A stretch of 64,000 bases of DNA from Lysinibacillus agricola. GTDB lineage: Bacteria > Bacillota > Bacilli > Bacillales_A > Planococcaceae. The position numbers were made by a program, and so were the translations under genes. The notes under the pieces were generated by a model. That model worked only from the letters and a program-made list of their open reading frames with translations. It did not search any database and was not told the origin of the DNA. Every line of letters begins with the position of its first letter. Position 1 is the first letter of the stretch. The stretch lies in NCBI RefSeq assembly GCF_016638705.1, contig NZ_CP067341.1, forward strand, positions 1,491,501 to 1,555,500. Reading direction: 5' to 3'. Positions 1 through 64,000 of the stretch are shown here, in pieces.

Positions 1-234
1 AATGCACTTAAAGCAATGGAGGGTTCGAAAGCAGTGTTACTGGCTAATCATGGTTTGTTAGCAGGTGGTGCAAATGTGGAAGAAGCTTTTAATATTGCTG
101 AAGAAATAGAATTATGTGCAGAAGTATATGTTCGTGCCAGATCTATTGGTACACCAGTTATTTTAGATGAAAAAGAAATGACATATATGTTAGAACGATT
201 CCAAACTTACGGGAAACCAGTAGAAAATAAATAA
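1..234 (+). CDS. class II aldolase/epimerase family protein, C-terminal fragment
   Basis: The reading frame is already open at base 1 and stops at 232-234, so only the last 77 residues are present. The NHGLLAGG stretch near residue 16 matches the C-terminal zinc-histidine segment of class II aldolases (L-fuculose-1-phosphate aldolase, L-ribulose-5-phosphate 4-epimerase, MtnB type). Family members use a zinc-bound enediolate to cleave or epimerise phosphorylated sugars in the cytoplasm. Which substrate applies cannot be read from this fragment. A strong terminator follows directly, so this is the last gene of its operon. Confidence 0.75.
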   Translation, partial: NALKAMEGSKAVLLANHGLLAGGANVEEAFNIAEEIELCAEVYVRARSIGTPVILDEKEMTYMLERFQTYGKPVENK

Positions 235-244
235 TCATATAAAA

Positions 245-290
245 CCCCTCCTCGAAAGCTCTCTTAGCAACCTTTCGAGGGGGGATATTT
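245..290 (+). terminator. Rho-independent terminator after the aldolase gene
   Basis: Arms CCCCTCCTCGAAAG (245-258) and CTTTCGAGGGGGG (272-284) pair almost perfectly and are followed by a T-rich tail. It lies 10 nt after the stop codon. Confidence 0.85.
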
Positions 291-291
291 T

Positions 292-366
292 ATTTATCGG
301 AACGATTCTAAGATTTATCGGAATGATTTTTGTTTTTATCGGAATAATTATGTTCCTTGCTCAATT
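292..366. repeat. 21-nt-unit repeat array, left copy (TTTATCGGAA units)
   Basis: Three consecutive units begin TTTATCGGAA and are 21 nt long, varying in the second half. Bases 293-366 are duplicated with about six mismatches at 661-734. The right edge (366) abuts the stop codon of a short minus-strand frame (367-483). Not obviously coding. Confidence 0.8.
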
Positions 367-483
367 TTATATTTGTATACCAGAATTAACGATTTCAAGT
401 ACTTTTTTCTGAAGTGCTGGAGTTAGTGATAAATTTTTAAGTACACGATTAAATTCAGGAGAGTTTAATCGGATTTGTTTCAT
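367..483 (-). CDS. putative 38-residue protein
   Basis: A minus-strand frame starts at ATG 481-483 behind a good ribosome binding site (GAAGGGAG, about 6 nt spacing) and encodes 38 residues, beginning MKQIRLNSPEF and ending VNSGIQI. It is hydrophilic, with no signal peptide or membrane segment. I do not recognise it. Support comes from the Shine-Dalgarno sequence and natural codon usage. It could equally be the remaining 5' end of a longer gene cut short by the repeat that begins right at its stop codon. It sits between two direct copies of the TTTATCGGAA array. Confidence 0.45.
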   Translation of the reverse strand: MKQIRLNSPEFNRVLKNLSLTPALQKKVLEIVNSGIQI

Positions 484-609
484 TTAAATTGCTCCCTTCT
501 CTTACTTCTTATTAAAAGCTGTTGTGACAACTTCGACAATGAAACACTTTCTCATAGTTTCTTTCAAGACAATATGGAGGTTAATTTAATTTTATGCGGG
601 TTCACTGTT

Positions 610-734
610 TTTTTATGTTTTATCGGAAAGATATCGAGATTTATCGGAACAATTTTATGTTTTATCGGAAAGATTCTAAGATTTATCGGAATCATTTTTG
701 TTTTTATCGGAACAACTATGTTCCTTGCTTAATT
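610..734. repeat. 21-nt-unit repeat array, right copy (TTTATCGGAA units)
   Basis: Five units starting TTTATCGGAA are spaced exactly 21 nt apart. The last 74 bases (661-734) repeat 293-366. Frames through this stretch (475-732, 594-827) translate into low-complexity IYRN/FIG repeats and are not credible genes. Confidence 0.8.
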
Positions 735-822
735 GTTTATTACTTCTTAATAGATAAATCATTATTGCTCTATTATTGCTTTATTGTTAAAATTAGGGTT
801 AATTATCGTATGCCCGTAATAA

Positions 823-961
823 GTTGATTGTAGTGAAGGCTGGACGACTCCTTGGGGATCAACGTCACAGATGAGACCCTGGAGCGCAAGCGAAGCGGCT
901 CATCGGATGCCCCCAGGAAAGCGCCCAGTCGGAACGGAAATCACCCCCGCTTTATGGTGAT
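823..961. repeat. MITE-like intergenic repeat, copy 1 (left end degraded)
   Basis: It opens with GTTGATTGTAGTGAA, carries the block GACTCCTTGGGGATCA through GCGCCCAGTCGGAACGGAAA, and ends TTTATGGTGAT. Aligned to the full copy at 4174-4355, it keeps the inner inverted repeat (GTTGATT / AATCA) and right outer end but has lost the left outer end. Related GACTCC..GGAAATCAAC repeats are common between genes in Bacillaceae. Confidence 0.8.
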
Positions 962-1058
962 TAAATTAAAATTTATTTAAAAATAAAAACACGGGAGACG
1001 CTGCCAATACATATTTCTCTTTATAGTTTAGTTTACAATCTATGATAGGAGAGAAAAA

Positions 1059-1562
1059 ATGATTGAATTAAGCACTAAAAGATTAAGACTAATCCCATTA
1101 AACGCAAAGTATTTAGAATTACTAATTAATGAAGAAAAGACATTGGAAATAGAGTTGTCAGTAAGTAGTAAAGAAACTTTTCTTGATGAAGAACTAAGAC
1201 AAGCTTTGAAGTTTAGACTATCGAAAGTATTAGAAGATGAAGAAAATTATATTTGGTACACGAATTGGGTAATCGTGTCGAAAGAAAAAAACAGTATCGT
1301 TGGTGGCATCATGCTAAAAGGTCAACCGAATGAGCAGGGTGAAGTCGTAATCGGATACTATACTTTTCCGCAATATCAGGGAAAGGGATACATGACGGAA
1401 GCTGTTAGGATGATGAAAGATTGGTTGCTACGTCAATGTAATGTTAAGTATGTGATTGCCGATGCTGATAAAAATAATATTGCCTCACATAAAGTATTAC
1501 AAAAAGCAGGGGCAACGTTATATTCAGAATCTGAAGAACTATATTTCTGGAGATTCGAATAA
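1059..1562 (+). CDS. GNAT family N-acetyltransferase (RimJ/RimL-like)
   Basis: This 167-residue protein has the RimJ/RimL layout: N-terminal ELSTKRLRLIPL strand, and acetyl-CoA binding loop QYQGKG at residues 105-110 followed by the helix starting YMTEAV. The C-terminal NNIASHKVLQKAGA segment is also typical. Such enzymes move an acetyl group from acetyl-CoA to an amine; the acceptor is unknown. AGGAGAG sits 7 nt before the ATG. It is monocistronic, with the repeat element upstream and a shared bidirectional terminator downstream. Confidence 0.85.
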   Translation: MIELSTKRLRLIPLNAKYLELLINEEKTLEIELSVSSKETFLDEELRQALKFRLSKVLEDEENYIWYTNWVIVSKEKNSIVGGIMLKGQPNEQGEVVIGYYTFPQYQGKGYMTEAVRMMKDWLLRQCNVKYVIADADKNNIASHKVLQKAGATLYSESEELYFWRFE

Positions 1563-1570
1563 CATCAACT

Positions 1571-1609
1571 AAAAGACAAAGGGTGCTTTTAAAGCGCCCT
1601 TTGTCTTTT
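1571..1609. terminator. bidirectional terminator between convergent genes
   Basis: AAAAGACAAAGGG and CCCTTTGTCTTTT flank a short loop, with A-run and T-run ends serving both strands. It closes the GNAT gene and the minus-strand VanZ gene, whose stop codon (1589-1591) lies inside the loop. Confidence 0.85.
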
Positions 1610-2059
1610 GAAAATCTTCCTCGCCAACACTACAATCCCAACAAAAACAATCGCTCCAGCTGTATCCAAAATAACATCCTGTCCACTCATCGTGCGTCCT
1701 GGTGTAAAGCTTTGACGAAACTCATCTAGCATTGCAATAAGAGCTGTCCCAGCAATAGCGACACCTGCAGCGAATCGACGTTTTCCCCATGCAAAGTAAA
1801 TACCAAGTGCGATACAACCGAATCCAATAAAGTGCGTTAATTTTCGAATTAAAAACTCTACAAATTTAAAGTAACCACGCTCTTCAACAGAAACAACAGT
1901 ATCCCAATAAGGAATTTTTAGTAAAGAGAGTTGCCTTTCAAAAGGTTTATTTGCCAATACATCCTCTAATTCTGGAAGTATACTTTGTTGTTCATAGGTC
2001 ATACTAGAGGAAATCGCAAGTACTACTAAAAATGCTATTAAGATAAGCCATTTTTTCAT
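1589..2059 (-). CDS. VanZ-like family membrane protein
   Basis: This 156-residue protein has an N-terminal membrane segment (4-20) and three more hydrophobic stretches (about 73-90, 96-111, 130-146). It carries the VanZ signature RKLTHFIGF at 72-80 and DEFRQSFTPGR at 112-122. VanZ itself gives low teicoplanin resistance; chromosomal homologues mostly have no assigned role. Its ATG overlaps the stop of the upstream aldo/keto reductase gene by 4 bases (ATGA), which implies translational coupling. Confidence 0.85.
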   Translation of the reverse strand: MKKWLILIAFLVVLAISSSMTYEQQSILPELEDVLANKPFERQLSLLKIPYWDTVVSVEERGYFKFVEFLIRKLTHFIGFGCIALGIYFAWGKRRFAAGVAIAGTALIAMLDEFRQSFTPGRTMSGQDVILDTAGAIVFVGIVVLARKIFKRQRAL

Positions 2060-2955
2060 CGGTGATCCATATATTGTTCGGCTTTAGTTAGCTCTTTGAC
2101 TGCTTTAAAATCAGTTATCGAATCTATTTTTTCATAAGCGGCTAGTGTTTGCGTAAGCTGTTCCTGTGAGCTTGCACCAATCACTGTTGAGGCTACAGTA
2201 GATTCCTTTAGATTAAAGGCAAGCGCTAATGCATGTAAATCGTCATAATGTGAAGCTAAGCCTGGTAATGTTGTTGTTAATTCTTCAACTGTATACGTGT
2301 TAAAGCCATTAACACGCTGTAAACGTTCTTTCCAACTATTAGTTAGTAAACCCTTTGCAACAGTACCACGTGTTACAACGGAAGCTCCCTCACTTACGAT
2401 AAAGTCGAGCCATTCTTCTGGACGACGATCTAAAGCACTATATTGCATCATGACACTTTTTGCAGAACTTACTGGTAAAAAACGTTTTAGTACATTTGGT
2501 CGAATAGAGGAAATCCCATATTCGCGAATCAGGCCGTCCTTTTTTAAGCCTTCGAATGTGTCGATAATTCCATCCCAGTCGTCCTCAATAGTGCCACCAT
2601 GTAACTGATAGACATCAATATAGTCAGTATCTAGTCGCTTCAAGCTAGCGTGTAGAGCTTCCTTTATATATGACGATGATGCATCCCAATGCCAGCCTTC
2701 TACACCTTCTGTCCAACGATTACCAACTTTCGTAGCTACGATAACATCCTGACGACGCTTCCTTAAAATAGCTCCAATAATTTCTTCATTTGCTCCAAAA
2801 TCATATAAATCGGCTGTATCGATATAATTAATGCCAGCATCTAGTGCCATATCGACAATATCAGCAGCCTTTTTCTTATCTGTCGAAAGAGACATGCCCC
2901 CTAAACTAATTTCTGAAATAAACAATTCACTTGAGCCAAGCTGTCTTTTTTTCAT
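2056..2955 (-). CDS. aldo/keto reductase
   Basis: This 299-residue NAD(P)H-dependent oxidoreductase has the complete catalytic tetrad: D46 and Y51 (YIDTADLY), K76 (VATK) and H119 (YQLHGG). The frame runs open to 3072, but ATG 2953-2955 has AAGGAGGTC 7 nt upstream and begins MKKRQLGSSE, the normal family start. The extra upstream region overlaps the divergent nudF leader. It is first gene of a two-gene operon with the VanZ-like gene. Substrate unknown; this YhdN/general-stress-type branch reduces small aldehydes and ketones. Confidence 0.9.
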   Translation of the reverse strand: MKKRQLGSSELFISEISLGGMSLSTDKKKAADIVDMALDAGINYIDTADLYDFGANEEIIGAILRKRRQDVIVATKVGNRWTEGVEGWHWDASSSYIKEALHASLKRLDTDYIDVYQLHGGTIEDDWDGIIDTFEGLKKDGLIREYGISSIRPNVLKRFLPVSSAKSVMMQYSALDRRPEEWLDFIVSEGASVVTRGTVAKGLLTNSWKERLQRVNGFNTYTVEELTTTLPGLASHYDDLHALALAFNLKESTVASTVIGASSQEQLTQTLAAYEKIDSITDFKAVKELTKAEQYMDHR

Positions 2956-3031
2956 GCCAATGACCTCCTTCGATTTCTCTACTTGTAATGGTACAATGAA
3001 CATATCTGAAGAACAAGCGAGGTTATCGTCA

Positions 3032-3568
3032 ATGAAAAAGTTTGAGGAAAAAACGATAAAGACTACATCCATTTATGATGGGAAAATTGTGAAGCTACAG
3101 ATTGATGATGTCACTTTACCGGATGGTAATGTTGCAAAAAGGGAAATTATTAAGCATCCAGGTGCAGTAGCAGTGATTGCTGTTACTGATGAAGGCAAAT
3201 TAGTATTGGTGGAGCAATATCGTAAAGCTTTAGAGCGTTCCATTATTGAAATTCCAGCTGGTAAGCTTGAACCTGGTGAGGAGCCGCTTGTTACAGCACG
3301 TCGTGAATTAGAGGAAGAAACGGGTTACGGTGCACAGAGCTTTACTTTTTTACAGGCGTTTGCAACATCCCCGGGCTTCGCAGATGAGATCATTCATCTA
3401 TTTGTGGCAAAAGATTTATATAAAATTGAAAACAAAGCAGATTTAGATGAGGATGAGTTTGTCGAATTATTAGAAGTTTCGTTGGAAGAGGCTCATCAAA
3501 TGGTTGCAGACGAGCGTATATATGACGCCAAGACAGCGTTTGCAGTACTTTGGCTTGCGGCACAATAA
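3032..3568 (+). CDS. nudF: ADP-ribose pyrophosphatase, Nudix family
   Basis: This 178-residue Nudix enzyme hydrolyses ADP-ribose to AMP and ribose 5-phosphate. The Nudix box is intact: G77-x5-E83-x7-R91-E92-L93-x-E95-E96-x-G98-Y99. KHPGAVAVIAV and the downstream SPGF motif fit the ADP-ribose group. The start chosen is ATG 3032, behind GAGGT; ATG 2996 in frame is a longer alternative. It lies in the nudF-(membrane protein)-fur order seen near fur in B. subtilis, and is divergent from the aldo/keto reductase. Confidence 0.9.
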   Translation: MKKFEEKTIKTTSIYDGKIVKLQIDDVTLPDGNVAKREIIKHPGAVAVIAVTDEGKLVLVEQYRKALERSIIEIPAGKLEPGEEPLVTARRELEEETGYGAQSFTFLQAFATSPGFADEIIHLFVAKDLYKIENKADLDEDEFVELLEVSLEEAHQMVADERIYDAKTAFAVLWLAAQ

Positions 3569-3641
3569 GAAAATAATCTTTAGCATAATAGAGACGGACG
3601 AGCATAAGCTGTACAAACCTTGATAGAAAAGGAGCATGTTT

Positions 3642-4154
3642 ATGTCTCGTACGGTGTCTATATTTTATCACGCATCCATTATAGCTATGAGTTTCGTTTG
3701 TGGTGTTATCTTCTTTCATATTATTGGTGGGCCGAATGCAGAGCCTTTTATTTTATTTATAGAGCCTCGTTTAGCAGATGGGGACAGGCATTCTATATTT
3801 CGTTTAGTATTACCCGTTGCTGTTTCAATAGCTCTTGTGCTATTGCTTGCAACACATAGTGTCTTGAAGGTTTTAGTGCGAGTAACAGTGGCGATACGTG
3901 CAACCTTTTTTGGCTTTAGCTCGGTTTTTTTATTACAAAAACTTGAAGCTATTTGGGTTTATTCGATTTGGTGGTTTCCATTTCAGCTTATCTATTGTAT
4001 ATTGTTGCTAGTCCTATGCAATTTACTTGTACCCGCTTGGTCAAAGCGAAAAATCGGGAAAAATGTACATGGTCGGACAATTTTGTTGAATTTTATCGCA
4101 TTTTTCATCATAATAGTGGCTGAGTTTATCGTTATTTCTTATGTATTAAATTGA
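3642..4154 (+). CDS. multi-pass membrane protein at the position of spoIIM
   Basis: A 170-residue hydrophobic protein with about five membrane segments (roughly 8-26, 48-66, 74-93, 103-128, 148-168). The start is ATG 3642, with AAGGAG 7 nt upstream; ATG 3636 sits too close to that site. In B. subtilis the gene between nudF and fur is spoIIM (septal peptidoglycan breakdown during engulfment). This protein is shorter and I cannot match it convincingly to SpoIIM by eye, so orthology is suggested by position only. Confidence 0.6.
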   Translation: MSRTVSIFYHASIIAMSFVCGVIFFHIIGGPNAEPFILFIEPRLADGDRHSIFRLVLPVAVSIALVLLLATHSVLKVLVRVTVAIRATFFGFSSVFLLQKLEAIWVYSIWWFPFQLIYCILLLVLCNLLVPAWSKRKIGKNVHGRTILLNFIAFFIIIVAEFIVISYVLN

Positions 4155-4173
4155 TAAATACAATATGAAAGTT

Positions 4174-4355
4174 GCTCATCACCAAAAGTTGTGGATGACA
4201 TTTGTTAAAACATATTAAGTTGATTGGAGTGAATACTGGACGACTCCTTGGGGATTAGCGTCACAGATGAGACCCTGGACCGAAGCGGCTCATCGAACGC
4301 CCTCAGGGAAGCGCCCAGTCGGAACAGAAATCAACCAAATGTTATGGTGATGAGC
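4174..4355. repeat. MITE-like intergenic repeat, copy 2 (complete)
   Basis: The 182-bp element has perfect outer inverted repeats GCTCATCACC (4174-4183) and GGTGATGAGC (4346-4355). A second, inner inverted repeat GTTGATT / AATCAAC encloses the GC-rich core GACTCCTTGGGGATTA through GCGCCCAGTCGGAACAGAAA. There is no coding frame, so mobilisation would need a transposase in trans. It lies between the membrane protein gene and the fur promoter. Confidence 0.85.
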
Positions 4356-4415
4356 TACGAAAATTTAGCATCAGGTAAAAACATACAAAAGCATATTTGA
4401 AATCTACTCACTATC

Positions 4416-4445
4416 TTGTAATAGGATTTACTCCTTTGGTATAAT
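4416..4445 (+). promoter_or_regulatory. fur promoter (sigma-A type)
   Basis: -35 TTGTAA (4416-4421) and -10 TATAAT (4440-4445) are separated by 18 nt, 25 nt before the fur start codon. Confidence 0.65.
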
Positions 4446-4469
4446 GGAAAGAGTTTAGGGGGGCGTCAC

Positions 4470-4934
4470 ATGGAGAGCCGAATTGATCGTATAAAAAAAC
4501 AGTTGCATAGTGCTAGTTATAAGCTGACGCCGCAGCGAGAAGCAACAGTTGCTGTACTGCTTGAGCACGAGGAAGACCACCTAAGTGCAGAAGATGTTTA
4601 CCTTTTAGTAAAAGAAAAGGCACCAGAAATTGGTCTTGCTACTGTCTATAGAACGTTAGAGTTACTAACTGAGCTCAAAATTGTCGACAAAATCAACTTT
4701 GGCGATGGCGTTTCGCGCTATGATTTACGCCAAGAGGGAGCTGCGCATTTCCACCATCATCTTGTCTGTATCGAATGCGGTGCGGTTGATGAAATTCAGG
4801 AAGATTTACTTGAAGATGTGGAAGCCGTTGTTGAAAAACGTTGGAACTTTATCATAAAGGATCACCGACTAACTTTCCACGGCATTTGCTGGCGCTGTCA
4901 TGATAAAAACGACGAATCGAATGAAGAAAATTAA
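4470..4934 (+). CDS. fur: ferric uptake regulator, Fur family
   Basis: This 154-residue metalloregulator has a winged helix in the N-terminal half (KLTPQREAT at 18-26, ATVYRTLELL at 57-66). The HFHHH metal site is at 93-97, and two structural zinc pairs lie at C100/C103 and C141/C144. With Fe2+ bound, Fur represses iron-uptake genes at Fur boxes. The Zn2+ (Zur) and peroxide (PerR) paralogues are similar, but position upstream of xerD matches B. subtilis fur. Ribosome site AGGGGGG precedes the ATG; a terminator follows. Confidence 0.9.
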   Translation: MESRIDRIKKQLHSASYKLTPQREATVAVLLEHEEDHLSAEDVYLLVKEKAPEIGLATVYRTLELLTELKIVDKINFGDGVSRYDLRQEGAAHFHHHLVCIECGAVDEIQEDLLEDVEAVVEKRWNFIIKDHRLTFHGICWRCHDKNDESNEEN

Positions 4935-4939
4935 CGAGA

Positions 4940-4986
4940 AACTGTCTGTTTTAATCTTAAAGATTGAATCGGGCAGTTTTTTGTTT
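4940..4986 (+). terminator. terminator after fur
   Basis: AACTGTCTG (from 4940) pairs with CGGGCAGTT and is followed by TTTTTGTTTT. Confidence 0.75.
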
Positions 4987-5034
4987 TGTTGGAATAAGAC
5001 TTTTAACGTAATAGCTTGGACTAGTAGGGGGACG

Positions 5035-5065
5035 TTTTAGCACAATTCTAATAGCCGTGCTAAAA
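5035..5065. promoter_or_regulatory. inverted repeat upstream of xerD, possible operator
   Basis: TTTTAGCAC (5035-5043) and GTGCTAAAA (5057-5065) are perfect 9-bp arms around a 13-nt spacer. The right arm contains the -10-like TAAAAT. It could be a regulator site or mRNA hairpin; no T-run follows, so it is not a normal terminator. Confidence 0.45.
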
Positions 5066-5097
5066 TAGAGAATAATTGACAGTAGGAGGGCGTTGTG

Positions 5098-6000
5098 ATG
5101 AATGAATTTCAATATGCAATAGAGGATTATATCCATTTTATCCAAGTAGAACGGCAGTTATCCGATAATACATTAGCATCCTATCGCCGAGACTTAGAAA
5201 ACTATGTGAATTTTTTGCAGGAAGTGGCGGCAATGTCTGATTTTAATAAAGTAGAAAGAACGACCATTTTACGTCATTTAGAGCAGTTACGTATGCAAGG
5301 AAAGACAAGTCGTACTGTGGCCCGCCATATATCCTCCATTCGTAGTTTCCATCAATTTTTACTTAGAGAAAAGCGAGCAGAAACAGATCCGACAGTTCAT
5401 TTAGAAATGCCAACCATTGAGCAAAAGCTACCAAATGTTCTTTCTATTGAAGAAATTGAAGCTTTACTAGCGGCACCAAATCGCGGCAAGCCACAGGGCA
5501 TCAGGGACGTGGCAATGCTAGAGCTATTATATGGCTCAGGGATGCGCATTAGTGAGCTGATTGCGTTGGATTTAGCTGATATTCACCTAACGATGGGCTT
5601 TGTCCGCGTTTTTGGTAAGGGAGGCAAGGAGCGTATCATTCCCCTTGGAAAAAGCGCTCTTTCTGCATTAAGTAATTATTTAGGTGGTGCACGGAGTCAA
5701 TTACAAGGAAAATATCCAAAAACAGATGCTTTTTTTATCAATCAAAGAGGAAAACGTTTAACAAGGCAGGGTTGTTGGAAATTAATGAAGGAGCATGCTT
5801 TAAAAGCAGGCATTAAACATGAATTAACGCCACATACATTACGTCATTCTTTTGCAACACATTTAGTGGAGAACGGTGCGGATTTACGAGCAGTACAAGA
5901 GATGCTTGGACATGCCGATATTTCCACAACACAAATTTATACGCATATTAGTAAAACACGACTATCAGAAGTTTATAAGCAATTCCATCCACGAGCTTAA
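5098..6000 (+). CDS. xerD: site-specific tyrosine recombinase
   Basis: This 300-residue enzyme resolves chromosome dimers at dif with XerC/CodV before division. The N-terminal SAM-like domain covers about 1-85 and the catalytic domain about 110-290. All catalytic residues are visible: R150, K174, H246, R249, H272 and nucleophile Y281. ATG 5098 sits 8 nt after AGGAGGG; the GTG just before it is too close. The fur-xerD-deoB order matches B. subtilis fur-ripX-drm, so it is XerD rather than an element integrase. Confidence 0.95.
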   Translation: MNEFQYAIEDYIHFIQVERQLSDNTLASYRRDLENYVNFLQEVAAMSDFNKVERTTILRHLEQLRMQGKTSRTVARHISSIRSFHQFLLREKRAETDPTVHLEMPTIEQKLPNVLSIEEIEALLAAPNRGKPQGIRDVAMLELLYGSGMRISELIALDLADIHLTMGFVRVFGKGGKERIIPLGKSALSALSNYLGGARSQLQGKYPKTDAFFINQRGKRLTRQGCWKLMKEHALKAGIKHELTPHTLRHSFATHLVENGADLRAVQEMLGHADISTTQIYTHISKTRLSEVYKQFHPRA

Positions 6001-6090
6001 GAGAGAAAATTATATGTTAGTCGGAGGTCTGACCTTTATTTTTCGCTTTTTTTTGGTAAAATAGAGACAAGAGATTAGGAGGCAACAATT

Positions 6091-7272
6091 ATGAATAAAC
6101 CATTTAAAAAAATCCATGTCGTAGTATTGGACTCAGTTGGTATTGGTGAAGCTCCAGACGCAGCGAACTTTGGAGATGTAGGCTCACATACTCTCGGACA
6201 TATCGCTGAAAAAATGAATGGGCTTACAATGCCACATATGGAGTCTTTCGGCTTAGCGAACATTGAACCATTACAAGGTATGAAGGCTACTGACGAACCT
6301 AAAGCATACTACGGAAAAATGCAAGAAGCATCTGTTGGTAAAGATACGATGACAGGGCATTGGGAAATCATGGGGTTGAATATCGATAAACCATTTAAGG
6401 TGTATCCTGAGGGATTCCCAGCTGAGCTTATTGCAGAGCTTGAAAAACGTACAGGCCATAAAGTGCTGTGCAATAAACCTGCGAGCGGGACACAAGTAAT
6501 CGAGGACTTTGGCAAGGAGCATATGGAGACAGGAGCAATTATTGTCTATACATCTGCTGACCCTGTTTTGCAAATTGCTGCACATGAAGAAATTATTCCA
6601 TTAGACGAACTATATAAAATTTGTGAAATTGCTCGTGAGTTAACATTACAACCAGAATATTTAGTTGGCCGTGTTATTGCTCGTCCATTTATCGGTACGC
6701 CAGGAAACTTCACACGTACATCTAATCGCCATGACTATGCGTTAAAGCCATTTGGTCGTACAACGATGAATGTCTTAAAGGATGCAGGCTTAGATGTTAT
6801 AGCAATCGGAAAAATTTCTGACATTTTCAACGGCGAAGGTGTCACAGATGCAGTACGTACGAAAAATAATACGGATGGTATGGATAAGGTTGCAGAAGTA
6901 GTGCGTCGTGATTTCCATGGTATAAGCTTCTTAAACTTAGTGGACTTTGATGCGAATTTTGGACATCGTCGTGACCCACTAGGTTATGGTAACGCACTAC
7001 AAGAATTCGATGCGCGTTTACCAGAAATTACTGAAGCGATGACAGAAGACGATTTACTAATCATTACGGCAGACCACGGAAATGATCCAACATTCCCTGG
7101 GACAGACCATACACGTGAATATGTACCGTTAATTGTTTATTCACCACGCTTTAATGGTGGTAGTGAGCTAGCACTTCGTGAAACTTTTGCAGATATTGCA
7201 GCAACAGTTGCAGAAAACTTCAAGGTAGAAGCACCAAAGTTTGGTAAAAGCTTCTTAAATGATCTGAAGTAA
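6091..7272 (+). CDS. deoB: phosphopentomutase
   Basis: This 393-residue alkaline-phosphatase-superfamily enzyme interconverts (deoxy)ribose 1-phosphate and 5-phosphate. Metal ligands are seen in LDSVGIGE (D14), [17 protein letters not shown] and DHTREYVPL. The phosphorylated threonine is in GKDTMTGHW (T86). Length equals the family norm. AGGAGG precedes the ATG. Only 14 nt separate it from pdp, so the two form a nucleoside salvage operon; pdp makes the pentose 1-phosphate that DeoB uses. Confidence 0.95.
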
Positions 7273-7286
7273 GGGGGATTATTGAT

Positions 7287-8537
7287 ATGAATATGGCACA
7301 GCTATTTGAAAAGAAGAAGCAAGGCAAGGAGCTATCACAGGCTGAAATTCAGTATTTTATAGAGGGCTACACTACTGGTGCAATCCCTGATTATCAAGCA
7401 AGTTCCCTACTAATGGCAATTCGTTTATTGGGCATGACATATGATGAAACATTTTATTTAACAAAAGCAATGATAGAATCTGGAGATGTTATTGATTTAT
7501 CATCTATTGAAGGTTTTAAAATTGATAAACACTCGACAGGTGGTGTAGGCGATAAAGTTACACTAATTGTCACTCCGATAATTGCTGCACTAGATATTCC
7601 AGTGGCGAAATTTAGTGGTAAGGGTCTAGGCATTACAGGTGGTACAATCGATAAATTAGAATCGATTCGTGGCTTTAAAACGGAGCTTTCATCACAGGAA
7701 TTCATCGACAATGTCAATAAACATAAAATTGCGGTTGCTGGTCAAACAGGCAATCTTGTACCAGCTGACAAAAAATTGTATGCATTGCGAGATGTGACGG
7801 GTACTGTCGATTCAATACCTCTTATTGCCGCGTCTATCATGAGTAAGAAAATAGCAAGTGGTGCAGACGGCATTGTACTTGATGTGAAATGTGGCTCTGG
7901 TGCATTTATGAAGACAGAAGAAGAAGCGCAAGTTTTAGCTGATACGATGACGGCAATCGGTGAAAAGCTAGGACGTAAAGTAGTCGCACATATTAGTGAT
8001 ATGGATAATCCGCTAGGTAAAATGATTGGTAATAAGCTTGAAGTAGTAGAAGCATTTGCTTTACTAAGTGGACGTATGGACGAAACACATGTGGATCTAC
8101 TAGAGGAATGTATCATTATCTCTTCGCTTATGTACCAAGTTGCAGCAGGAGTGAATGAGGCCGAAGCAACAGCAGCGGTTAAACGAGTGCTAGAAGATGG
8201 TTCAGCAGCTGCAAAATTTGAAGAATTTATCGTTGCACAAGGTGGCGATTTAGCAGATATTGTACAAAAAGACACAGCAAATAAAGTAGCTGTCAAAGCA
8301 CCTACTGAAGGCACGGTAGAAACGATTAATGCACTATTGATCGGGGAAGCAAGTGTTGGTCTTGGTGCAGGTCGATTAACAAAGGAATCTGAACTTGATT
8401 ATGATGCTGGTATTCACTTGATTGCCAAAAAGGGCGACCATGTTCGTGCTGACGAGACGATTGCTTACTTATATTCAAATCGTGAAATCGATGAGGAAAC
8501 AATCGAAAAAGTACAGAAGGCTTATACAATTGCATAA
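7287..8537 (+). CDS. pdp: pyrimidine-nucleoside phosphorylase
   Basis: This 416-residue enzyme splits uridine, thymidine or deoxyuridine with phosphate into base and (deoxy)ribose 1-phosphate. The phosphate site KHSTGGVGDK lies at 81-90, followed by the family signature around SGKGLGITGG. It is slightly shorter than the B. subtilis enzyme (about 433). In B. subtilis the gene after drm is pupG, so this arrangement differs. AAGGGGG lies 9 nt before the ATG. A strong terminator and then a 1.2-kb repeat array follow. Confidence 0.9.
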   Translation: MNMAQLFEKKKQGKELSQAEIQYFIEGYTTGAIPDYQASSLLMAIRLLGMTYDETFYLTKAMIESGDVIDLSSIEGFKIDKHSTGGVGDKVTLIVTPIIAALDIPVAKFSGKGLGITGGTIDKLESIRGFKTELSSQEFIDNVNKHKIAVAGQTGNLVPADKKLYALRDVTGTVDSIPLIAASIMSKKIASGADGIVLDVKCGSGAFMKTEEEAQVLADTMTAIGEKLGRKVVAHISDMDNPLGKMIGNKLEVVEAFALLSGRMDETHVDLLEECIIISSLMYQVAAGVNEAEATAAVKRVLEDGSAAAKFEEFIVAQGGDLADIVQKDTANKVAVKAPTEGTVETINALLIGEASVGLGAGRLTKESELDYDAGIHLIAKKGDHVRADETIAYLYSNREIDEETIEKVQKAYTIA

Positions 8538-8551
8538 ATAATACGAATACG

Positions 8552-8594
8552 AAGCGAGAACTCTCTTTGAGAAGGGGGGTTCTCGCTTTTTTTT
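8552..8594 (+). terminator. terminator after pdp
   Basis: AAGCGAGAAC pairs with GTTCTCGCTT around the loop, followed by eight T's. Confidence 0.9.
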
Positions 8595-8610
8595 ATTCTG
8601 AAAGCAGGGC

Positions 8611-9774
8611 GCCGGAAAGAAAAGCTAAAGCGACGGAAAGAAGGGCCGAAGTGACGGAAAGAAGGCAGAGCGACGGAAAGAAGGGCCGAAGTGACGGAAA
8701 GAAGGCAGAGCGACGGAAAGAAGAGCCGAAGCGACGGAAAGAAGGCAGAGCGACGGAAAGAAGAGCCGAAGCGACGGAAAGAAGAGCCGAAGTGACGGAA
8801 AGAAGAGCCGAAGCGACGGAAAGAAGAGTTAAAGTGACGGAAAGAAGGGCCGAAGTGACGGAAAGAAGGCAGAGCGACGGAAAGAAGGGCCAAAGCGACG
8901 GAAAGAAGGGCCGAAGCGACGGAAAGAAGGCGGAGCGACGGAAAGAAGGGCCGAAGCGACGGAAAGAAGGTAGAGCGACGGAAAGAAGGGCATAAGCGAC
9001 GGAAGAAGAGCCGAAGTGACGGAAAGAAAAGTTAAAGTGACGGAAAGAAGTCAGAGCGACGGAATAGAAGGGCCGAAGCGACGGAAAGGAAGGCAGAGCG
9101 ACGGAAAGAAGAGTCAAAGTGACGGAAAGAAAAGTTAAAGTGACGGAAAGAAGTCAGAGCGACGGAATAGAAGGGCCGAAGCGACGGAAAGGAAGGCAGA
9201 GCGACGGAAAGAAGGGTCGAAGCGACGAATAGAAGAGTCGAAGTGACGGAAAGAAGGCAGAGCGACGAAAAGAAAAGCTAAAGCGACGGAAAGAAGAGCC
9301 GAAGTGACGGAAAGAAGGCAGAGCGACGGAAAGAAGAGCCGAAGTGACGGAAAGAAGGCAGAGCGACGGAAAGAAGAGCCGAAGCGACGGAAAGAAGGTA
9401 GAGCGATGGAAAGAAAAGCTAAAGCGACGGAAAGAAGGGCATAAGCGCCGGAAAGAAGAGTCGAAGTGACGGAAAGAAGGCAGAGCGACGGAAAGAAAAG
9501 CTAAAGCGACGGAAAGAAGAGCCGAAGTGACGGAAAGAAGGGCCGAAGCGCCGGAAAGAAGGGCCGAAGCGACGGAAAGAAGAGCCAAAGCGACGGAAAG
9601 AAGGCAGAGCGACGGAAAGAAGGGTCGAAGCGACGGAAAGAAAAGCTAAAGCGACGGAAAGAAGGGCATAAGCGACGGAAAGAAGAGCCGAAGCGACGGA
9701 AAGAGGGGCCGAAGCGACGGAAATAAGGCAGAGCGACGGAAAGAAAAGCTAAAGCGACGGATAGACTATCAAAC
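8611..9774. repeat. 1.16-kb tandem array of GACGGAAAGAAG units (21 and 19 nt)
   Basis: More than 50 consecutive units begin GACGGAAAGAAG. Two main forms intermix: 21 nt ending GGCCGAAGY and 19 nt ending GCAGAGC. The plus strand is almost all purine with periodic C. Frames of 142-174 codons on both strands arise because the unit contains no stop; they have no ribosome site and read as low-complexity protein. A segment with rare variants (GACGGAATAGAAG, GACGGAAAGGAAGG) occurs twice, about 103 nt apart (9058 and 9161), showing recent internal duplication. It occupies the place of dacF before spoIIA. Confidence 0.95.
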
Positions 9775-9954
9775 AGACAGAGAGACTGCCAATAATTTGA
9801 TTACATTTATAGCGCTTAATAATAATTCTTGTGAAAAATGTATGCCACGTTTAAAAAATGTTGATTTATCCCATACTGCATTTAAACCTAAAAAAGCTAT
9901 AAGAATGTCGATTTGACACTATTTCGGAAGACTTTGCACTAGTTCTGTCAGCCG

Positions 9955-9984
9955 CAAGGATTCACCACTTTGGATGTGGAATTG
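9955..9984 (+). promoter_or_regulatory. possible sigma-H promoter of the spoIIA operon
   Basis: CAAGGATTC (9955-9963) and GTGGAATTG (9976-9984), 12 nt apart, resemble the sigma-H elements RNAGGAWWW and RNNGAATWW, with three mismatches in total. The operon is sigma-H/Spo0A controlled in B. subtilis. The leader would be only about 16 nt. Confidence 0.45.
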
Positions 9985-10005
9985 CACGAGGAGGAGGCGA
10001 TGTTC

Positions 10006-10359
10006 ATGCATTTTCAATTAGAGATGGTAACAAGGGAGACAGTAGTTATACGTTTATTTGGGGAGCTCGATCATCATGCAGTAGAGCAAATTCGAGCTAA
10101 AATTTCTACAGCAATTTTTCAGGGCGCTGTAACGACCATCATTTGGAACTTAGAGGGCTTTTCCTTTATGGATAGTTCAGGTGTAGGTTTGGTGCTTGGT
10201 CGAATGCGTGAGTTAGAGGCAGTCGCTGGACGAACAATTTTATTGAATCCATCGCCGACAATGCGCAAAGTATTTCAGTTTTCAGGTTTAGGGCCGTGGA
10301 TGATGGATGCAACAGAAGAAGAAGCGATTGATCGAGTTAGGGGGATTGTAAATGGATAA
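10006..10359 (+). CDS. spoIIAA: anti-sigma-F factor antagonist
   Basis: This 117-residue STAS protein equals B. subtilis SpoIIAA in length. Unphosphorylated, it binds SpoIIAB and frees sigma-F in the forespore. FSFMDSSGVG at 53-61 holds the serine phosphorylated by SpoIIAB (S58). The frame opens at TTG 9970, but GAGGAGG lies 8 nt before ATG 10006, giving MHFQLEM. It overlaps spoIIAB by 8 nt, as expected for a coupled operon. Confidence 0.95.
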   Translation: MHFQLEMVTRETVVIRLFGELDHHAVEQIRAKISTAIFQGAVTTIIWNLEGFSFMDSSGVGLVLGRMRELEAVAGRTILLNPSPTMRKVFQFSGLGPWMMDATEEEAIDRVRGIVNG

Positions 10360-10792
10360 CGAAATGACATTAACTTTTTTAGCAATTAGTGAAAATGAAG
10401 CCTTAGCGCGTGTAGCTGTGACAGGCTTTATCGCACAATTAGATCCAACAATTGATGAGCTATCCGAATTTAAAACGGTTGTCTCAGAGGCTGTTTCCAA
10501 TGCTATTATTCACGGTTATGAAGAGAATGGTAAGGGTGTTATTACAGTTCGTGCAAAACGTGAGGATGATATTGTAACCGTGTCTGTTATGGATAAAGGT
10601 ATTGGCATTGAGGATGTAAGTCGAGCTATGGAGCCGTTATTTACGACGAAAAGTGCGATGGAACGTTCAGGTATGGGCTTTACCATTATGGATAGTTTTT
10701 CAGATCAGTTGACAGTAATGTCCAAGTGGCAAGAAGGTACAACTGTCACGTTTACGAAGAAATTTTACTCGGTTCGCACACCGGTAATGTGA
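10352..10792 (+). CDS. spoIIAB: anti-sigma-F factor, serine kinase
   Basis: This 146-residue GHKL-type kinase binds and holds sigma-F and phosphorylates SpoIIAA. The N box is EAVSNAIIHGY (46-56), followed by DKGIGI (81-86) and SGMGF (106-110). Length and motifs fit the family. It lies between spoIIAA and sigF with overlap or tight spacing, so the three partners are made together in the predivisional cell. Confidence 0.95.
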   Translation: MDNEMTLTFLAISENEALARVAVTGFIAQLDPTIDELSEFKTVVSEAVSNAIIHGYEENGKGVITVRAKREDDIVTVSVMDKGIGIEDVSRAMEPLFTTKSAMERSGMGFTIMDSFSDQLTVMSKWQEGTTVTFTKKFYSVRTPVM

Positions 10793-10802
10793 GGGTGCGA
10801 TT

Positions 10803-11594
10803 GTGAAGCCGCTAGAACAGTCGTCCGATAAGCTATTGTCACAGGAAGAAATGCGAGATTTAATTGCACGTGCACAGCAGGGCGATCATGAGGCTCGTAA
10901 ACGAATGATTGAGGGGAATACGAGGCTTGTGTGGTCTATCGTCCAACGCTTTACAAGTAGGGGGGTAGAGCTCGAGGATTTATTCCAAATTGGCTGCATA
11001 GGACTCATGAAGTCTGTGGATAAATTCGATCTAACGTATGATGTAAAGTTTTCGACATATGCTGTACCAATGATCATCGGTGAAATTCAGCGCTTTCTAA
11101 GGGACGATGGCATGGTGAAGGTTAGCCGATCTATTCGTGAGCTTAATTTTAAAATTCGCCATGCAACCGATGAATTCATTAAAAATAATGAGCATCCACC
11201 AACTATTCATGAATTAGCACAGGTTCTTGGTGTCACAACTGAGGAGATTGTAACAGCTTCAGATGCATTGAGAGATCCTGCTTCCTTACATGAGCAATTG
11301 TATGAGAGTGAAGGGGATTCTATTACATTAATGGATCAGATGAAGGACGAAAAATCCGAGCAGCCATTTGACTATATTCCACTAAAAGAGGTGCTCACAA
11401 GACTTGAGCCTAGAGAGCAATCCATTATTTATTTACGATATTTCTCAGATTGTACCCAAACTGAAATTGCGAACAGGCTCGGCATATCACAAGTTCAGGT
11501 ATCACGATTAGAGAAAAAAATTCTTGCCCAATTGAAAAATTGGATGGCTACAAGTGCCACAGTTGAAGAGGAAGAAGTAAAAAAAGACATTTAA
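10803..11594 (+). CDS. sigF: RNA polymerase sigma-F factor
   Basis: This 263-residue sigma-70 family protein is the first forespore-specific sigma factor. Region 2 is seen around GNTRLVWSIVQRF and DLFQIGCIGLMKSVDKFD; region 4 has the helix-turn-helix TQTEIANRLGISQVQVSRLEKK. The start is GTG 10803, 10 nt after the spoIIAB stop, with GAGGGTG as ribosome site. Gene order and length leave little doubt. Confidence 0.96.
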   Translation: MKPLEQSSDKLLSQEEMRDLIARAQQGDHEARKRMIEGNTRLVWSIVQRFTSRGVELEDLFQIGCIGLMKSVDKFDLTYDVKFSTYAVPMIIGEIQRFLRDDGMVKVSRSIRELNFKIRHATDEFIKNNEHPPTIHELAQVLGVTTEEIVTASDALRDPASLHEQLYESEGDSITLMDQMKDEKSEQPFDYIPLKEVLTRLEPREQSIIYLRYFSDCTQTEIANRLGISQVQVSRLEKKILAQLKNWMATSATVEEEEVKKDI

Positions 11595-11609
11595 GAAAAT
11601 GGTGACAGC

Positions 11610-13052
11610 ATGACAGATAAACTATTTAACAGCTTAGAAGAAGCCGAAAATTTTCTTAAAGAACAATTTGGTGACGGCGAATCATTTGACGTAATTGTTA
11701 AGCATTTATTTGTCAAAGATTTGCCGGTCCTTTGCGCATATATAAGCGGACTTGTAGATAGTGTAGTGTTAACGCAATTACTCTCTAATATGTTGCCTGA
11801 TGAGGACATTGATATTGAGGATGAAAAGGAGTATTTTGAAGCAATTTTCAATTACCAAGGCCGTTCGGAGGAAACCAAACGTGAAGCCTTTTTATTATCC
11901 ATATTAAGCGGACAAGTAAGCTTCGTCACTAAAAGTGGTTACGGCTATGTTGCCGAGATTCGAAATTACCCGGGGCGCTCACCAGAGGAGCCTGATAATG
12001 AAAAGGTAATTCGTGGATCTAGGGACGGCTTTATTGAAGGTATTTCACAAAATACTGCTTTGATTCGTCGGCGAATTCGCAATAGTAATTTACGTTTCGA
12101 GCTACATAAAATATCCGAAATCGGTCAAACCGATGTCGCACTAGCGTTTATAAAGGGTATTGCCAATGATGAAATGCTCGATAAATTGCGACAGCGCCTT
12201 GGGCAAATTCACCATGATGGCTTGACAATGGCTGATAAATCACTAGAGGAATGGTTGTTTAAACAAAAGTTCCATCCAGTTCCTTTTGTACGTTATACGG
12301 AACGACCGGATATTACCGCTGCGCATTTACTTGAGGGCCATGTAGCCATTATTGTCGATACGTCTCCCTCTGTCATTGTTGTCCCTGCAACAGTTTTTCA
12401 TTTACTGCAACATGCTGAGGAGTATAGGCAGGCACCAGCAGTCGGAACCTTTGTCCGTTTTATGCGCTATTTTGGAGCAATTATGGGTTTATTATTATTG
12501 CCTTTATGGTATTTATTTGCAACGCACGGGATATTTTTACCAGATGCGTTATCCTTTTTAGGTGCAAAGGAAAAATCACATATCCCACTTTTACTACAAG
12601 TACTTATTGGAGATGTTGGGATAGAATTTTTGAGGATGGCCGCCATTCATACCCCATCTCCATTATCCACTGCGATGGGGTTAGTTGCCGGTGTAATTAT
12701 TGGTCAGATTGCTATTGATGTTGGGGTATTCTCGCCAGAAGTAGTGTTATATACAGCCGTTTCAGCTATTCTGACATTTATTATTCCGTCTTATGAGCTA
12801 AGTATCTCCATTAAACTCTTTAGACTAGTGTTGTTAATAATGACTGGAATTTGGGGAGTTAATGGGTTATTTATCGGGTTTTTTATATTATTTACGTATT
12901 TATGTTCATTACGTCCGATGCAAGCGCCATATTTGTGGCCACTTATTCCGTTCTTTCCAAATGCGATGCTTCGCGTACTTGTACGTTTCCCAATGACAGC
13001 AGATGCATTAAGACCTTATGTAGTCGATTCCAAACAGCGAAAAAGATCATAG
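11610..13052 (+). CDS. spoVAF: stage V sporulation protein AF, GerA-type germination protein
   Basis: This 480-residue protein has a long soluble N-terminal region (to about 275) followed by several membrane segments (about 290-310, 325-345, 370-430 and 435-455), the GerA A-subunit layout. In B. subtilis SpoVAF works with FigP in the spore inner membrane to amplify ion release during germination. Here it lies 15 nt after sigF, whereas in B. subtilis spoVAA to spoVAE come between. Ribosome site is weak (GGTGAC), so it may rely on sigF read-through or its own promoter. Confidence 0.88.
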   Translation: MTDKLFNSLEEAENFLKEQFGDGESFDVIVKHLFVKDLPVLCAYISGLVDSVVLTQLLSNMLPDEDIDIEDEKEYFEAIFNYQGRSEETKREAFLLSILSGQVSFVTKSGYGYVAEIRNYPGRSPEEPDNEKVIRGSRDGFIEGISQNTALIRRRIRNSNLRFELHKISEIGQTDVALAFIKGIANDEMLDKLRQRLGQIHHDGLTMADKSLEEWLFKQKFHPVPFVRYTERPDITAAHLLEGHVAIIVDTSPSVIVVPATVFHLLQHAEEYRQAPAVGTFVRFMRYFGAIMGLLLLPLWYLFATHGIFLPDALSFLGAKEKSHIPLLLQVLIGDVGIEFLRMAAIHTPSPLSTAMGLVAGVIIGQIAIDVGVFSPEVVLYTAVSAILTFIIPSYELSISIKLFRLVLLIMTGIWGVNGLFIGFFILFTYLCSLRPMQAPYLWPLIPFFPNAMLRVLVRFPMTADALRPYVVDSKQRKRS

Positions 13053-13271
13053 GAGCCGTTGCACTCGTTTTTTTCATGTGATAAAGTTCACATATAGTAT
13101 TTTGTGATTTTTGCAAAAATTATCTTCATTCAGCAAAAGGTTCGCCAAGATAATATGTCGAATGTAGTAATACCTCTAAAAAAGGATAGTAGACTAATAT
13201 TGCTACGTCCATTCTAAAATTGAGGTGCAATTTATCACAAGATGGAACGATGTGAAAAGGGAGAGATGCAC

Positions 13272-14591
13272 ATGCATTTATATGGAACACAAGCGATTTC
13301 TGAAGATGGTCATTTAACGATTGGACAGGTAGATACACTAGAGCTTGCAAAAGAGTATGGTACACCTTTATTTGTGTATGATACAGCGCTTATTCGTAAG
13401 CGTGCTCGCGGCTTTATTGATACGTTTAAAAAACTAGGTGTAAAAGCAGAAGTAGCTTATGCTTCTAAAGCATTTGCATGTGTAGCTGTGTACCAATTAG
13501 CGGCAGAAGAAAATCTATCTTTAGATGTTGTCTCAGGTGGAGAATTATTTACAGCTTTAAAAGCTGGATTCCCTACAGAACGCATTCATTTCCATGGCAA
13601 TAATAAAAGCATTGCTGAATTAGAATTAGCCTTTGACTCGAAAATTGGTTGTATTGTCGTGGATAACTTCTATGAAATTCAGCTTTTACAAGAAATTTCA
13701 GAGCGCCGTCAACAAAAAATGCGTATTTTACTACGTGTCACACCAGGTGTTGAGGCACATACGCATGATTTTATTACGACAGGTCAAGCGGATTCTAAAT
13801 TTGGCTTCGACTTAAATAATGGTCAAGCAGATGAAGCTTTCCGACAAACTTTTAACCATGAATACCTAGAGCTTCTAGGGCTACACTGCCATATTGGCTC
13901 TCAAATTTTTGACACAGCTGGCTTTGGCTTAGCAGGAGAAAAATTAATTGATAAAATTTCTGATTGGAACAAGACTCACGATTTTACATGTACTGTGTTA
14001 AACTTAGGAGGGGGCTTCGGAATTCGTTATACTGAGGAAGATGCACCGCTTGAGCCACAAGTATATGTAGAGGATATGATTACGGTTGTTAAGAACAAAG
14101 CGACTGTACTTGGTCTAACTATGCCTGAAATTTGGATCGAACCAGGACGATCACTTGTAGGCGATGCAGGAACATCACTTTATACAATTGGTTCACAAAA
14201 AACAGTACCCAATGTTCGTAAATATATTGCTGTTGATGGTGGCATGAGTGATAATATCCGTCCGGCATTATATGATGCGAAGTATGAGGCGGTCATTGCA
14301 AGTAAAGCAAATGAATCAAAAAGTGAAACATATACAGTGGCTGGTAAACTTTGTGAATCAGGCGATAAATTAATTATTGATGCTAAGCTTCAGGAAGCAG
14401 CTTCTGGAGATGTGCTAGCAATTTTCTGTACAGGTGCTTATGGATATTCTATGGCGAGTAACTACAACCGTGTGCCACGACCAGCAGTTGTATTTGTAGA
14501 AAATGGCGAGCATCAATTAGCGATTCGACGCGAAAGTTATGAAGATATTGTACAAAACGATCTCCCGCTAACGTTAAAAAAGGGTGAGTAA
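13272..14591 (+). CDS. lysA: diaminopimelate decarboxylase
   Basis: This 439-residue PLP enzyme makes L-lysine from meso-diaminopimelate, the last step of lysine synthesis. The PLP lysine is K66 in VAYASKAF; HCHIGSQI, GGGFGIRY, EPGRSLVG and GKLCESGD are the other conserved blocks. AGGGAG is 8 nt before ATG 13272; ATGs at 13242 and 13266 fit less well. It follows spoVAF as in B. subtilis. I see no lysine riboswitch in the 219-nt upstream gap. Confidence 0.95.
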   Translation: MHLYGTQAISEDGHLTIGQVDTLELAKEYGTPLFVYDTALIRKRARGFIDTFKKLGVKAEVAYASKAFACVAVYQLAAEENLSLDVVSGGELFTALKAGFPTERIHFHGNNKSIAELELAFDSKIGCIVVDNFYEIQLLQEISERRQQKMRILLRVTPGVEAHTHDFITTGQADSKFGFDLNNGQADEAFRQTFNHEYLELLGLHCHIGSQIFDTAGFGLAGEKLIDKISDWNKTHDFTCTVLNLGGGFGIRYTEEDAPLEPQVYVEDMITVVKNKATVLGLTMPEIWIEPGRSLVGDAGTSLYTIGSQKTVPNVRKYIAVDGGMSDNIRPALYDAKYEAVIASKANESKSETYTVAGKLCESGDKLIIDAKLQEAASGDVLAIFCTGAYGYSMASNYNRVPRPAVVFVENGEHQLAIRRESYEDIVQNDLPLTLKKGE

Positions 14592-14593
14592 AT

Positions 14594-14704
14594 TTGAGAA
14601 AAAACAAATGGGTATTACTAGCGTCCATGTCAACTTTTATTTTGTTGTGGGGCGTTGTTTATTGGGTATTGGCGTCTAAAGGTATTCTCGGACCTGGTTC
14701 GTAA
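14594..14704 (+). CDS. 36-residue single-pass membrane peptide after lysA
   Basis: A TTG-started frame lies 2 nt after the lysA stop, with GGGTGAG overlapping the end of lysA as ribosome site. It encodes MRKNKWVLLASMS followed by a hydrophobic stretch (about 7-28) and a KGILGPGS tail. The basic N-terminus and one membrane helix suggest a small inner-membrane protein cotranscribed with lysA. I do not recognise the family. The tight coupling argues for a real gene, though length alone gives little statistical support. Confidence 0.6.
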   Translation: MRKNKWVLLASMSTFILLWGVVYWVLASKGILGPGS

Positions 14705-14790
14705 GACAGAAATTGACTTGCGGTAAAAGTACAAATCGTGTAGGATAGTCAAAGATTATGTACAGCTAGAAAAAGAGGGAATAGACAAAT

Positions 14791-15165
14791 ATGTTAATTC
14801 GATATAAGAAAGCTTTCGAGAAAATAGCAATGGGGCTACTCTCGTTTATGCCTAACGAAAAAGACATAAAGAAGCTCAAAGAGACAATCCACTCCTATGA
14901 AAATGAAGATAATTGGGTATTATATTTATGGAAAAAGAACGATGAGTATGTTGGCATTGTTGGACTTATAACAGACAGTAATAATATAGCTACGATTCAA
15001 CACGTTTCCGTTGTCCCTTCTTATAGAGGTGAAGGTGTTGCGAAGGAAATGCTACAGGAAGTAGCAGAACTTGGCCAGTACGAAAGTGTGCGTGCGACAG
15101 AGGAAACGCGTAAATTTGTTCAAAAATGTATAAATTGTATCGATGAAGAAGCAGACGATCATTGA
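14791..15165 (+). CDS. ribT: RibT, GNAT-like acetyltransferase
   Basis: This 124-residue protein matches B. subtilis RibT in length and in its start MLIRYKKAFEKIAMGLL and the SFMPNEKD motif. The acetyl-CoA loop is PSYRGEGVA. In B. subtilis it is last in the ribDEAHT riboflavin operon; its reaction is not established. Here the rib biosynthetic genes are absent while ribT keeps its place before ypuF-scpAB. The last 7 nt overlap the convergent DUF309 gene. Confidence 0.88.
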   Translation: MLIRYKKAFEKIAMGLLSFMPNEKDIKKLKETIHSYENEDNWVLYLWKKNDEYVGIVGLITDSNNIATIQHVSVVPSYRGEGVAKEMLQEVAELGQYESVRATEETRKFVQKCINCIDEEADDH

Positions 15166-15665
15166 CGTCTGCTTTTTCTTTGTTTGCTTTCTTGTCGCTC
15201 TGTAAGAATATGTGAGCGATCTCGAAGCATATGTTTATGAAGAAGATAGTTAGAGCTACTTGATGGTAAAAGCTGTATGCGAGCAAATACTAATTCCTCC
15301 AATACGGGCGAAAGTGGAAGCTGAAATGCTTGGAAGGACTTGCCTATTTGGATGGCAGAAAGTGCATCTGATAGTTGTATTAGTAGTTTATCGTAGTCAA
15401 TTTCGTCAAAAAAAATATGCCCGATATTATATTGAAAATTATGGAGTGCTTTTTCTAAGATTCGTGCAGCGCCTATATAATTGTCACGTCGCCAATGATA
15501 TAGACCTGTTGCGAGCTGTACGTATCCAACAAGAGGGTGCTTTTTATCACCGGGAGCAATATCCTTCCAGAATTCCTCAAGTACTTCATGGCATTCAAAA
15601 AAATCTTGATTACCATTGAAGTAGGCACAGTAATCGATAAATAAAGTATGATGCTGTGGATGCAT
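15159..15665 (-). CDS. DUF309 family protein (YpuF-like)
   Basis: A 168-residue soluble helical protein with the DUF309 core FFECHEVLEEFWKD near residues 22-35 and GLYHWRRDNYIGA near 54-66. No biochemical role is established for the family. The C-terminus is rich in K, R and Q. It is convergent with ribT and divergent from scpA, as ypuF is in the B. subtilis ribT-ypuF-scpA region. Confidence 0.85.
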   Translation of the reverse strand: MHPQHHTLFIDYCAYFNGNQDFFECHEVLEEFWKDIAPGDKKHPLVGYVQLATGLYHWRRDNYIGAARILEKALHNFQYNIGHIFFDEIDYDKLLIQLSDALSAIQIGKSFQAFQLPLSPVLEELVFARIQLLPSSSSNYLLHKHMLRDRSHILTERQESKQRKSRRQ

Positions 15666-15720
15666 TTTGGACTCCTTTCCACTATACTAAAAGAACATAG
15701 AATCTCAGGGTGGTAAAACA

Positions 15721-16500
15721 ATGTCGTATGAAGTAAAATTAGAAGCCTTTTCAGGGCCTCTTGATTTATTATTGCATTTAATTCACAGATTGGAAATTGA
15801 TATTTATGATATCCCAATGGCTGAAATTACTCAACAATATATCGACCATATACATGCTATGCAGGTACTGGAGTTAAATGAGGCTAGTGAATATTTAGTG
15901 ATGGCTGCAACATTATTGGCCATTAAAAGTCGTATGCTCCTGCCAATTCATGAAGGTGAGCTTGAAGATGCCGAATTAGAAGTCGACGGCCCAGACCCTC
16001 GTGAAGAACTTGTGCAACGTTTAATAGAGTATAAGAAATATAAAGAAGCAGCGAGTAGCCTGCAAGAGCTTGAAACAGATCGAGCACAGGTATTTACACG
16101 GCCACCAGCAGATTTATCAGAGTTAGCATCAGATGAGCAAATGGCGTTATTTGATTTGAACGTCAACATCTTTGACATGCTTGGGGCCTTCCAAAAACTG
16201 ATGCGTCGAAAAAAATTGAAAAAACCACTAAGGACAACTGTAGCGAGACAAGAACGCTCAGTGAAGGATCAAATGCGTTCAGTTGTCGATACATTACGAT
16301 CTACAGGTGGACGTGCATCATTTTTCGAGCTTTTTCCCTATGAAGATAAGCCAACGCTTATTCTGACGTTTTTATCTCTTCTTGAATTGATGAAACGTCA
16401 GGTCGTCATCGTAGAGCAAAATGGTAACTTTGAAGAATTATCAGTTACCTTACAGAAGGAGGAATGGGATGATGACGAAAACAATGATGCTACAGAGTAG
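15721..16500 (+). CDS. scpA: segregation and condensation protein A (kleisin)
   Basis: This 259-residue kleisin bridges the SMC heads and binds ScpB in the condensin complex that organises and separates chromosomes. The family start YEVKLEAFSGPLDLLLHLI and MAATLLAIKSRMLLP are clear. Ribosome site AGGGTGG precedes the ATG. scpB starts inside its 3' end, so both subunits are translationally coupled. Confidence 0.95.
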   Translation: MSYEVKLEAFSGPLDLLLHLIHRLEIDIYDIPMAEITQQYIDHIHAMQVLELNEASEYLVMAATLLAIKSRMLLPIHEGELEDAELEVDGPDPREELVQRLIEYKKYKEAASSLQELETDRAQVFTRPPADLSELASDEQMALFDLNVNIFDMLGAFQKLMRRKKLKKPLRTTVARQERSVKDQMRSVVDTLRSTGGRASFFELFPYEDKPTLILTFLSLLELMKRQVVIVEQNGNFEELSVTLQKEEWDDDENNDATE

Positions 16501-17065
16501 AATAGAAGCCCTATTATTTGTTGTTGGAGACGATGGCTTAACTATTAAACAATTATCACAACTTTTGGGCGAACCGGAAGAGTTAGTCGTACAGGCAATG
16601 GAAGAGCTGCGTACAACATCTGAAGAAGATTTAGCTAGAGGTATTACTGTAAAAGAAATAGCTGGAGTTTATCAGCTCATAACAAAATCTGAACTTGCAG
16701 ATACCATTCAAAGATTAGTAGAAAATCCAACTGTTCAATCATTATCGCAAGCCTCACTCGAGGTGCTTGCTATTGTGGCTTACAAACAGCCAATTACACG
16801 TGTAGCAATTGAGGATTTACGCGGTGTGAAATGTGAAAGACCAATACAAACGCTCGCTTCTAGAGGTTTAGTCAAGGAAGTTGGTCGCTCAGAAGGGACA
16901 GGACGTGCAATCTTATATGGCACAACAAAAGAATTCTTAAACTACTTTGGTTTAAATAGTATAGAAGAAATGCCACCTTTACCTGACGAAGAATTAGTTG
17001 AAACAGAGCAAGAAACAGATTTATTTATGACGAAATTCCAAGAAACCTTTAGTGGGGTAAAGTAG
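16469..17065 (+). CDS. scpB: segregation and condensation protein B
   Basis: This protein of about 198 residues has two winged-helix domains and binds ScpA as a dimer. The conserved core is SLEVLAIVAYKQPITR followed by GVKCERPIQTLASRGLV and RAILYGTT. The frame opens at 16421, but AAGGAGG (16456-16462) points to ATG 16469 or the adjacent ATG 16472. It overlaps scpA by about 30 nt. Confidence 0.93.
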   Translation: MMTKTMMLQSRIEALLFVVGDDGLTIKQLSQLLGEPEELVVQAMEELRTTSEEDLARGITVKEIAGVYQLITKSELADTIQRLVENPTVQSLSQASLEVLAIVAYKQPITRVAIEDLRGVKCERPIQTLASRGLVKEVGRSEGTGRAILYGTTKEFLNYFGLNSIEEMPPLPDEELVETEQETDLFMTKFQETFSGVK

Positions 17066-17146
17066 ATGAGCAAGATGGTATAATGCTTTGCTTGAAACAT
17101 AAATATATTTTATATTTTTCTATTACTTTAAATAAGGAGTGGCTCG

Positions 17147-18217
17147 TTGCTTCGGTTAGTACGTTTAATATTGTTCATGATAGTCGTGGTAATGTTAATG
17201 CTTCCACAAACCAGTTTAGCACGAGGTGGTAGCGGATATGCTGTCTTAGATGGGGATACGGGCCGTGTTTTATTAGGATCGAATAGTGATGCACGGTTAC
17301 CAATTGCTAGCTTAACAAAAATTTGGACAGCACTCGTTGCTATTGAAAATAGCAATCTTCAAGATGAAGTGGTTATTTCACCGAGGGCTGCAATGGCGGA
17401 GGGCTCATCAATTTACTTGCAGGCAGGTGAAACAGTTACGGTAGAAACACTGTTATATGGTTTGATGCTACGCTCCGGGAATGACGCAGCAACAGCTTTA
17501 GCAGAGCATGCCGGGGGATCAGTAGAAGGATTTGTAAAGTTAATGAATGAGCGAGCCGTTGTTGCTGGTCTCACAAATACTGTATTTATGAACCCGTCTG
17601 GCTTGCACCATGATGAGCATTTATCGTCAGCGAGAGATACTGCTGAGATGCTGAGAATTGCTCTTCAAAATAAAACTTTTAAGAAGATTGCCTCAACAGT
17701 TCTATTTCGTGCCAATACTGAAAACGGGATGTTATGGGAAAATAAGCACCGATTATTACGAGAAGGGTCAGGGGTTGCTATCGACATAGACGATGAGACA
17801 CAACAACCTGTTAGTGCATTAAAATCAGCAAAAGGTTCAGCATTTGCCGGAAAAACAGGCTTTACAAAGGTGGCTGGTCGGACCCTTGCAACCGCCTTCC
17901 AAAAGGACGGGCAAACCTGTATTGTTGTCACTTTGAATGAATCAGATGACTGGAATGTTCATCGGGGCTTAGCCAACAAGGTTTGGCAAGATTACAGCCT
18001 TGAGACTGTAGTGAAAAAAGGTAAATATAAAGTCAATAAAAACCTTTCCATTCGTTTAGAGCAACCAATAAGTTTGCAGTTAAATAAAGAAGAAAAAGAA
18101 AGTGTAAGGCAAGTGTTACATGTTTCTAGAAAACGTAAGGAAGGCGTTTTATCCATCTTTATCGGTGAAGAGCGTATTTATGCAAGGCCAGTATCAGTTG
18201 AATCAGCGGATCGTTAA
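17147..18217 (+). CDS. dacB: D-alanyl-D-alanine carboxypeptidase, DacB-like
   Basis: This 356-residue low-molecular-weight penicillin-binding protein has an N-terminal signal peptide (1-25) and the serine-peptidase motifs SLTK (S55), SGN (110-112) and KTG (236-238). It trims terminal D-Ala from peptidoglycan peptides. Its place after scpB matches B. subtilis dacB, the sporulation-specific enzyme controlling cortex cross-linking; dacF is the alternative. TTG 17147 is the start, 7 nt after AAGGAG. The neighbouring spmA/spmB genes of B. subtilis are absent. Confidence 0.88.
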   Translation: MLRLVRLILFMIVVVMLMLPQTSLARGGSGYAVLDGDTGRVLLGSNSDARLPIASLTKIWTALVAIENSNLQDEVVISPRAAMAEGSSIYLQAGETVTVETLLYGLMLRSGNDAATALAEHAGGSVEGFVKLMNERAVVAGLTNTVFMNPSGLHHDEHLSSARDTAEMLRIALQNKTFKKIASTVLFRANTENGMLWENKHRLLREGSGVAIDIDDETQQPVSALKSAKGSAFAGKTGFTKVAGRTLATAFQKDGQTCIVVTLNESDDWNVHRGLANKVWQDYSLETVVKKGKYKVNKNLSIRLEQPISLQLNKEEKESVRQVLHVSRKRKEGVLSIFIGEERIYARPVSVESADR

Positions 18218-18238
18218 AAGCGATACGCTGATTTTTCT
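18202..18238 (+). terminator. terminator overlapping the dacB end
   Basis: CAGCGGATCG and CGATACGCTG form a stem with one mismatch, followed by ATTTTTCTTT. The dacB stop lies in the loop. Confidence 0.7.
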
Positions 18239-18406
18239 TTGTTACGCCATTCAGGATAATGTTTGTGGGTTTAGAGCATAAACTATAGCGTGTAAAACGA
18301 ATTAGATGTAATTAACAAATGAGATGGAATTTGGTAAAATAAATCAGGGTGACAGTTAAAATTAAAATTCTGAATTTTCGAATGTTAACGGGGGGGGGAA
18401 GTATTT

Positions 18407-18994
18407 ATGACTACTGAATCAAACAGTAAGCAATACCAATTAGGGGTAATAATAATTTTATTTTTGTCTAGCTTTATCGCTCCCTTTATCTTTTTATACC
18501 CTATTCAAGAGTTGTTCTATCGACCTAAGGAATACTATTTTTTCGATACTTTTTATCAAGCATATATTATATTAATAATAGTTTTGATTGTGTTGGCAGT
18601 CATGTTATTAGTCAATTTTTTAGTGACTCCTAAAACAAAAAAAAGGAAGAATATTCAACGAGGAATTATGGGGACATCGTTTGTAATTGCTGGTGCATTC
18701 ATATTTTTATGTATTAATAACTATCAATATATTGATACAAAAGGAATTCACATGAATCATTTTTTTAGTTTGCAAGAAGATTACATAAGTTGGGAAGATA
18801 TTGTGAAGGTTGAACAAACTATTGTAGAAAAAAATGGTGTAAGTTTACCAGATAAATTGATTTTCACATTACAAGATGGTTCTACAATTGAACAAACTTT
18901 AACAACAAAGTTATCAAGTGTGAAAAAATTCATTAATAAAGAATTAAATAACTATGGACTTAAAATAGAAAATAAATATAGTGAAACTGAGTAA
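18407..18994 (+). CDS. hypothetical membrane protein with C-terminal soluble domain
   Basis: A 195-residue protein with three membrane segments (about 12-30, 50-70, 86-104) followed by a soluble tail of about 85 residues. The tail pattern (YIDTKGIHM, WEDIVKVEQ, LIFTLQDGS) resembles PH-like domains of small membrane proteins. I do not recognise a named family. A G-rich ribosome site precedes the ATG. It sits where spmA/spmB would be in B. subtilis, but shows no likeness to them. Confidence 0.7.
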   Translation: MTTESNSKQYQLGVIIILFLSSFIAPFIFLYPIQELFYRPKEYYFFDTFYQAYIILIIVLIVLAVMLLVNFLVTPKTKKRKNIQRGIMGTSFVIAGAFIFLCINNYQYIDTKGIHMNHFFSLQEDYISWEDIVKVEQTIVEKNGVSLPDKLIFTLQDGSTIEQTLTTKLSSVKKFINKELNNYGLKIENKYSETE

Positions 18995-19095
18995 TGATGA
19001 AGAGCTGCCCAAAATGGTGGCTTTTTATGTTTTAAAAAACTTTTAAAAGAGATTGCTATTTGATGAAAAGTAATGAGAAGATTTGATTAAAATTA

Positions 19096-19219
19096 GACCA
19101 TCACTAAAAGTTGGGGATGATCGTTTGTTCAAACGTATGCCGTTTATCTAAGTTGATTTCCGTTCCGGTTGAACGCACCCAGCCGGAACGGAAATCGATC
19201 CCACATTTTGGTGATGACC
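19096..19219. repeat. MITE-like intergenic repeat, copy 3 (core deleted)
   Basis: Outer ends GACCATCACT (19096-19105) and GGTGATGACC remain, as does the inner pair GTTGATTTCCGTTCCGG / CCGGAACGGAAATCGAT. About 60 nt of the central block present in copies 1 and 2 is missing, leaving a long perfect hairpin. Confidence 0.8.
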
Positions 19220-19434
19220 CTTAAAATTCAGGTACAAGTTATCCAAAAACTAGCTGATGAAAACTATTTCAAATAATCAAATTACTTACGCATAATTAGT
19301 TTTTCTTTAATAATGTATAAAAGTATGACATAATTTTCACAGATTAGCGGGAAAAATAACCTTATTCATCATATGCGAATAAGGTTTAAAGTTTGGTGTC
19401 TATGCCAATGTGAATGAAAACTAGAGGTGAAAGA

Positions 19435-20166
19435 ATGGAAAGATTACAAAAGGTCATTGCGTATGCAGGTGTTGCGTCAAGACGTAAGGCGGAGCAATTG
19501 ATTTTAGAAGGTAAAGTAAAAGTGAACGGAGTCGTAGTGCGTGAGTTAGGTACAAAGGTTTCCAACTCAGATACGATAGAAGTAGAAGGCGTGAAGCTTG
19601 AGAAAGAGGATAAGGTTTATTATTTACTATATAAACCACGTGCAACGATATCAGCTGTAACAGACGACAAAGGACGCAAAACTGTCACAGATTTGTTTAA
19701 GTATATTCCACAACGTATTTTCCCAGTTGGCCGTCTTGATTATGATACATCTGGCTTGTTGTTGTTGACAAATGATGGGGAATTTTCCTATATGCTGACA
19801 CATCCGAAGTTTAAGATCGACAAAACTTATATTGCTCGTGTCAAAGGTATTCCAACGATCGAAGGTTTAAAAAAGCTTCAACGCGGAATTAAACTAGAAG
19901 ACGGCAAAACAGCTCCAGCAAAAGTTAGTATGACTTCTTTTGATGAAAAAGCAGGTAAGGCGATTTGTGAGATTACTATTCATGAAGGGCGAAATCGTCA
20001 AGTGCGTCGCATGTTTGAGGCAATCGGTACTCCAGTTGTTAAACTGAAACGCGAGCGCTTTGCCTTTTTAGATTTATTTGGACTAGCGCCGGGGGAATAT
20101 CGTGAATTAACAAAGCATGAAGTGAAGCAATTGCGAGTGTTAGCGGAGACAGGGCAAATCGGATAA
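19435..20166 (+). CDS. rluB: 23S rRNA pseudouridine synthase B
   Basis: This 243-residue protein has an N-terminal S4 RNA-binding domain (1-60) and RsuA/RluB catalytic domain. GRLDYDTSGLLLLTNDG holds the catalytic aspartate D102, and HEGRNRQVRRM is the conserved C-terminal motif. It modifies U to pseudouridine near helix 90 of 23S rRNA. The start is ATG 19435 behind AGAGGTG; an upstream in-frame ATG (19414) lacks a ribosome site. It precedes resA as in B. subtilis. Confidence 0.93.
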   Translation: MERLQKVIAYAGVASRRKAEQLILEGKVKVNGVVVRELGTKVSNSDTIEVEGVKLEKEDKVYYLLYKPRATISAVTDDKGRKTVTDLFKYIPQRIFPVGRLDYDTSGLLLLTNDGEFSYMLTHPKFKIDKTYIARVKGIPTIEGLKKLQRGIKLEDGKTAPAKVSMTSFDEKAGKAICEITIHEGRNRQVRRMFEAIGTPVVKLKRERFAFLDLFGLAPGEYRELTKHEVKQLRVLAETGQIG

Positions 20167-20493
20167 TTAGCATTTTCTATGAGAAAGTGAAATACTGCTA
20201 TGTGTAATAGTAATGTTTTCACTTTCTTATTAGTGAAATCGTTCATAAATCATTCATAATTATTAGCTAAGCGTTTGTGTTTCATTTTGCTATAATAGGT
20301 GAGAATAGTACACCTAGATAAGTTTCGTCCTGATGAAATCGTTTCCATAATTTATCAGGAGGTGTTTGGCGCAACCGAATGACAAACATAAATGTGGTAA
20401 ATTAGACGATAAAATCTATACATATGAATGTTTGTATGAAAAGCTTAGCGTCAATTGAAACTCTAAGCCGTAATAGATAGGGGGGTTATTAAC
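20167..20493 (+). promoter_or_regulatory. rluB-resA intergenic region: terminator and res promoter
   Basis: GAAAGTGAAA (from 20183) and TTTTCACTTTC (to 20226) form a terminator-like hairpin after rluB. Further on, TGCTATAAT (20285-20293 region) is an extended -10 box without a good -35, fitting an activator-dependent res promoter. The remaining ~170-nt leader contains no frame I would call. Confidence 0.5.
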
Positions 20494-21027
20494 TTGGAGA
20501 AAAAGAAAAAACGTCTCGTCATTCGTACCATTATTTTGGCGGTTTTAGTATTAGCAATTGGTTACACGGTATACGGAACAGCGACAAAGGATAAAGTAGA
20601 GTTAATAGCAGTAGGCTCTAAAGCACCAGACTTCACGTTAGTAGATTTAAACGGTGAGAAACATAAACTTTCTGATTATAAAGGGCAGGGAGTATTTTTG
20701 AACTTCTGGGGAACTTGGTGTAAGCCATGTGAGAAGGAAATGCCTGCAATGGACCGTCAGTATAAAGTCTTTAAAGATCAAGGTGTACAAACATTGGCTG
20801 TCAATATTGCACAAACAGATTTTGAAGTACAGAATTTTGTCGATAGATACGATTTAACGTTCCCAGTAGTTATTGACAAAACGAAAAGCGTTATGACTGC
20901 CTACAATGTAGGTCAATTACCTGCAACACTCCTTATTGATCCAGATGGTAAGGTAGCCAAAATTATTACTGGTGAAATGACGGAGGGAAATATTGCTTCG
21001 TACATGGAATTAGTGAAGCCAAAATAA
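20494..21027 (+). CDS. resA: thiol-disulfide oxidoreductase ResA
   Basis: This 177-residue membrane-anchored thioredoxin keeps apocytochrome c cysteines reduced for haem attachment on the outer face of the membrane. One N-terminal anchor helix (about 8-28) precedes the thioredoxin fold with active site WCKPCE (C76, C79, E80). TTG 20494 follows AGGGGGG. It is first gene of resABC and ends 13 nt before the resB start. Confidence 0.95.
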   Translation: MEKKKKRLVIRTIILAVLVLAIGYTVYGTATKDKVELIAVGSKAPDFTLVDLNGEKHKLSDYKGQGVFLNFWGTWCKPCEKEMPAMDRQYKVFKDQGVQTLAVNIAQTDFEVQNFVDRYDLTFPVVIDKTKSVMTAYNVGQLPATLLIDPDGKVAKIITGEMTEGNIASYMELVKPK

Positions 21028-21040
21028 GGAGAAAATGACT

Positions 21041-22714
21041 ATGGAAAACATCATTTGTGCTTGTGGTCATAGTAACCCATATGGCACGAAGCTTTGTGAG
21101 AAATGTGGTCGTCCTTTAACTGAGGAAGGTAAGCAGACAAAAGTTGTTGATATGCGCTACGATGGAACGGCGATTCGTTCAAAAACGTATAATAAAACAG
21201 TCATCGATAAAATTTGGAATTTCTTCTCGAATGTAAAAGTCGGGATTGCTCTCATTATTATAACGTTGGTCTCTGCGTCAATCGGGACAATCCTACCGCA
21301 AGAAATTTATGTAAATGCACCAGATGCTGGAAAAGCGGAGTATTATGAGAAAGTGTATGGTTGGTTTGGCAAACTCTATAATTATTTAGGACTTTCTGAT
21401 TTGTATAGCACTTGGTGGTTCCAAATTTTAGTGGGAATGCTTGCGACATCTATTATTGTTGCGAGTTTAGACCGCGGCATCCCATTGCATAAGTCTCTGA
21501 AAAATCAACGAGTTAAACGTCATGAGAGTTTCATGAAGCGTCAACGTATCGTCGCAGAAGGACAAGTGCTAAACCCTGACGAAACACTTGATAAAGTTGA
21601 ACAAAAAATGACTGAATTAAAATATCATGTTCGTCGTGATGGAAGTGCATTGTTAGCAGAGCGCGGCCGTTTTGCTCGGTATGGTCCATACATAAATCAT
21701 GTCGGTCTCATTATCTTTTTAGCAGGTGTTATGTTGCGTTTAGTACCTGGTTTTCATGTGGATGAGACGATTTGGATACGTGAAGGTGAGACACGAGCTA
21801 TACCAGGTATGGATGGTTATTTTGTAAAAAATAATAAATTTATTTTGGAAACCCATGACAATAAGCCGCAGGGCGAGCAAGAGAGTCAAGGTGTAAATGT
21901 TGTGGCGAAAAACTTTCAAACAGACGTCACATTATACAAACAACCTGAGGGTTCTCTTCCGGGAGACTTAGACAATCTTGAAAAGGTGAGAGATTACTCT
22001 ATTCGTGTCAATCATCCATTAAAAGAAAGCGGTTTTGCGCTGTATCAAATGAATTATCGACTTAACGAATTGAAGCAGATGAATTTTAATTTAGTGAATA
22101 AAGGAACTGACGAATCATTTGGTCAAATTGAAATTGATTTAACGAATCCTAAAAAAGAATATGATTTAGGGAATGGTTCATCAGTACAGATACTTGTTTA
22201 TACACCAGATTTTGATGGTTTTGAAAATGGTGAACCACAGACAAAAACATCAATACCAAATAATCCAGCATTTTTATTTAAAATGACCACACCAGAAACT
22301 CCAAAAGGTGAAGTAAGCTTTGTACAAATCATGCAACAACCACTTGAACCACTTGGAGAAAACAAATATAGAATGAAATTTGCTGGTGCAGAAACACGTA
22401 ATACAGCAAACTTTACAATTCGTAAAGATAGTACGATACCAATTTTATTTGTAGGTGGTATTATTTTCATGATTGGTGTAGTGATTGGCTCGTATTGGAA
22501 TCATCGACGTTTATGGTTACAGATTGAGTCAGATGGCCGAGTGTTGATGGCTGCCCATGTAAATAAAAATATGTTCAGTATGAAAAAGGATTTAGATGCT
22601 GTTTCTACATTTGCTGATCTACCACCATATAAAGATCAGTTAGAAAAGATAGAAGATGTTGGGAAGTCCACAAAGCGAGGCACTAAAGAAAAGGAAGGTG
22701 ACAACACCTTATGA
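21041..22714 (+). CDS. resB: cytochrome c biogenesis protein ResB
   Basis: This 557-residue protein with ResC forms the System II haem delivery and cytochrome c synthase complex. An N-terminal zinc-ribbon-like motif (C6, C8, C19, C22) precedes membrane segments near 62-80, 118-137 and 210-230, a large extracytoplasmic domain, and a last helix near 472-490. ATG 21041 is 9 nt after AAGGAG, better than ATG 21035. It overlaps resC by 4 nt. Confidence 0.93.
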
Positions 22715-23898
22715 GTTTGATTGACATAAGTGGAAACCTGTTATATGTAGCGTTTGTAGCCTACTTAGTTGCAACTTTATTTTTTGGTGGTTCGATAAAG
22801 CAATCGAATGCTACAGGCAAGAATACTGATAAATGGGGCAAGCTTGCTATTGTTATAACAATTATTGGTTTCCTATCGCAGCTTGGTTATTTTATTACTC
22901 GTTGGATTCATACAGGGCATGCACCTGTTAGTAATATGTTTGAATTTACGACTGCGTTTGGGATGTTCATTGTTGCGGCATTCATTTTAATTTATTTTAT
23001 TTATCGCGTGACAGCTCTAGGTTTAGTGGCATTACCTGTGGCGCTATTAATTATTGCCTATGCGGCGATGTTCCCGAACGAGGTTAGTCCTTTAGTGCCG
23101 TCTTTACAAAGTCACTGGCTAACAATTCATGTTATTACAGCTGCTTTAGGTCAATCGATTTTAGCGATTAGTGCAGTAGCAGGACTGATTTATTTATTAA
23201 AAGTAGTTGATTTAACGAAGCCTTCTAAACAACGTTTCTGGTTAGAAGCGGTCATGTTCTTCCTTGTAGTAGTCGTTGGTTTCGTAGTTGCTACATCAAT
23301 ATTTAATATGATGGATTACGAATCTACATATACTTACGTTGATAAAGAAGGTAGTGAACGTGAAATTACCTACAAAATGGCGCCGGTATTTGGTATGAAT
23401 GAATATAAGGCAGTAGAAGAACATGGCATGTCTCCATTAGTAGAAATGCCTCCACTTATTAATGCGAAGAAATTAACAACGGTTGTTTGGTCATTATTAG
23501 TAGGATCTGTTTTATACTTATTAATCCGTTTAATTGCACGACGTCGAATTAGCGCGATATTCCAACCTTTTGTCAAACGAGTAAATTTACAATTAGTTGA
23601 TGAAATCGGTTATCGTTCAGTGTTAATTGGTTTCCCAGTATTTACATTAGGGGCTTTAATCTTTGCGATGATTTGGGCACAACTTGCGTGGAGTCGTTTC
23701 TGGGGATGGGATCCAAAAGAAGTGTGGGCGCTTATTACATGGTTATTCTATGCAGCATTCCTACATTTACGTTTATCAAAAGGATGGGAAGGCCAAAAAT
23801 CTGCTTGGTTAGCATTAATTGGTTTCGGAATAATCTTGTTTAACTTAATTGCTGTTAACTTAATTCTTGCAGGTTTACACTCATACGCTGCAGGATAA
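22711..23898 (+). CDS. resC: cytochrome c biogenesis protein ResC
   Basis: This 395-residue polytopic protein (eight or more helices) is the haem-handling partner of ResB. The tryptophan-rich haem motif is seen in [18 protein letters not shown]. The start overlaps the resB stop (ATGA), so translation is coupled. A strong terminator follows 70 nt downstream, ending the resABC operon before resD. Confidence 0.93.
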
Positions 23899-23971
23899 CT
23901 AAGACGAATATCCATTTGATAAAAACTGATTAATTTGAGCACATATGAGATTTTCTACGTCGCTAGTATTT

Positions 23972-24017
23972 GAAAGAAAAGCCTTCTTGCTGTGGCAAGA
24001 AGGCTTTCTTTTCTTTT
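23972..24017 (+). terminator. terminator after resC
   Basis: AAAGCCTTCTTGC and GCAAGAAGGCTTT form a perfect stem, followed by CTTTTCTTTT. Confidence 0.92.
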
Positions 24018-24080
24018 CAATATGTGCTGTACCATGTACAATAGAAGGTAGAGAAAGATTAGAAGAGAGGGATCGTGAAA

Positions 24081-24797
24081 GTGTCAGAAAATATTTCAGT
24101 ATTAGTAGTAGATGACGAGGATCGTATTCGACGCTTATTAAAAATGTATTTAGAGCGAGAAGGATACCTTGTTGACGAAGCAGAAAATGGTGAACAAGCG
24201 ATCGAAAAATCTTTAGAAAAAGAGTATCACTGTATCTTACTAGATATTATGATGCCTGAAAAAGACGGGCTCGAAGTATGTGCGGAAATCCGCGAACGAG
24301 CAGCAACACCGATTATTTTATTAACTGCCAAAGGCGAGGAAGCAAATCGAGTACAAGGTTTTGAGCTTGGTGCAGATGATTATATTGTAAAACCATTTAG
24401 TCCTCGTGAGGTTGTGTTACGTGTGAAGGCTATATTACGTCGTTCACAAGCATTCTCACCTTCGACAAATGCATCTTCTTCAAAAGATTTAGTTGTGTTT
24501 CAACATTTAATGATCGATCACGATGCGCACCGTGTAACAGCAGAGGGTATTGAAGTAAATTTAACGCCTAAAGAGTATGAATTACTTTATTTCCTAGCGA
24601 AATCACCAGACAAAGTATTTGACCGTGAACAATTACTAAAAGAAGTTTGGCATTATGATTTCTTTGGCGATTTACGTACAGTTGACACACATGTTAAACG
24701 TCTACGTGAAAAGCTCAACCGTGTATCTGAAAACGCTGCAAAGATGATCGTTACTGTATGGGGCGTTGGCTACAAATTTGAGGTTGTCAATGAATAG
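24081..24797 (+). CDS. resD: response regulator ResD
   Basis: This protein of about 238 residues has a receiver domain (D11/D12 acidic pair, phosphoacceptor D55 in LLDIMMPE) and an OmpR-type winged helix (VDTHVKRLREKL). ResD activates respiration, cytochrome maturation and anaerobic genes when oxygen is low or nitric oxide is present. GTG 24081 fits the GAGGG spacing (9 nt); GTG 24075 is the longer alternative. resE starts inside its end. Confidence 0.94.
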   Translation: MSENISVLVVDDEDRIRRLLKMYLEREGYLVDEAENGEQAIEKSLEKEYHCILLDIMMPEKDGLEVCAEIRERAATPIILLTAKGEEANRVQGFELGADDYIVKPFSPREVVLRVKAILRRSQAFSPSTNASSSKDLVVFQHLMIDHDAHRVTAEGIEVNLTPKEYELLYFLAKSPDKVFDREQLLKEVWHYDFFGDLRTVDTHVKRLREKLNRVSENAAKMIVTVWGVGYKFEVVNE

Positions 24798-26565
24798 AAT
24801 ATGGAATAGTGTTGTCGGGAAGCTATGGGTAACCATATTGCTTCTCGTTTCATTTGTATTGTTTGTTTTCACGGTTCTAATGCTCGAGTTTCTTCAAAAT
24901 TACCATATGCAGCAAGCAGAGAGTTCCTTGCGTCAAACAGCAGCAACCGTTGCTAGTATAGTAGATGATAATGAAACAGCTGAGTCGACTTCAGAATTAT
25001 TAAAAGATATTTTACCTGAAAGTACGAATGCGCTTATTGCAACGAGTCATGATGTAGTATCATTTGCTTTGCAGGAAGGTGTAAATAAAAAAGAAATCCA
25101 GGATATGATTTTAGCCAATAAATCATTCCATGAAATTTTTCAATCAGATGAACCGATTACTAAGGAAATGATGATGCCGTCTTCTACAGACAAGGAAACA
25201 ATGGAATCGTATGTTGTGCTCGGTTTCCCGCTAAATGTGGAAAATGCAGTGCACGGAGCTGTCTTTATTTATCAAAGTCCAGATGCACTACATAAAACAT
25301 CGAAAGAAACGACGAAAATTGTCTTTCTGTCTGCTTTCATTGCCTTTGTGTTGACGACATTCTTTGCGTTTTTCCTTTCATCACGTATTACGTCACCATT
25401 GCGTAAAATGCGTGAATTAGCGTTTGAGATTTCTAAAGGAAATTTTGAAGCGAAAATGCCGACTACACAAAACGATGAAATCGGCCAGCTTGCTGTTGCC
25501 TTCAATCAAATGGGACGTCAATTGAAACACAATCTAGAAGTGATCAATCAAGAAAATGAACAGCTATCAAATATATTGACATCGATGACAGACGCGGTCA
25601 TTACGTTTAATCGTGATCGTACAATATTATTAAGTAACCCACCGGCAGAGCGTTTAATGCAAACGTGGTTTGTTAATAAGGGCTCACAAAGTGCGAAACC
25701 GATTCCGCCAGAGCTTTATCATATGCTCGATCATGTGTTGATGTTTGAGGATAAGCTTGAAGAAGAAATTGAGATGGATGGAAGTTACTATACGTTTACG
25801 ATTAGCCCTCTTTATAGTGAGGAATCGATACGTGGAGCTGTTGCAGTTATTCGTGATATGACAGAGCAGCATCGCTTAGAAAAACTGCGTTCAGACTTTA
25901 TTGCCAATGTATCTCATGAGCTACGGACGCCAATTTCGATGCTTCAAGGCTATTCAGAGGCCTTAATGGATGATGATTTTATTCAGGATCAAGAAGAACG
26001 TAATGAGATTACAAAAATTATTTACGATGAATCGAAGCGTATGGGACGCCTCGTAACAGATTTATTAGACCTTGCGCGTATGGAATCAGGGCATATGACG
26101 TTATACAAAGATGAGCTTCCAATTAATTCTATATTTGAACGTATTACTCAAAAATTTGCACAGGTTGCAAAAGAGAAGCATGTTAGTCTGATATTTGACA
26201 GTGAATTTAATGATGAAGCTACGATTAGTATAGATGAGGATCGGATTGAACAAGTGTTAACGAATTTAGTTGATAATGCTCTTCGTCATACAGATGAAGG
26301 GTCAGTAACAGTGAAGGTTGAGCAAGAGCCTACCTTTGCAAAAATATCTGTCCAAGATACAGGACATGGAATTCCACAAGAGGACTTACCATATGTCTTT
26401 GAACGTTTCTATAAAGCAGATAAGGCACGTACGCGTTCTAAAGGCGGAACTGGCCTAGGTTTAGCTATTGCTAGAAATATTGTCAAGGCACATTCAGGTA
26501 ATATTATGGTAGATAGTGTGCTGAAAGAGGGGACTACCTTCACGTTTTATTTACCATTCGATTAA
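24790..26565 (+). CDS. resE: sensor histidine kinase ResE
   Basis: This 591-residue kinase has two membrane segments (about 12-34, 177-197) around an extracytoplasmic sensor, then HAMP (198-250), PAS (about 255-355) and kinase domains. The phosphorylated histidine is H376 in SHELRTP, with VDNALRHT and TGLGLAIAR in the ATPase domain. It controls ResD phosphorylation. ATG 24790 overlaps the resD stop by 8 nt; an upstream in-frame ATG at 24766 is less likely. Confidence 0.93.
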   Translation: MNRIWNSVVGKLWVTILLLVSFVLFVFTVLMLEFLQNYHMQQAESSLRQTAATVASIVDDNETAESTSELLKDILPESTNALIATSHDVVSFALQEGVNKKEIQDMILANKSFHEIFQSDEPITKEMMMPSSTDKETMESYVVLGFPLNVENAVHGAVFIYQSPDALHKTSKETTKIVFLSAFIAFVLTTFFAFFLSSRITSPLRKMRELAFEISKGNFEAKMPTTQNDEIGQLAVAFNQMGRQLKHNLEVINQENEQLSNILTSMTDAVITFNRDRTILLSNPPAERLMQTWFVNKGSQSAKPIPPELYHMLDHVLMFEDKLEEEIEMDGSYYTFTISPLYSEESIRGAVAVIRDMTEQHRLEKLRSDFIANVSHELRTPISMLQGYSEALMDDDFIQDQEERNEITKIIYDESKRMGRLVTDLLDLARMESGHMTLYKDELPINSIFERITQKFAQVAKEKHVSLIFDSEFNDEATISIDEDRIEQVLTNLVDNALRHTDEGSVTVKVEQEPTFAKISVQDTGHGIPQEDLPYVFERFYKADKARTRSKGGTGLGLAIARNIVKAHSGNIMVDSVLKEGTTFTFYLPFD

Positions 26566-26595
26566 TATCATCGTACTATAGTGGTATTAATTGGC

Positions 26596-26622
26596 TGTAA
26601 CTTCTGTGAACGTTTAGACGAC
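26596..26622 (+). promoter_or_regulatory. ECF (sigma-X type) promoter of sigX-rsiX
   Basis: TGTAAC (26596-26601) and CGAC (26619-26622) are exactly 17 nt apart, matching the B. subtilis sigma-X recognition elements. It lies 29 nt before the sigX start, so autoregulation is likely. Confidence 0.8.
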
Positions 26623-26650
26623 AAATATAATAGAACGGGGGTGGAGTGCT

Positions 26651-27184
26651 TTGAATGACTCCGTGTTCCATCGACTATACGATGCATATCATCAAGACGT
26701 GTTCCAGTTTCTTATTTATTTAGTAAAAAACCGTACACTTGCTGAGGATTTAGCGCACGAGGTTTATGTACGCGTATTGCGCTCATATGATCAGTTTGCA
26801 GGAAATAGCAGCGAAAAGACATGGCTTTTTGCTATTGCTAAAAATGTCGCCATTGATCATTTTAGAAAGCAGGCTGTACGCCAAAAACATTCACTTGATT
26901 TTTTTGACTGGGAAACGGAACAGCTACATTCAACCACACCATCACCGGAAGATATGCTACAGGCCAGTGATGAATTTATGCAGGTACAATCAGCACTTGA
27001 AAACTGTACAGGCGACCAAAAAATGGTCATTATTATGCGCTACTTTCAAGATTTATCGATTACGGAAACAGCGCAAATACTAGATTGGACTGAAGCGAAG
27101 GTAAAAACCACTCAGCATCGTGCCATTAAATTTTTAAGGCAACAGCTACAACAGGTTAGAGAACAGGAGGCGAAACGGCAGTGA
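26651..27184 (+). CDS. sigX: ECF RNA polymerase sigma factor SigX
   Basis: This 177-residue ECF sigma factor has region 2 (LAEDLAHEVYVRVLRSYDQF) and region 4 (LSITETAQILDWTEAKVKTTQH). In B. subtilis SigX directs genes that alter surface charge and peptide-antibiotic resistance. TTG 26651 follows a GGGGGTGGAG ribosome site. It follows resDE and precedes rsiX, as in B. subtilis, and overlaps rsiX by 4 nt. Confidence 0.93.
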   Translation: MNDSVFHRLYDAYHQDVFQFLIYLVKNRTLAEDLAHEVYVRVLRSYDQFAGNSSEKTWLFAIAKNVAIDHFRKQAVRQKHSLDFFDWETEQLHSTTPSPEDMLQASDEFMQVQSALENCTGDQKMVIIMRYFQDLSITETAQILDWTEAKVKTTQHRAIKFLRQQLQQVREQEAKRQ

Positions 27185-28479
27185 CACATAACCAATTTGA
27201 TGATGACCAACTGGAACATGTATTGAATAATGCCCCTAAGCTTTCTGACCGCCGTTCGAAAGAAGAAGTGTTAAATCGATTGTTGGCAGATGCTCGCTTG
27301 CAGGATAATGGCCATCTTCAAGAAGCCTTACAACAAAAAGATGACGAAATAACATCGCAAGAGCAACAGCATAGTATCCATCCGCAACAAGAGAGTACCG
27401 AGACAGCAACAAAGCAGAAAGTCCGTAAATGGCCAATCTTTACGAGTGTTGCAGCTGTTTGCGCCCTAACTGTGCTTGTAGGCTCTATGTTCATGAATAA
27501 TAATGATGCAAATATGGACCAAGCTAATGCTCCTGAAACTTCTCAATATTCTACAATGCAGGATAATCGTGCAGCAAATAGCTCAGTCAACCATGACAAT
27601 TTTATGGACTCCAACATAGTAGCGGAACATTCACGGATTATGTCTCTACGATCATCTGTTTATGATGAAGATTTAACAGATGCAGTAGTGTTCCGTATTG
27701 GTTTGGCAAATCGTGATAAGGAAAGTGTGCCGATGACATATATCATTCCAAATGAACGAGTTGCTACTGATTTTGGGAAGAAAAAGCCTACAACATTACA
27801 AATGTATGAAAAGTATGCGCCTCAAATTGATGAGGAAGAAAAGGGTTTTACTAACTATCATCCATATAAGGGAGAGCTAAAGGAGAAGGACGATAAACTG
27901 GTTCATGTATTGCCGAAGAAAAATGACTATGATGTCGCGTCGGCAGATACTAGCGAATATAAAGGGACATTACAGGATACATTCTCAGATTCAGAGTATA
28001 AAGATATTGAGTTTGAAAATCAGGATGGTACAGCATACGAGTTTTCCAAGGAAGAAGAGTCAAGTAAGCCTATGGAATTAACAAGCTCAAATCATTTTAA
28101 TTATTATTTATATAAAGATGAAAATGGAACTGAGTATTTATCGCCTGATTCTCGCAAAACTTATCCCACTGTAACAGAAGCTCTTACCGTTATGCGAAAT
28201 AAAAATGATGATGTATACGTTCCGGTAGTACCTGAAAATATAACATACTCTGTGACTGAGGTAGCAGAAGGCGTTATTGTTACATTTAATGAGCCACTTG
28301 ATTTAACGACAATGGATGCGGTTCGTGCAACTCAATTAATTGAAGCGATGATGCTCACTGCTGCAAGCTTTGATAAACAAATACGTCTAGACAATGTTGT
28401 ACAGGAGAGCTGGGAAGGATTTGATTTAAAAAACTTTTTGCCAAAACCTGTGGGAGCCAATAAACAATATATGCCATAA
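27181..28479 (+). CDS. rsiX: anti-sigma-X factor RsiX
   Basis: A 432-residue membrane protein with a cytoplasmic N-terminal part (1-84) that would hold SigX, one membrane helix (about 85-104) and a long extracytoplasmic domain. The N-terminal stretch FDDDQLEHVLNNAPKLSDRR matches RsiX. Start is GTG 27181 overlapping the sigX stop. The outer domain is rich in acidic and charged residues. Confidence 0.9.
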   Translation: MTHNQFDDDQLEHVLNNAPKLSDRRSKEEVLNRLLADARLQDNGHLQEALQQKDDEITSQEQQHSIHPQQESTETATKQKVRKWPIFTSVAAVCALTVLVGSMFMNNNDANMDQANAPETSQYSTMQDNRAANSSVNHDNFMDSNIVAEHSRIMSLRSSVYDEDLTDAVVFRIGLANRDKESVPMTYIIPNERVATDFGKKKPTTLQMYEKYAPQIDEEEKGFTNYHPYKGELKEKDDKLVHVLPKKNDYDVASADTSEYKGTLQDTFSDSEYKDIEFENQDGTAYEFSKEEESSKPMELTSSNHFNYYLYKDENGTEYLSPDSRKTYPTVTEALTVMRNKNDDVYVPVVPENITYSVTEVAEGVIVTFNEPLDLTTMDAVRATQLIEAMMLTAASFDKQIRLDNVVQESWEGFDLKNFLPKPVGANKQYMP

Positions 28480-28703
28480 ATAGCATGATGCTAAATTTGG
28501 ACAAATGGATGCATGGAATTTAATAAGTAAATTTTTGGAGCATTTTCGCCATTGTCTGTGCGTGAATGCTCCTTTTAGTTAATGGTGCTTTTAGCGAGTA
28601 TCGGTAAATCATACAAATCTAATCGGATTTTTTTGAGCAAAGCTATTTACTTTTTCCTAATAATTCATTATAGTAAAGCTAGAAACAAAAAAATATTGAT
28701 TCA

Positions 28704-28893
28704 TCTTCGGGGCAGGGTGAAAATCCCGACCGGCGGTAATAGAGTTGTAAATCGCTAATGTTTCTTTTAAGATACATTGGCTCGAATGATTTACTAAAGA
28801 CTCTTCAGCCCGCGACCTGTGCAAAGTTTTTTGCATGGCTGACTTGGTGCAATTCCAAGGCCGACAGTTAAAGTCTGGATGGGAGAAGATGGA
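28704..28893 (+). ncRNA. FMN riboswitch (RFN element)
   Basis: The conserved RFN blocks are present in order: CTTCGGGGCAGGGTGAAA, TCCCGACCGGCGGTAA, TTCAGCCCGCGA, GACTTGGTGCAATTCC, AAGGCCGACAGTTAAAGTC and TGGATGGGAGAAGATG. The P3 to P4 spacer is longer than in the shortest examples. Binding of FMN would lower expression of the downstream ribU through the terminator at 29014-29046. Confidence 0.95.
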
Positions 28894-29013
28894 GGTACGA
28901 TCGTCATTCGTTGTTATGAATTTAGCTATATACGAGCGTTTTTTTCGGTGTGACTTCACACAGCTCTTGCTCAAAAATAGCTAAATAATGGCGTTTTTTA
29001 ATCATGCCTATTC

Positions 29014-29046
29014 TCCCTTATGCTCTTTTGCATAAGGGTTTTTTCA
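29014..29046 (+). terminator. riboswitch expression platform terminator
   Basis: CCCTTATGC and GCATAAGGG form a perfect stem followed by TTTTTT, 70 nt before ribU. It is placed to act as the FMN-controlled attenuator. Confidence 0.9.
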
Positions 29047-29116
29047 TGATAACAATTGATTAGGTCGTAACCTTTCTTCTTGCGAGATTGAATCAGCAAA
29101 GAGGAGAGAGTTTTCA

Positions 29117-29704
29117 ATGAAGAAAAATGTCAAACTCCAATCATTTATTACGATTGGCATGCTGAGCAGTATTTCGTTTTTATTAATGCTTTTTAATTTC
29201 CCAATTCCGCCATTCCCGGCGTTTTTGGAAGTCGACTTCAGTGATATGCCAGCATTACTTGCAGCAATCACAATGGGGCCAGTAGCCGGTATTTTAGTAG
29301 AATTATTTAAAAATGTGTTGGACTGGATTTTCTCAGGCACGCCAACGGGAGTACCGGTAGGACATATCGCGAACTTTACAACAGGTATTTTATTTATCTT
29401 ACCAGTTAGTTTTATTTTTAACCGCTTCAAAACAATTAATGGTCTTATCGGAGGTTTAGCTGTTGGAACAATCACAATGGCAGTAGGAATGAGCCTTCTA
29501 AACTATGCAGTATTTTTACCAATGTACACTTACTTTTTAGGTATGGAGCCTGTTGTAGGTGATTCACTATATAAAATGATCGTGGCTGGAATCTTGCCAT
29601 TTAATATTGTGAAAGGTATTTTAATAACGGTCATCATGGCGTTACTATTCACAACAATGCGTAAATGGATTGATCATCAGCGTTCCATGTATTTAACAAA
29701 ATAA
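29117..29704 (+). CDS. ribU: riboflavin ECF transporter substrate-binding subunit
   Basis: This 195-residue membrane protein (about six helices) is the riboflavin/FMN-specific S component of an ECF transporter and needs the shared EcfAA'T module, encoded elsewhere. FPIPPFPAFLEVDFSDMPALL near residues 28-48 is the family's riboflavin-binding signature. The FMN riboswitch upstream confirms the substrate class. AGAGGAGAG precedes the ATG and a strong terminator follows. Confidence 0.94.
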   Translation: MKKNVKLQSFITIGMLSSISFLLMLFNFPIPPFPAFLEVDFSDMPALLAAITMGPVAGILVELFKNVLDWIFSGTPTGVPVGHIANFTTGILFILPVSFIFNRFKTINGLIGGLAVGTITMAVGMSLLNYAVFLPMYTYFLGMEPVVGDSLYKMIVAGILPFNIVKGILITVIMALLFTTMRKWIDHQRSMYLTK

Positions 29705-29713
29705 TTAGGATGA

Positions 29714-29747
29714 AACCTCGAGTAGTTAAGTGCTCGAGGTTTTTTTA
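29714..29747 (+). terminator. terminator after ribU
   Basis: AACCTCGAG and CTCGAGGTT pair perfectly and are followed by seven T's. Confidence 0.92.
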
Positions 29748-29752
29748 TGTGA

Positions 29753-29920
29753 GACGGATAGAATTGCGGAAACGACGGATAGAGTTGTCAAAGTGATGGA
29801 TAGAATCATCGAAGTGACGGATAGGCCCGCCGAAGTGACGGGTAGAATCAACGAAAAGACGGATAGAACCGCATAATCGAAGTATAGAATCGTTAAAACG
29901 ACAGTTAGAATTTATCTAGT
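29753..29920. repeat. 21-nt-unit array, eight diverged GACGGATAGAA units
   Basis: Eight units of exactly 21 nt begin GACGGATAGAA or close variants and end CGAAGT, AAAGT or similar. The core matches the 8611-9774 array (GACGGAAAGAA). Divergence between units suggests an older or inactive array. It lies between the ribU terminator and the next gene and has no open frame of interest. Confidence 0.88.
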
Positions 29921-29980
29921 CGAGCTTAGTATTTTCATGTAGAATAAGGAAGAGTTTAGAATGTTGAGGAGTTTGAAGAG

Positions 29981-31327
29981 ATGAGTGAAAAAAAGAGTCA
30001 GTGGTCTAGTAAACTAGGCTTTATTTTAGCATCGGCAGGAGCTGCAATCGGACTAGGGGCAATTTGGAAGCTTCCGTATGTTACTGGACAAAGTGGTGGA
30101 GGAGCATTTTTCCTTATTTTTGTTCTATTTACATTGTTGATTGGTTTACCGATGCTTTTATCAGAATATGTTTTAGGTCGTGGTACACAGTCTGAGGCTG
30201 TGACTGCATATAAAAAAATTGCACCAACGAAAAAAGGCTGGGCATGGGTTGGCCGTATGGGCGTGCTTGGTTGTTTTTTATTGTTAACTTTTTACAGCGT
30301 TGTAGGAGGCTGGATTTTTATATATAGTGGCCTTGGTGTGACTGGGGCTGTTATTGATCCTGCTAATGATCCTAGTGAACTATTTGGAAAGATTATAGGA
30401 ACGCCTTGGATTACACTACTAGGTTTAGGATTGTTTACGCTAGTAAATGTGCTAATCATTTCACTTGGCGTGCAAAATGGTATAGAGAAGGCCAATAAGT
30501 GGATGATGCCGTTATTATTTATCATGTTTATTGTGCTTGTTGTGCGGGCTTTAACATTAGATGGGGCAATGGAGGGGGTTAAATTCTTCTTGTGGCCTGA
30601 CTTTTCGAATATAACTGGAAAGGCTATTTTAGAAGCGTTAGGGCAATCCTTCTTTGGCTTAGCGGTAGGGTTTTCTTGTCTTGTGACATACAGCTCATAT
30701 TTAAAGAAAGATGTGAGCTTGCCTAACTCGGCGGGCTCCGTAGTCCTTCTTACTGTGCTTGTATCGTTTTTAGCAGGATTAGCGATTTTCCCAGTTGTAT
30801 TTGCTTTTGGTTTAGAGCCGAATTCTGGACCAGGCTTACTATTTATGGTTCTGCCAACAGCATTTAGTCAAATGCCATTTGGTGAAGTATTTTTAGCGAT
30901 GTTTTTATTATTATTTTTATTCGCTACATTTACATCTTCCTTCAGTTTATATGAAATTATCGTAGCTGCATTTATTGAGAAGGGGCGTATGTCTCGTTCT
31001 GCATTGACGATGTTAATAGGTGTAGTAGTCTTTATTGCCGCGATTCCAGCAGCGCTTTCATCAAGTACCTTAGCGGATGAATCAATTTTTGGGAAAACAA
31101 TTTTCGATGCAACAGATTTCTTAGTATCAAATTTAATGCTTCCGTTGGGTAACTTATTGATTGCTATCTTTATTGCGTATGTGGTTGATAAAGAATTTGT
31201 GAAGAAGGAATTACTGATAGGTAGTCAAATGGGACAAGGTTTCTATTCAACATATCGTCTATTGATGTTAATAGTAGTACCTGTTGTGATTATCGTTGTG
31301 TTGGTAAATATGCTTTTACAATATTAA
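29981..31327 (+). CDS. sodium-dependent transporter, NSS/SNF family
   Basis: This 448-residue protein has about 11 membrane helices, the size of bacterial MhsT/LeuT-type symporters. The helix 1 sodium and substrate site GFILASAGAAIGLGAIWKLP and the unwound GGGAFF segment are clear. It should import a hydrophobic or neutral amino acid with Na+. Substrate is not readable here. AGGAG lies upstream of the ATG and a strong terminator ends the unit. Confidence 0.9.
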   Translation: MSEKKSQWSSKLGFILASAGAAIGLGAIWKLPYVTGQSGGGAFFLIFVLFTLLIGLPMLLSEYVLGRGTQSEAVTAYKKIAPTKKGWAWVGRMGVLGCFLLLTFYSVVGGWIFIYSGLGVTGAVIDPANDPSELFGKIIGTPWITLLGLGLFTLVNVLIISLGVQNGIEKANKWMMPLLFIMFIVLVVRALTLDGAMEGVKFFLWPDFSNITGKAILEALGQSFFGLAVGFSCLVTYSSYLKKDVSLPNSAGSVVLLTVLVSFLAGLAIFPVVFAFGLEPNSGPGLLFMVLPTAFSQMPFGEVFLAMFLLLFLFATFTSSFSLYEIIVAAFIEKGRMSRSALTMLIGVVVFIAAIPAALSSSTLADESIFGKTIFDATDFLVSNLMLPLGNLLIAIFIAYVVDKEFVKKELLIGSQMGQGFYSTYRLLMLIVVPVVIIVVLVNMLLQY

Positions 31328-31329
31328 GA

Positions 31330-31373
31330 AAGTAGGTTGTATTCCATCTAACAGGGATACAACCTACTTTTTT
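31330..31373. terminator. terminator between convergent transporter and STAS genes
   Basis: AGTAGGTTGTATTCC and GGGATACAACCTACT are nearly perfect arms, followed by TTTTTT on the plus strand; the minus strand also has A/T flanks. Confidence 0.88.
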
Positions 31374-31397
31374 ATAATGATGGGGGCAACAATAGGG

Positions 31398-31784
31398 TTA
31401 ATATTCGCTAAGGGATAGTTCACCTAGCCAGCCTTCTTTAATAATCTGTTTCGCTTGCTCTTCGCTTTTAGTAATAGGGAATACTTTATCAACTTGCGAA
31501 ATAGCGAACAAGTTGCGAATGAAATCATCGACGACAATAATGGCGATCTTCTTTTCTTTTACAGATACTTTCTTTGCGAAATTGACGATCATGCCAAAGC
31601 CTGTACTATCAATATTTGAAACTTTTTGCATATCGATAATGTATCCATGCTTTGTTTCTAAGTTTAACGATTGAAGCTCTTTTTTTATCTCTTCAATCAT
31701 CCCGTATTCTAAATCGCCAGTAAACGCAATTAAAATATAATCAGCCTTTGTGTCAATATTCATCGCAATTTTCTTCTGATTCAT
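31398..31784 (-). CDS. STAS domain anti-anti-sigma factor-like protein
   Basis: This 128-residue STAS protein belongs to the RsbV/SpoIIAA group. SNIDSTGFGMI at 56-66 holds the expected phosphorylation site (S60). It is the last gene of a four-gene minus-strand group with a PP2C phosphatase, RsbW-like kinase and chemoreceptor. In known systems the kinase phosphorylates such a protein and the phosphatase reverses it. No sigma factor is adjacent, so its final binding partner is unknown. A 210-nt structured repeat separates it from the receptor gene. Confidence 0.85.
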   Translation of the reverse strand: MNQKKIAMNIDTKADYILIAFTGDLEYGMIEEIKKELQSLNLETKHGYIIDMQKVSNIDSTGFGMIVNFAKKVSVKEKKIAIIVVDDFIRNLFAISQVDKVFPITKSEEQAKQIIKEGWLGELSLSEY

Positions 31785-31823
31785 ACTATAGCGCCTCCAT
31801 TTTCTTTTTAATGTTTGAAATTT

Positions 31824-32033
31824 AATTATGCCGCGGCGTCCGGAATCGTCTTTGTGCTTGCAAAAAGAACTCTTTTCCGATTCCGTGGCACGCGCCGTAC
31901 TTCTTTCAGTGGATGTTTGGACACCCCTGAAAAGGGACTTAAACTAGCGTGCATCTCACCAGCTATAGAGGGGAGAGATTTCTATAGCTGGCGCTGTGCT
32001 TTCGCTACAAAAAACATTTGCTGAAAGAAGTTA
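31824..32033 (-). repeat. stop-codon-anchored structured repeat, copy 1
   Basis: Read on the minus strand, it begins at the chemoreceptor stop codon as TAACTTCTTTCAGCA and ends GGACGCCGCGGCATAATT. Inside are the hairpin CCAGCTATAG / CTATAGCTGG and a second hairpin TTTTCAG..CTGAAA with GTCCAAACA in its loop. The same ends and loop occur at 50891-51020. Class unknown; it may be a mobile non-coding element or structured 3' RNA. Confidence 0.75.
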
Positions 32034-33725
32034 AAACTTGAATTTATTGACTTCATTTTGTAATTTATCAGCAATTGAGGCTAATTCATCTGAACTTTGT
32101 GTAATTTCTGCAACAGTTGCATATTGTTCTTCTGATGTTGCAGCGATTTCCTCTGTTGCTGCTGCGGAGTCTTCGATGATACGAGAAATATCTTGAATAG
32201 CTTGTTGTACACCTAAGGAGTTGTCGTTTACATTTGTGAATGCAACCTTCATTTGCTCAACACCTTTTTCTGTTTCTTCAACCTTTTCAACAATTTCCTT
32301 TAAAGCAGCTCCTCCTTTATTAATAATGGTTACCTGCTCTTCTACTGCGAGCAGATTACTTTCCATTGTGCGAACTGTCACAGAGGTTTCAGCCTGGATA
32401 TCATTAATAAGATTTGTAATTTGTCCTGATGCTAAGCTTGACTGTTCAGCTAACTGGCGTACCTCTGATGCAACAACGGCAAAGCCTTTTCCTTGCTCGC
32501 CTGCCCGTGCTGCTTCGATGGCTGCATTAAGGGCAAGTAGATTTGTTTGCTCTGCGATGCCGGTGATAACGGTAATAATGCCTCCAATTTCTTCAGATCG
32601 TTTACCGAGTTTTTGAATAGAATCTGTCGCATAAGATACTGTTTGTGTGACATCGCTTAAATGCTTGATGGCCTCATTAATCGCCTCTTCGCCTTTACGT
32701 GCAATATGAGTTGATTGTATAGCGCTATTTAAAGTGTCCTCGGCCTTTTGTAAACTACTTGATACTTCTTTAATCGTTTTTTGCATCATTGACACAATTT
32801 GTTCAGCTTGATCAGATTGTGTCGTAGTACCAACTGCAATTTCATTCATCGTAAGTGCAATTTGGTTAGAAGCCTCACTTGTTTGATGTGATGATTCTGC
32901 TAATGAGTGTGATGAGTTAGCTATTTGGCTGGCGCTACCAGCTACGATTGTCATCGTCTCTGTTAAACGATTTTTCATATCACTAAAGGCATTTGCTAAG
33001 ACAGCAATCTCATCTTTACCTTTAGGGTTTAATAGCTTTACATTTAAATTTAAATCTGCTAACTCTTTGGCGTTTGTACTTAAAATATTGATAGGGGTGA
33101 TGATTTGTCGTTGTAAAAACCAACTAATCCCAACAATTATTAAAATGGCAATTCCTAAGGAAATCGCTACATTTTCCAGTGCAGATTTTGTAGCAATGCT
33201 TATATAAGGAGCGGTTGGAACAGCTGTTGCCCATACTCCAATAACATCTCCTTGGCTATTTAAAATTGGATCATAGGCTCCTTGGTGCATACTACCTAAG
33301 ACATTTGCTGAACCGATAAAACGCTTTTTTTCTCCTAACACAACAGTCGCAACTTCATCAGAAACCTTTGTATTTAATGCGCGATCACCATTTTCAACGA
33401 TATTTGTACTAATACGAGTATCGTTTTGAAAGATTGAGACAGCGTTTCCGTTTGTTAACTCTCCAACTTTATCAGCGACGTCAAAATTGTCTACCATTTT
33501 GACGTCGCCTTTATACAATTGATCATTTTTAATGGACCATTCTCCAGGGAATTTAGCATCTAAATATTCATAGCTCACTTGAATATCTGATAAAAGCTTT
33601 GTATTTGCGCTTTCTAAAAGATTTTTTTGGGCAACATAAAAATTTATTCCTGCTAAAAGTGTAGTGAGTAGTAAAATACAACCAAATATAAGCAGGCTCA
33701 TTTTTCTTCGGATTGACAGCTTCAT
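32031..33725 (-). CDS. methyl-accepting chemotaxis protein
   Basis: This 564-residue receptor has two membrane helices (about 9-30, 185-207) around a Cache-like sensor, then HAMP (about 208-262) and a signalling domain. The hairpin tip contains [20 protein letters not shown]. Such receptors control CheA, but no che genes are near. It is third in the partner-switching operon, 15 nt after the kinase, so it may instead feed that module. GGAGGAG precedes the ATG. The last codons KFKF lead directly into the structured repeat. Confidence 0.92.
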
Positions 33726-33740
33726 TAAAACTCCTCCATT

Positions 33741-34166
33741 TTATACATGAATCTTTTTTGAAATACCAACTAAAAATTTCGTTTCAGAAATATTTTCAAA
33801 CCAAATATGGTCGACCATATTTTTAACAAAAAATAAACCTCGCCCGCGATCTGAATAATCGAGTTCGTCTAAATCAAACTGTAGAACGTTATCCAAATCA
33901 TTTTCGGCAATCCCTTTCGCTTCATCAATAACCGTTATTTTTATTTCTTCATTTGATTGGGATACATAAACTTGAATTTCCTTTTTGGAGCATGAGTCGA
34001 TTTTTCCCATTGCTTCTACTGCATTGATAACTAATTCATGTACGACAAAACGTAATTCTCTTTTATGAGATAGATTATATATATTTGTATAATTTTCCAT
34101 AATTTGATCTACAAAGGCTATAGCTTGTGTATCAGGATTTACTTTGAGTGTGAATTCCATCATCAT
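33741..34166 (-). CDS. RsbW-like serine kinase (GHKL ATPase)
   Basis: This 141-residue ATPase of the anti-sigma-factor kinase type has N box HELVINAVEA (44-53), G1 box DEAKGIA (81-87) and DRGRGLF (106-112). It would phosphorylate the STAS protein of the operon and bind another partner. Several start codons are stacked (GTG 34169, ATGs 34166, 34163, 34160); AGGG spacing favours 34166 or 34163. It overlaps the phosphatase stop. Confidence 0.85.
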   Translation of the reverse strand: MMMEFTLKVNPDTQAIAFVDQIMENYTNIYNLSHKRELRFVVHELVINAVEAMGKIDSCSKKEIQVYVSQSNEEIKITVIDEAKGIAENDLDNVLQFDLDELDYSDRGRGLFFVKNMVDHIWFENISETKFLVGISKKIHV

Positions 34167-35311
34167 CACCGACCCTGTAATGTAATTGTTATTGAAACTA
34201 CTGTTATATCATCACTGTAATCATTGTCGAATAAATCGTATTTTTGAGAAAATTTTTGCAAGGCATAGCTATTGTCTTGTGAAGCGTAGGAATGGAAAAA
34301 GTCCATATCAATAACATGCTGTTCATTTATTGTCAGTAATCCATCCGTATAAAGTATTATGCGATGCCAGCCAGATAAAGGTATCGTTTTTTTATTGATA
34401 AAAATGGTTGGGAATAGCCCCAGGATGGGTGTAGTTGCTGGGAGAAACACCGTCTCTCCGTATTTTCCAAATAAAAAACCAGATGGGTGAGCCGCATTAA
34501 CATAGTGTAAAGTTCCATTTTTCGTATCAATAAGTATGTAGATAGCCGTCATTAAAAAACGGTCCATATCTTCATCAGAAAATAGCTCGTAAATTTGGCG
34601 GTTAAGTTCTCTAATCACAGAAACTGGATCAATTAATGTTGTAATCATACCTTTTAACAGAGATCTAATGGACATGGTAACGAGTGATGCGGCAATGCCG
34701 TGCCCCATAGCGTCGTAAAGAAGAATGGCAGTTAAATGTTCATTAATCTTAAACCAGCAGTACATATCACCCCCTAATGTATTAGATGTAACATAAAGCC
34801 CATCAATCTGAATATGTTCAAGATTCAATGGAGGTGATAATGCATTTTTTTGAAATTTTTTTGCGACAATTAAATCTTTTTGAATAATGCTTTCTTGCTG
34901 CTTTCGTAGCTTGGCTTCCTTTTGATATTTGAGGGCAACCTGAATTCGAGTCTTAAATTGGGTGAAGTCAAATGGTTTTAAAATAAAGTCGAAAATACCA
35001 GCTTCAAAAACCCTATCAATTGTAATGTTTTTTTCGTAAGTAGTAGAAAGAAGGATAGGGGCATCAATCCAGTTTTTTAATGCGTCAATTTGCTGACAAA
35101 TGTTCTCGCAATTTTTAAGTGTCATTTTTGCATCGAGAATAATTAATTCCAACTCTGCTTTCAAAGGATCTAATAAATAATTCATTGCAGCTTCAGGTGT
35201 TGTAAAGCAATGAACATTTTTGATGTCGATACGATGAAAATATTTTTGCAGACGCAACACATCATTACTTACGCTGCCAATAATTAATACTGACATGCTT
35301 CCTACATTCAC
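34166..35311 (-). CDS. PP2C phosphatase with degenerate receiver domain (RsbU/SpoIIE-like)
   Basis: This protein of about 381 residues has a receiver-like domain (1-125) and a PPM/SpoIIE phosphatase domain (about 165-381). The receiver keeps D60 (LIILDAKMT) and K112 (ILKPFD) but lacks the usual acidic pair near the N-terminus (SVLIIGSVSND), so normal phosphorylation is doubtful. The phosphatase metal sites GGDMY (D182), DAMGHG (D200), YTDGL and DDITVV are intact. It should dephosphorylate the STAS protein. Start is GTG 35311, or ATG 35296 (five residues shorter). First gene of the operon. Confidence 0.87.
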   Translation of the reverse strand: MNVGSMSVLIIGSVSNDVLRLQKYFHRIDIKNVHCFTTPEAAMNYLLDPLKAELELIILDAKMTLKNCENICQQIDALKNWIDAPILLSTTYEKNITIDRVFEAGIFDFILKPFDFTQFKTRIQVALKYQKEAKLRKQQESIIQKDLIVAKKFQKNALSPPLNLEHIQIDGLYVTSNTLGGDMYCWFKINEHLTAILLYDAMGHGIAASLVTMSIRSLLKGMITTLIDPVSVIRELNRQIYELFSDEDMDRFLMTAIYILIDTKNGTLHYVNAAHPSGFLFGKYGETVFLPATTPILGLFPTIFINKKTIPLSGWHRIILYTDGLLTINEQHVIDMDFFHSYASQDNSYALQKFSQKYDLFDNDYSDDITVVSITITLQGR

Positions 35312-35649
35312 CGCCTTATGTATCTTTAACTGAAGATTTCTAGGAATCGTATATAATAATTTCTGACTATTATTATATACGCCTTATTTACTTATCTGAT
35401 GAATAATACAGAAATTCTAATTTGCTATAAATTTACCAATAAATATGACATTATACAAGACTATTGTGATATAAAATATGGAAAAAAAGTTTTTGTATCA
35501 AGTGATAAAGTCAAAAACTTTTAACTGAAATACTTTTTGGTGAGTCTAAAGACCTTAATTGGAAAGTGAGAGGAAAGTGCAGCTCTATCCATCTGAAAAA
35601 AAGATTAATATATTCGAAAAAATCTATGTAATAAAACCTAACATAAACA
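35312..35649. other. AT-rich divergent region between the phosphatase operon and glnA
   Basis: No coding frame is credible; a 67-codon frame (35559-35762) lacks a ribosome site and runs into glnA. The promoter of the minus-strand operon must lie near 35320-35420, but I could not fix its boxes. Confidence 0.5.
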
Positions 35650-35678
35650 TTGCGTTTTTTGTCCTTGTATTGTATTTT
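35650..35678 (+). promoter_or_regulatory. likely glnA promoter
   Basis: TTGCGT (35650-35655) and TATTTT (35673-35678) are 17 nt apart, placing transcription start near 35685. Confidence 0.5.
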
Positions 35679-35700
35679 AAAAACAGTTGCAAAGAAATGA

Positions 35701-35717
35701 TGTTAATTAAAATTACA
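35701..35717. promoter_or_regulatory. GlnR/TnrA-type box in the glnA leader
   Basis: TGTTAATTAAAATTACA fits TGTNA-N7-TNACA exactly in its outer positions. It lies between the predicted transcription start and ribosome site, 16 nt before the glnA ATG, so binding would block transcription. Confidence 0.55.
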
Positions 35718-35733
35718 TTGGAGTGGTGGGAAA

Positions 35734-37068
35734 ATGAAACATTATACAAGAGAAGATATTAAACGCCGAGTGAAGGAAGAAAATGTGAAATTTATTCGCC
35801 TACAATTTACTGATATATTGGGAACGATTAAAAACGTTGAAGTACCCGTTAGCCAATTAGAAAAAGCATTGGACAACAAAATGATGTTTGATGGCTCATC
35901 CATTGAAGGCTTTGTACGCATTGAAGAATCAGATATGTACTTACGTCCGGACCTTTGTACCTTCGTGATTTTTCCTTGGACTGCTGAAAAGGGTAAGGTG
36001 GCGCGCTTTATCTGTGATATTGTTAGGCCAGATGGTACACCGTTTGAAGGCGATCCACGCTCCAATCTGAAGAGGGTTTTAAAGGAGATGGAGGAGTTAG
36101 GCTTTAGCTCATTTAATTTAGGACCAGAGCCGGAATTTTTCTTATTTAAGCTAGATGAAAAAGGACATCCAACACTTGAGTTAAATGATAGCGGTGGATA
36201 CTTCGACTTAGCCCCAACTGACTTAGGAGAGAACTGTCGACGTGATATCGTATTAGAGTTAGAAGGAATGGGCTTTGAAATCGAGGCATCACATCATGAG
36301 GTTGCGCCTGGTCAACATGAAATCGACTTTAAGTATGCAAGTGCAATCGAAGCATGTGATAATATTCAAACGTTTAAGCTTGTTGTAAAAACGATCGCTG
36401 CACAGCATGGATTACACGCAACGTTCATGCCAAAGCCATTATTTGGTGTCAACGGTTCTGGAATGCATTTCAACCTATCCTTATTTGAAGGGGATAAAAA
36501 TGCGTTTTATGATGAAAATGCAGAATTGCAATTAAGCCAAACAGCGCGTAGCTTTATAGCAGGAATACTAAAACATGTACACGGTTTTACAGCTGTCACA
36601 AACCCACTTGTTAATTCCTATAAACGATTAGTGCCAGGCTATGAGGCTCCTTGCTATGTAGCATGGTCTGCACAAAACCGTTCACCACTTATTCGAATTC
36701 CAGCTGCACGAGGATTATCTACACGTATCGAGCTTCGTTCTGTCGATCCGGCAGCAAATCCTTATTTAGCAATGGCGGTTATTTTAGCAGCTGGGCTCGA
36801 TGGAATTCGCAATGATCTAACCCCTCCAGATGCTGTAAATCAAAATATTTATAAAATGTCACGAGCTGAGCGGGAATTAAACGCAATCGATAGTCTCCCA
36901 TCGTCATTGGAATATGCACTCCTTGAACTAGAAATGGATCATATCGTCCGTGAAGCACTTGGAGACCATATCTTTGAAAAATTCACTGCTGCTAAAGAAA
37001 TAGAATGGAATAAATACCGCACACGTGTCCATGATTGGGAGAGGGAAGAATATTTGAAAATGTATTAG
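35734..37068 (+). CDS. glnA: glutamine synthetase, type I-alpha
   Basis: This 444-residue enzyme makes glutamine from glutamate, ammonia and ATP and has the length of Bacillus GlnA. Landmarks are [19 protein letters not shown] (beta-grasp and latch region), [16 protein letters not shown] and [17 protein letters not shown]. In Bacillus the feedback-inhibited enzyme also controls GlnR and TnrA; glnR is not next to it here. GGAGTGG precedes the ATG. A GlnR/TnrA-like box overlaps the leader. Confidence 0.95.
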
Positions 37069-37074
37069 AAGGGG

Positions 37075-37108
37075 AGTGTTGGAGCTTTGGGGCTCCGACA
37101 CTTTTTTG
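37075..37108 (+). terminator. terminator after glnA
   Basis: GTGTTGGAGC and GCTCCGACAC pair nearly perfectly, followed by TTTTTT. Confidence 0.88.
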
Positions 37109-37383
37109 ATTTAAAATACAAAGAAGAAGGCCAGGCCACCCAATCTTTCCTAAATAGGGATAGCCTTTTTTAGTTAGTTAGCTCACTTTGGATAATTAAT
37201 TTGTATTTTTCATTTAGTTCTTGGTTAAAGATGTAAGTATTATTTTCAGTTGAAAATCTAAAAGTATAAGGTATTTCTAACCACCCTCCTAATATACAGC
37301 TTTTGCTTTTACTCCTGATATATTTTATTGTGACAAATCTTCCCTTTTATTCTATGATTAGAAGAAAAAGGGGGATAAAACAT
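37109..37383. other. spacer with a possible minus-strand gene remnant
   Basis: On the minus strand an open frame ends at 37170-37172 and reads EIPYTFRFSTENNTYIFNQE and onwards, which looks like natural protein. A GGAGGG ribosome-like site lies 9-10 nt before an ATA codon where an ATG would be expected. It is probably a small gene that lost its start. The plus strand holds the leader for the following small gene. Confidence 0.35.
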
Positions 37384-37560
37384 ATGGCGCAAGCGACTCA
37401 AGTAGTTACCATCCAAAATAATGATATTGTGCAATTTGAAAATGATATTAATAATGCTCTATTAGATTTAAGTGGCTATCTGATTGTAGATATTAAATAC
37501 AATACTTTATATATTGGTGATCAGACAGTTATACATTCGGCTTTAATTATTTATAAATAG
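37384..37560 (+). CDS. small protein, 58 residues, possibly Cse60-like
   Basis: ATG 37384 lies after AAGGGGG; the frame opens earlier (37303) without a ribosome site. The protein begins MAQATQVVTIQ and ends LIVDIKYNTLYI..HSALIIYK. The pattern of an amphipathic helix, VDIKY strand and S-x-LIIY end recalls small sporulation-linked Cse60-type proteins, but this is a visual resemblance only. It is followed 23 nt later by another small gene. Confidence 0.6.
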   Translation: MAQATQVVTIQNNDIVQFENDINNALLDLSGYLIVDIKYNTLYIGDQTVIHSALIIYK

Positions 37561-37583
37561 CTTACTTAAAGGGGAGATAGAAC

Positions 37584-37793
37584 TTGTCAAAAGTATATTG
37601 GGTATCAATTGCTAAAAGAACAGATGAATCTGAAGTGGAGCAGAATGTCATTGAAAAAATATTTGCCAAGAAATCTGAGCTAAAGGATTTTCTAGATAAA
37701 GAAGGTTATTGTAAGGCAGCGAAAAATCAATATATTAAAATCAATGATGAATCGATATACGAAGCGGCAATTGAGAAAGTAAAAATGAAATAA
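37584..37793 (+). CDS. small hypothetical protein, 69 residues
   Basis: TTG 37584 has AAGGGGAG upstream. The product is charged and probably helical (KRTDESEVEQNVIEKIFAKK), with no membrane segment or signal peptide. Codon usage is like neighbouring genes. I do not recognise it. It is probably cotranscribed with the 58-residue gene, and the 21-nt repeat array begins 18 nt after its stop. Confidence 0.6.
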   Translation: MSKVYWVSIAKRTDESEVEQNVIEKIFAKKSELKDFLDKEGYCKAAKNQYIKINDESIYEAAIEKVKMK

Positions 37794-37811
37794 TCATTGA
37801 TATAAGAGTTT

Positions 37812-38030
37812 ACCCGCGGAAAAGAAGTGAATACCCGCGCGAATCAGGGAAATACCCGCGGAAGAGAAGCGAATACCCGCGCGAATCAGGGAAATACCCG
37901 CGGAAGAGAAGTGAATACCCGCGCGAATCAGAGAAATACCCGCGGAAGAGAAGCGAATACCCGCGCGAATCAGGGAAATACCCGCGGAAGAGAAGCGAAT
38001 ACCCGCGCGCCAGAGAAATACCCGCGAGAA
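37812..38030. repeat. 21-nt-unit array in 42-nt dimers (ACCCGCGGAAGAGAAG)
   Basis: Two 21-nt units alternate: ACCCGCGGAAGAGAAGYGAAT and ACCCGCGCGAATCAGGGAAAT, about 10 in all, nearly identical between repeats. It is far more GC-rich than its surroundings. A GTG-started frame of 68 codons (NTRANQG/NTRGREA repeats) crosses it but is explained by the period and is probably not a gene. Confidence 0.93.
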
Positions 38031-38084
38031 TAATGTCGCAATTACCCTAAGCCATGCTCACTTGATTTAAGCATGACTCCATTA

Positions 38085-38455
38085 TTAAAATAATGATAAA
38101 AGAAATTGCTTATCTTCAGGGAAGGTTAATGTTAAATTGAGTAATTCATCTTTTGATTTCCAGCATTTTCATAAATCAGTTCATCAGGATAATATCATCA
38201 TTTGTCCACCGATAATGATTGTCTCAAAGTAACGAACTTCCACTGCGTCATTATTTTTATGTAACACTTCTTGACGACATCTACTACAAATCCAGTTTCT
38301 TCATATACTTCACGTATACAACATGACTCAAAATTTTCGGTAGCTTCCTTTCCACCTGATGGTACTGCCCATGTTTTTGCTTCTTTTTTTGTACCTTGCA
38401 AAACCATTAATAATTGATTGTCTTCATTGAAGCAAATTATGCAGCTCCTTGCCAC
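38085..38455 (-). pseudogene. Nudix hydrolase pseudogene with multiple frameshifts
   Basis: The first 65 or so codons are intact, including the Nudix box G-x5-E-x7-REVYEETGF. After KKCYIK the protein continues only by changing frame: NNDAVEVRYFETIIIGGQMM, then PDELIYENA, then WKSKDELLNLT and FPEDKQFLLSLF, ending at 38085. At least three small indels are needed to restore a protein of normal Nudix length. The remaining 85-codon frame is unlikely to be functional. Confidence 0.85.
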
Positions 38456-38540
38456 TTAATCAATATCAAAACCTCCAATCCGTTTCGGTCTTTTAATTCT
38501 ATTTTTAACCAATAATACTGATTGTGTAAATTAATAAGGC

Positions 38541-38626
38541 CCAAGGAGTCGCCCAGTCGGAACGAAGATCAACTTATATACGTGGTATACGTTTCAACAT
38601 ATGTTATCCCTTATTTTTGGTGATGT
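38541..38626. repeat. MITE-like intergenic repeat, copy 4 (right end only)
   Basis: AGTCGCCCAGTCGGAACGAAGATCA (as two blocks around 38548-38574) and the right outer end TTTTTGGTGATG remain; the left two thirds are gone. It adjoins the AraC-type regulator gene upstream region. Confidence 0.65.
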
Positions 38627-38731
38627 CCCAATAAAAAATAATGCTTTCATTTTAACCAGTCCAAAGTTAGCATAAAAAGACAGGAATAACGAATTCAGAT
38701 ATTTTAAGCTATAAGCAAGGAGTGAGAGCAC

Positions 38732-39595
38732 TTGAGTTGGATTGAGTCGATTCAAAAAGCAATTAATTATATCGAGGAGCATTTATTAGATGACATCACA
38801 ATGGAGCAACTCGCGCGAGAGGTAAATTCTTCGGTCTTTCATTTTCAACGGACTTTCTCAATTCTAACAGATATGTCTATTGCAGATTATATAAGACGCA
38901 GAAGATTAACATTAGCGGCACAAGAATTAATGAATACGGAGCAAAAAATAATCGATCTCGCCTACAAATATGGCTACGACTCTCCTGAAGCTTTCACAAA
39001 GGCATTTCGGAAGCAGCATCATGTATCGCCTAGTGAAGCAAGAAAGAAACAAGGACAACTACAATCATACAATCGCCTGGTCATCCAGGTGAGCTTGAAG
39101 GGAGCAGAACCAATGAAGTATAAAATCGTAGAAAAAGAAAAGTTTCAAGTGGTTGGAGTAAAAAGAACGTTTGATTGTCAGAATGGTGAGAATACGCGAG
39201 GCATTCCTCAATTTTGGGATGAAATAAACAGCAAAGGGATGGACGATCATTTATTTAAATTAAATAATGGAGAAATTAAAGGGGTACTTGGTGTATGTGT
39301 ACCAAATGCCGGGGAAGAAAAAAATGGCCTAATTGATTATTGGGTTGCAACGGATCATATGGGCGATGTCCCAGAAAATCTATTAGCGATGGAAGTACCA
39401 GCATCTAAATGGGTTGTGTTTGAAGTACATGGCCCTATGCCGGATGCTATGCAAAATACTTGGAAACAAATTTACTCTGAATGGTTCCCATCTAATTCAT
39501 ACGAACCTACTGGGACGGCTGAGCTGGAAGTGTATTCAGACGAAGATCCATTTAGTCCTGACCTTTATTCTGAAATTTGGATTCCGATTAAGTAA
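38732..39595 (+). CDS. AraC-family regulator with GyrI-like effector domain
   Basis: This 287-residue protein has an N-terminal AraC/XylS DNA-binding domain (1-105; DITMEQLAREVNSS, IIDLAYKYGYDSPEAFTKAF) and a C-terminal GyrI-like/Bacterial-transcription-activator effector domain (about 127-287). This is the SoxS-Rob-like layout of multidrug or small-molecule sensors. TTG 38732 follows AAGGAG. It is monocistronic and ends at a terminator. Targets are unknown. Confidence 0.87.
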   Translation: MSWIESIQKAINYIEEHLLDDITMEQLAREVNSSVFHFQRTFSILTDMSIADYIRRRRLTLAAQELMNTEQKIIDLAYKYGYDSPEAFTKAFRKQHHVSPSEARKKQGQLQSYNRLVIQVSLKGAEPMKYKIVEKEKFQVVGVKRTFDCQNGENTRGIPQFWDEINSKGMDDHLFKLNNGEIKGVLGVCVPNAGEEKNGLIDYWVATDHMGDVPENLLAMEVPASKWVVFEVHGPMPDAMQNTWKQIYSEWFPSNSYEPTGTAELEVYSDEDPFSPDLYSEIWIPIK

Positions 39596-39608
39596 CAGAA
39601 ATGAAAGC

Positions 39609-39647
39609 AGCCAAGAATGTTCTTAGGTAAACATTCTTGGCTTTTAT
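39609..39647. terminator. terminator after the AraC-family gene
   Basis: GCCAAGAATGTT and AACATTCTTGGC form a perfect stem, then TTTTATATTTTTT. It may also serve the convergent GNAT gene. Confidence 0.88.
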
Positions 39648-39662
39648 ATTTTTTATTTCAAG

Positions 39663-40187
39663 TTATTTTAATAAAGAGTAAACATTAATGTCATAAAAAG
39701 ATTCTTTTGATTCTTTGTATTCTTGAAATGTTCCTTCAAACGTAAAATTCAATTTCTCTACTACTTTTATAGAATTACTATTACCAGGCTCTACTTTTGC
39801 TTCAATTCTATTTATGTCCAAGGTGTTGAAAGCATAATCAATCAAAGCTGAAATACTTTCTGGCGCATAGCCCTTTCCCCAATATGCTTTAGCAAGATCA
39901 TAGCCAATTTCTGCTGTTGCGTTCTCTACGTCAAAAGAATTGAATCCACAAGAGCCGATAATCTCATTGGATTCCTTCTCAATAATTGTTAAGCGAATAG
40001 CTTTATGCTCCTCAGTCAATTGATCAAAAAGCTCAATCATTTCCTTTGCTTGTTCTTCGTGAGTAAAATTGGTGATATTCATAAATTTAGTAACTTCCGG
40101 GTCTGACCAAATGTTAAATAAACTATGTGCATCAGCCATCTTCATTTTTCTTAAATATAATCTTTTTGTATCAATTTGTTCTATCAA
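39663..40187 (-). CDS. GNAT family N-acetyltransferase (RimJ/RimL type)
   Basis: This 174-residue protein begins IEQIDTKRLYLRKM and has acetyl-CoA loop KAYWGKGYAPE and C-terminal NSNSIKVVEKLNF, the ribosomal-protein-alanine acetyltransferase-like fold. Substrate unknown. TTG 40187 lies 7 nt after GGAGGT; the frame reaches 40301 but no earlier start has a ribosome site. Confidence 0.85.
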   Translation of the reverse strand: MIEQIDTKRLYLRKMKMADAHSLFNIWSDPEVTKFMNITNFTHEEQAKEMIELFDQLTEEHKAIRLTIIEKESNEIIGSCGFNSFDVENATAEIGYDLAKAYWGKGYAPESISALIDYAFNTLDINRIEAKVEPGNSNSIKVVEKLNFTFEGTFQEYKESKESFYDINVYSLLK

Positions 40188-40368
40188 TACTTTTACCTCC
40201 AAGTTTTTAATTAAGTTTGGATGAAAAATATTGCTATCTGCGCATAATTCAGTCCCTTCAAATTTTATGTACTTATTATACATAATTTCAATATTAAACA
40301 ACAGTTCTAGTATTTACTATTAAAGTTATAATGTATGAAGATATATCAAAAGAATGGAGGAAATGAAA

Positions 40369-41160
40369 ATGATAAAGGTAACAGCTGAAAATTTTCCCGG
40401 AATAAAAGAAACGATAAAGAGTGCACCAACATTTGTCTACAGTATACTAGATCAGGTAATAGAAGGCACTGTCTATGCCGACGATGCAAGCTTTCGTTCA
40501 CTACTATTTCAAACCAAAGCAGGGATATACTTTGTTCATGGCGATTCGTCCAGCGAGAAAGTTATAAGTAAACTCGCGGCTTTATTAAAAGAATCGATTG
40601 TGGAAAGTAAACGTTTCACATTATTCAGTTATTCAGATGAATGGAGCGCAAAAATTGAGCAACGATTAAATAATTATGTGAATAAATTAGAAAGATACAA
40701 TTTTAGCTTTGATATAAATGCTTATAACAATAGAGAGAAACGAGATTCACTTGATTACGAATGCATTAAAATCAAGCAACATCAAATTGATCATAGTTTA
40801 GAATTTGACAATCAATATTATGAGGAATACTGGGGATCTACTGATGATTTTCTAGAAAAAGGCTTTGGTTTTTGTCTTCAGCATGAAAATAAGATCATTA
40901 GCGAAGCAGTTTCTATTTTTAAATCTCATCAATTTGCAGAGATTGATATAATAACTGATTCCAACTATAGAGGAAAAGGATTAGCAGGCTTCATTGTAGA
41001 AAAATTTATTGATGATTGCCTTTTAAATGATTTACAGCCTTGTTGGGATTGTGATATTGATAACCATGGATCTTATCATTTAGGCGCTAAGTTAGGCTTT
41101 ACTAATCCAGTAAAATATACAGTTTTTTATAAAAGCACAAAAGTTAAGCTCACGGTGTAG
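40369..41160 (+). CDS. GNAT-type acetyltransferase, two-lobed
   Basis: This 263-residue protein has a catalytic GNAT domain in its C-terminal third with loop DSNYRGKGLAGFIVEKF; the N-terminal half is a second, degenerate lobe. The layout fits the GNAT_acetyltran family of 250-270 residues common in Bacillus. ATG 40369 lies 8 nt after GGAGG. Substrate unknown. The downstream terminator stem includes the final codons. Confidence 0.8.
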   Translation: MIKVTAENFPGIKETIKSAPTFVYSILDQVIEGTVYADDASFRSLLFQTKAGIYFVHGDSSSEKVISKLAALLKESIVESKRFTLFSYSDEWSAKIEQRLNNYVNKLERYNFSFDINAYNNREKRDSLDYECIKIKQHQIDHSLEFDNQYYEEYWGSTDDFLEKGFGFCLQHENKIISEAVSIFKSHQFAEIDIITDSNYRGKGLAGFIVEKFIDDCLLNDLQPCWDCDIDNHGSYHLGAKLGFTNPVKYTVFYKSTKVKLTV

Positions 41161-41184
41161 AAATAACATCGTGAGTTTTTTTTA
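41149..41184 (+). terminator. terminator after the two-lobed GNAT gene
   Basis: CTCACGGTGT and AACATCGTGAG pair, then eight T's. The right arm and the following sequence also belong to the phospholipase-like remnant at 41165-41250. Confidence 0.8.
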
Positions 41185-41250
41185 TTATTCAAAAGAATAT
41201 ATTACGCATATCAAAGATATTTTAGAATAATTTGGTATCTCTAATTTCAA
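41165..41250 (-). pseudogene. decayed 3' end of a PLA2-like mini-protein gene
   Basis: On the minus strand this reads RDTKLF, a stop, then NIFDMRNIFF and a stop. The intact gene at 58342-58605 ends RDAKLFYNIFEMRNRFF, and both are followed by CTCACGATGTT. The nucleotide likeness continues about 80 nt. It is a broken second copy; the rest of the gene is gone. Confidence 0.7.
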
Positions 41251-41265
41251 TATTTTAAATGTGAG

Positions 41266-41295
41266 AATATCATTATGTAATGACATAATGATATT
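41266..41295. promoter_or_regulatory. perfect 30-bp palindromic operator upstream of the sugar locus
   Basis: AATATCATTATGT (41266-41278) and ACATAATGATATT (41283-41295) are perfect 13-bp arms around AATG. The core TTATGTAATGACAT recurs, inverted, in the promoter of the binding-protein gene (45111-45124). It is the best candidate site for the GntR regulator. Confidence 0.75.
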
Positions 41296-41342
41296 GATAT
41301 ATTTCAACTTAGTGCTATAATGAACGGTAAGTAAACGTTTAC
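41294..41342 (+). promoter_or_regulatory. promoter with cre-like palindrome, start of the sugar locus
   Basis: TTGATA (41294-41299) and TATAAT (41316-41321) are 16 nt apart; the -35 overlaps the operator. GTAAACGTTTAC (41331-41342), a perfect cre-like palindrome, lies at about the transcription start. The leader to gntR would be about 480 nt, so a nearer promoter (TATAAT 41743-41748) may also act. Confidence 0.6.
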
Positions 41343-41742
41343 CATTCTCGGAAGTCAGAATATTCTTATATATATTCAACGCTTGTTCATTATTAGTTAT
41401 ATAGAGAGGTGAACTAATTACATATATCTTTACTATATTGTAAGAGAAAGAAGTTCGAAAAATTTTAGTGGGATTAGTTAATTGTGAGTCATCTCTTTAA
41501 AGATGATGAAAATATATCATTCACATTCGGTTTGTATAAATAAAGTCCGATTTGTACTGTTATCAATTTCGTCTCAGCTAATGTTGTTCAGATTTTTCCC
41601 AGAAATACTTTTTTAAATCTGTGACATATACTAGAGGATTTATCTTGATTATTAAATTGATCACTAAGATGTATGTAAATATTTCAAAATACTTTGCTTT
41701 TAACTAGAACATTTATAAAATAATCTTAGGGAAAGTTTTATA
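41343..41742. other. AT-rich leader with no recognisable gene
   Basis: No frame with ribosome site and natural codon use was found on either strand. It may be a long leader RNA or the place of a deleted gene. Confidence 0.4.
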
Positions 41743-41813
41743 TATAATAAGGAACTTTACGACTAAAAAACGGACTTATTTATTTTAAATAGCTGCATGT
41801 TGGAGGTATAAAT

Positions 41814-42554
41814 ATGGCTCATCAATTAGATAAATCAATACCAATCCCTTTGTATTACCAATTAAAGGAATTGATTTTAAACGATATAAAAAATGGAACA
41901 TTAAAAGTAGGTGATGCGATACCAATAGAAAAAGAATTAAGTGCTATTTATGGCATCAGTCGAACAACTGTACGTCAAGCAGTAGCTGAACTCGTTCAAG
42001 AAGGATGGTTATACAGAGTAAAAAGTAAAGGAACATTTGTAAAAGCGCCAAAAATTGAACAAAGCTTTATTCAAGCACTTGGTTCATTTAATGATCAAAT
42101 AAGAGACCTTGGTATGACACCAAGCACGGAAGTAGTGGAATTAGAAGTAATAGATGTACCTGGATTTGTATCAGAGAAATTAAATATTCCATTAGGCTCA
42201 AAAGTTATTTATTTACATCGAAGAAGGTTTGCAGATAATGAGCCAATTGTGATGGTCAAAACGTACCTTCCATATGATAAATGTAAATTTGTGCTCGAAA
42301 AGGATCTTGTAAAAGAATCTTTGTACCCTATTTTAGGTGAATTTTCAGAAACACAAATAAGCAAAATTAGACGTTATATCGAAGCTGTTGAAGCGGAGAA
42401 ATATGATTTTGACTATTTAAATATGGAAAAAGGTAAGGCAATCCAAAAATTTATTTCCATTGGATTTAACTATCGAGATGAACCAATTGAATACTCCATT
42501 GCACGATATAGGGGAGATAAAAATAGTTTTGAAATTATAATTACAGCTACTTAA
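41814..42554 (+). CDS. GntR family regulator, HutC subfamily (UTRA domain)
   Basis: This 246-residue repressor has a winged helix (about 12-75; YGISRTTVRQAVAELVQEGWLYRVKSKGTFV) and a UTRA effector domain (about 90-240) that binds small phosphorylated sugars or acids. TTGGAGGT precedes the ATG. It starts the catabolic locus, so the locus substrate or intermediate is its likely effector. The shared palindromic core at 41273-41286 and 45111-45124 is its likely operator. Confidence 0.9.
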   Translation: MAHQLDKSIPIPLYYQLKELILNDIKNGTLKVGDAIPIEKELSAIYGISRTTVRQAVAELVQEGWLYRVKSKGTFVKAPKIEQSFIQALGSFNDQIRDLGMTPSTEVVELEVIDVPGFVSEKLNIPLGSKVIYLHRRRFADNEPIVMVKTYLPYDKCKFVLEKDLVKESLYPILGEFSETQISKIRRYIEAVEAEKYDFDYLNMEKGKAIQKFISIGFNYRDEPIEYSIARYRGDKNSFEIIITAT

Positions 42555-42572
42555 ATAGAGGTGAGCAGAAAA

Positions 42573-44099
42573 GTGGAAAGATATATCTTAGCGCATGATC
42601 TTGGTACTTCTGGAAATAAGGCAACGTTATTTCATGAATCAGGAAGATTAATAGATAGTTATATTTCTTCGTATCCCACTCACTATTTTAATGAAAATTG
42701 GGTAGAACAAAACCCAAATGATTGGTGGGATGCGGTTTGTTCATCTACTTTGAATATCCTTAAAAACTCAAATATTGACCCAAAACAAATAGAAGTGGTG
42801 AGTTTTAGTGGCCAAATGATGGGGTGTTTAGTAGTAGACAAAAAAGGTGAACCATTACGTCCCTCCATAATTTGGGCTGATCAACGTTCAGTTAAGCAAT
42901 CAATGGAATTAGAGAAAACCATTGCTCAAACAGAGTTTTATCAGATTGTTGGACATCGTAATACACCTTCTTATGGTATACAAAAATTAATGTGGATACG
43001 TGATAATGAATCTGAAATTTATAAAAAAACTTATAAGACGCTAAATGCTAAAGATTATATTGTATTTAAATTAACAGGGAAATTTGTCACTGATTACTCA
43101 GATGGAAACAGTATGGGTTGCTTCGATTTGAAAACATTTACATGGTCTAAACGCATTATCGAGGCGAGTAACATTGAGATATCGAAATTACCTGACTTAA
43201 AACCATCTACTTATCAAGCAGGTGTAATTTTACAAGATGCAGCAAAAGTAACTGGTCTTGCTGAAGGAACAAAAGTTGTCATTGGTGCTGGAGATGGTGT
43301 GACAGCGAGTATCGGTGCGGGATCTGTTAGGGAAGGAAAGACGTATTGTTCCCTAGGTACATCTGCATGGGTTACTACGACTTCTAAAAACCCTATTTTT
43401 GATCCAGAAATGCGCATTGTAACATGGGCACATGCAATTCCAGGATATTATGCGCCTAACGGTACAATGCAATATGCAGGTGGCTCGTTCAACTGGATGA
43501 AAGAAACACTATGTCAGGCTGAAATACAAACTGCTGAGCAAACAGGTAGTTCACCATATGATCTAATAAATAAAAAGATTGAAAAGGCGTCCCCTGGTTC
43601 GCAAGGAGTTCTATTTTTACCGTATCTTTTGGGAGAGCGAGCTCCACGCTGGGACACCGTCTCTAAGGGGAGTTATTTAGGCATTAAATCAGATACCACC
43701 CATGAAGAGATGCTAAGAAGTGTTGTAGAAGGTGTTACCTATAACTTGGGGATTGTTTTTGACATTTTAAAGGAGCATATCGACATTGAAGACCTAATTG
43801 TGATTGGTGGTGGCGCCAAAAGTAAGGTTTGGTGTCAGATTATTGCAGACGTATTTCAGTTACCTGTCCATATCCCTAATTATTTGGATGAAGCTGGATC
43901 TATGGGTGCTGCAATTATAGGTGGTGTGGGCGCAGGTATTTATGATAGCTTTGATGTTATTGAAAATTTCTTGCATATTCAAGGTTCTCAACAGCCTAAT
44001 CCACAGTTGGTCGAAACGTATCAACTTGCTAAAAGACAGTTCGATGACTTTTACTTTGCTATACAAAAGGTATATGAAAAATATAAATCTGTTTATTAG
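42573..44099 (+). CDS. FGGY-family carbohydrate kinase (xylulokinase-like)
   Basis: This protein of about 508 residues has the FGGY N-terminal ATPase motif AHDLGTSGNKATLF, the substrate segment FNENWVEQNPNDWWDA, GAGDGVTASIGAG and the C-terminal VIGGGAKSKVW. It should phosphorylate a sugar, polyol or sugar acid. It resembles xylulokinase, but substrate cannot be fixed. GTG 42573 follows GAGGTG by 10 nt; the GTG at 42561 lies inside that ribosome site. It follows the GntR gene by 18 nt. Confidence 0.88.
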   Translation: MERYILAHDLGTSGNKATLFHESGRLIDSYISSYPTHYFNENWVEQNPNDWWDAVCSSTLNILKNSNIDPKQIEVVSFSGQMMGCLVVDKKGEPLRPSIIWADQRSVKQSMELEKTIAQTEFYQIVGHRNTPSYGIQKLMWIRDNESEIYKKTYKTLNAKDYIVFKLTGKFVTDYSDGNSMGCFDLKTFTWSKRIIEASNIEISKLPDLKPSTYQAGVILQDAAKVTGLAEGTKVVIGAGDGVTASIGAGSVREGKTYCSLGTSAWVTTTSKNPIFDPEMRIVTWAHAIPGYYAPNGTMQYAGGSFNWMKETLCQAEIQTAEQTGSSPYDLINKKIEKASPGSQGVLFLPYLLGERAPRWDTVSKGSYLGIKSDTTHEEMLRSVVEGVTYNLGIVFDILKEHIDIEDLIVIGGGAKSKVWCQIIADVFQLPVHIPNYLDEAGSMGAAIIGGVGAGIYDSFDVIENFLHIQGSQQPNPQLVETYQLAKRQFDDFYFAIQKVYEKYKSVY

Positions 44100-44246
44100 T
44101 TTAATAATGAAGGATACGTATCTAAGTAAATCATTAAGCTGAAATTCCATTATGTACCTTTAATATTCAGAATATTACGACGATTAAATCGATGATATAG
44201 GCAATATTGATTTGAATAAGGTAGACGAAAAAAGGGAGGTATAGAT

Positions 44247-45023
44247 GTGCAAATACTGACAGAGCTATTTTCATTAAAAGGAAAGGCCGTTTTAATTACA
44301 GGAGGAGCTCGTGGCATTGGCAAGACTGTTGCAGAAAGTTTAGCTGAAGCGGGAGCTAATGTAGTTATTTTTGATATTAATGGTGAACAGGCAGAAGAAA
44401 CAGCAAAAGAAATTGCAGAGAAAACAGGGAGAAGGACATTTTCTCAGGAAGTAGACGTTACTGATTATCAAGCCATTCAAAGGGCATTAGAACGTTCGAT
44501 TTATGAAATGGGTAGTATTGAGTTACTTTTGAATAACGCAGGAATTGTTATTCAAAAGCCTGTAATTGAGTCAACACCAGAAGAATGGAACCGCGTTATA
44601 GATGTAAATCTAAATGGAGTTTATTATGCTGCTCAATTATTTGGTAAGTATTTAGTACAAAACCAAATCAAAGGTTCTATTGTAAATACAGCATCAATGT
44701 CAGGTATTATTGTTAATTATCCACAATTACAGGCATCATACAATACATCGAAGGCGGGTGTTACACATTTAACAAAATCATTAGCCTATGAATGGGCTCA
44801 GTACGGCATCCGAGTAAATTGTATTAGTCCAGGATATATGTTTACAGAGCTTACAGCATTTGTTCGAGAGGATTGGCAAGAACAATGGGCTACATGGACA
44901 CCAATGAAACGTCTAGGTGACCCAGCTGAATTAGTCGGGGCAGTTATTTATTTATTATCAGATGCAGCATCTTTTACTACTGGAAGTGAGCTTGTAATAG
45001 ATGGAGGATTTACGATTATTTAA
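44247..45023 (+). CDS. short-chain dehydrogenase/reductase
   Basis: This 258-residue classical SDR has the cofactor motif TGGARGIG (18-25), NNAG (96-99) and catalytic S150, Y165, K169. D44 after strand 2 suggests NAD(H). Similar enzymes oxidise polyols such as arabinitol, or 3-keto sugars. GTG 44247 lies 6 nt after AGGGAGGT; the nearby ATG is out of frame. It lies between the kinase and the transporter promoter. Confidence 0.88.
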   Translation: MQILTELFSLKGKAVLITGGARGIGKTVAESLAEAGANVVIFDINGEQAEETAKEIAEKTGRRTFSQEVDVTDYQAIQRALERSIYEMGSIELLLNNAGIVIQKPVIESTPEEWNRVIDVNLNGVYYAAQLFGKYLVQNQIKGSIVNTASMSGIIVNYPQLQASYNTSKAGVTHLTKSLAYEWAQYGIRVNCISPGYMFTELTAFVREDWQEQWATWTPMKRLGDPAELVGAVIYLLSDAASFTTGSELVIDGGFTII

Positions 45024-45063
45024 TATTAAAAGACAGAATTTACTGAATAGTTTTTAAATGAGG

Positions 45064-45092
45064 TTGTAAACGCTTCCTTTAGATAGTATAGT
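45064..45092 (+). promoter_or_regulatory. promoter of the ABC importer operon with cre site
   Basis: TTGTAA (45064-45069) and TATAGT (45087-45092) are 17 nt apart. TGTAAACGCTTCCT (45065-45078) matches the CcpA cre consensus TGWAARCGYTWNCW at every position and covers the -35, so glucose repression is expected. Confidence 0.75.
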
Positions 45093-45107
45093 ATGTCTTA
45101 TTAAGTT

Positions 45108-45124
45108 GTAATGTCATTACATAA
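45108..45124. promoter_or_regulatory. operator-like palindrome downstream of the importer promoter
   Basis: GTAATGTCATTAC (45108-45120) is palindromic around one base. With the next bases, ATGTCATTACATAA is the exact reverse complement of the operator core at 41273-41286. Its place just after the transcription start suits a repressor. Confidence 0.7.
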
Positions 45125-45170
45125 GGATGTAGTGATATTGCGATAATACAAATATAAGGAGGAAAAGACC

Positions 45171-46238
45171 ATGAAAGTAAAAAAGTTTATGTTATTTCTA
45201 GCATTATTTGCAGTGATGCTTATCACAGCAGCATGTAGTGGGGATTCAAATTCAACAGGAGATGGAAAAAGCGATAACACATTTAAAGTAGGTTTTTCTA
45301 TAAAAACGCAGGATTCACCATATTTTGTATCCCTTGTAGAAGCTGTTAAAGAATATGCAAAAGCTGAAGGGTGGAAAATAACTATACTTGATGCGAATGG
45401 TGATTCAACAAAAGAAGCTGAAAACATGGAAACATTTATTGCACAAGGTATGGAGTTAATTTTCCTAGATGCAACTGAACCAGATGCAGTAGTACCAAGT
45501 ATTAATAAAGCAGCTGAAGCTGGTATCCCTGTTATTAACTTAGATAGTGGTGTAGCAGAGGAAGCGAATAATGTAACGACTGTTTACTCTGACAATAAGC
45601 AAAATGGTAGGTTAGTAGGTTTAGCATATGCAGAGAAAATGGGGGATGCAGAAATTATCTCAATCATTTTAAGTGGAGCAAAAGGAAATGTAGCAGGTAT
45701 GGAGCGTAGAACAGGCTTATTTGCTGGTATTTTAGAAGGTAAATTAGGTGTGTCAGAGGACGAGGCTTGGAAATTAGCAAACGAAATGGATGCACAACTT
45801 GCTTCAAGTGGCAAAGCTTCAAATGCTGATGCGAAATTTTCTGTAGTTGGTCAAGGATGGGGTGCTTGGACTCGTGAAGCGGGTTTAACTGCTGCGGAGG
45901 ATCTTATTACAGCAAACCCAAATATTACGACTGTCTTAGGTGAAAATGATCACATGCTATTTGGTGCTATGACAGCCCTTGAAAATGCTAATAAATCAAA
46001 TGTAGACATTGTAGCGGCAGCAGACGGTGCTATCGAAGCCTACGATTTAATTAAAGAAGGTAAATATTTCGCAACTGGTGAAAACAGTCCATTCAAGGTA
46101 GCTAAATTAGGTGTAGAAATTGCTAAAGAAATTTTAGTGGATGGCAAAGATCCAAAAAGCTATGAAGAAATTACGTTGACTCAACCAGCAGCTGTTACAA
46201 AAGATAATGTAGATGAATATTACGAGTTTGGTTTCTAA
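45171..46238 (+). CDS. sugar ABC transporter substrate-binding lipoprotein (RbsB-like)
   Basis: This 355-residue lipoprotein has a signal peptide ending in lipobox ITAAC (C22) and a type I periplasmic binding fold (VGFSIKTQDSPYF, ILDANGDSTKEAENMETFI, PVINLDSGV). It delivers a sugar or polyol to the ATPase and permease that follow. AAGGAGG precedes the ATG. Promoter, cre site and operator lie just upstream. A hairpin after the gene probably protects its mRNA and lowers downstream expression. Confidence 0.92.
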   Translation: MKVKKFMLFLALFAVMLITAACSGDSNSTGDGKSDNTFKVGFSIKTQDSPYFVSLVEAVKEYAKAEGWKITILDANGDSTKEAENMETFIAQGMELIFLDATEPDAVVPSINKAAEAGIPVINLDSGVAEEANNVTTVYSDNKQNGRLVGLAYAEKMGDAEIISIILSGAKGNVAGMERRTGLFAGILEGKLGVSEDEAWKLANEMDAQLASSGKASNADAKFSVVGQGWGAWTREAGLTAAEDLITANPNITTVLGENDHMLFGAMTALENANKSNVDIVAAADGAIEAYDLIKEGKYFATGENSPFKVAKLGVEIAKEILVDGKDPKSYEEITLTQPAAVTKDNVDEYYEFGF

Positions 46239-46252
46239 AAGTTTCATATAAA

Positions 46253-46289
46253 GAATCCCTCCTTTCTAAAGGTGAGAGTGGGGATTCTA
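46253..46289 (+). terminator. hairpin between binding-protein and ATPase genes
   Basis: AGAATCCC (46253-46260) and GGGGATTCT (46281-46289) pair but lack a strong T-run, so partial termination or 3' end protection is more likely than full stop. Confidence 0.5.
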
Positions 46290-46351
46290 TATACATATAA
46301 TTTGTTTAGTTTATAAGAAAATTGAAAAAATAAGGAAGGGGTGTAAGAAAA

Positions 46352-47833
46352 TTGGATTCTAAATACATCATCGAAATGAATCATATATCAAAAAATTTTG
46401 GTGGTATTCAAGCACTGAATGATGTGCAATTAAAGGTGCAAAAAGGAGAAATACATGCTCTTATTGGTGAAAATGGAGCAGGAAAATCCACATTGATGAA
46501 AATATTGGCTGGTGCTTATGCGAAAGATACAGGCACGATTGTTATTGATGATCAAGAAGCAAAAACAGCAACACCGAAAGCAATGATTGATATGGGAGTT
46601 TCGGTTATTTACCAAGAATTTATGCTTGCTCCCGATTTAACAGTTGCTGAGAATATGTATATTGATAACTTAAGCAACAGTGGTATTTTTATAAATTGGA
46701 AAAAAATGAGGGAAGATGCACAAAAAGAGTTAGATAAAATTGGGTTTGGTCATATTGATCCGAATACAAAGGTAGGAGAATTAAGTGTAGCCTATCAACA
46801 AATTATTGAAATTTGTAAATGTCTTGCGAAAAATTCTAAGATTCTCGTATTTGATGAACCTACAGCAGTACTTACTCATTCTGAAACCAAAAAATTATTG
46901 GAATTAATCAAAAAATTGCAGGCACAAGGTGTAACAATTGTATATATTTCACATCGTCTTGAAGAATTATTTGCTATTAGCGATAAAATTACAGTTTTAA
47001 AGGATGGAAGATATATTGATACGGTAGAAACGAAATCAATTACAAAAGAGCAACTTGTCACAATGATGGTTGGACGAGAAATTCAAACATTATTCCCTGA
47101 AAGACAAGCTACAATCGGTCAAGAAGTTCTAAGAGTTGAAAATCTATCTACAGAAGAACTTATTCATAATGTAAGTTTTTCTATTCAAGCTGGTGAAGTG
47201 GTTGGATTTAGCGGTTTAGTTGGCTCAGGTAGGACAGAGACGATGAGAGTTATTTTTGGTGCTTCACCAAAAAAGGATGGGAAAATTATTTATTTTGGAA
47301 ATGAAATTAATGTAAGGAGTCCTAAACAAGCCATTAAATTAGGAATTGGTCTATTACCTGAAGACCGAAAAAAACAAGGATTGTTGTTAAAACAATCTAT
47401 TCGTATAAATACAACAATGGTTTCCAATCAATCTAATGGATGGATAGCACACTATAAAGAAAAACAGGAAGTCGCAACACTATTAGCGCGTATTAATACA
47501 AAGTATGGTTCAACAGAAGATCTAGCTGATAGTTTGAGTGGTGGTAATCAGCAAAAAATTGCACTTGCTAAATGGTTAGCAATTGATACGAAATTAATCA
47601 TTTTGGATGAGCCAACACGTGGGGTAGACGTAGGTGCTAAAACGGAAATTTATAGGCTTATCAATGATTTGGCGGAAAAAGGCGTTGCTATTATAGTTAT
47701 CTCCTCAGAAATGCCTGAAATTATAGGGCTTTGCGATCGCGCAATAGTAATGCGTGAGGGACAAATTACAGGAAGTTTAGAGAAAGAATCTTTAACAGAA
47801 AATAATTTAATCAAATTAGCGATGGGGGTTTAA
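46352..47833 (+). CDS. sugar ABC transporter ATP-binding protein (RbsA/MglA-like)
   Basis: This 493-residue protein carries two ABC domains in tandem. The first has Walker A GENGAGKST (39-47), the Q-loop near VIYQEFMLAPDLT and a degenerate signature LSVAYQQ. The second lacks a normal Walker A (GLVGSGRTE) but keeps LSGGNQQK, as in RbsA and MglA. It drives import through the adjacent permease. TTG 46352 is the start behind GGAAGGGG. The permease follows at once. Confidence 0.92.
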   Translation: MDSKYIIEMNHISKNFGGIQALNDVQLKVQKGEIHALIGENGAGKSTLMKILAGAYAKDTGTIVIDDQEAKTATPKAMIDMGVSVIYQEFMLAPDLTVAENMYIDNLSNSGIFINWKKMREDAQKELDKIGFGHIDPNTKVGELSVAYQQIIEICKCLAKNSKILVFDEPTAVLTHSETKKLLELIKKLQAQGVTIVYISHRLEELFAISDKITVLKDGRYIDTVETKSITKEQLVTMMVGREIQTLFPERQATIGQEVLRVENLSTEELIHNVSFSIQAGEVVGFSGLVGSGRTETMRVIFGASPKKDGKIIYFGNEINVRSPKQAIKLGIGLLPEDRKKQGLLLKQSIRINTTMVSNQSNGWIAHYKEKQEVATLLARINTKYGSTEDLADSLSGGNQQKIALAKWLAIDTKLIILDEPTRGVDVGAKTEIYRLINDLAEKGVAIIVISSEMPEIIGLCDRAIVMREGQITGSLEKESLTENNLIKLAMGV

Positions 47834-47836
47834 GTG

Positions 47837-48796
47837 ATGACATCTACAGCTAAAAAATTTAACTGGAAAGGATTCCTAATTAATAATAATACTTTTATTA
47901 TTTTACTGCTGCTCATTATTATTAGTGCAATACTTTCTGATACATTTTTAACGACAATGAATATTCGAAATATTTTACTGCAGCAAGCAGGCCCCATACT
48001 TGTAGCAATCGGTTTGCTTTATGTTATTTTAGCTGGTGGTATTGACTTATCAGTAGGTTCAATTATGGCATTAGGGGCTACTATATCAGCGCTTTTAATT
48101 ACTGATATAGGCTTACACTTTTCTGTATCCATTGCGGTAGCAGTTATTGTGGGGCTATTATTTGGGATTTTTTCTGGTGCACTTGTAGCTTATACCGGTA
48201 TTCAAGGTTTTGTAGCTACCTTGGCAACAATGACAATTGCTAGAGGGGTGGCCTTTGTTATAACAGAAGGTAGACCCATAAAGGTTGAATCTGGAACAAT
48301 TGATGTGCTGACGAGTAAAGATTTTCTGTATCCACTTATTTGGATAGCGGCTTTATTGGTTGTGATGTTTACACTTATACAACGTTATACAGGTTTTGGA
48401 CGTAAGATTGTAGCAATTGGCAGTAATGAAACAGCTGTTCAGTTAGCGGGTGTCCGTACAAAGGTTTATGTGATGTCAACCTATGCAATTTCTGGTGCAC
48501 TTGCTGCATTAGCAGGAGTGTTTATAGCTTCGCGTACATCTACTGGTAGTGCCACTATTGGAATGGGACAAGAACTAGATGCCATTGCAGCAGTTGTTAT
48601 TGGTGGTGCGAGCTTAATGGGTGGGAAAGGCTTTGTACTAAATACAGTAGCAGGCGCTTTAATTCTTGGTCTTATTGGAAACATAATGAATTTAATGGCT
48701 GTACCATCTTACCCTCAGGATATTATTAAAGGAATTATTATTATTGCTGCTGTACTTCTTCAAATTATGACTAGTAAAAAGGAAAGAACTATTTAG
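47837..48796 (+). CDS. sugar ABC transporter permease (RbsC-like)
   Basis: This protein of about 319 residues has eight to ten membrane helices and the family motifs GGIDLSVGSIMALGA, GIQGFVATLATMTIARG and AVVIGGASLMGGKG. It forms the membrane channel for the importer. ATG 47837 suits the GGGGG spacing; GTG 47834 is the alternative. No second permease gene is present, so it acts as a homodimer. Confidence 0.92.
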   Translation: MTSTAKKFNWKGFLINNNTFIILLLLIIISAILSDTFLTTMNIRNILLQQAGPILVAIGLLYVILAGGIDLSVGSIMALGATISALLITDIGLHFSVSIAVAVIVGLLFGIFSGALVAYTGIQGFVATLATMTIARGVAFVITEGRPIKVESGTIDVLTSKDFLYPLIWIAALLVVMFTLIQRYTGFGRKIVAIGSNETAVQLAGVRTKVYVMSTYAISGALAALAGVFIASRTSTGSATIGMGQELDAIAAVVIGGASLMGGKGFVLNTVAGALILGLIGNIMNLMAVPSYPQDIIKGIIIIAAVLLQIMTSKKERTI

Positions 48797-48816
48797 ATAA
48801 AGAAGGGGGAGGTATA

Positions 48817-49854
48817 TTGAAAACGCTAATTGTTAATGCCGAAAGTGAGCTGTTTCTTAAAGAGGTGCCAATGCCAACTATTACTACAAAGCAAGCGCTT
48901 GTTAAAACATTAGCATGTGGTATTTGTGGTACGGACGCCACAATTATAAAAGGTGGATTCAAAGGCTTTAAGGCATCATCATATCCAATTATGCTTGGGC
49001 ATGAGGCAGTAGGTCGTGTTGAAAAAATAGGGGCGGAGGTAGTTTCCTACAAAGAAGGAGACATCGTTATATTGCCTTTTGCACCAACAGTTCACCTAGA
49101 TGATGGAACAATAGTTACTTCAGGTTGGGGTGCTTTTAGTGAATTTGGTGTAATCGATGACCAACAAGCACATGGAGACGATGAGTGCTCAGAGGTTGCT
49201 TATGCTCAGCAAGTATTGCCTGCTAATCTTTTAATAGAAGAAGCCCCAATATTAGTAACATTGCGAGAAGTATATAGTACGATTCAATATTTTGACATTA
49301 AAAAAGGTGCAACAGTATTAGTTTATGGTAGTGGTCCTGTGGCATTAGCATTCATTAAGTTGATGCAATTAAGTGGTATCGAATCAATTGCAGTAGTTGT
49401 TAGAAATGGAGCGAAGGAAGAATTAATGCGTAAGTTTGGTGTAGCAACCATTATTAATACTGAAAACGGAACAGTAAAGGAACAAATCCAAAAAATTTAT
49501 CCGAACGGCGTTGAATATGTATTAGATGCTGTTGGGAATGAGCGAATTTTGAATGAAGGCCTTACTTTATTAAAAGACCGTGGAGAATTACTTTGCTACG
49601 GTGTTCCAAAAGGAAACCAACTGTATTTAGATTATGAAGAAGCCCCTGGCAATTGGAAAATCAACTTCCAACAGATGCCTTATAAAAATGAAGAAGGTGC
49701 TTGTCACGAAAAAGTTCTTCAGTGGATTGATGAAGGAAGGCTAGTGTTACGTGATTTTTTATCAGATGTTTATTCCTTTGAAAATATTATGCAAGCGCTT
49801 GAAGATTACTTATCTGGCAAAACAGAGCGCAAAGTAGTCATAGTGTACGGATAG
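48817..49854 (+). CDS. MDR-superfamily dehydrogenase without structural zinc site
   Basis: This 345-residue medium-chain dehydrogenase keeps catalytic zinc ligands (C37 in CGICGTD, H62/E63 in GHEAVG) but lacks the four-cysteine structural zinc loop found in its neighbour. A cofactor motif GSGPVA is clear. It probably oxidises a polyol or sugar with NAD(P). TTG 48817 follows GGGGGAGG. It ends 13 nt before the next dehydrogenase gene. Confidence 0.87.
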   Translation: MKTLIVNAESELFLKEVPMPTITTKQALVKTLACGICGTDATIIKGGFKGFKASSYPIMLGHEAVGRVEKIGAEVVSYKEGDIVILPFAPTVHLDDGTIVTSGWGAFSEFGVIDDQQAHGDDECSEVAYAQQVLPANLLIEEAPILVTLREVYSTIQYFDIKKGATVLVYGSGPVALAFIKLMQLSGIESIAVVVRNGAKEELMRKFGVATIINTENGTVKEQIQKIYPNGVEYVLDAVGNERILNEGLTLLKDRGELLCYGVPKGNQLYLDYEEAPGNWKINFQQMPYKNEEGACHEKVLQWIDEGRLVLRDFLSDVYSFENIMQALEDYLSGKTERKVVIVYG

Positions 49855-49867
49855 AGGAGGAAATGGC

Positions 49868-50893
49868 ATGAAAATGAAACAAGCCATTATGACAAAGCCT
49901 GCCACAATTATATTTCAAGAGGTGGATGTTCCAGAGGTAGGAGACAATCAAGTAAAATTAGCAATCAAAAAAATTGGTGTTTGTGGATCGGACATTCATG
50001 TTTATCATGGTCAACATCCTTACACGCAGTTTCCCGTAGTGCAAGGTCATGAAATAGCTGCTGAAGTTGTTCAAGTAGGTACTAATGTATCCTCTGTGCA
50101 AATTGGAACGAAAGTGACAGTCCAGCCTCAAGTAGTTTGTGGAGAATGCTTCCCATGTGAAAATGGCATGTACCATGTTTGTGAGGATTTAAAGGTGATG
50201 GGCTTCCAAACAACAGGGCTTGCTTCTGAATATTTTGTTGTTGAAGCAGATAAATTAACAGCGCTCCCTGATAGCCTTTCGTTTGATGAAGGAGCTATGG
50301 TTGAGCCATTGGCTGTTGCCGTACATGCTGTGGGAAGAGTTCGGAATATTGGAAATAAAAATGTGTTAGTAATCGGTGGAGGACCAATAGGCAATCTTGT
50401 TGCGCAAACGGCTAAAGCATTTGGGGCAAATAAGGTCGTTGTGTCAGAGCTAAGTGAAGCAAGACTAGAAATGGCTAGAAAAGTTAGATTAGAGGTTATT
50501 GATAATAAAAGTGAAGATTTACAAGAGGGTATTATTAGGTATTTTGGTATGCAAAAGGCAGATGTGATTTTTGAGTGTGTTGGTTCTTCTTTTACTGTAG
50601 CAAATTCTATTAATATTGCTAGAAAAGGTAGCACAGTAGTTATCGTAGGTGTTGTTTCAAATCTTACAGAAGTAAATATGGGCTTTGTTCAAGATCAAGA
50701 GCTACAAATTTTAGGTACGGCAATGTATCAATCACAAGATTTTGATAAAGCTGTCGAGTTATTAACAAATAAAGACATTGAGGTTGGATTATTAATTACA
50801 AATCATGTGAAATTTGAGGATTATTTAGAGGCGTATCATATTATCGAGGAAAACAAAGATAAAGTAATGAAGGTCATTATTGATGTTGATTAA
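49868..50893 (+). CDS. zinc-dependent alcohol/polyol dehydrogenase (sorbitol/threonine dehydrogenase group)
   Basis: This 341-residue enzyme has catalytic zinc ligands C39, H61 and E62 and structural zinc cysteines C91, C94, C97 and C105. The Rossmann motif is VIGGGPIG. Close families act on sorbitol, galactitol, L-threonine or sugar acids. It is the second MDR enzyme of the locus and may catalyse a separate oxidation. Its stop codon is the first base block of a repeated structured element. Confidence 0.9.
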   Translation: MKMKQAIMTKPATIIFQEVDVPEVGDNQVKLAIKKIGVCGSDIHVYHGQHPYTQFPVVQGHEIAAEVVQVGTNVSSVQIGTKVTVQPQVVCGECFPCENGMYHVCEDLKVMGFQTTGLASEYFVVEADKLTALPDSLSFDEGAMVEPLAVAVHAVGRVRNIGNKNVLVIGGGPIGNLVAQTAKAFGANKVVVSELSEARLEMARKVRLEVIDNKSEDLQEGIIRYFGMQKADVIFECVGSSFTVANSINIARKGSTVVIVGVVSNLTEVNMGFVQDQELQILGTAMYQSQDFDKAVELLTNKDIEVGLLITNHVKFEDYLEAYHIIEENKDKVMKVIIDVD

Positions 50894-51020
50894 CTTCTTT
50901 CAGCAAGGTCCAAACACTGCTGAAATAGAGGAACTCAGTCTAAGAACGCCACGTCATGTGGCAACGACCGAGTGGCCAACATCGTGTTGGCCTAAAGCCT
51001 TCGGACGCTGAGGCATAATT
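50891..51020 (+). repeat. stop-codon-anchored structured repeat, copy 2
   Basis: It begins with the dehydrogenase stop as TAACTTCTTTCAGCA and ends GGACGCTGAGGCATAATT. Inside are TTTCAGCA / TGCTGAAA around a GTCCAAACA loop, CGCCACGTCATGTGGC, and GGCCAACATCGTGTTGGCC. Ends and loop match 31824-32033. Confidence 0.75.
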
Positions 51021-51059
51021 GATTATGATTTGTAACTTCATATAAAAGGAGAGAAGCAA

Positions 51060-52004
51060 ATGCCGAAAATATTAATTACGCCAAAATCATTTCAAAAATA
51101 TAAAGAAAAGCCAATAGAAATGCTAACAGCTATGGGCTATGAAGTAATCGAAAATACGACAGGTAAAACATTAACAGAGGAGCAATTATTGAGCTACATA
51201 AATCAAGATATTATAGGGATTATTGTTGGTGTAGACCCTTTAACAGAAGAAGTATTACAGAAGTTTCCTAGTTTGAAGGCAATCTCAAAATACGGTGTAG
51301 GAATGGATAATATTGATTTACAGGCAGCCGCAGCACTAGGGATTAAGGTAGGAAATGCAAAAGATACAAACAATATTTCGGTATGTGAGTTGGCGCTTGC
51401 TTTAATGTTTGAATGTGCAAGAAAGTTGTCTTCCGCAATCAAAGGTGTCAAGGATTTCGGGTGGGATCGTTCTATCGGAATTGAACTAACAGGCAAACAT
51501 TTATTAATTGTCGGTGGCGGGAAAATAGGAAAAGAAGTTACAAAACGTGCCAAAGGCTTAGCGATGGAGGTTACGATTTATGATCCATATATGCGAGATG
51601 AAGAATTCCTTCAAGCGCACCAAATTGGATACGCGACTGATTTTGCAGAAATTATTCAGCAAGTGGATATCGTCTCCTTGCATTTACCCGCGACGCCTGA
51701 AACAAAGCACCTTATGAATGCGACAGTTTTTGAAAAAATGAAACCGTCCGCGATGCTCATTAATACAGCACGTGGGGAATTGGTAGATGAACAAGCGCTA
51801 CTAAGTGCATTGGTTCAAGGACAAATTGCTATTGCTGCTCAAGATGTTTATTCGGTGGAGCCTCCAGAAGTAGGAGATGCTCTTGTTCAACTCGATAATT
51901 TTATTTTAACGCCACATATTGGTGCTTATACAGAGGAAGCGGTAGAGCGCATGGCGATTGTTTCAACACAAAATATACTGAACCTGTTGAATGAGCAGGG
52001 GTGA
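51060..52004 (+). CDS. D-isomer-specific 2-hydroxyacid dehydrogenase
   Basis: This 314-residue enzyme resembles 3-phosphoglycerate dehydrogenase without regulatory domains. The NAD site VGGGKIGKEV, catalytic arginine in NTARGELVDE, glutamate segment QDVYSVEPPE and histidine in TPHIGAYTEEA are present. It should interconvert a 2-hydroxyacid and 2-ketoacid. GGAGAG precedes the ATG. The next gene overlaps by 4 nt, so both act together. Confidence 0.88.
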   Translation: MPKILITPKSFQKYKEKPIEMLTAMGYEVIENTTGKTLTEEQLLSYINQDIIGIIVGVDPLTEEVLQKFPSLKAISKYGVGMDNIDLQAAAALGIKVGNAKDTNNISVCELALALMFECARKLSSAIKGVKDFGWDRSIGIELTGKHLLIVGGGKIGKEVTKRAKGLAMEVTIYDPYMRDEEFLQAHQIGYATDFAEIIQQVDIVSLHLPATPETKHLMNATVFEKMKPSAMLINTARGELVDEQALLSALVQGQIAIAAQDVYSVEPPEVGDALVQLDNFILTPHIGAYTEEAVERMAIVSTQNILNLLNEQG

Positions 52005-52969
52005 ATAGTAAAGTGCAAACGGCTATTACAACGATTATTGGTAAAAAGGGAATAAATGAACTTGGTATTACGCATCCACATGAGCATCTTTTTTTAAAAA
52101 AGGGCGTCCCGATGCAGGTAGATCCGTCACTTGTTATTGATGACTATGAAAAAACGAAAAATGAAGTGATATTGGCAATGGCGCACGGTGTGCAAACAAT
52201 TGTAGATGCACAGCCAATCGGTGCAGGAAGAAATGCAGCATTGCTAAAAAAAGTGTCTGAGGAAAGCGGGCTAAATATCATAGCATGTACAGGTTTTCAT
52301 AAGCTTGTATTTTATAAAAGTAATCATTGGATTCATAGTGCTTCTTCAGAAAAATTGACGGAATTATATGTCGATGAGTTAACGAATCATCTTTACCAGG
52401 ATGGTGAAGACAACTGGCCGTCTACAATCGTTGATGGTAAAGCAGGACTAATTAAAACCGCAGCAGATATGCAAGGGGTAGCAGGTCGATATTTCTCATT
52501 ATTTAAGGCGGCAGCTACAGCTTCAAAATTAACAAATACAGCCATCATGTCTCATACAGAACTAGGCTATCATGCTTTAGAGCAGATTTCTTTTTATGAA
52601 AAACATGATATAGCACCTGAAAAATTGATTATTTGTCATTTAGATCGAAAGACGGAAAACTTGGAATATATGCTTCACGTAGCTGAGAGTGGCGTTTATA
52701 TCGAGTTAGATACAATTGGTCGTTTCCGTTATCATTCGGATGAAGATGAGATAATTATGATTTTAAGACTTTTAGACAAGGGCCATGAGGATCGTATTTT
52801 ACTTAGTCTTGATACAACAAATAAAAGAATGCGTCATTACGATGGAGGTAATTTTGGCTTAGATTATTTACAGACAACTTTTTTACCAATACTAAAAAAA
52901 GCAGGTGTTAGTGACAGCATGATCAGAAAAATGACGATAGACAATGCTGCTCGCGCATTAGCGAAGTAA
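52001..52969 (+). CDS. phosphotriesterase-family hydrolase, probable sugar lactonase
   Basis: This 322-residue amidohydrolase-superfamily protein keeps the PTE binuclear metal site: H27/H29 (HPHEHL), a lysine candidate for carboxylation (K152 in GLIKTAAD), H185 (SHTELG), H213 (CHLDRK) and D271 (SLDTTNK). Some COG1735 relatives open sugar lactones, including phosphorylated ones; with dehydrogenases and an aldolase nearby that is the likely role. GTG 52001 overlaps the upstream stop. Confidence 0.87.
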   Translation: MNSKVQTAITTIIGKKGINELGITHPHEHLFLKKGVPMQVDPSLVIDDYEKTKNEVILAMAHGVQTIVDAQPIGAGRNAALLKKVSEESGLNIIACTGFHKLVFYKSNHWIHSASSEKLTELYVDELTNHLYQDGEDNWPSTIVDGKAGLIKTAADMQGVAGRYFSLFKAAATASKLTNTAIMSHTELGYHALEQISFYEKHDIAPEKLIICHLDRKTENLEYMLHVAESGVYIELDTIGRFRYHSDEDEIIMILRLLDKGHEDRILLSLDTTNKRMRHYDGGNFGLDYLQTTFLPILKKAGVSDSMIRKMTIDNAARALAK

Positions 52970-52988
52970 ATGGGAAGGATGACTAAAC

Positions 52989-53933
52989 ATGGCTAACATA
53001 CCGCAAGTAGCAACCGTACCAACAATGTATTTTATAGGTGTGACAACAACTAAATCTTCTATTATGAAGATTTTTCCAGAATGGATGAAAGTTTTAGGAT
53101 TTCCAGAAGCAAAGTTAATTGGCATTGATTTACCTATTCATGCAGCGAAAGAGGAATATAGAGCAGTTGTTGAATTTATAAAAAATGATCCACTATCTTT
53201 AGGTGCACTTGTGACAACGCATAAAATTGATATTTATGTCGCAGCTAAAGATTTATTTGATGAACTAGATGAATATGCTCAAATGTTTGGTGAATTGTCA
53301 TGTATATCTAAACGTAATGACAAACTAGTAGGTCATGCTAAAGACCCGATTTCTAGCGGACTAGCATTACAGCGCTTTATTCCTAGCGGATATTGGCAAG
53401 AGCATAATGGAGAGGTCATGCTATTAGGTTCTGGGGGCAGCGCTATAGCTATTTCATCTTATTTATTGAACAAAAATAAAGGGCAAGAGATTCCTCAACG
53501 TATGATTATTACCGATTTAGATAAAAAACGTTTGGAAGAAATCGAGCATATTTTGCAAGATGTAAATCATGAAGCAAAAGTCAAATATCATCTAGTTACC
53601 TCACATGAACAAACGGATGAATTATTATCTTCATTACCGCCGAATTCATTGGTTATAAATGCAACTGGATTAGGAAAAGACCGAAAAGGCTCACCACTTA
53701 GTGATAAAGCTGAATTTCCGCGCAATAGTTTTGTATGGGAATTAAACTATAGAGGAGAATTGGATTTCCTTCGACAAGCAGAGAAGCAAAAACAAGTGAA
53801 AAATTTACATGTAGAAGATGGCTGGATTTATTTCATACATGGCTGGACACAAGTAATTGCTGAGGTTTTTGATATCCAGCTGACAGATAAAATAATGGAA
53901 GAAATAGAACTTACTTCAGACGATTTAAAATAA
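52989..53933 (+). CDS. shikimate/quinate dehydrogenase-like protein
   Basis: This 314-residue protein has the two-domain AroE layout, longer than typical AroE (about 280). LVTTHKIDIY contains the lysine matching the catalytic lysine of AroE, AKDPISSG the matching aspartate, and LLGSGGSAIA the NAD(P) loop. The usual GxNTD is altered, so the substrate is probably not shikimate; a related cyclic or open-chain polyhydroxy acid is possible. AAGGATG precedes the ATG. It lies inside the catabolic operon. Confidence 0.8.
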   Translation: MANIPQVATVPTMYFIGVTTTKSSIMKIFPEWMKVLGFPEAKLIGIDLPIHAAKEEYRAVVEFIKNDPLSLGALVTTHKIDIYVAAKDLFDELDEYAQMFGELSCISKRNDKLVGHAKDPISSGLALQRFIPSGYWQEHNGEVMLLGSGGSAIAISSYLLNKNKGQEIPQRMIITDLDKKRLEEIEHILQDVNHEAKVKYHLVTSHEQTDELLSSLPPNSLVINATGLGKDRKGSPLSDKAEFPRNSFVWELNYRGELDFLRQAEKQKQVKNLHVEDGWIYFIHGWTQVIAEVFDIQLTDKIMEEIELTSDDLK

Positions 53934-53950
53934 AAAATGGAGGAATTTAT

Positions 53951-54526
53951 ATGACACAGCCAGTAAAAGCATTTACTACAGATTTTGATTTAACAACAGG
54001 TTTATCTAAAAAAACACCTTCAGTAAAACGGCAACTATCAAGTATGAAGAATATGTATGCTAATAAACAAGCATATGATGGGAAGCTACAAAACGAAAAT
54101 AATCCGCTAATTTATGAATTTTACGAACTGGATATTCCACAAACAAGTGGTGACATTTTATTTGGTACGAGCGTTCTATACCCTGGCAAAGTGGGTGATG
54201 AGTACCATATGACAAAAGGGCATTTCCATACAATTTTAGAAACAGGTGAAGTATATTATTGCTTAAGCGGAGAAGGATTTATGTTAATGGAAAACCCTGA
54301 AGGCGATTGGCAAATTGAGAAATTCAGTCCAGGACAAGTAGTTTATGTGCCGCCGCGTTATGCACATCGAAGTATTAATACAGGTAATAAGCCACTTATT
54401 ACTTTTTATGCATTTCGTGCAGATGCTGGCCATGATTATGGAACAATCGAAACAAAAGGCTATCGAAAGCTAGTCGTTGAAAAAGATGGTCAGCCTGAGG
54501 TTATTGATAATCCTAAGTGGAATTAA
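53951..54526 (+). CDS. cupin-type glucose-6-phosphate isomerase family protein
   Basis: This 191-residue cupin has the archaeal-type phosphoglucose isomerase signature: HMTKGHFHTILETGEVYYCL with metal ligands in HFH and E, then PPRYAHRSINTG with the last histidine. The family isomerises aldose and ketose phosphates using a bound metal. In this locus it may act on a different phosphosugar. TGGAGGAA precedes the ATG. It stops 11 nt before the aldolase gene start. Confidence 0.87.
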   Translation: MTQPVKAFTTDFDLTTGLSKKTPSVKRQLSSMKNMYANKQAYDGKLQNENNPLIYEFYELDIPQTSGDILFGTSVLYPGKVGDEYHMTKGHFHTILETGEVYYCLSGEGFMLMENPEGDWQIEKFSPGQVVYVPPRYAHRSINTGNKPLITFYAFRADAGHDYGTIETKGYRKLVVEKDGQPEVIDNPKWN

Positions 54527-54537
54527 GGAGTGTCACA

Positions 54538-55182
54538 ATGATTACAAAACACCATACATTAAAGCAAATTACAGATGCTGGACTTGTTGCAGTTGTACGT
54601 GCAGAAAATATTGAACAAGCAAAAAAAATTACCGAAGCTGCCTTAAATGGCGGTGTTGCTGCAATTGAAATTACCTTTACCATACCAGGTGCAACAAAGG
54701 TGATTGAAGAACTAGCTAACACTTTCCAATCAGATACTATTTTAGGAGCTGGCACAGTATTGGATGCCGAAACAGCTCGTATCGCAATTCTTGCAGGGGC
54801 AAAATATATCGTTAGTCCAAGCTTTAGCGTAGAAACAGCGAGGCTATGTAATAGATATCAAATTCCTTATATGCCTGGTGTCATGACGATTGAAGCTGCG
54901 ATACAAGCAATGGAATATGGTGCAGATTTGCTAAAGGTTTTCCCTGGCGAGTTAATGGGACCGAAAGTAATTAAAGCATTTAAAGGGCCTTTACCACGTG
55001 CTAATTTAATGCCTACAGGCGGTGTCAATATTAGTAATGTAAGTGAATGGATTCGTGCAGGCGCTGTAGCTGTTGGTGCGGGTGGTAGTCTTATCGGCAA
55101 TCCAGAGGTTGATGGATACGATAAAATTACACAAACAGCAAAAGTATTTTTACAAGAAATACAGCAAGCACGAAATAACTAA
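54538..55182 (+). CDS. KDPG/KHG-type class I aldolase
   Basis: This 214-residue aldolase splits 2-keto-3-deoxy sugar acids (phosphorylated) into pyruvate and an aldehyde. The Schiff-base lysine is K133 (LLKVFPGE), the general acid E44 (AIEITF) and the phosphate loop MPTGGVN and GAGGSL. AAGGAG lies before ATG 54538; the frame opens at 54517. No KDG kinase or dehydratase is adjacent, so the substrate may come from a non-standard route. Confidence 0.9.
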   Translation: MITKHHTLKQITDAGLVAVVRAENIEQAKKITEAALNGGVAAIEITFTIPGATKVIEELANTFQSDTILGAGTVLDAETARIAILAGAKYIVSPSFSVETARLCNRYQIPYMPGVMTIEAAIQAMEYGADLLKVFPGELMGPKVIKAFKGPLPRANLMPTGGVNISNVSEWIRAGAVAVGAGGSLIGNPEVDGYDKITQTAKVFLQEIQQARNN

Positions 55183-55232
55183 GCTTAAAGCAGGCCCTTA
55201 CGACCACTGTAGAAGCTTTGTTTATTGTTGCG

Positions 55233-55266
55233 GGATGTTGAGGAATTTTCGCGTTTCTCAACATCC
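55233..55266 (+). terminator. hairpin between aldolase and HAD genes
   Basis: GGATGTTGAG and CTCAACATCC form a perfect 10-bp stem followed by TTAATTTG. The T-run is weak, so termination may be partial. Confidence 0.6.
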
Positions 55267-55299
55267 TTAATTTGTATAATGTAATGAAGGAGGTTGCAT

Positions 55300-55923
55300 A
55301 TGGACATAGATAGCATTATTTTCGATTTGGATGGGACACTTTGGGATTCAAGAAAAACAGTAGCGCAATCATGGACGCAGGTAGTTCAGGCGTCTCCTTT
55401 CGGTAAAGGGAAAATAACCGAAGAAGATTTATCTAAAACGATGGGGTTACAAATTAAAGAAATAGCCGCTGTATTATTTGATTATCTTGATGAAGAAAAG
55501 CAGATGGAGCTTATTTTAGCATGCTGCCAGCAAGAGCAAGGTGATTTATTACGTAATGGCGGTATTTTATATCCGCAGTTAGAAGAAACTTTACTAGCTC
55601 TTTCAAAAAAATTCCGCTTGTTCATTGTGAGTAATTGTCAGGAGGGCTACATTGAAACATTTTATGCATTTCATAAACTAGAGAAATATTTTCTCGACTT
55701 TGAAAATCCGGGGCGTACAGGCTTGTCAAAGGGAGAAAATATTCAATTAATTATGGAAAGAAATCACATGAAAAACGCTGTATATGTGGGAGATACACAG
55801 GGAGATATGCTTTCTACAAAGATTGCAGGGATTCCTTTTGTGTTTGCTTCATATGGTTTTGGCAAGCCAGAGGAGTATGACTATATCATCGAAAAGCCAA
55901 TAGATTTATTGAAAATATTTTAA
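55300..55923 (+). CDS. HAD-superfamily phosphatase
   Basis: This 207-residue HAD hydrolase has motif I FDLDGTLWD (D9, D11), motif II VSNC, and motif IV YVGDTQGDM. The cap is alpha-helical, of the phosphoglycolate phosphatase kind. It would remove phosphate from a sugar or small organic phosphate. AAGGAGG lies 5-6 nt before ATG 55300. It is the last gene of the catabolic locus and may clear a dead-end phosphate ester. Confidence 0.87.
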   Translation: MDIDSIIFDLDGTLWDSRKTVAQSWTQVVQASPFGKGKITEEDLSKTMGLQIKEIAAVLFDYLDEEKQMELILACCQQEQGDLLRNGGILYPQLEETLLALSKKFRLFIVSNCQEGYIETFYAFHKLEKYFLDFENPGRTGLSKGENIQLIMERNHMKNAVYVGDTQGDMLSTKIAGIPFVFASYGFGKPEEYDYIIEKPIDLLKIF

Positions 55924-56280
55924 ACTTGAATTATAAAAAGTACAAATCAAATTTCAAAAAATGAAGGTATTTTGAAATTACTCCAACAGAAGAACAGTAT
56001 ATTTCAGAAAACGAAAACAAATGGGTTACAGCTCATTTTGAATCATTTAAGTAGTAAAAAGAGACAGCAATTGCTGTCTCTTACTAAAACTAACGCACCC
56101 GTTCAATAACATCCACAGAATTATAGCATAGTAAGACCCAACGTATCACAATAATGGCTGCAATAGAAAAAGCAGAAATGGGAGACTACAAAATATAGTT
56201 TACAGACTTTGTTTCAGTCCTTTCTTTAAAATAAGAAAGAGCAACCTGTTTTTTAGACAAGTCACTCTTTAAATTATTTA
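55924..56280. other. gene remnants and hairpin after the catabolic locus
   Basis: A plus-strand frame (about 55965-56054) without start reads TPTEEQYISENENKWVTAHF and ends in a stop; it looks like the end of a lost gene. AAGAGACAGC / GCTGTCTCTT (56057-56084) is its probable terminator. One copy of a short CACCCGTTCAATAA motif follows (56091-56109). Nothing else is recognisable. Confidence 0.5.
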
Positions 56281-56625
56281 TTAATCTATCTTTTGGTTTG
56301 TTAAATTAGTTCTCCACTCATTCGTTGGTGTAAGATAACTAATTATTCTTTCATCGATTAAATCCACTAGTTTATTCTCATATGTTTTTCTATAAGGTTT
56401 AGGAAGTTCTTCTTTTAGCCAACTTTCCTTTGTTCCTTTCCAGATTTCAAAAAGAGTAACTTCATTTGGATTATCTATATCATCTGAAAGAACGGCACTT
56501 ACAAAAGCTGGTTCATGTTCCATCGCTCTCATATTAGCAGATAATAATTCTTTGAATTCTTCCTTTTTTTCACTTTTAATTCTAAATCTTATATAGAGAA
56601 TTACGTTTTCTTTATTATTACTCAT
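56281..56625 (-). CDS. putative monooxygenase of the ABM (YgiN-like) family
   Basis: This 114-residue protein has the dimeric alpha-beta barrel pattern: YIRFRIKSEKKEEFKELL strand-helix, an EPAFVSAVL strand and VTLFEIWKGTKESW. Family members include quinol and antibiotic-biosynthesis monooxygenases and haem-degrading enzymes. Substrate unknown. ATG 56625 has GGAGG 7 nt upstream; the frame runs to 56661. Confidence 0.75.
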   Translation of the reverse strand: MSNNKENVILYIRFRIKSEKKEEFKELLSANMRAMEHEPAFVSAVLSDDIDNPNEVTLFEIWKGTKESWLKEELPKPYRKTYENKLVDLIDERIISYLTPTNEWRTNLTNQKID

Positions 56626-56844
56626 CAATATCCTCCAACTTAATAATTTTAGACTTATCATCTAAGAAATCATATCATGTTATAGGCATTGTAACCATGA
56701 TATTGAATATGTTTTTCATTTAATGCAGTGTTGATCTATTTAGTTATTCTACACAGTTAGCCATCCATGTAGCGTAAAATCAACACAACACCACAGAAAA
56801 TGAAAGATTTTTACGTTCTTTCATGGGAGTTTAAGTACATTTCT

Positions 56845-57297
56845 TCACATTCTTTTCTTTAAATAAAATGAGCAAAATCCTGAAACACAAAGGCAGGCTA
56901 TAAACGTCCAGAAGTTAAAAAATAAATGATTAGAAAAAAGATTTAAATAGGATATTTCGTATTCAAAATATGGATTCATTTCATTTCGAAATGAAACGAT
57001 TTGGTAAATCGTCATTCCAAAAATCAGCACAAACACCCCTGAATAGCAGGCTTGAAATAGTTTCCTTTTCACTGAAAAATGTTCATGTAACTTTTCAAAA
57101 ACAAACATCATTGCAAAGAAAAAATAAAGAATAATTAACATCGGAAACATAACAAACATTAAGCCTGGGTTTCCATTTCCTCCAACAAAATTGTCACCTG
57201 TGGGGTCGAATGAAGTAGTAGTCATATTAGTGAATGCAAAACCGACAACACTTACAATTCCCGAGATAACAACACTTAGCAAAAAAAGAAAACGCAT
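56845..57297 (-). CDS. hypothetical membrane protein, four helices
   Basis: A 150-residue protein with hydrophobic segments near 3-24, 45-68, 83-103 and 125-145; the loop after helix 1 is rich in G, N and T. ATG 57297 follows GAGGAGGAG. I recognise no family. A second four-helix protein gene of similar size lies 180 nt upstream on the same strand; the two may be distant paralogues. Confidence 0.65.
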   Translation of the reverse strand: MRFLFLLSVVISGIVSVVGFAFTNMTTTSFDPTGDNFVGGNGNPGLMFVMFPMLIILYFFFAMMFVFEKLHEHFSVKRKLFQACYSGVFVLIFGMTIYQIVSFRNEMNPYFEYEISYLNLFSNHLFFNFWTFIACLCVSGFCSFYLKKRM

Positions 57298-57476
57298 TAT
57301 ACTCCTCCTCAACAAACCTGCACCGTTAGTTCAATAAAGAAATAAAGAGCTGCCTATGCATAATGATCTTTAATTAAAGCACCCATTCGTTTAATAAGAA
57401 AAGAGACGCTTCTTCCACAATCGCGTCCGATTGTTGAAAATCATTAATTTGACCTTTAAAGAAAAGTCCCCATTAG

Positions 57477-57905
57477 TTAAACAAATTTTATATTTTTCTT
57501 CACAGAATTTTCTACCAGAGCATAGAGTAAACCTGCAATCCCAAAAATAATAATCGAACTAACAATACTTAAATTATATTCTACTATAAAACGGGAACCA
57601 TATATTATTTCAAAAGAAAAAGCCCCTATCACCCCACCAAATAAAGTAAAGGTAATTATTTTGAACATCCGATTTTTTACAAATTTACTTACGATAAATG
57701 TTAGTGGCAAAAATGAAATAGGGTATAGAATAAAAGCATAAGAACCCGTTAAGAACAAATAGCCAACTCCTAAATCACGAAGTCCCATCATATATTCTGA
57801 TGTCCTGATTTTATTTCCTTCTAAAACTTCTAAACCGATTCCAGCTAAAGCAAACAGCAATATAAAGGGTATCCACATTATTAAACAATGATAAAAAGTT
57901 TTCAT
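57477..57905 (-). CDS. hypothetical membrane protein, four helices
   Basis: A 142-residue protein with membrane segments near 8-26, 47-72, 80-100 and 110-130 and a lysine-rich C-terminus. AGAGGATG precedes the ATG. No family was recognised. It is surrounded by copies of a short CACC..GTTAGTTCAATAA motif. Confidence 0.65.
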   Translation of the reverse strand: MKTFYHCLIMWIPFILLFALAGIGLEVLEGNKIRTSEYMMGLRDLGVGYLFLTGSYAFILYPISFLPLTFIVSKFVKNRMFKIITFTLFGGVIGAFSFEIIYGSRFIVEYNLSIVSSIIIFGIAGLLYALVENSVKKNIKFV

Positions 57906-58341
57906 TCTAATTCATCCTCTTATGAATTTTATAATTGGTACAATTAAACTTCTTAATAAATTAAACGAAAATAGTGGAATAAAGTTACAATGTTTCTTTG
58001 ACTAACCTGCCCAGTTAGTTGAATAGCAACAATCTTTTAGAAAACAACCTATATCTTTTATTACTTAGAAGTTTAAGAAATAGGCTTAAATGTACAATTA
58101 ATAATTGATATAAGCTCCTTTTAAATTACTGCAACATTAGATTGATTTAATTGTTGTAGTAAATAGGGTCATCTGTGGTAAAAAAGAGGATAGATAGAGC
58201 GAATTTATTTAAGCTCTTCTATCCTTTTAATTTCTATACATATAATGTGTGACATTAAATAAGAATTCACTATTTAAAATAGTTTCAGCTTATAACTTGA
58301 CTTTTAATAAAAAAAATAACATCGTGAGCATTCTTTATAGC
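57906..58341. other. spacer with a bidirectional terminator-like hairpin
   Basis: AGGATAGATAGAGC (58188-58201) and GCTCTTCTATCCT (58214-58226) form a long stem with A-rich and T-rich flanks. One CACC-type short repeat lies at 58003-58025. A 60-codon plus-strand frame at 58249-58431 overlaps the phospholipase-like gene antisense and is not credible. Confidence 0.55.
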
Positions 58342-58605
58342 TTAAAAGAACCTATTACGCATTTCGAAAATATTGTAAAACAATTTAGCATCTCTAGCCA
58401 TTTTATTATTAGCGTTCATCTGTGGTCGTAAGCACTTTTGAAACATTTCATCGCAATATCTTGATCTACCATATCGAGCATAACATTCGTCGTGTAATTT
58501 GCAGCATGAATCTACAGCGTTGATAGGTCTACCTGGTCCTGAACATCCTGGTCCACAGTATTTATAACCAGGGTAGCAAAAACCAAATTTGCGGTATCTG
58601 TGCAT
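58342..58605 (-). CDS. PLA2-like mini-protein (parvovirus VP1-type phospholipase fold)
   Basis: This 87-residue cysteine-rich protein has the PLA2 calcium loop YCGPGCSGPG and catalytic CCKLHDECY (H38, D39). Bacillus genomes carry short proteins of this type, often named parvovirus coat protein VP1-like. There is no signal peptide. GGAGG lies before two adjacent ATGs (58608, 58605). A CATATTTTATA box 35 nt upstream resembles sigma-E/K -10 elements, hinting at sporulation expression. A decayed second copy lies at 41165-41250. Confidence 0.82.
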   Translation of the reverse strand: MHRYRKFGFCYPGYKYCGPGCSGPGRPINAVDSCCKLHDECYARYGRSRYCDEMFQKCLRPQMNANNKMARDAKLFYNIFEMRNRFF

Positions 58606-58824
58606 CATCTAACCTCCTTTTCTAAAAGATAATTTTTACTATAAAATATGAAATTTTTGCTTGTAGAAGGGGATTAAAAACTAATGTAAATGAAAAAAGG
58701 TACTAGCTGATGAGTCAATCTATATTTGTAAGGTTTCTGTAAGCTTTAAAAAAAACTACTGTAAGGATGGGAAGCTATGATAGCCATAGCGCAGTAAAGT
58801 ATGAAAGATAAGGAGTTTTACAGA

Positions 58825-59871
58825 ATGAATCTATCCGTTACTCAAAAAGAAAGAATCGTTTCCTTAGATATTATTCGTGGGTTAGCATTATTTGGCATTT
58901 TGTTTATAAATGTAGCGGCCTACCAATTAATAGTAGAGGGAGGACCGATGCCTGACTATAGTGGAATAAATGGTATTATTAATACGCTCATTGATATTTT
59001 TATTGAGAAGAAATTCTTTTCGATTTTTTCATTCCTCTTTGGTGTAGGTTTTTATATTTTTGCTTCACGTGCAGAAGCTCGTGGCGATAAGCCAAGATGG
59101 CGTTTTGCAAGACGTTTACTAGCTTTATTATTAATTGGCATTGTCCATATTTTTGTTTTCTGGGGCTCAATCCTTGCTTTTTATGCATTGATAGGTTTTT
59201 TACTGATACCTTTTTATAATGCAAAGATTTCAACGATTAGTAAATGGCTATTTGCTATCATTACTGTTCATGTGCTTTGTATCATTGGACAAATATTTCT
59301 GCCAAATCAAGAAGCCTTTTTAACTGTTTTTGGTTTATTAGGTAATGATGCAGTTGCTATTTTTATCATGTTTTTAACTGGTTTTTTAGTAGCAAAAGCT
59401 GATTGGATTAGTCATGTAAGTGAATACTCAAAACAAATAAAGTGGATACAATTTGTGACATTTCCGCTCTTTGTAGGCATCTCGCTTTGGATTTGGTTTG
59501 CCTCTCAAGGAGAGACTGAAAATCTAAAATTAATTATTGGTTTAGGGGTAATTCCGACAACGTATTTTTATTTAACTTGTCTATTTGTTATGTTGGAGAA
59601 TAAGAAAATCACGAAGCTTCTTCAGCCAATTGGACGAGTTGGTCAAATGGCATTTACAAACTATTTGTCTCAAAGCTTTATTGGCCTAGCTATTATTTCA
59701 TTAATGGGGCTTGAGGTTGTTTCACCTTCTGATGTAGTGATCATTGCAATCCTAATTTTTGTCATTCAAATTATCTTTAGTGTCATCTGGTTTAAATTCT
59801 TTAAAATGGGGCCATTTGAAAAGGTATGGCGCTTTATGACATATGGAAGAAAAGCAGTGCCAAATAAATAA
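58825..59871 (+). CDS. DUF418 family membrane protein (YeiB-like)
   Basis: This 348-residue protein has about nine membrane helices and the family motifs RIVSLDIIRGLALFGILFIN near the N-terminus, FSFLFGVGF, and the C-terminal VGQMAFTNYLSQS. The family is part of the acyltransferase-3-like membrane fold group; function is not established. ATG 58825 follows AAGGAG by 10 nt; the frame opens at 58801 without a ribosome site. Confidence 0.85.
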   Translation: MNLSVTQKERIVSLDIIRGLALFGILFINVAAYQLIVEGGPMPDYSGINGIINTLIDIFIEKKFFSIFSFLFGVGFYIFASRAEARGDKPRWRFARRLLALLLIGIVHIFVFWGSILAFYALIGFLLIPFYNAKISTISKWLFAIITVHVLCIIGQIFLPNQEAFLTVFGLLGNDAVAIFIMFLTGFLVAKADWISHVSEYSKQIKWIQFVTFPLFVGISLWIWFASQGETENLKLIIGLGVIPTTYFYLTCLFVMLENKKITKLLQPIGRVGQMAFTNYLSQSFIGLAIISLMGLEVVSPSDVVIIAILIFVIQIIFSVIWFKFFKMGPFEKVWRFMTYGRKAVPNK

Positions 59872-59885
59872 AACACTTTTGTGCG

Positions 59886-59929
59886 AAACTCCCTGACAGT
59901 AATTGATTTCAATCTGCCAGGGAGTTTTA
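59886..59929 (+). terminator. terminator after the DUF418 gene
   Basis: AACTCCCTG and CAGGGAGTT pair around an AT-rich loop, followed by TT. Confidence 0.75.
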
Positions 59930-60020
59930 GTGCTATAACGAAATGTATGAAATTGTAAAAAATGAAACCTAAAGAGAGAGATATCCGTAAAATAGATAAT
60001 GAAATAAAGGAGTAATGGAT

Positions 60021-60362
60021 ATGGCAAAACAAATGAAAAAATATTTAGCAGTCACAACAGCGTCATTTATGGCTATGCAATTAGCTGCATGTGGGAATAC
60101 AGAAACTCAGACTGTTGAAGAGTCTACTAATACAAATAATACAAATAATTTAACGGAAGAAAATAATACGACAACAACTGGAGATAATTTACAAAGTGTT
60201 TATGACAGCGACATGGCAAATGCATGTGATAAATGGAAAGAAAGTGATGATGGTTCGTTCGAGTGTTTAGATGAGGATTCGCCTCATTACGCACATCATT
60301 TCTTTAATGGACTTATGTATGCAACTGCCGGAGCAATGATAGGAAGTGCTATGTATATCTAA
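60021..60362 (+). CDS. putative lipoprotein, 113 residues
   Basis: The signal sequence (1-23) ends in lipobox QLAAC (C24). The mature part starts with a T/N-rich linker, then an acidic region with a cysteine pair (NACDKWKESDDGSFEC) and a Gly/Ala-rich hydrophobic end. ATG 60021 is 9 nt after AAAGGAG. Expected to be anchored on the outer face of the membrane. No named family was recognised. Confidence 0.72.
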   Translation: MAKQMKKYLAVTTASFMAMQLAACGNTETQTVEESTNTNNTNNLTEENNTTTTGDNLQSVYDSDMANACDKWKESDDGSFECLDEDSPHYAHHFFNGLMYATAGAMIGSAMYI

Positions 60363-60565
60363 ATAAAAAGATATGCACATAAATAGAAAAAAATAAATGC
60401 TTTTCTCTGAAGGTAGGAAAAACTCGTCACGGACATATTAAGTAATGACTCAAGGTCATAAAGCACATGTACTAGGGTGTTGTCCCTTATTCTCAAGCTT
60501 TTTAAAGATTTACAAAGTTCTTCGATTATATCATAGCAAACAGCTACCGTTTGAGATTTTTTCAA
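60359..60565 (-). CDS. possible 68-residue protein
   Basis: TTG 60565 has AGAGGTGG about 8 nt upstream. The first 45 residues (KKSQTVAVCYDIIEELCKSL onwards) look like natural helical protein; the hydrophobic end (AFIFFYLCAYLFI) may be read-through past a frameshift. It overlaps the lipoprotein stop by 4 nt. It may be a remnant. No family recognised. Confidence 0.35.
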   Translation of the reverse strand: MKKSQTVAVCYDIIEELCKSLKSLRIRDNTLVHVLYDLESLLNMSVTSFSYLQRKAFIFFYLCAYLFI

Positions 60566-60624
60566 CTACTTACCACCTCTCTTAAAAGATTCTTTGCATT
60601 ATCTTTTTGCATATTTCTTTATTT

Positions 60625-60762
60625 TTACTTTGTAACTAATACTGCAACTGTAGAATTAAAAGCTTGCTTCAATCCATATTCTTCATGAAAAAAGTGAATT
60701 AATTCGTGCCCTGCAAAAGATTTAAAAGAGTTGATACAGCTGTAAAAAAGAAGGGATTGAAT
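60625..60762 (-). pseudogene. gene remnant with HExxH motif
   Basis: A start-less minus-strand frame reads FAGHELIHFFHEEYGLKQAF and ends VLVTK at a stop (60625-60627). HELIH is a zinc-metalloprotease-type motif. Nothing before it forms a complete gene, so it appears to be the tail of a lost gene. Confidence 0.45.
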
Positions 60763-60869
60763 AGCCAGGGTGATGTATTGTCGCTTTGCATGGTAAGAAG
60801 GTTTATAAACTTTTTAGAAATTGTTTAACAAAAAATTTAAAATAGTGGTTTTTAAACCATTAATTGTAT

Positions 60870-60900
60870 TATAATTACAGTGAATTAACTTATTAATTTA
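60870..60900 (+). promoter_or_regulatory. -10 box and left 20-bp inverted repeat before the secreted protein gene
   Basis: TATAAT (60870-60875) is followed at 60881-60900 by TGAATTAACTTATTAATTTA. The exact reverse complement is found at 61779-61798 after the gene. The promoter lies outside the repeat pair. Confidence 0.6.
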
Positions 60901-60926
60901 AAGATTCAGAAAAAGGGGAGAAGAAT

Positions 60927-61760
60927 ATGAAGAAAATTATTACTATATTGTTTGCAACTCTATTTATTTCTTTAACAGCTTTTGAATCTAATTCTTACGC
61001 TTCTGAAATTGATGCTACTAGCTATAGTCAAAAGAAAGAAGTAATTATGGCTAATGACTTTAGCAATGCATCAAACTCTCAAATTATTACAAACTTATCA
61101 TTCTATAAAAAACAAATTCTTAATTTAACTGATGAAGAGTTTGATAGATTTATGTTTAATGTCGTAAAAGATAATCAAAATAATCTTGATGAGGTTAAAA
61201 CAAATTTGGAACTAGTTGGCGTTACTCTAAACATAGATAATAAAGGTGCGGATGTAGGAATTGAACCAGCAGCTATCAAACCTTCTCAAATGACTCTAAC
61301 AGCTTATTCAACTAAAAAATCAGGAGATTCTTTCTGGAGATTAAATACTAGTTGGACTACTAATGGAGTAAGTGAAGTTTATGCATCAACTATAGACGTA
61401 GTATCAATTGAATGGAACGCTAATGATGGTACTTATTATGATGCTGCTGTACCAGGTAGTCCTGTGTCTAAAAGAGATGGTAGTAAAAGTAGTTCTGGTG
61501 TCTACCTATTTAACGTAGAAGATGATAAGCTAAATTTTGATTCTTATGCAACTGTGTATATAAATAAAAAAACTAATAATGCTTTAAGTTACGGAACAAA
61601 ATATATACACACTTATTCGACAGTTAGTACAACTGTTGGTGGTTCAGCAAGCGTTAACTACGAAAAAGGAAATATAACAGGTGGCCTTTCATTTGACGTT
61701 AGTATAAGTACTAATCAACAAAAGTGGTCGGTATGGGATGATAATGTATTATACTGGTAA
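60927..61760 (+). CDS. secreted protein of unknown function, 277 residues
   Basis: A signal peptide (1-25, cleavage near SYA) leads to a helical N-terminal region and a beta-rich C-terminal half rich in S, T, N and Y (WTTNGVSEVYASTIDVV; STVSTTVGGSASVNYEKG). No cell-wall anchor or membrane helix follows, so it is probably released. AAGGGGAG precedes the ATG. The C-terminal pattern of alternating polar residues recalls secreted toxins and spore-surface proteins, but I recognise no family. A perfect 20-bp inverted repeat brackets the gene. Confidence 0.75.
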   Translation: MKKIITILFATLFISLTAFESNSYASEIDATSYSQKKEVIMANDFSNASNSQIITNLSFYKKQILNLTDEEFDRFMFNVVKDNQNNLDEVKTNLELVGVTLNIDNKGADVGIEPAAIKPSQMTLTAYSTKKSGDSFWRLNTSWTTNGVSEVYASTIDVVSIEWNANDGTYYDAAVPGSPVSKRDGSKSSSGVYLFNVEDDKLNFDSYATVYINKKTNNALSYGTKYIHTYSTVSTTVGGSASVNYEKGNITGGLSFDVSISTNQQKWSVWDDNVLYW

Positions 61761-61778
61761 GTAGTTATTAAAGTAAGG

Positions 61779-61798
61779 TAAATTAATAAGTTAATTCA
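61779..61798. repeat. right 20-bp inverted repeat after the secreted protein gene
   Basis: TAAATTAATAAGTTAATTCA is the perfect reverse complement of 60881-60900. It has no T-run of its own; a separate terminator follows. Confidence 0.85.
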
Positions 61799-61820
61799 AT
61801 CGTAATTGATGATAGAAAGA

Positions 61821-61862
61821 CAATAACCTATGCTTGAGCATTAAGTTATTGTTTTTCTTTTT
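61821..61862 (+). terminator. terminator after the secreted protein gene
   Basis: CAATAAC and GTTATTG arms enclose a short loop and are followed by TTTTCTTTTT. Confidence 0.75.
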
Positions 61863-61878
61863 AAGTAGGAGGGATATT

Positions 61879-62370
61879 TTGAACAAAAATATGTTCATAG
61901 TTGTTCTTTTGCTAGTTTTTTTAGTAGTCGGCGTAGGTACTTATACGTATTATCGCTTTAACCCAATAATTAATATTAATACTAAAATAATTGAGCTTGA
62001 TGAAAAGTCTCAGGAAAAATACAATAATATAGATAAATCTCAGAAAAATAACTTTAAAAAACTAGAATTTATATTAAATATAGATTATTCTGACAATATA
62101 GATGATTTAGAAATAAACATACCCCATTCATTTCGTGAGCTATTAGGGGAAGACGTTTATTGGAACGGTTCTAGTTATCAAGATAAAGATCCAGAAAAAA
62201 ATAAGATAGAATATAAAGACGAAATCATTATAAATTATAAGCAGCTTGAAAATAAGGATATCAAAGATTTATTGAGTAAAGGAACGATCACAATAACATG
62301 GAAATTAGACGGAAAGAAGAAAATAAAAACATTTAATATTGGAGAAACCATTACATTTTCCAAGGCATAG
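61879..62370 (+). CDS. membrane-anchored protein of unknown function, 163 residues
   Basis: TTG 61879 follows TAGGAGGG; the frame opens at 61834 inside the preceding terminator. One N-terminal helix (about 4-24) anchors a lysine- and aspartate-rich external domain that ends in beta-type sequence (TITITWKLDGKKKIKTFNIG). No family recognised. It follows the secreted protein gene and may act with it, but a terminator separates them. Confidence 0.65.
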   Translation: MNKNMFIVVLLLVFLVVGVGTYTYYRFNPIININTKIIELDEKSQEKYNNIDKSQKNNFKKLEFILNIDYSDNIDDLEINIPHSFRELLGEDVYWNGSSYQDKDPEKNKIEYKDEIIINYKQLENKDIKDLLSKGTITITWKLDGKKKIKTFNIGETITFSKA

Positions 62371-62670
62371 AGTGTAGGTGATTGTATTAAAAACCTTGGG
62401 GAATTGAACTGCCCCGTAAAAGTTAGACGTTTATTTGACTAATTTAAAGAGCATACTATTTACTGTATAAAGTAAAGACGAAAGATTAACTTTAATCCAT
62501 TATTTCATGAAATTCAATAGCCATTGTTTTGAAAAAGGTAGATCAAAACAATGGCTTTATTTAATTTTAAAAGTTTTTTAAGGAATTTTAATATAACCAT
62601 CACTGAAAAGACAAAAGAGGCTTTCTTAAATAAAAGCAAGCCTGTATGGCCTAAGAGTTTTTATTACTAT
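62371..62670. other. spacer with orphan IS-type end and terminator
   Basis: TGAACTGCCCCGTAAAAGTT (62405-62424) and the following AGAC match the terminal repeat of IS3/IS150-type elements; no transposase is present. AGCCATTGTTTTG (62519-62531) and CAAAACAATGGCT (62544-62556) form a strong hairpin followed by TTATTTAATTTT. No gene seen. Confidence 0.6.
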
Positions 62671-63463
62671 TTAATCCTTTTGTTCAAAAATAGCATTAAA
62701 TTTATTAGTAATAACATTTAAATTTTGTTCTTTTGATTTAGTTTCCGAATTATTAGTTTGTTCTAATATTAAATCTTCTGTTTTAGGAAAATGAGTAATA
62801 AAATTCAATAAATCAGTATTTTTACTAATATCAGATTTGAAATCTAATAGTTTACCAATTCCTAATTTTGATCTTAACTGTGTAAAGTTACTTGAAACCA
62901 CCATTTTAGTATATAAATCTTCGAAATGCTTCGCATATATTCGAGTATTATTTAATTCTTTTTTTAAATTTTCGTTTTCAGCCTCATATTTCTTTAATAA
63001 TCGATTTTCCTCTTTAAATTGTTGTAACTCTTCATAAAGTTCGTATAATGTTATTTCAAATATTAATAATTCGTTTTTTAAAACATTTTTCTCTTCCCAA
63101 TATTGTTCTATACAATCTTCAATGTTGGGTAAATATATGTCCTCGTTAGCATTTAATTCTATACTTCTTATTAAGGGGCGATTGAGCTTTGCAATCGTTT
63201 CTGTCATTCTTCTACTCCAAGTCATTCTACCAATACCTGTTTCTTTTTCTAGTATAGATGGATTAATTTCTTTACCTCCTAGCTTGTGTTTGACTTGTAG
63301 TGCTAATTGTTTTAATTTGTCATCTGAGAATTTTTGTTTTTTGTTTTCTTTGTGTTTTTTCTCTATTGATTGATCATCGAAAATAATAAAGTCAATCCAA
63401 ACTTTTGTAACGATAAATTTGAAATTGTTTTTTTTTGAATAAAATTACATTATCATTAACCAA
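62671..63463 (-). pseudogene. coiled-coil DNA-binding-like protein gene, frameshifted at an A9 tract
   Basis: The frame from ATG 63225 to 62671 (184 residues) has no ribosome site. Upstream codons continue naturally (WIDFIIFDDQSIEKKHKENK, LGGKEINPSILEKETGIGR) until a run of nine A's (63428-63436). One base fewer would join them to TTG 63461-63463, which has AAGGAAG 8 nt before it. The product would be about 264 residues with a helix-turn-helix-like N-terminal part and a long coiled coil (about residues 115-185), recalling transposon accessory proteins of the TnpC/DUF6262 sort. Broken, phase-variable or slippage-expressed are all possible. Confidence 0.6.
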
Positions 63464-63630
63464 AATGATCACTTCCTTAATAATGTTTATTGGATTTAAG
63501 TAATCATAAACAATTGTATGAGCTAAATCAATATAAAGTCTAAATTTTCCGATAAGTTTAATTTTATAAACGGATTAAAGATCTATACTTAATTATTTTG
63601 TGTGCATTTTAATTATGTGCAATTATATAT
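63464..63630. other. AT-rich spacer before the truncated Ser-rich gene
   Basis: No frame, hairpin or repeat stands out. The boundary near 63630-63650, where AT-rich DNA gives way to Ser/Asn-codon-rich DNA, looks like an insertion or deletion junction. Confidence 0.35.
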
Positions 63631-64000
63631 AGATATCCATTTATAAAAGTAACAATCTAAGAAATGGTACAGATAGAGAGGATAAAAGTGGCGGTTCAGC
63701 AACACCACGTACGACTAATAGTAATACTAGCGAAAGTAAAAATACGAAATCAAATGGAATCACGACGAATGGCTCTCAAAATACGCCTGGTACTACATCA
63801 GGTAGCTCAAATAGCTCAAATAGCTCAAATTCAAGTACGAGTGGTTCCAATTCCTATTCGAGTGGTCAGCGTTCATACTCAAATAGTTCAGGTTCATCGA
63901 CAAACAGTTCTAATTCTTATTCAAATAACTCATCATCAAGCACGGGGAAATCAGGCTTTGGCTCAGGTGGTGCCTCTCGTGGTGGCTCTTCATCTTCTTA
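63631..64000 (+). CDS. Ser/Asn-rich low-complexity protein, partial, 5' end missing or truncated
   Basis: An open frame follows a TAG near 63628-63630 and runs off the window. It reads NNLRNGTDREDKSGGSATPR and then serine, asparagine and glycine repeats (GSSNSSNSSNSSTSG, SGFGSGGASRGGSSSS). No ATG, GTG or TTG with ribosome site lies at its beginning. It resembles the Ser/Gly-rich tail of an exported or membrane protein whose front part has been lost. Codon usage fits this frame better than the alternative GTG frame at 63688. Confidence 0.45.

Follow-up and report, generated by a model that had tools for sequence, protein, structure and literature searches.

The window, a 64-kb stretch of Lysinibacillus DNA, carries intergenic tandem arrays built of 21-bp units (Table 1). 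The first-pass annotation had reported four of them; they lie at about the places it gave, and a period of 21 was found in each, although what it had taken for a single first array is in fact two (1a and 1b). The analysis placed arrays 1a and 1b at 292-349 and 611-714 and array 4 at 37811-38026, within the spans of Table 1. Its remark that a terminator or stop codon stands closely upstream also holds: a terminator precedes the first part of array 1 and arrays 2 and 3, and array 4 starts 18 bp past a stop codon. The units were further described as purine-rich, which is true of arrays 2 to 4 and not of array 1 (A+G about 43%). An Rfam scan of the window at the gathering score placed no family over the arrays and returned only an FMN riboswitch and Bacillaceae-1, both outside them. 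The conserved block between array 3 and the next gene is a possible promoter region.

Table 1. Repeat arrays and adjoining features of the window.
Feature	Position	Strand	Remarks
Intrinsic-terminator hairpin of upstream gene	250..280	+	arms 250-258 and 272-280; directly 5' of array 1a
Array 1a	292..366	+	TTTATCGGAA units, period 21
Array 1b	610..734	+	TTTATCGGAA units, period 21
Intrinsic terminator before array 2	8554..8594	+	read from the sequence; belongs to gene 7287-8537, presumably pyrimidine-nucleoside-phosphorylase-like
Array 2	8600..9765	+	about 56 units of GACGGAAAGAAG, with steps of 21 and 19
Intrinsic terminator before array 3	29716..29746	+	present in orthologous loci too
Array 3	29749..29919	+	GACGGATAGAA units, period 21; TRF 29753-29891, degenerate units to about 29919
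Conserved block between array 3 and next gene	29915..29950	+	recurs in orthologous intergenic sequences
Array 4	37811..38030	+	ACCCGCGGAA units, period 21; TACCCGCGGAAGAGAAGCGAA and TACCCGCGCGAATCAGGGAAA alternate, giving a 42-bp higher unit

The period is not confined to these loci. In a 1.26-Mb sample of this Lysinibacillus genome, 21 bp was the commonest tandem period, as the one-mechanism idea of the first-pass annotation required, being the smallest period in 32 of 78 TRF clusters; 36 bp came second with 17. The window and 60 further stretches contained 74 periodic segments, whereas Markov copies of those 60 had none, and reversed-pattern controls gave no matches in this genome. Core-to-core distances in the sample were 21 (55 times), 19 (15 times) and 20 (twice), plus multiples, for the GACGGAWAG family, 21 (38 times) and 19 (twice), plus multiples, for ACCCGCGGA, and 21 in 15 of 15 cases for TTTATCGGAA. 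A CGGAA or CGGAT core had been proposed as common to all arrays. CGGA does occur at least twice in 17 of the 29 sample arrays listed, the 17 representing three sequence families, but this genome has further 21-bp families, for instance CGATAAAA..AAAGTTGGG, that are without it, and the period is therefore more general than the core. The initial observation is, taken as a whole, partly confirmed.

We considered a coding repeat, 21 bp being seven codons, and rejected it: every frame of array 2 contains stops (2 to 16), steps of 19 and 20 bp shift the reading frame, and conserved columns are contiguous whatever their codon position. Growth by copying, on the other hand, is evident in the genome itself. 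Adjacent GACGGAWAG units resemble each other (0.60 vs 0.35), so duplication is active here; higher periods of 40, 42, 61, 82 and 103 are found, and the terminator and leader of the F4 arrays are common to three loci, as if copied jointly. Array 2 is present at 6 of 19 Lysinibacillus loci, with differing length and unit mix. All this would be expected if the arrays were neutral minisatellites, in which a single ancestral 21-bp repeat was dispersed by recombination and lengthened through slippage, its period simply inherited; length variation between species at one site points the same way. Division of the unit into kept and free columns is also weaker in this genome, where columns below 0.5 bits number none in ACCCGCGGA units and three in GACGGAWAG units. 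The Lysinibacillus ladders, then, are also expanded into long minisatellite-like arrays by unit duplication of a slippage-like kind, slippage being one of the mechanisms first suggested.

Slippage on a preferred unit is nevertheless not the whole story, because adjacent units in the relatives g18 and G018 are not copies of one another. In their free columns, the likeness of adjacent units was 0.31 (n=44) in g18 against 0.34 (n=1874) for units from other loci, and 0.32 (n=15) in G018 against 0.26 (n=183), the latter pair being close. The free columns themselves occupy fixed places in the unit. At the site orthologous to array 3, AAAGTGACGGATAGAA is kept across 44 distinct units and five of the 21 columns are nearly free (0.10-0.33 bits), the other 16 holding 0.62-2.00 bits; of the kept columns, the first five or six are set in part by the search anchor, and the remaining ten or so are independent of it. 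As a control, the 36-bp repeats of the Lysinibacillus genome have 0 of 36 columns below 0.5 bits. In different species, and for L168/L276 in different genera, arrays at the same position carry unrelated free bases. Arrays also appear and vanish at one locus, and their length differs among species at a single site.

When any spacing of motif pairs from 10 to 40 bp was allowed, 77 of 92, 31 of 32 and 73 of 73 pairs stood at exactly 21 bp in three lineages that differ in motif and in which the bases separating the cores are scrambled, and reversed controls gave 0. The proportion of steps kept, 84-100%, compares with a neutral expectation of at most about 17%, calculated for about 12 saturated free sites and an assumed one indel per 10 substitutions (3-41% for indel ratios of 0.2-0.05). 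Motifs vary from lineage to lineage, and the step appears to be conserved more strongly than the sequence. Given these steps, the fixed free columns and the uncopied neighbours, we regard neutral minisatellites as an improbable account of the class. Helical phasing, to which the first-pass annotation had pointed, is by itself too weak, since no pair in the three lineages had a spacing of 10, 11, 31 or 32 bp, all of which the test permitted. The proposal of a single mechanism is supported to the extent that something shared holds the unit at 21 bp. Both 20-bp and 21-bp steps occur in genome G237.

Most relatives examined have arrays of 4-6 units: 5 in 12 of 17 arrays of f33, 4-5 in all 6 of G018, 5-6 in 11 of 13 of g12, and 4-5 in 23 of 34 of g18. 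The longest reach 21 units in G252 and 16 in G237. The 5' edges can be well defined, as in f33, where CCAGTT precedes CGCGGAATT in most arrays and frequently forms a hairpin's 3' arm, and in g12, where GGCTGG or a similar sequence precedes CGCGGATAAA. Such edges, together with the copied blocks of terminator, leader and array, might suggest a unit-adding or mobile mechanism, transposase- or integrase-like, with a built-in ruler and no binding function. Against this, conservation across the unit has no sharp edge and tapers like a binding-site profile, viral contigs held no match to one Lysinibacillus-type pattern, and plasmids held none to arrays 2 and 3 (BLAST with the low-complexity filter on). 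We consider such a mechanism very unlikely.

Inside the Planococcaceae, the CGGA pattern was found in 113 of 261 genomes versus 16 of 261 for the reversed control. Outside the family it was found in 46 of 359, not above its control (about 41 of 359), so that the wider spread of the ladders rests on f33 and single examples. A three-core pattern served only for fetching loci; it matched 45 of 46 g12 genomes, but its control matched many too, and 21 of 25 g18 genomes against 8 of 25 for the control. No description of 21-bp ladders was found in the open-access literature.

The arrays lie at gene 3' ends, often immediately past the terminator, and occupy many gene ends along the chromosomes. In tandem gene contexts they follow the strand of the upstream gene over the opposite one by 33 to 7, a preference with exceptions, since 7 of the 40 in tandem contexts run opposite and 6 of 82 arrays lie between divergent genes. 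A replication-strand rule was also considered, as GACGGAWAGA pairs number 109 forward and 49 reverse and the 100 listed, reaching up to 2.09 Mb, are all on the + strand. It was rejected on account of one array that the GACGGAWAGA pattern misses: located at 442,845, with convergent genes on either side, this array is on the opposite strand. Gene strand fits array orientation better.

Preference for the coding strand of the upstream gene could also mean that the element works at the RNA level, as the first-pass annotation had allowed, its repeats in 3' or read-through transcripts being bound by an RNA-binding protein, as in a CsrA-type sponge. The CsrA core is ANGGA, which GACGGA matches, and some arrays have no visible upstream terminator, such as L274, which instead has a hairpin downstream of the array. 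A terminator within 100 nt was, however, found more often before the array (23 of 51) than after it (5 of 51). A CsrA sponge was rejected because the GGCGGATA ladders lack ANGGA and the presence of csrA does not track array richness, CsrA (PF02599) being encoded by 29 of 30 genomes, whether rich or poor in arrays, and missing in the array-rich G004. A ladder of RNA hairpins was likewise rejected, as folding z-scores for nine arrays on both strands (mononucleotide shuffles) ran from -3.7 to 0.8 with no consistent sign. Overall, we judge a function in RNA to be rather unlikely.

Because motif and spacing persist and the letters between them change, a DNA-binding protein is pointed to. We lean slightly towards the view that the Lysinibacillus arrays are local forms of a wider intergenic class bound by one sequence-specific protein, neighbouring molecules of which touch every two helical turns. 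Each element would have a conserved motif of some 9-16 bp, in many cases containing CGGA, that recurs in head-to-tail order at 21-bp intervals and leaves 5-12 bases of each unit nearly free. Each motif would be a predicted binding site of one putative protein, and contact between protomers bound side by side would fix the step at two helical turns. The sequences themselves show the conserved motif, the free columns, the fixed step, the low number of units in most of the relatives examined, the placing at 3' ends and the strand bias; from these we infer the protein, its binding to DNA and not to read-through RNA, and its effect. That effect may be a polar fence behind the terminator, stopping or marking polymerase as it leaves the gene, a guess that, taken on its own, we hold to be doubtful. 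Somewhat short of an even chance, in our estimation, is the broader proposal that these ladders form a class of chromosomal element not described before. In that view, much of the Planococcaceae and at least one other Bacilli family would carry behind their gene ends ladders that are oriented, typically have 4-6 motifs, keep a 21-bp step and leave the spacer bases free. A putative, probably self-assembling DNA-binding protein would read them and so fence off or insulate gene ends or organise the chromosome. If the ladder reading is true, gene ends in a large group of Bacilli are served by a system that has a binding protein of its own, a built-in ruler and many loci per genome, a bacterial counterpart of protein-bound terminator or insulator arrays, and the long Lysinibacillus intergenic repeats, with the open frames within them, may be expanded functional elements and not junk.

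Several known systems share part of this design. LytTR repeats are about 9 bp long. LytTR operators are described in PMC6193735 as direct repeats with conserved length and spacing and weakly conserved sequence, most separated by 12 bp, and as pairs just upstream of the -35 element. A 12-bp gap and one such repeat make a step of about 21 bp, as in the ladders, but the ladders have more than two units and stand at gene 3' ends and not as promoter-side pairs, for which reason a LytTR operator was rejected; the LytTR domain (PF04397) was found in all 24 of the 24 genomes, those poor in arrays included. Plasmid iterons, at about 19-22 bp, resemble the ladders in being a few direct repeats spaced regularly at about two helical turns; iterons are sites of an oligomerising protein, as is predicted for the ladder motifs. 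For RctB, PMC11711613 mentions six regularly spaced iterons of 12 bp. Iterons, however, belong to one origin with an initiator gene and an unwinding element, whereas the ladders occur at dozens of gene ends along chromosomes. A cluster of DnaA boxes was considered as well. The DnaA-box consensus is TTATCCACA, and TTATCC, its sole part shared with the ladders, occurs on the opposite strand of some motifs.

REP and BIME elements, as portrayed in PMC2817692, are extragenic, present in many copies per genome, regularly spaced and bound by chromosomal proteins, with a suggested role in termination and chromosome organisation. The ladders are likewise extragenic, numerous and regularly spaced, but REPs are palindromic with alternating orientation and the ladder units read are non-palindromic and head to tail. 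Bacterial satellites and minisatellites are treated in PMC6749651 as tandem intergenic repeats. The long Lysinibacillus arrays resemble these, with tandem units of a single length, but ladders differ in the free columns within the unit, the small unit number in relatives and the uncopied neighbours; near-copies are found in part in Lysinibacillus itself, and not in g18 or clearly in G018. CRISPR repeats measure about 21-48 bp and their spacers about 26-72 bp, whereas a ladder unit, its 5-12 free bases included, measures 21 bp in all. Eukaryotic Pol I terminator arrays consist of oriented, repeated sites just behind the gene 3' end that are bound by TTF-I/Reb1. Polymerase and domain of life differ, and the analogy is for mechanism only, in that both arrangements place oriented, repeated protein sites, predicted ones in the case of the ladders, behind the 3' end of a gene.

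The 21-nt period reported in the first-pass annotation was recovered by TRF in all of its window arrays, and in a sample of the L. agricola genome (5,285,903 bp, a single contig) it proved to be the commonest period rather than one among equals. This sample covers 1.264 Mb: the window (contig positions 1491501-1555500) together with 60 stretches of 20 kb taken at even intervals. Of its 78 tandem clusters with a score of 60 or more, 32 have 21 as their smallest period and 17 have 36, and no other value occurs more than three times. An autocorrelation scan found 74 periodic segments in the window and stretches, against none when the 60 stretches were replaced by Markov copies, and 34 of the 45 clusters with a 20-22-bp period (score at least 50) lie outside gene calls. 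A second tandem class, of period 35-37 (TTGTTGCTGTCGCTTCGCTTTCGCACAGATAAAACA and variants), makes up 22 of the 78 clusters.

Positions of the period-21 arrays of the window (TRF) and of accompanying features; L, sampled stretch or fetched locus; G, genome
Feature	Position	Strand	Remark
Array 1, first part	window 292-349	+	
Array 1, second part	window 611-714	+	
Array 2	window 8600-9765	+	
Open frames inside array 2	window 8522-9588	both	123 to 174 aa; annotation could call them hypothetical proteins
Array 3	window 29753-29891	+	
Array 4	window 37811-38026	+	
Dispersed repeat CGCCCAGTCGGAACGGAAATCA..GATGAGCC	window about 840-950; L057; L062; L001		also adjoins several arrays
FMN riboswitch	window 28699-28894	+	111 bits
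Bacillaceae-1 RNA	window 50924-50990	+	68 bits
Period 35-37 class, examples	L091:12680-12996; L075:1543-1855		
CGATAAAA (F4) arrays	L051:9930-10100; L062:2940-3113; L062:19310-19479		
Several CGCGGATAAA ladders	G107:C21:170653-222325; orthologous region G087:C11:144510-155015	one strand	clustered within some tens of kilobases

By sequence, the 20-22-bp arrays of this genome form several families (GACGGAWAGAA..CAAAGT, ACCCGCGGAA..GTGAAT, TTTATCGGAA.., CGATAAAA..AAAGTTGGG, TCGTCGGTAGAG.., CTCGGGTAGG.. and others). A CGGAA/CGGAT core had been proposed for all window arrays; of the 29 arrays listed, 17 do contain two or more copies of CGGA, but all 17 belong to three families, and the 21-bp step therefore reaches beyond the core. 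The step has a second form of 19 bp in Lysinibacillus arrays. Slippage, also proposed earlier, may explain part of the material: in the L. agricola genome adjacent GACGGAWAG units agree at 0.60 versus 0.35 and higher periods of 40, 61, 82 and 103 occur, i.e., its arrays also grow by duplication. A spread of arrays by recombination or a mobile process is possible as well, since the F4 arrays at three loci have a near-identical terminator and leader (CTTTGGAAGGTGGATG) in common, as if terminator and array had been copied as one block; viral contigs gave no match for one Lysinibacillus-type pattern, and plasmids none for arrays 2 and 3 with BLAST's low-complexity filter on.

In two lineages outside Lysinibacillus, g18 and G018, the units do not look like recent copies, which is where slippage falls short. 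The order sample consists of 261 genomes, all of one family; four CGGA at 21 bp were found in 113 of them (14 of 19 genera) and the reversed control in 16. The class-wide count outside that family did not exceed its reversed control. In three genomes of genus g17 (G174, G179 and G207) the control pattern itself (AGGC every 21 bp) is frequent, possibly a sign of 21-bp ladders built on a different core. Arrays of genus g18 and of genome G018 (genus g6) conserve GCGGATA and an A/T-rich edge; at their free, nearly unconserved columns, adjacent units agree about as well as units of different loci (g18, 0.31, n=44, versus 0.34, n=1874; G018, 0.32, n=15, versus 0.26, n=183), and thus these arrays are not fresh tandem copies. 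Different g18 species share array positions with largely unrelated free bases (loci L262/L277/L283, L275/L279/L288 and L261/L286; L279 and L288 have one unit in common), as do L168 and L276 across g6 and g18, in both of which the upstream gene has its stop codon within the first unit.

Because the g18 and G018 loci had been chosen by exact 21-bp spacing, the step was retested with any spacing of 10-40 bp allowed, in rows that are partly dependent, related genomes having loci in common. Pairs of GGCGGATA in ten genomes stood 21 bp apart in 77 of 92 cases, the rest at 20 (7), 19 (2), 22 (1) and 40 (5) and at no other spacing; TCGCGGAAT pairs in two genomes of f33, another family of Bacilli, did so in 31 of 32 (one at 38), and CGCGGATAAA pairs in 73 of 73, in four of six g12 genomes, the remaining two having none. 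Reversed controls gave 0 each. The mixed steps of 20 and 21 in G237 (g18), together with the 19 of Lysinibacillus, indicate some play. Without selection, no more than about 17% of steps should survive (12 free sites, assuming one indel per ten substitutions; 3-41% across indel/substitution ratios of 0.2 to 0.05); as the step is kept though the spacers are saturated, indels appear to be selected against. The other helical-phase spacings (10, 11, 31 and 32 bp) were absent, which makes contact between neighbours a simpler ruler than a shared helix face.

Within Lysinibacillus, the arrays themselves are changeable. Downstream of gene 7287-8537, whose protein is 97% identical in Lysinibacillus xylanilyticus, 21-bp arrays of varying length and unit mix occur at 6 of 19 loci, namely those with a protein 95-97% identical; the other 13 (86-90%) have no array behind that gene. 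All 32 genomes of the genus sample, L. agricola among them, have a match to the array-3 region (30 loci fetched, 27 yielding intergenic sequence). Between terminator and the conserved block before the next gene, the unit number ranges from none recognisable to dozens: locus L308 holds 913 bp, mostly units, L304 other repeats, and some species possible relics only. In 44 distinct 21-nt units from 14 of these loci, 16 contiguous columns (AAAGTGACGGATAGAA across unit ends) carry 0.62-2.00 bits (the search anchor partly sets the first five or six of them, but not the other ten or so), and five contiguous columns carry only 0.10-0.33 bits. A neutral array would offer no reason for five fixed free columns, and the 36-bp arrays of L. 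agricola, used as a control, have no column below 0.5 bits. The split is weaker among the 21-bp units of that genome (columns below 0.5 bits: three of 21 in GACGGAWAG, two in TTTATCGGAA, six in CGATAAA, none in ACCCGCGGA, with few distinct units).

Ladders are short in most relatives examined. With single cores excluded, and steps of 19-22 and two mismatches permitted, there were 5 cores in 12 of 17 f33 arrays, 4-5 in 6 of 6 in G018, 5-6 in 11 of 13 in g12 and 4-5 in 23 of 34 in g18 (GCGGATA); exceptions are G237, with up to 16 units in an array, and G252, with one array of 8 units and one of 21. Most f33 arrays have CCAGTT ahead of the first CGCGGAATT, where it often forms the 3' arm of a hairpin, and in g12 GGCTGG or similar stands before CGCGGATAAA. 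A leader hairpin type, TGGAAAAAA..TTTTTTCCAGTT, stands immediately 5' of the first unit at six f33 loci (L347, L349, L352, L357, L358, L361).

With two arrays at stretch edges omitted, the sample has 27 intergenic arrays, of which 18 stand in a tandem, 8 in a convergent and 1 in a divergent gene context, versus 17.0, 5.0 and 5.1 expected from intergenic length (divergent depleted, p=0.027; convergent excess, p=0.11). Among 82 arrays, some of them orthologs, with genes from a purpose-made hexamer caller, cores in tandem contexts run with the genes in 33 and against them in 7 (p=4e-5); of the others, 19 are convergent and 6 divergent, and 17 have an undetermined neighbour on one or both sides. 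The early remark that arrays closely follow a terminator or stop codon fits many L. agricola arrays. When 100 nt on either side of 51 arrays were scanned by rule, a terminator turned up upstream of 23 and downstream of 5 (15 and 5 of 42 without nine arrays of one orthologous locus), and for over half of the 51 the rule saw none upstream. At locus L274 a hairpin lies 3' of the array.

Taken together, the arrays combine a conserved motif with a free spacer and repeat it a few times, at a fixed step and in a preferred orientation, which resembles a ladder of putative protein sites. Proteins on adjacent sites would touch, and this contact would set the 21-bp step; from position and strand only, we infer that the ladder may act as a polar fence at the gene end. 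The binder would most likely be a sequence-specific protein. Against this reading, motifs are not the same in all lineages, a locus can gain or lose its array, some arrays run against the preferred orientation, and L. agricola arrays also expand by duplication.

LytTR operators are direct-repeat sites with conserved length and spacing and poor sequence conservation (PMC6193735); unlike the ladders, they are pairs at promoters (PMC6193735), and LytTR genes are present in 24 of 24 genomes tested, array-rich and array-poor alike. Comparison with minisatellite, REP/BIME, CRISPR, CsrA sponge and LytTR operator fails in each case on a defining feature. No Rfam family matches any array in the window, and the open-access literature yielded no description of such arrays. 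Since these known classes fail and iteron arrays are alike in form only, we rate the class as new, as far as the open-access literature goes.
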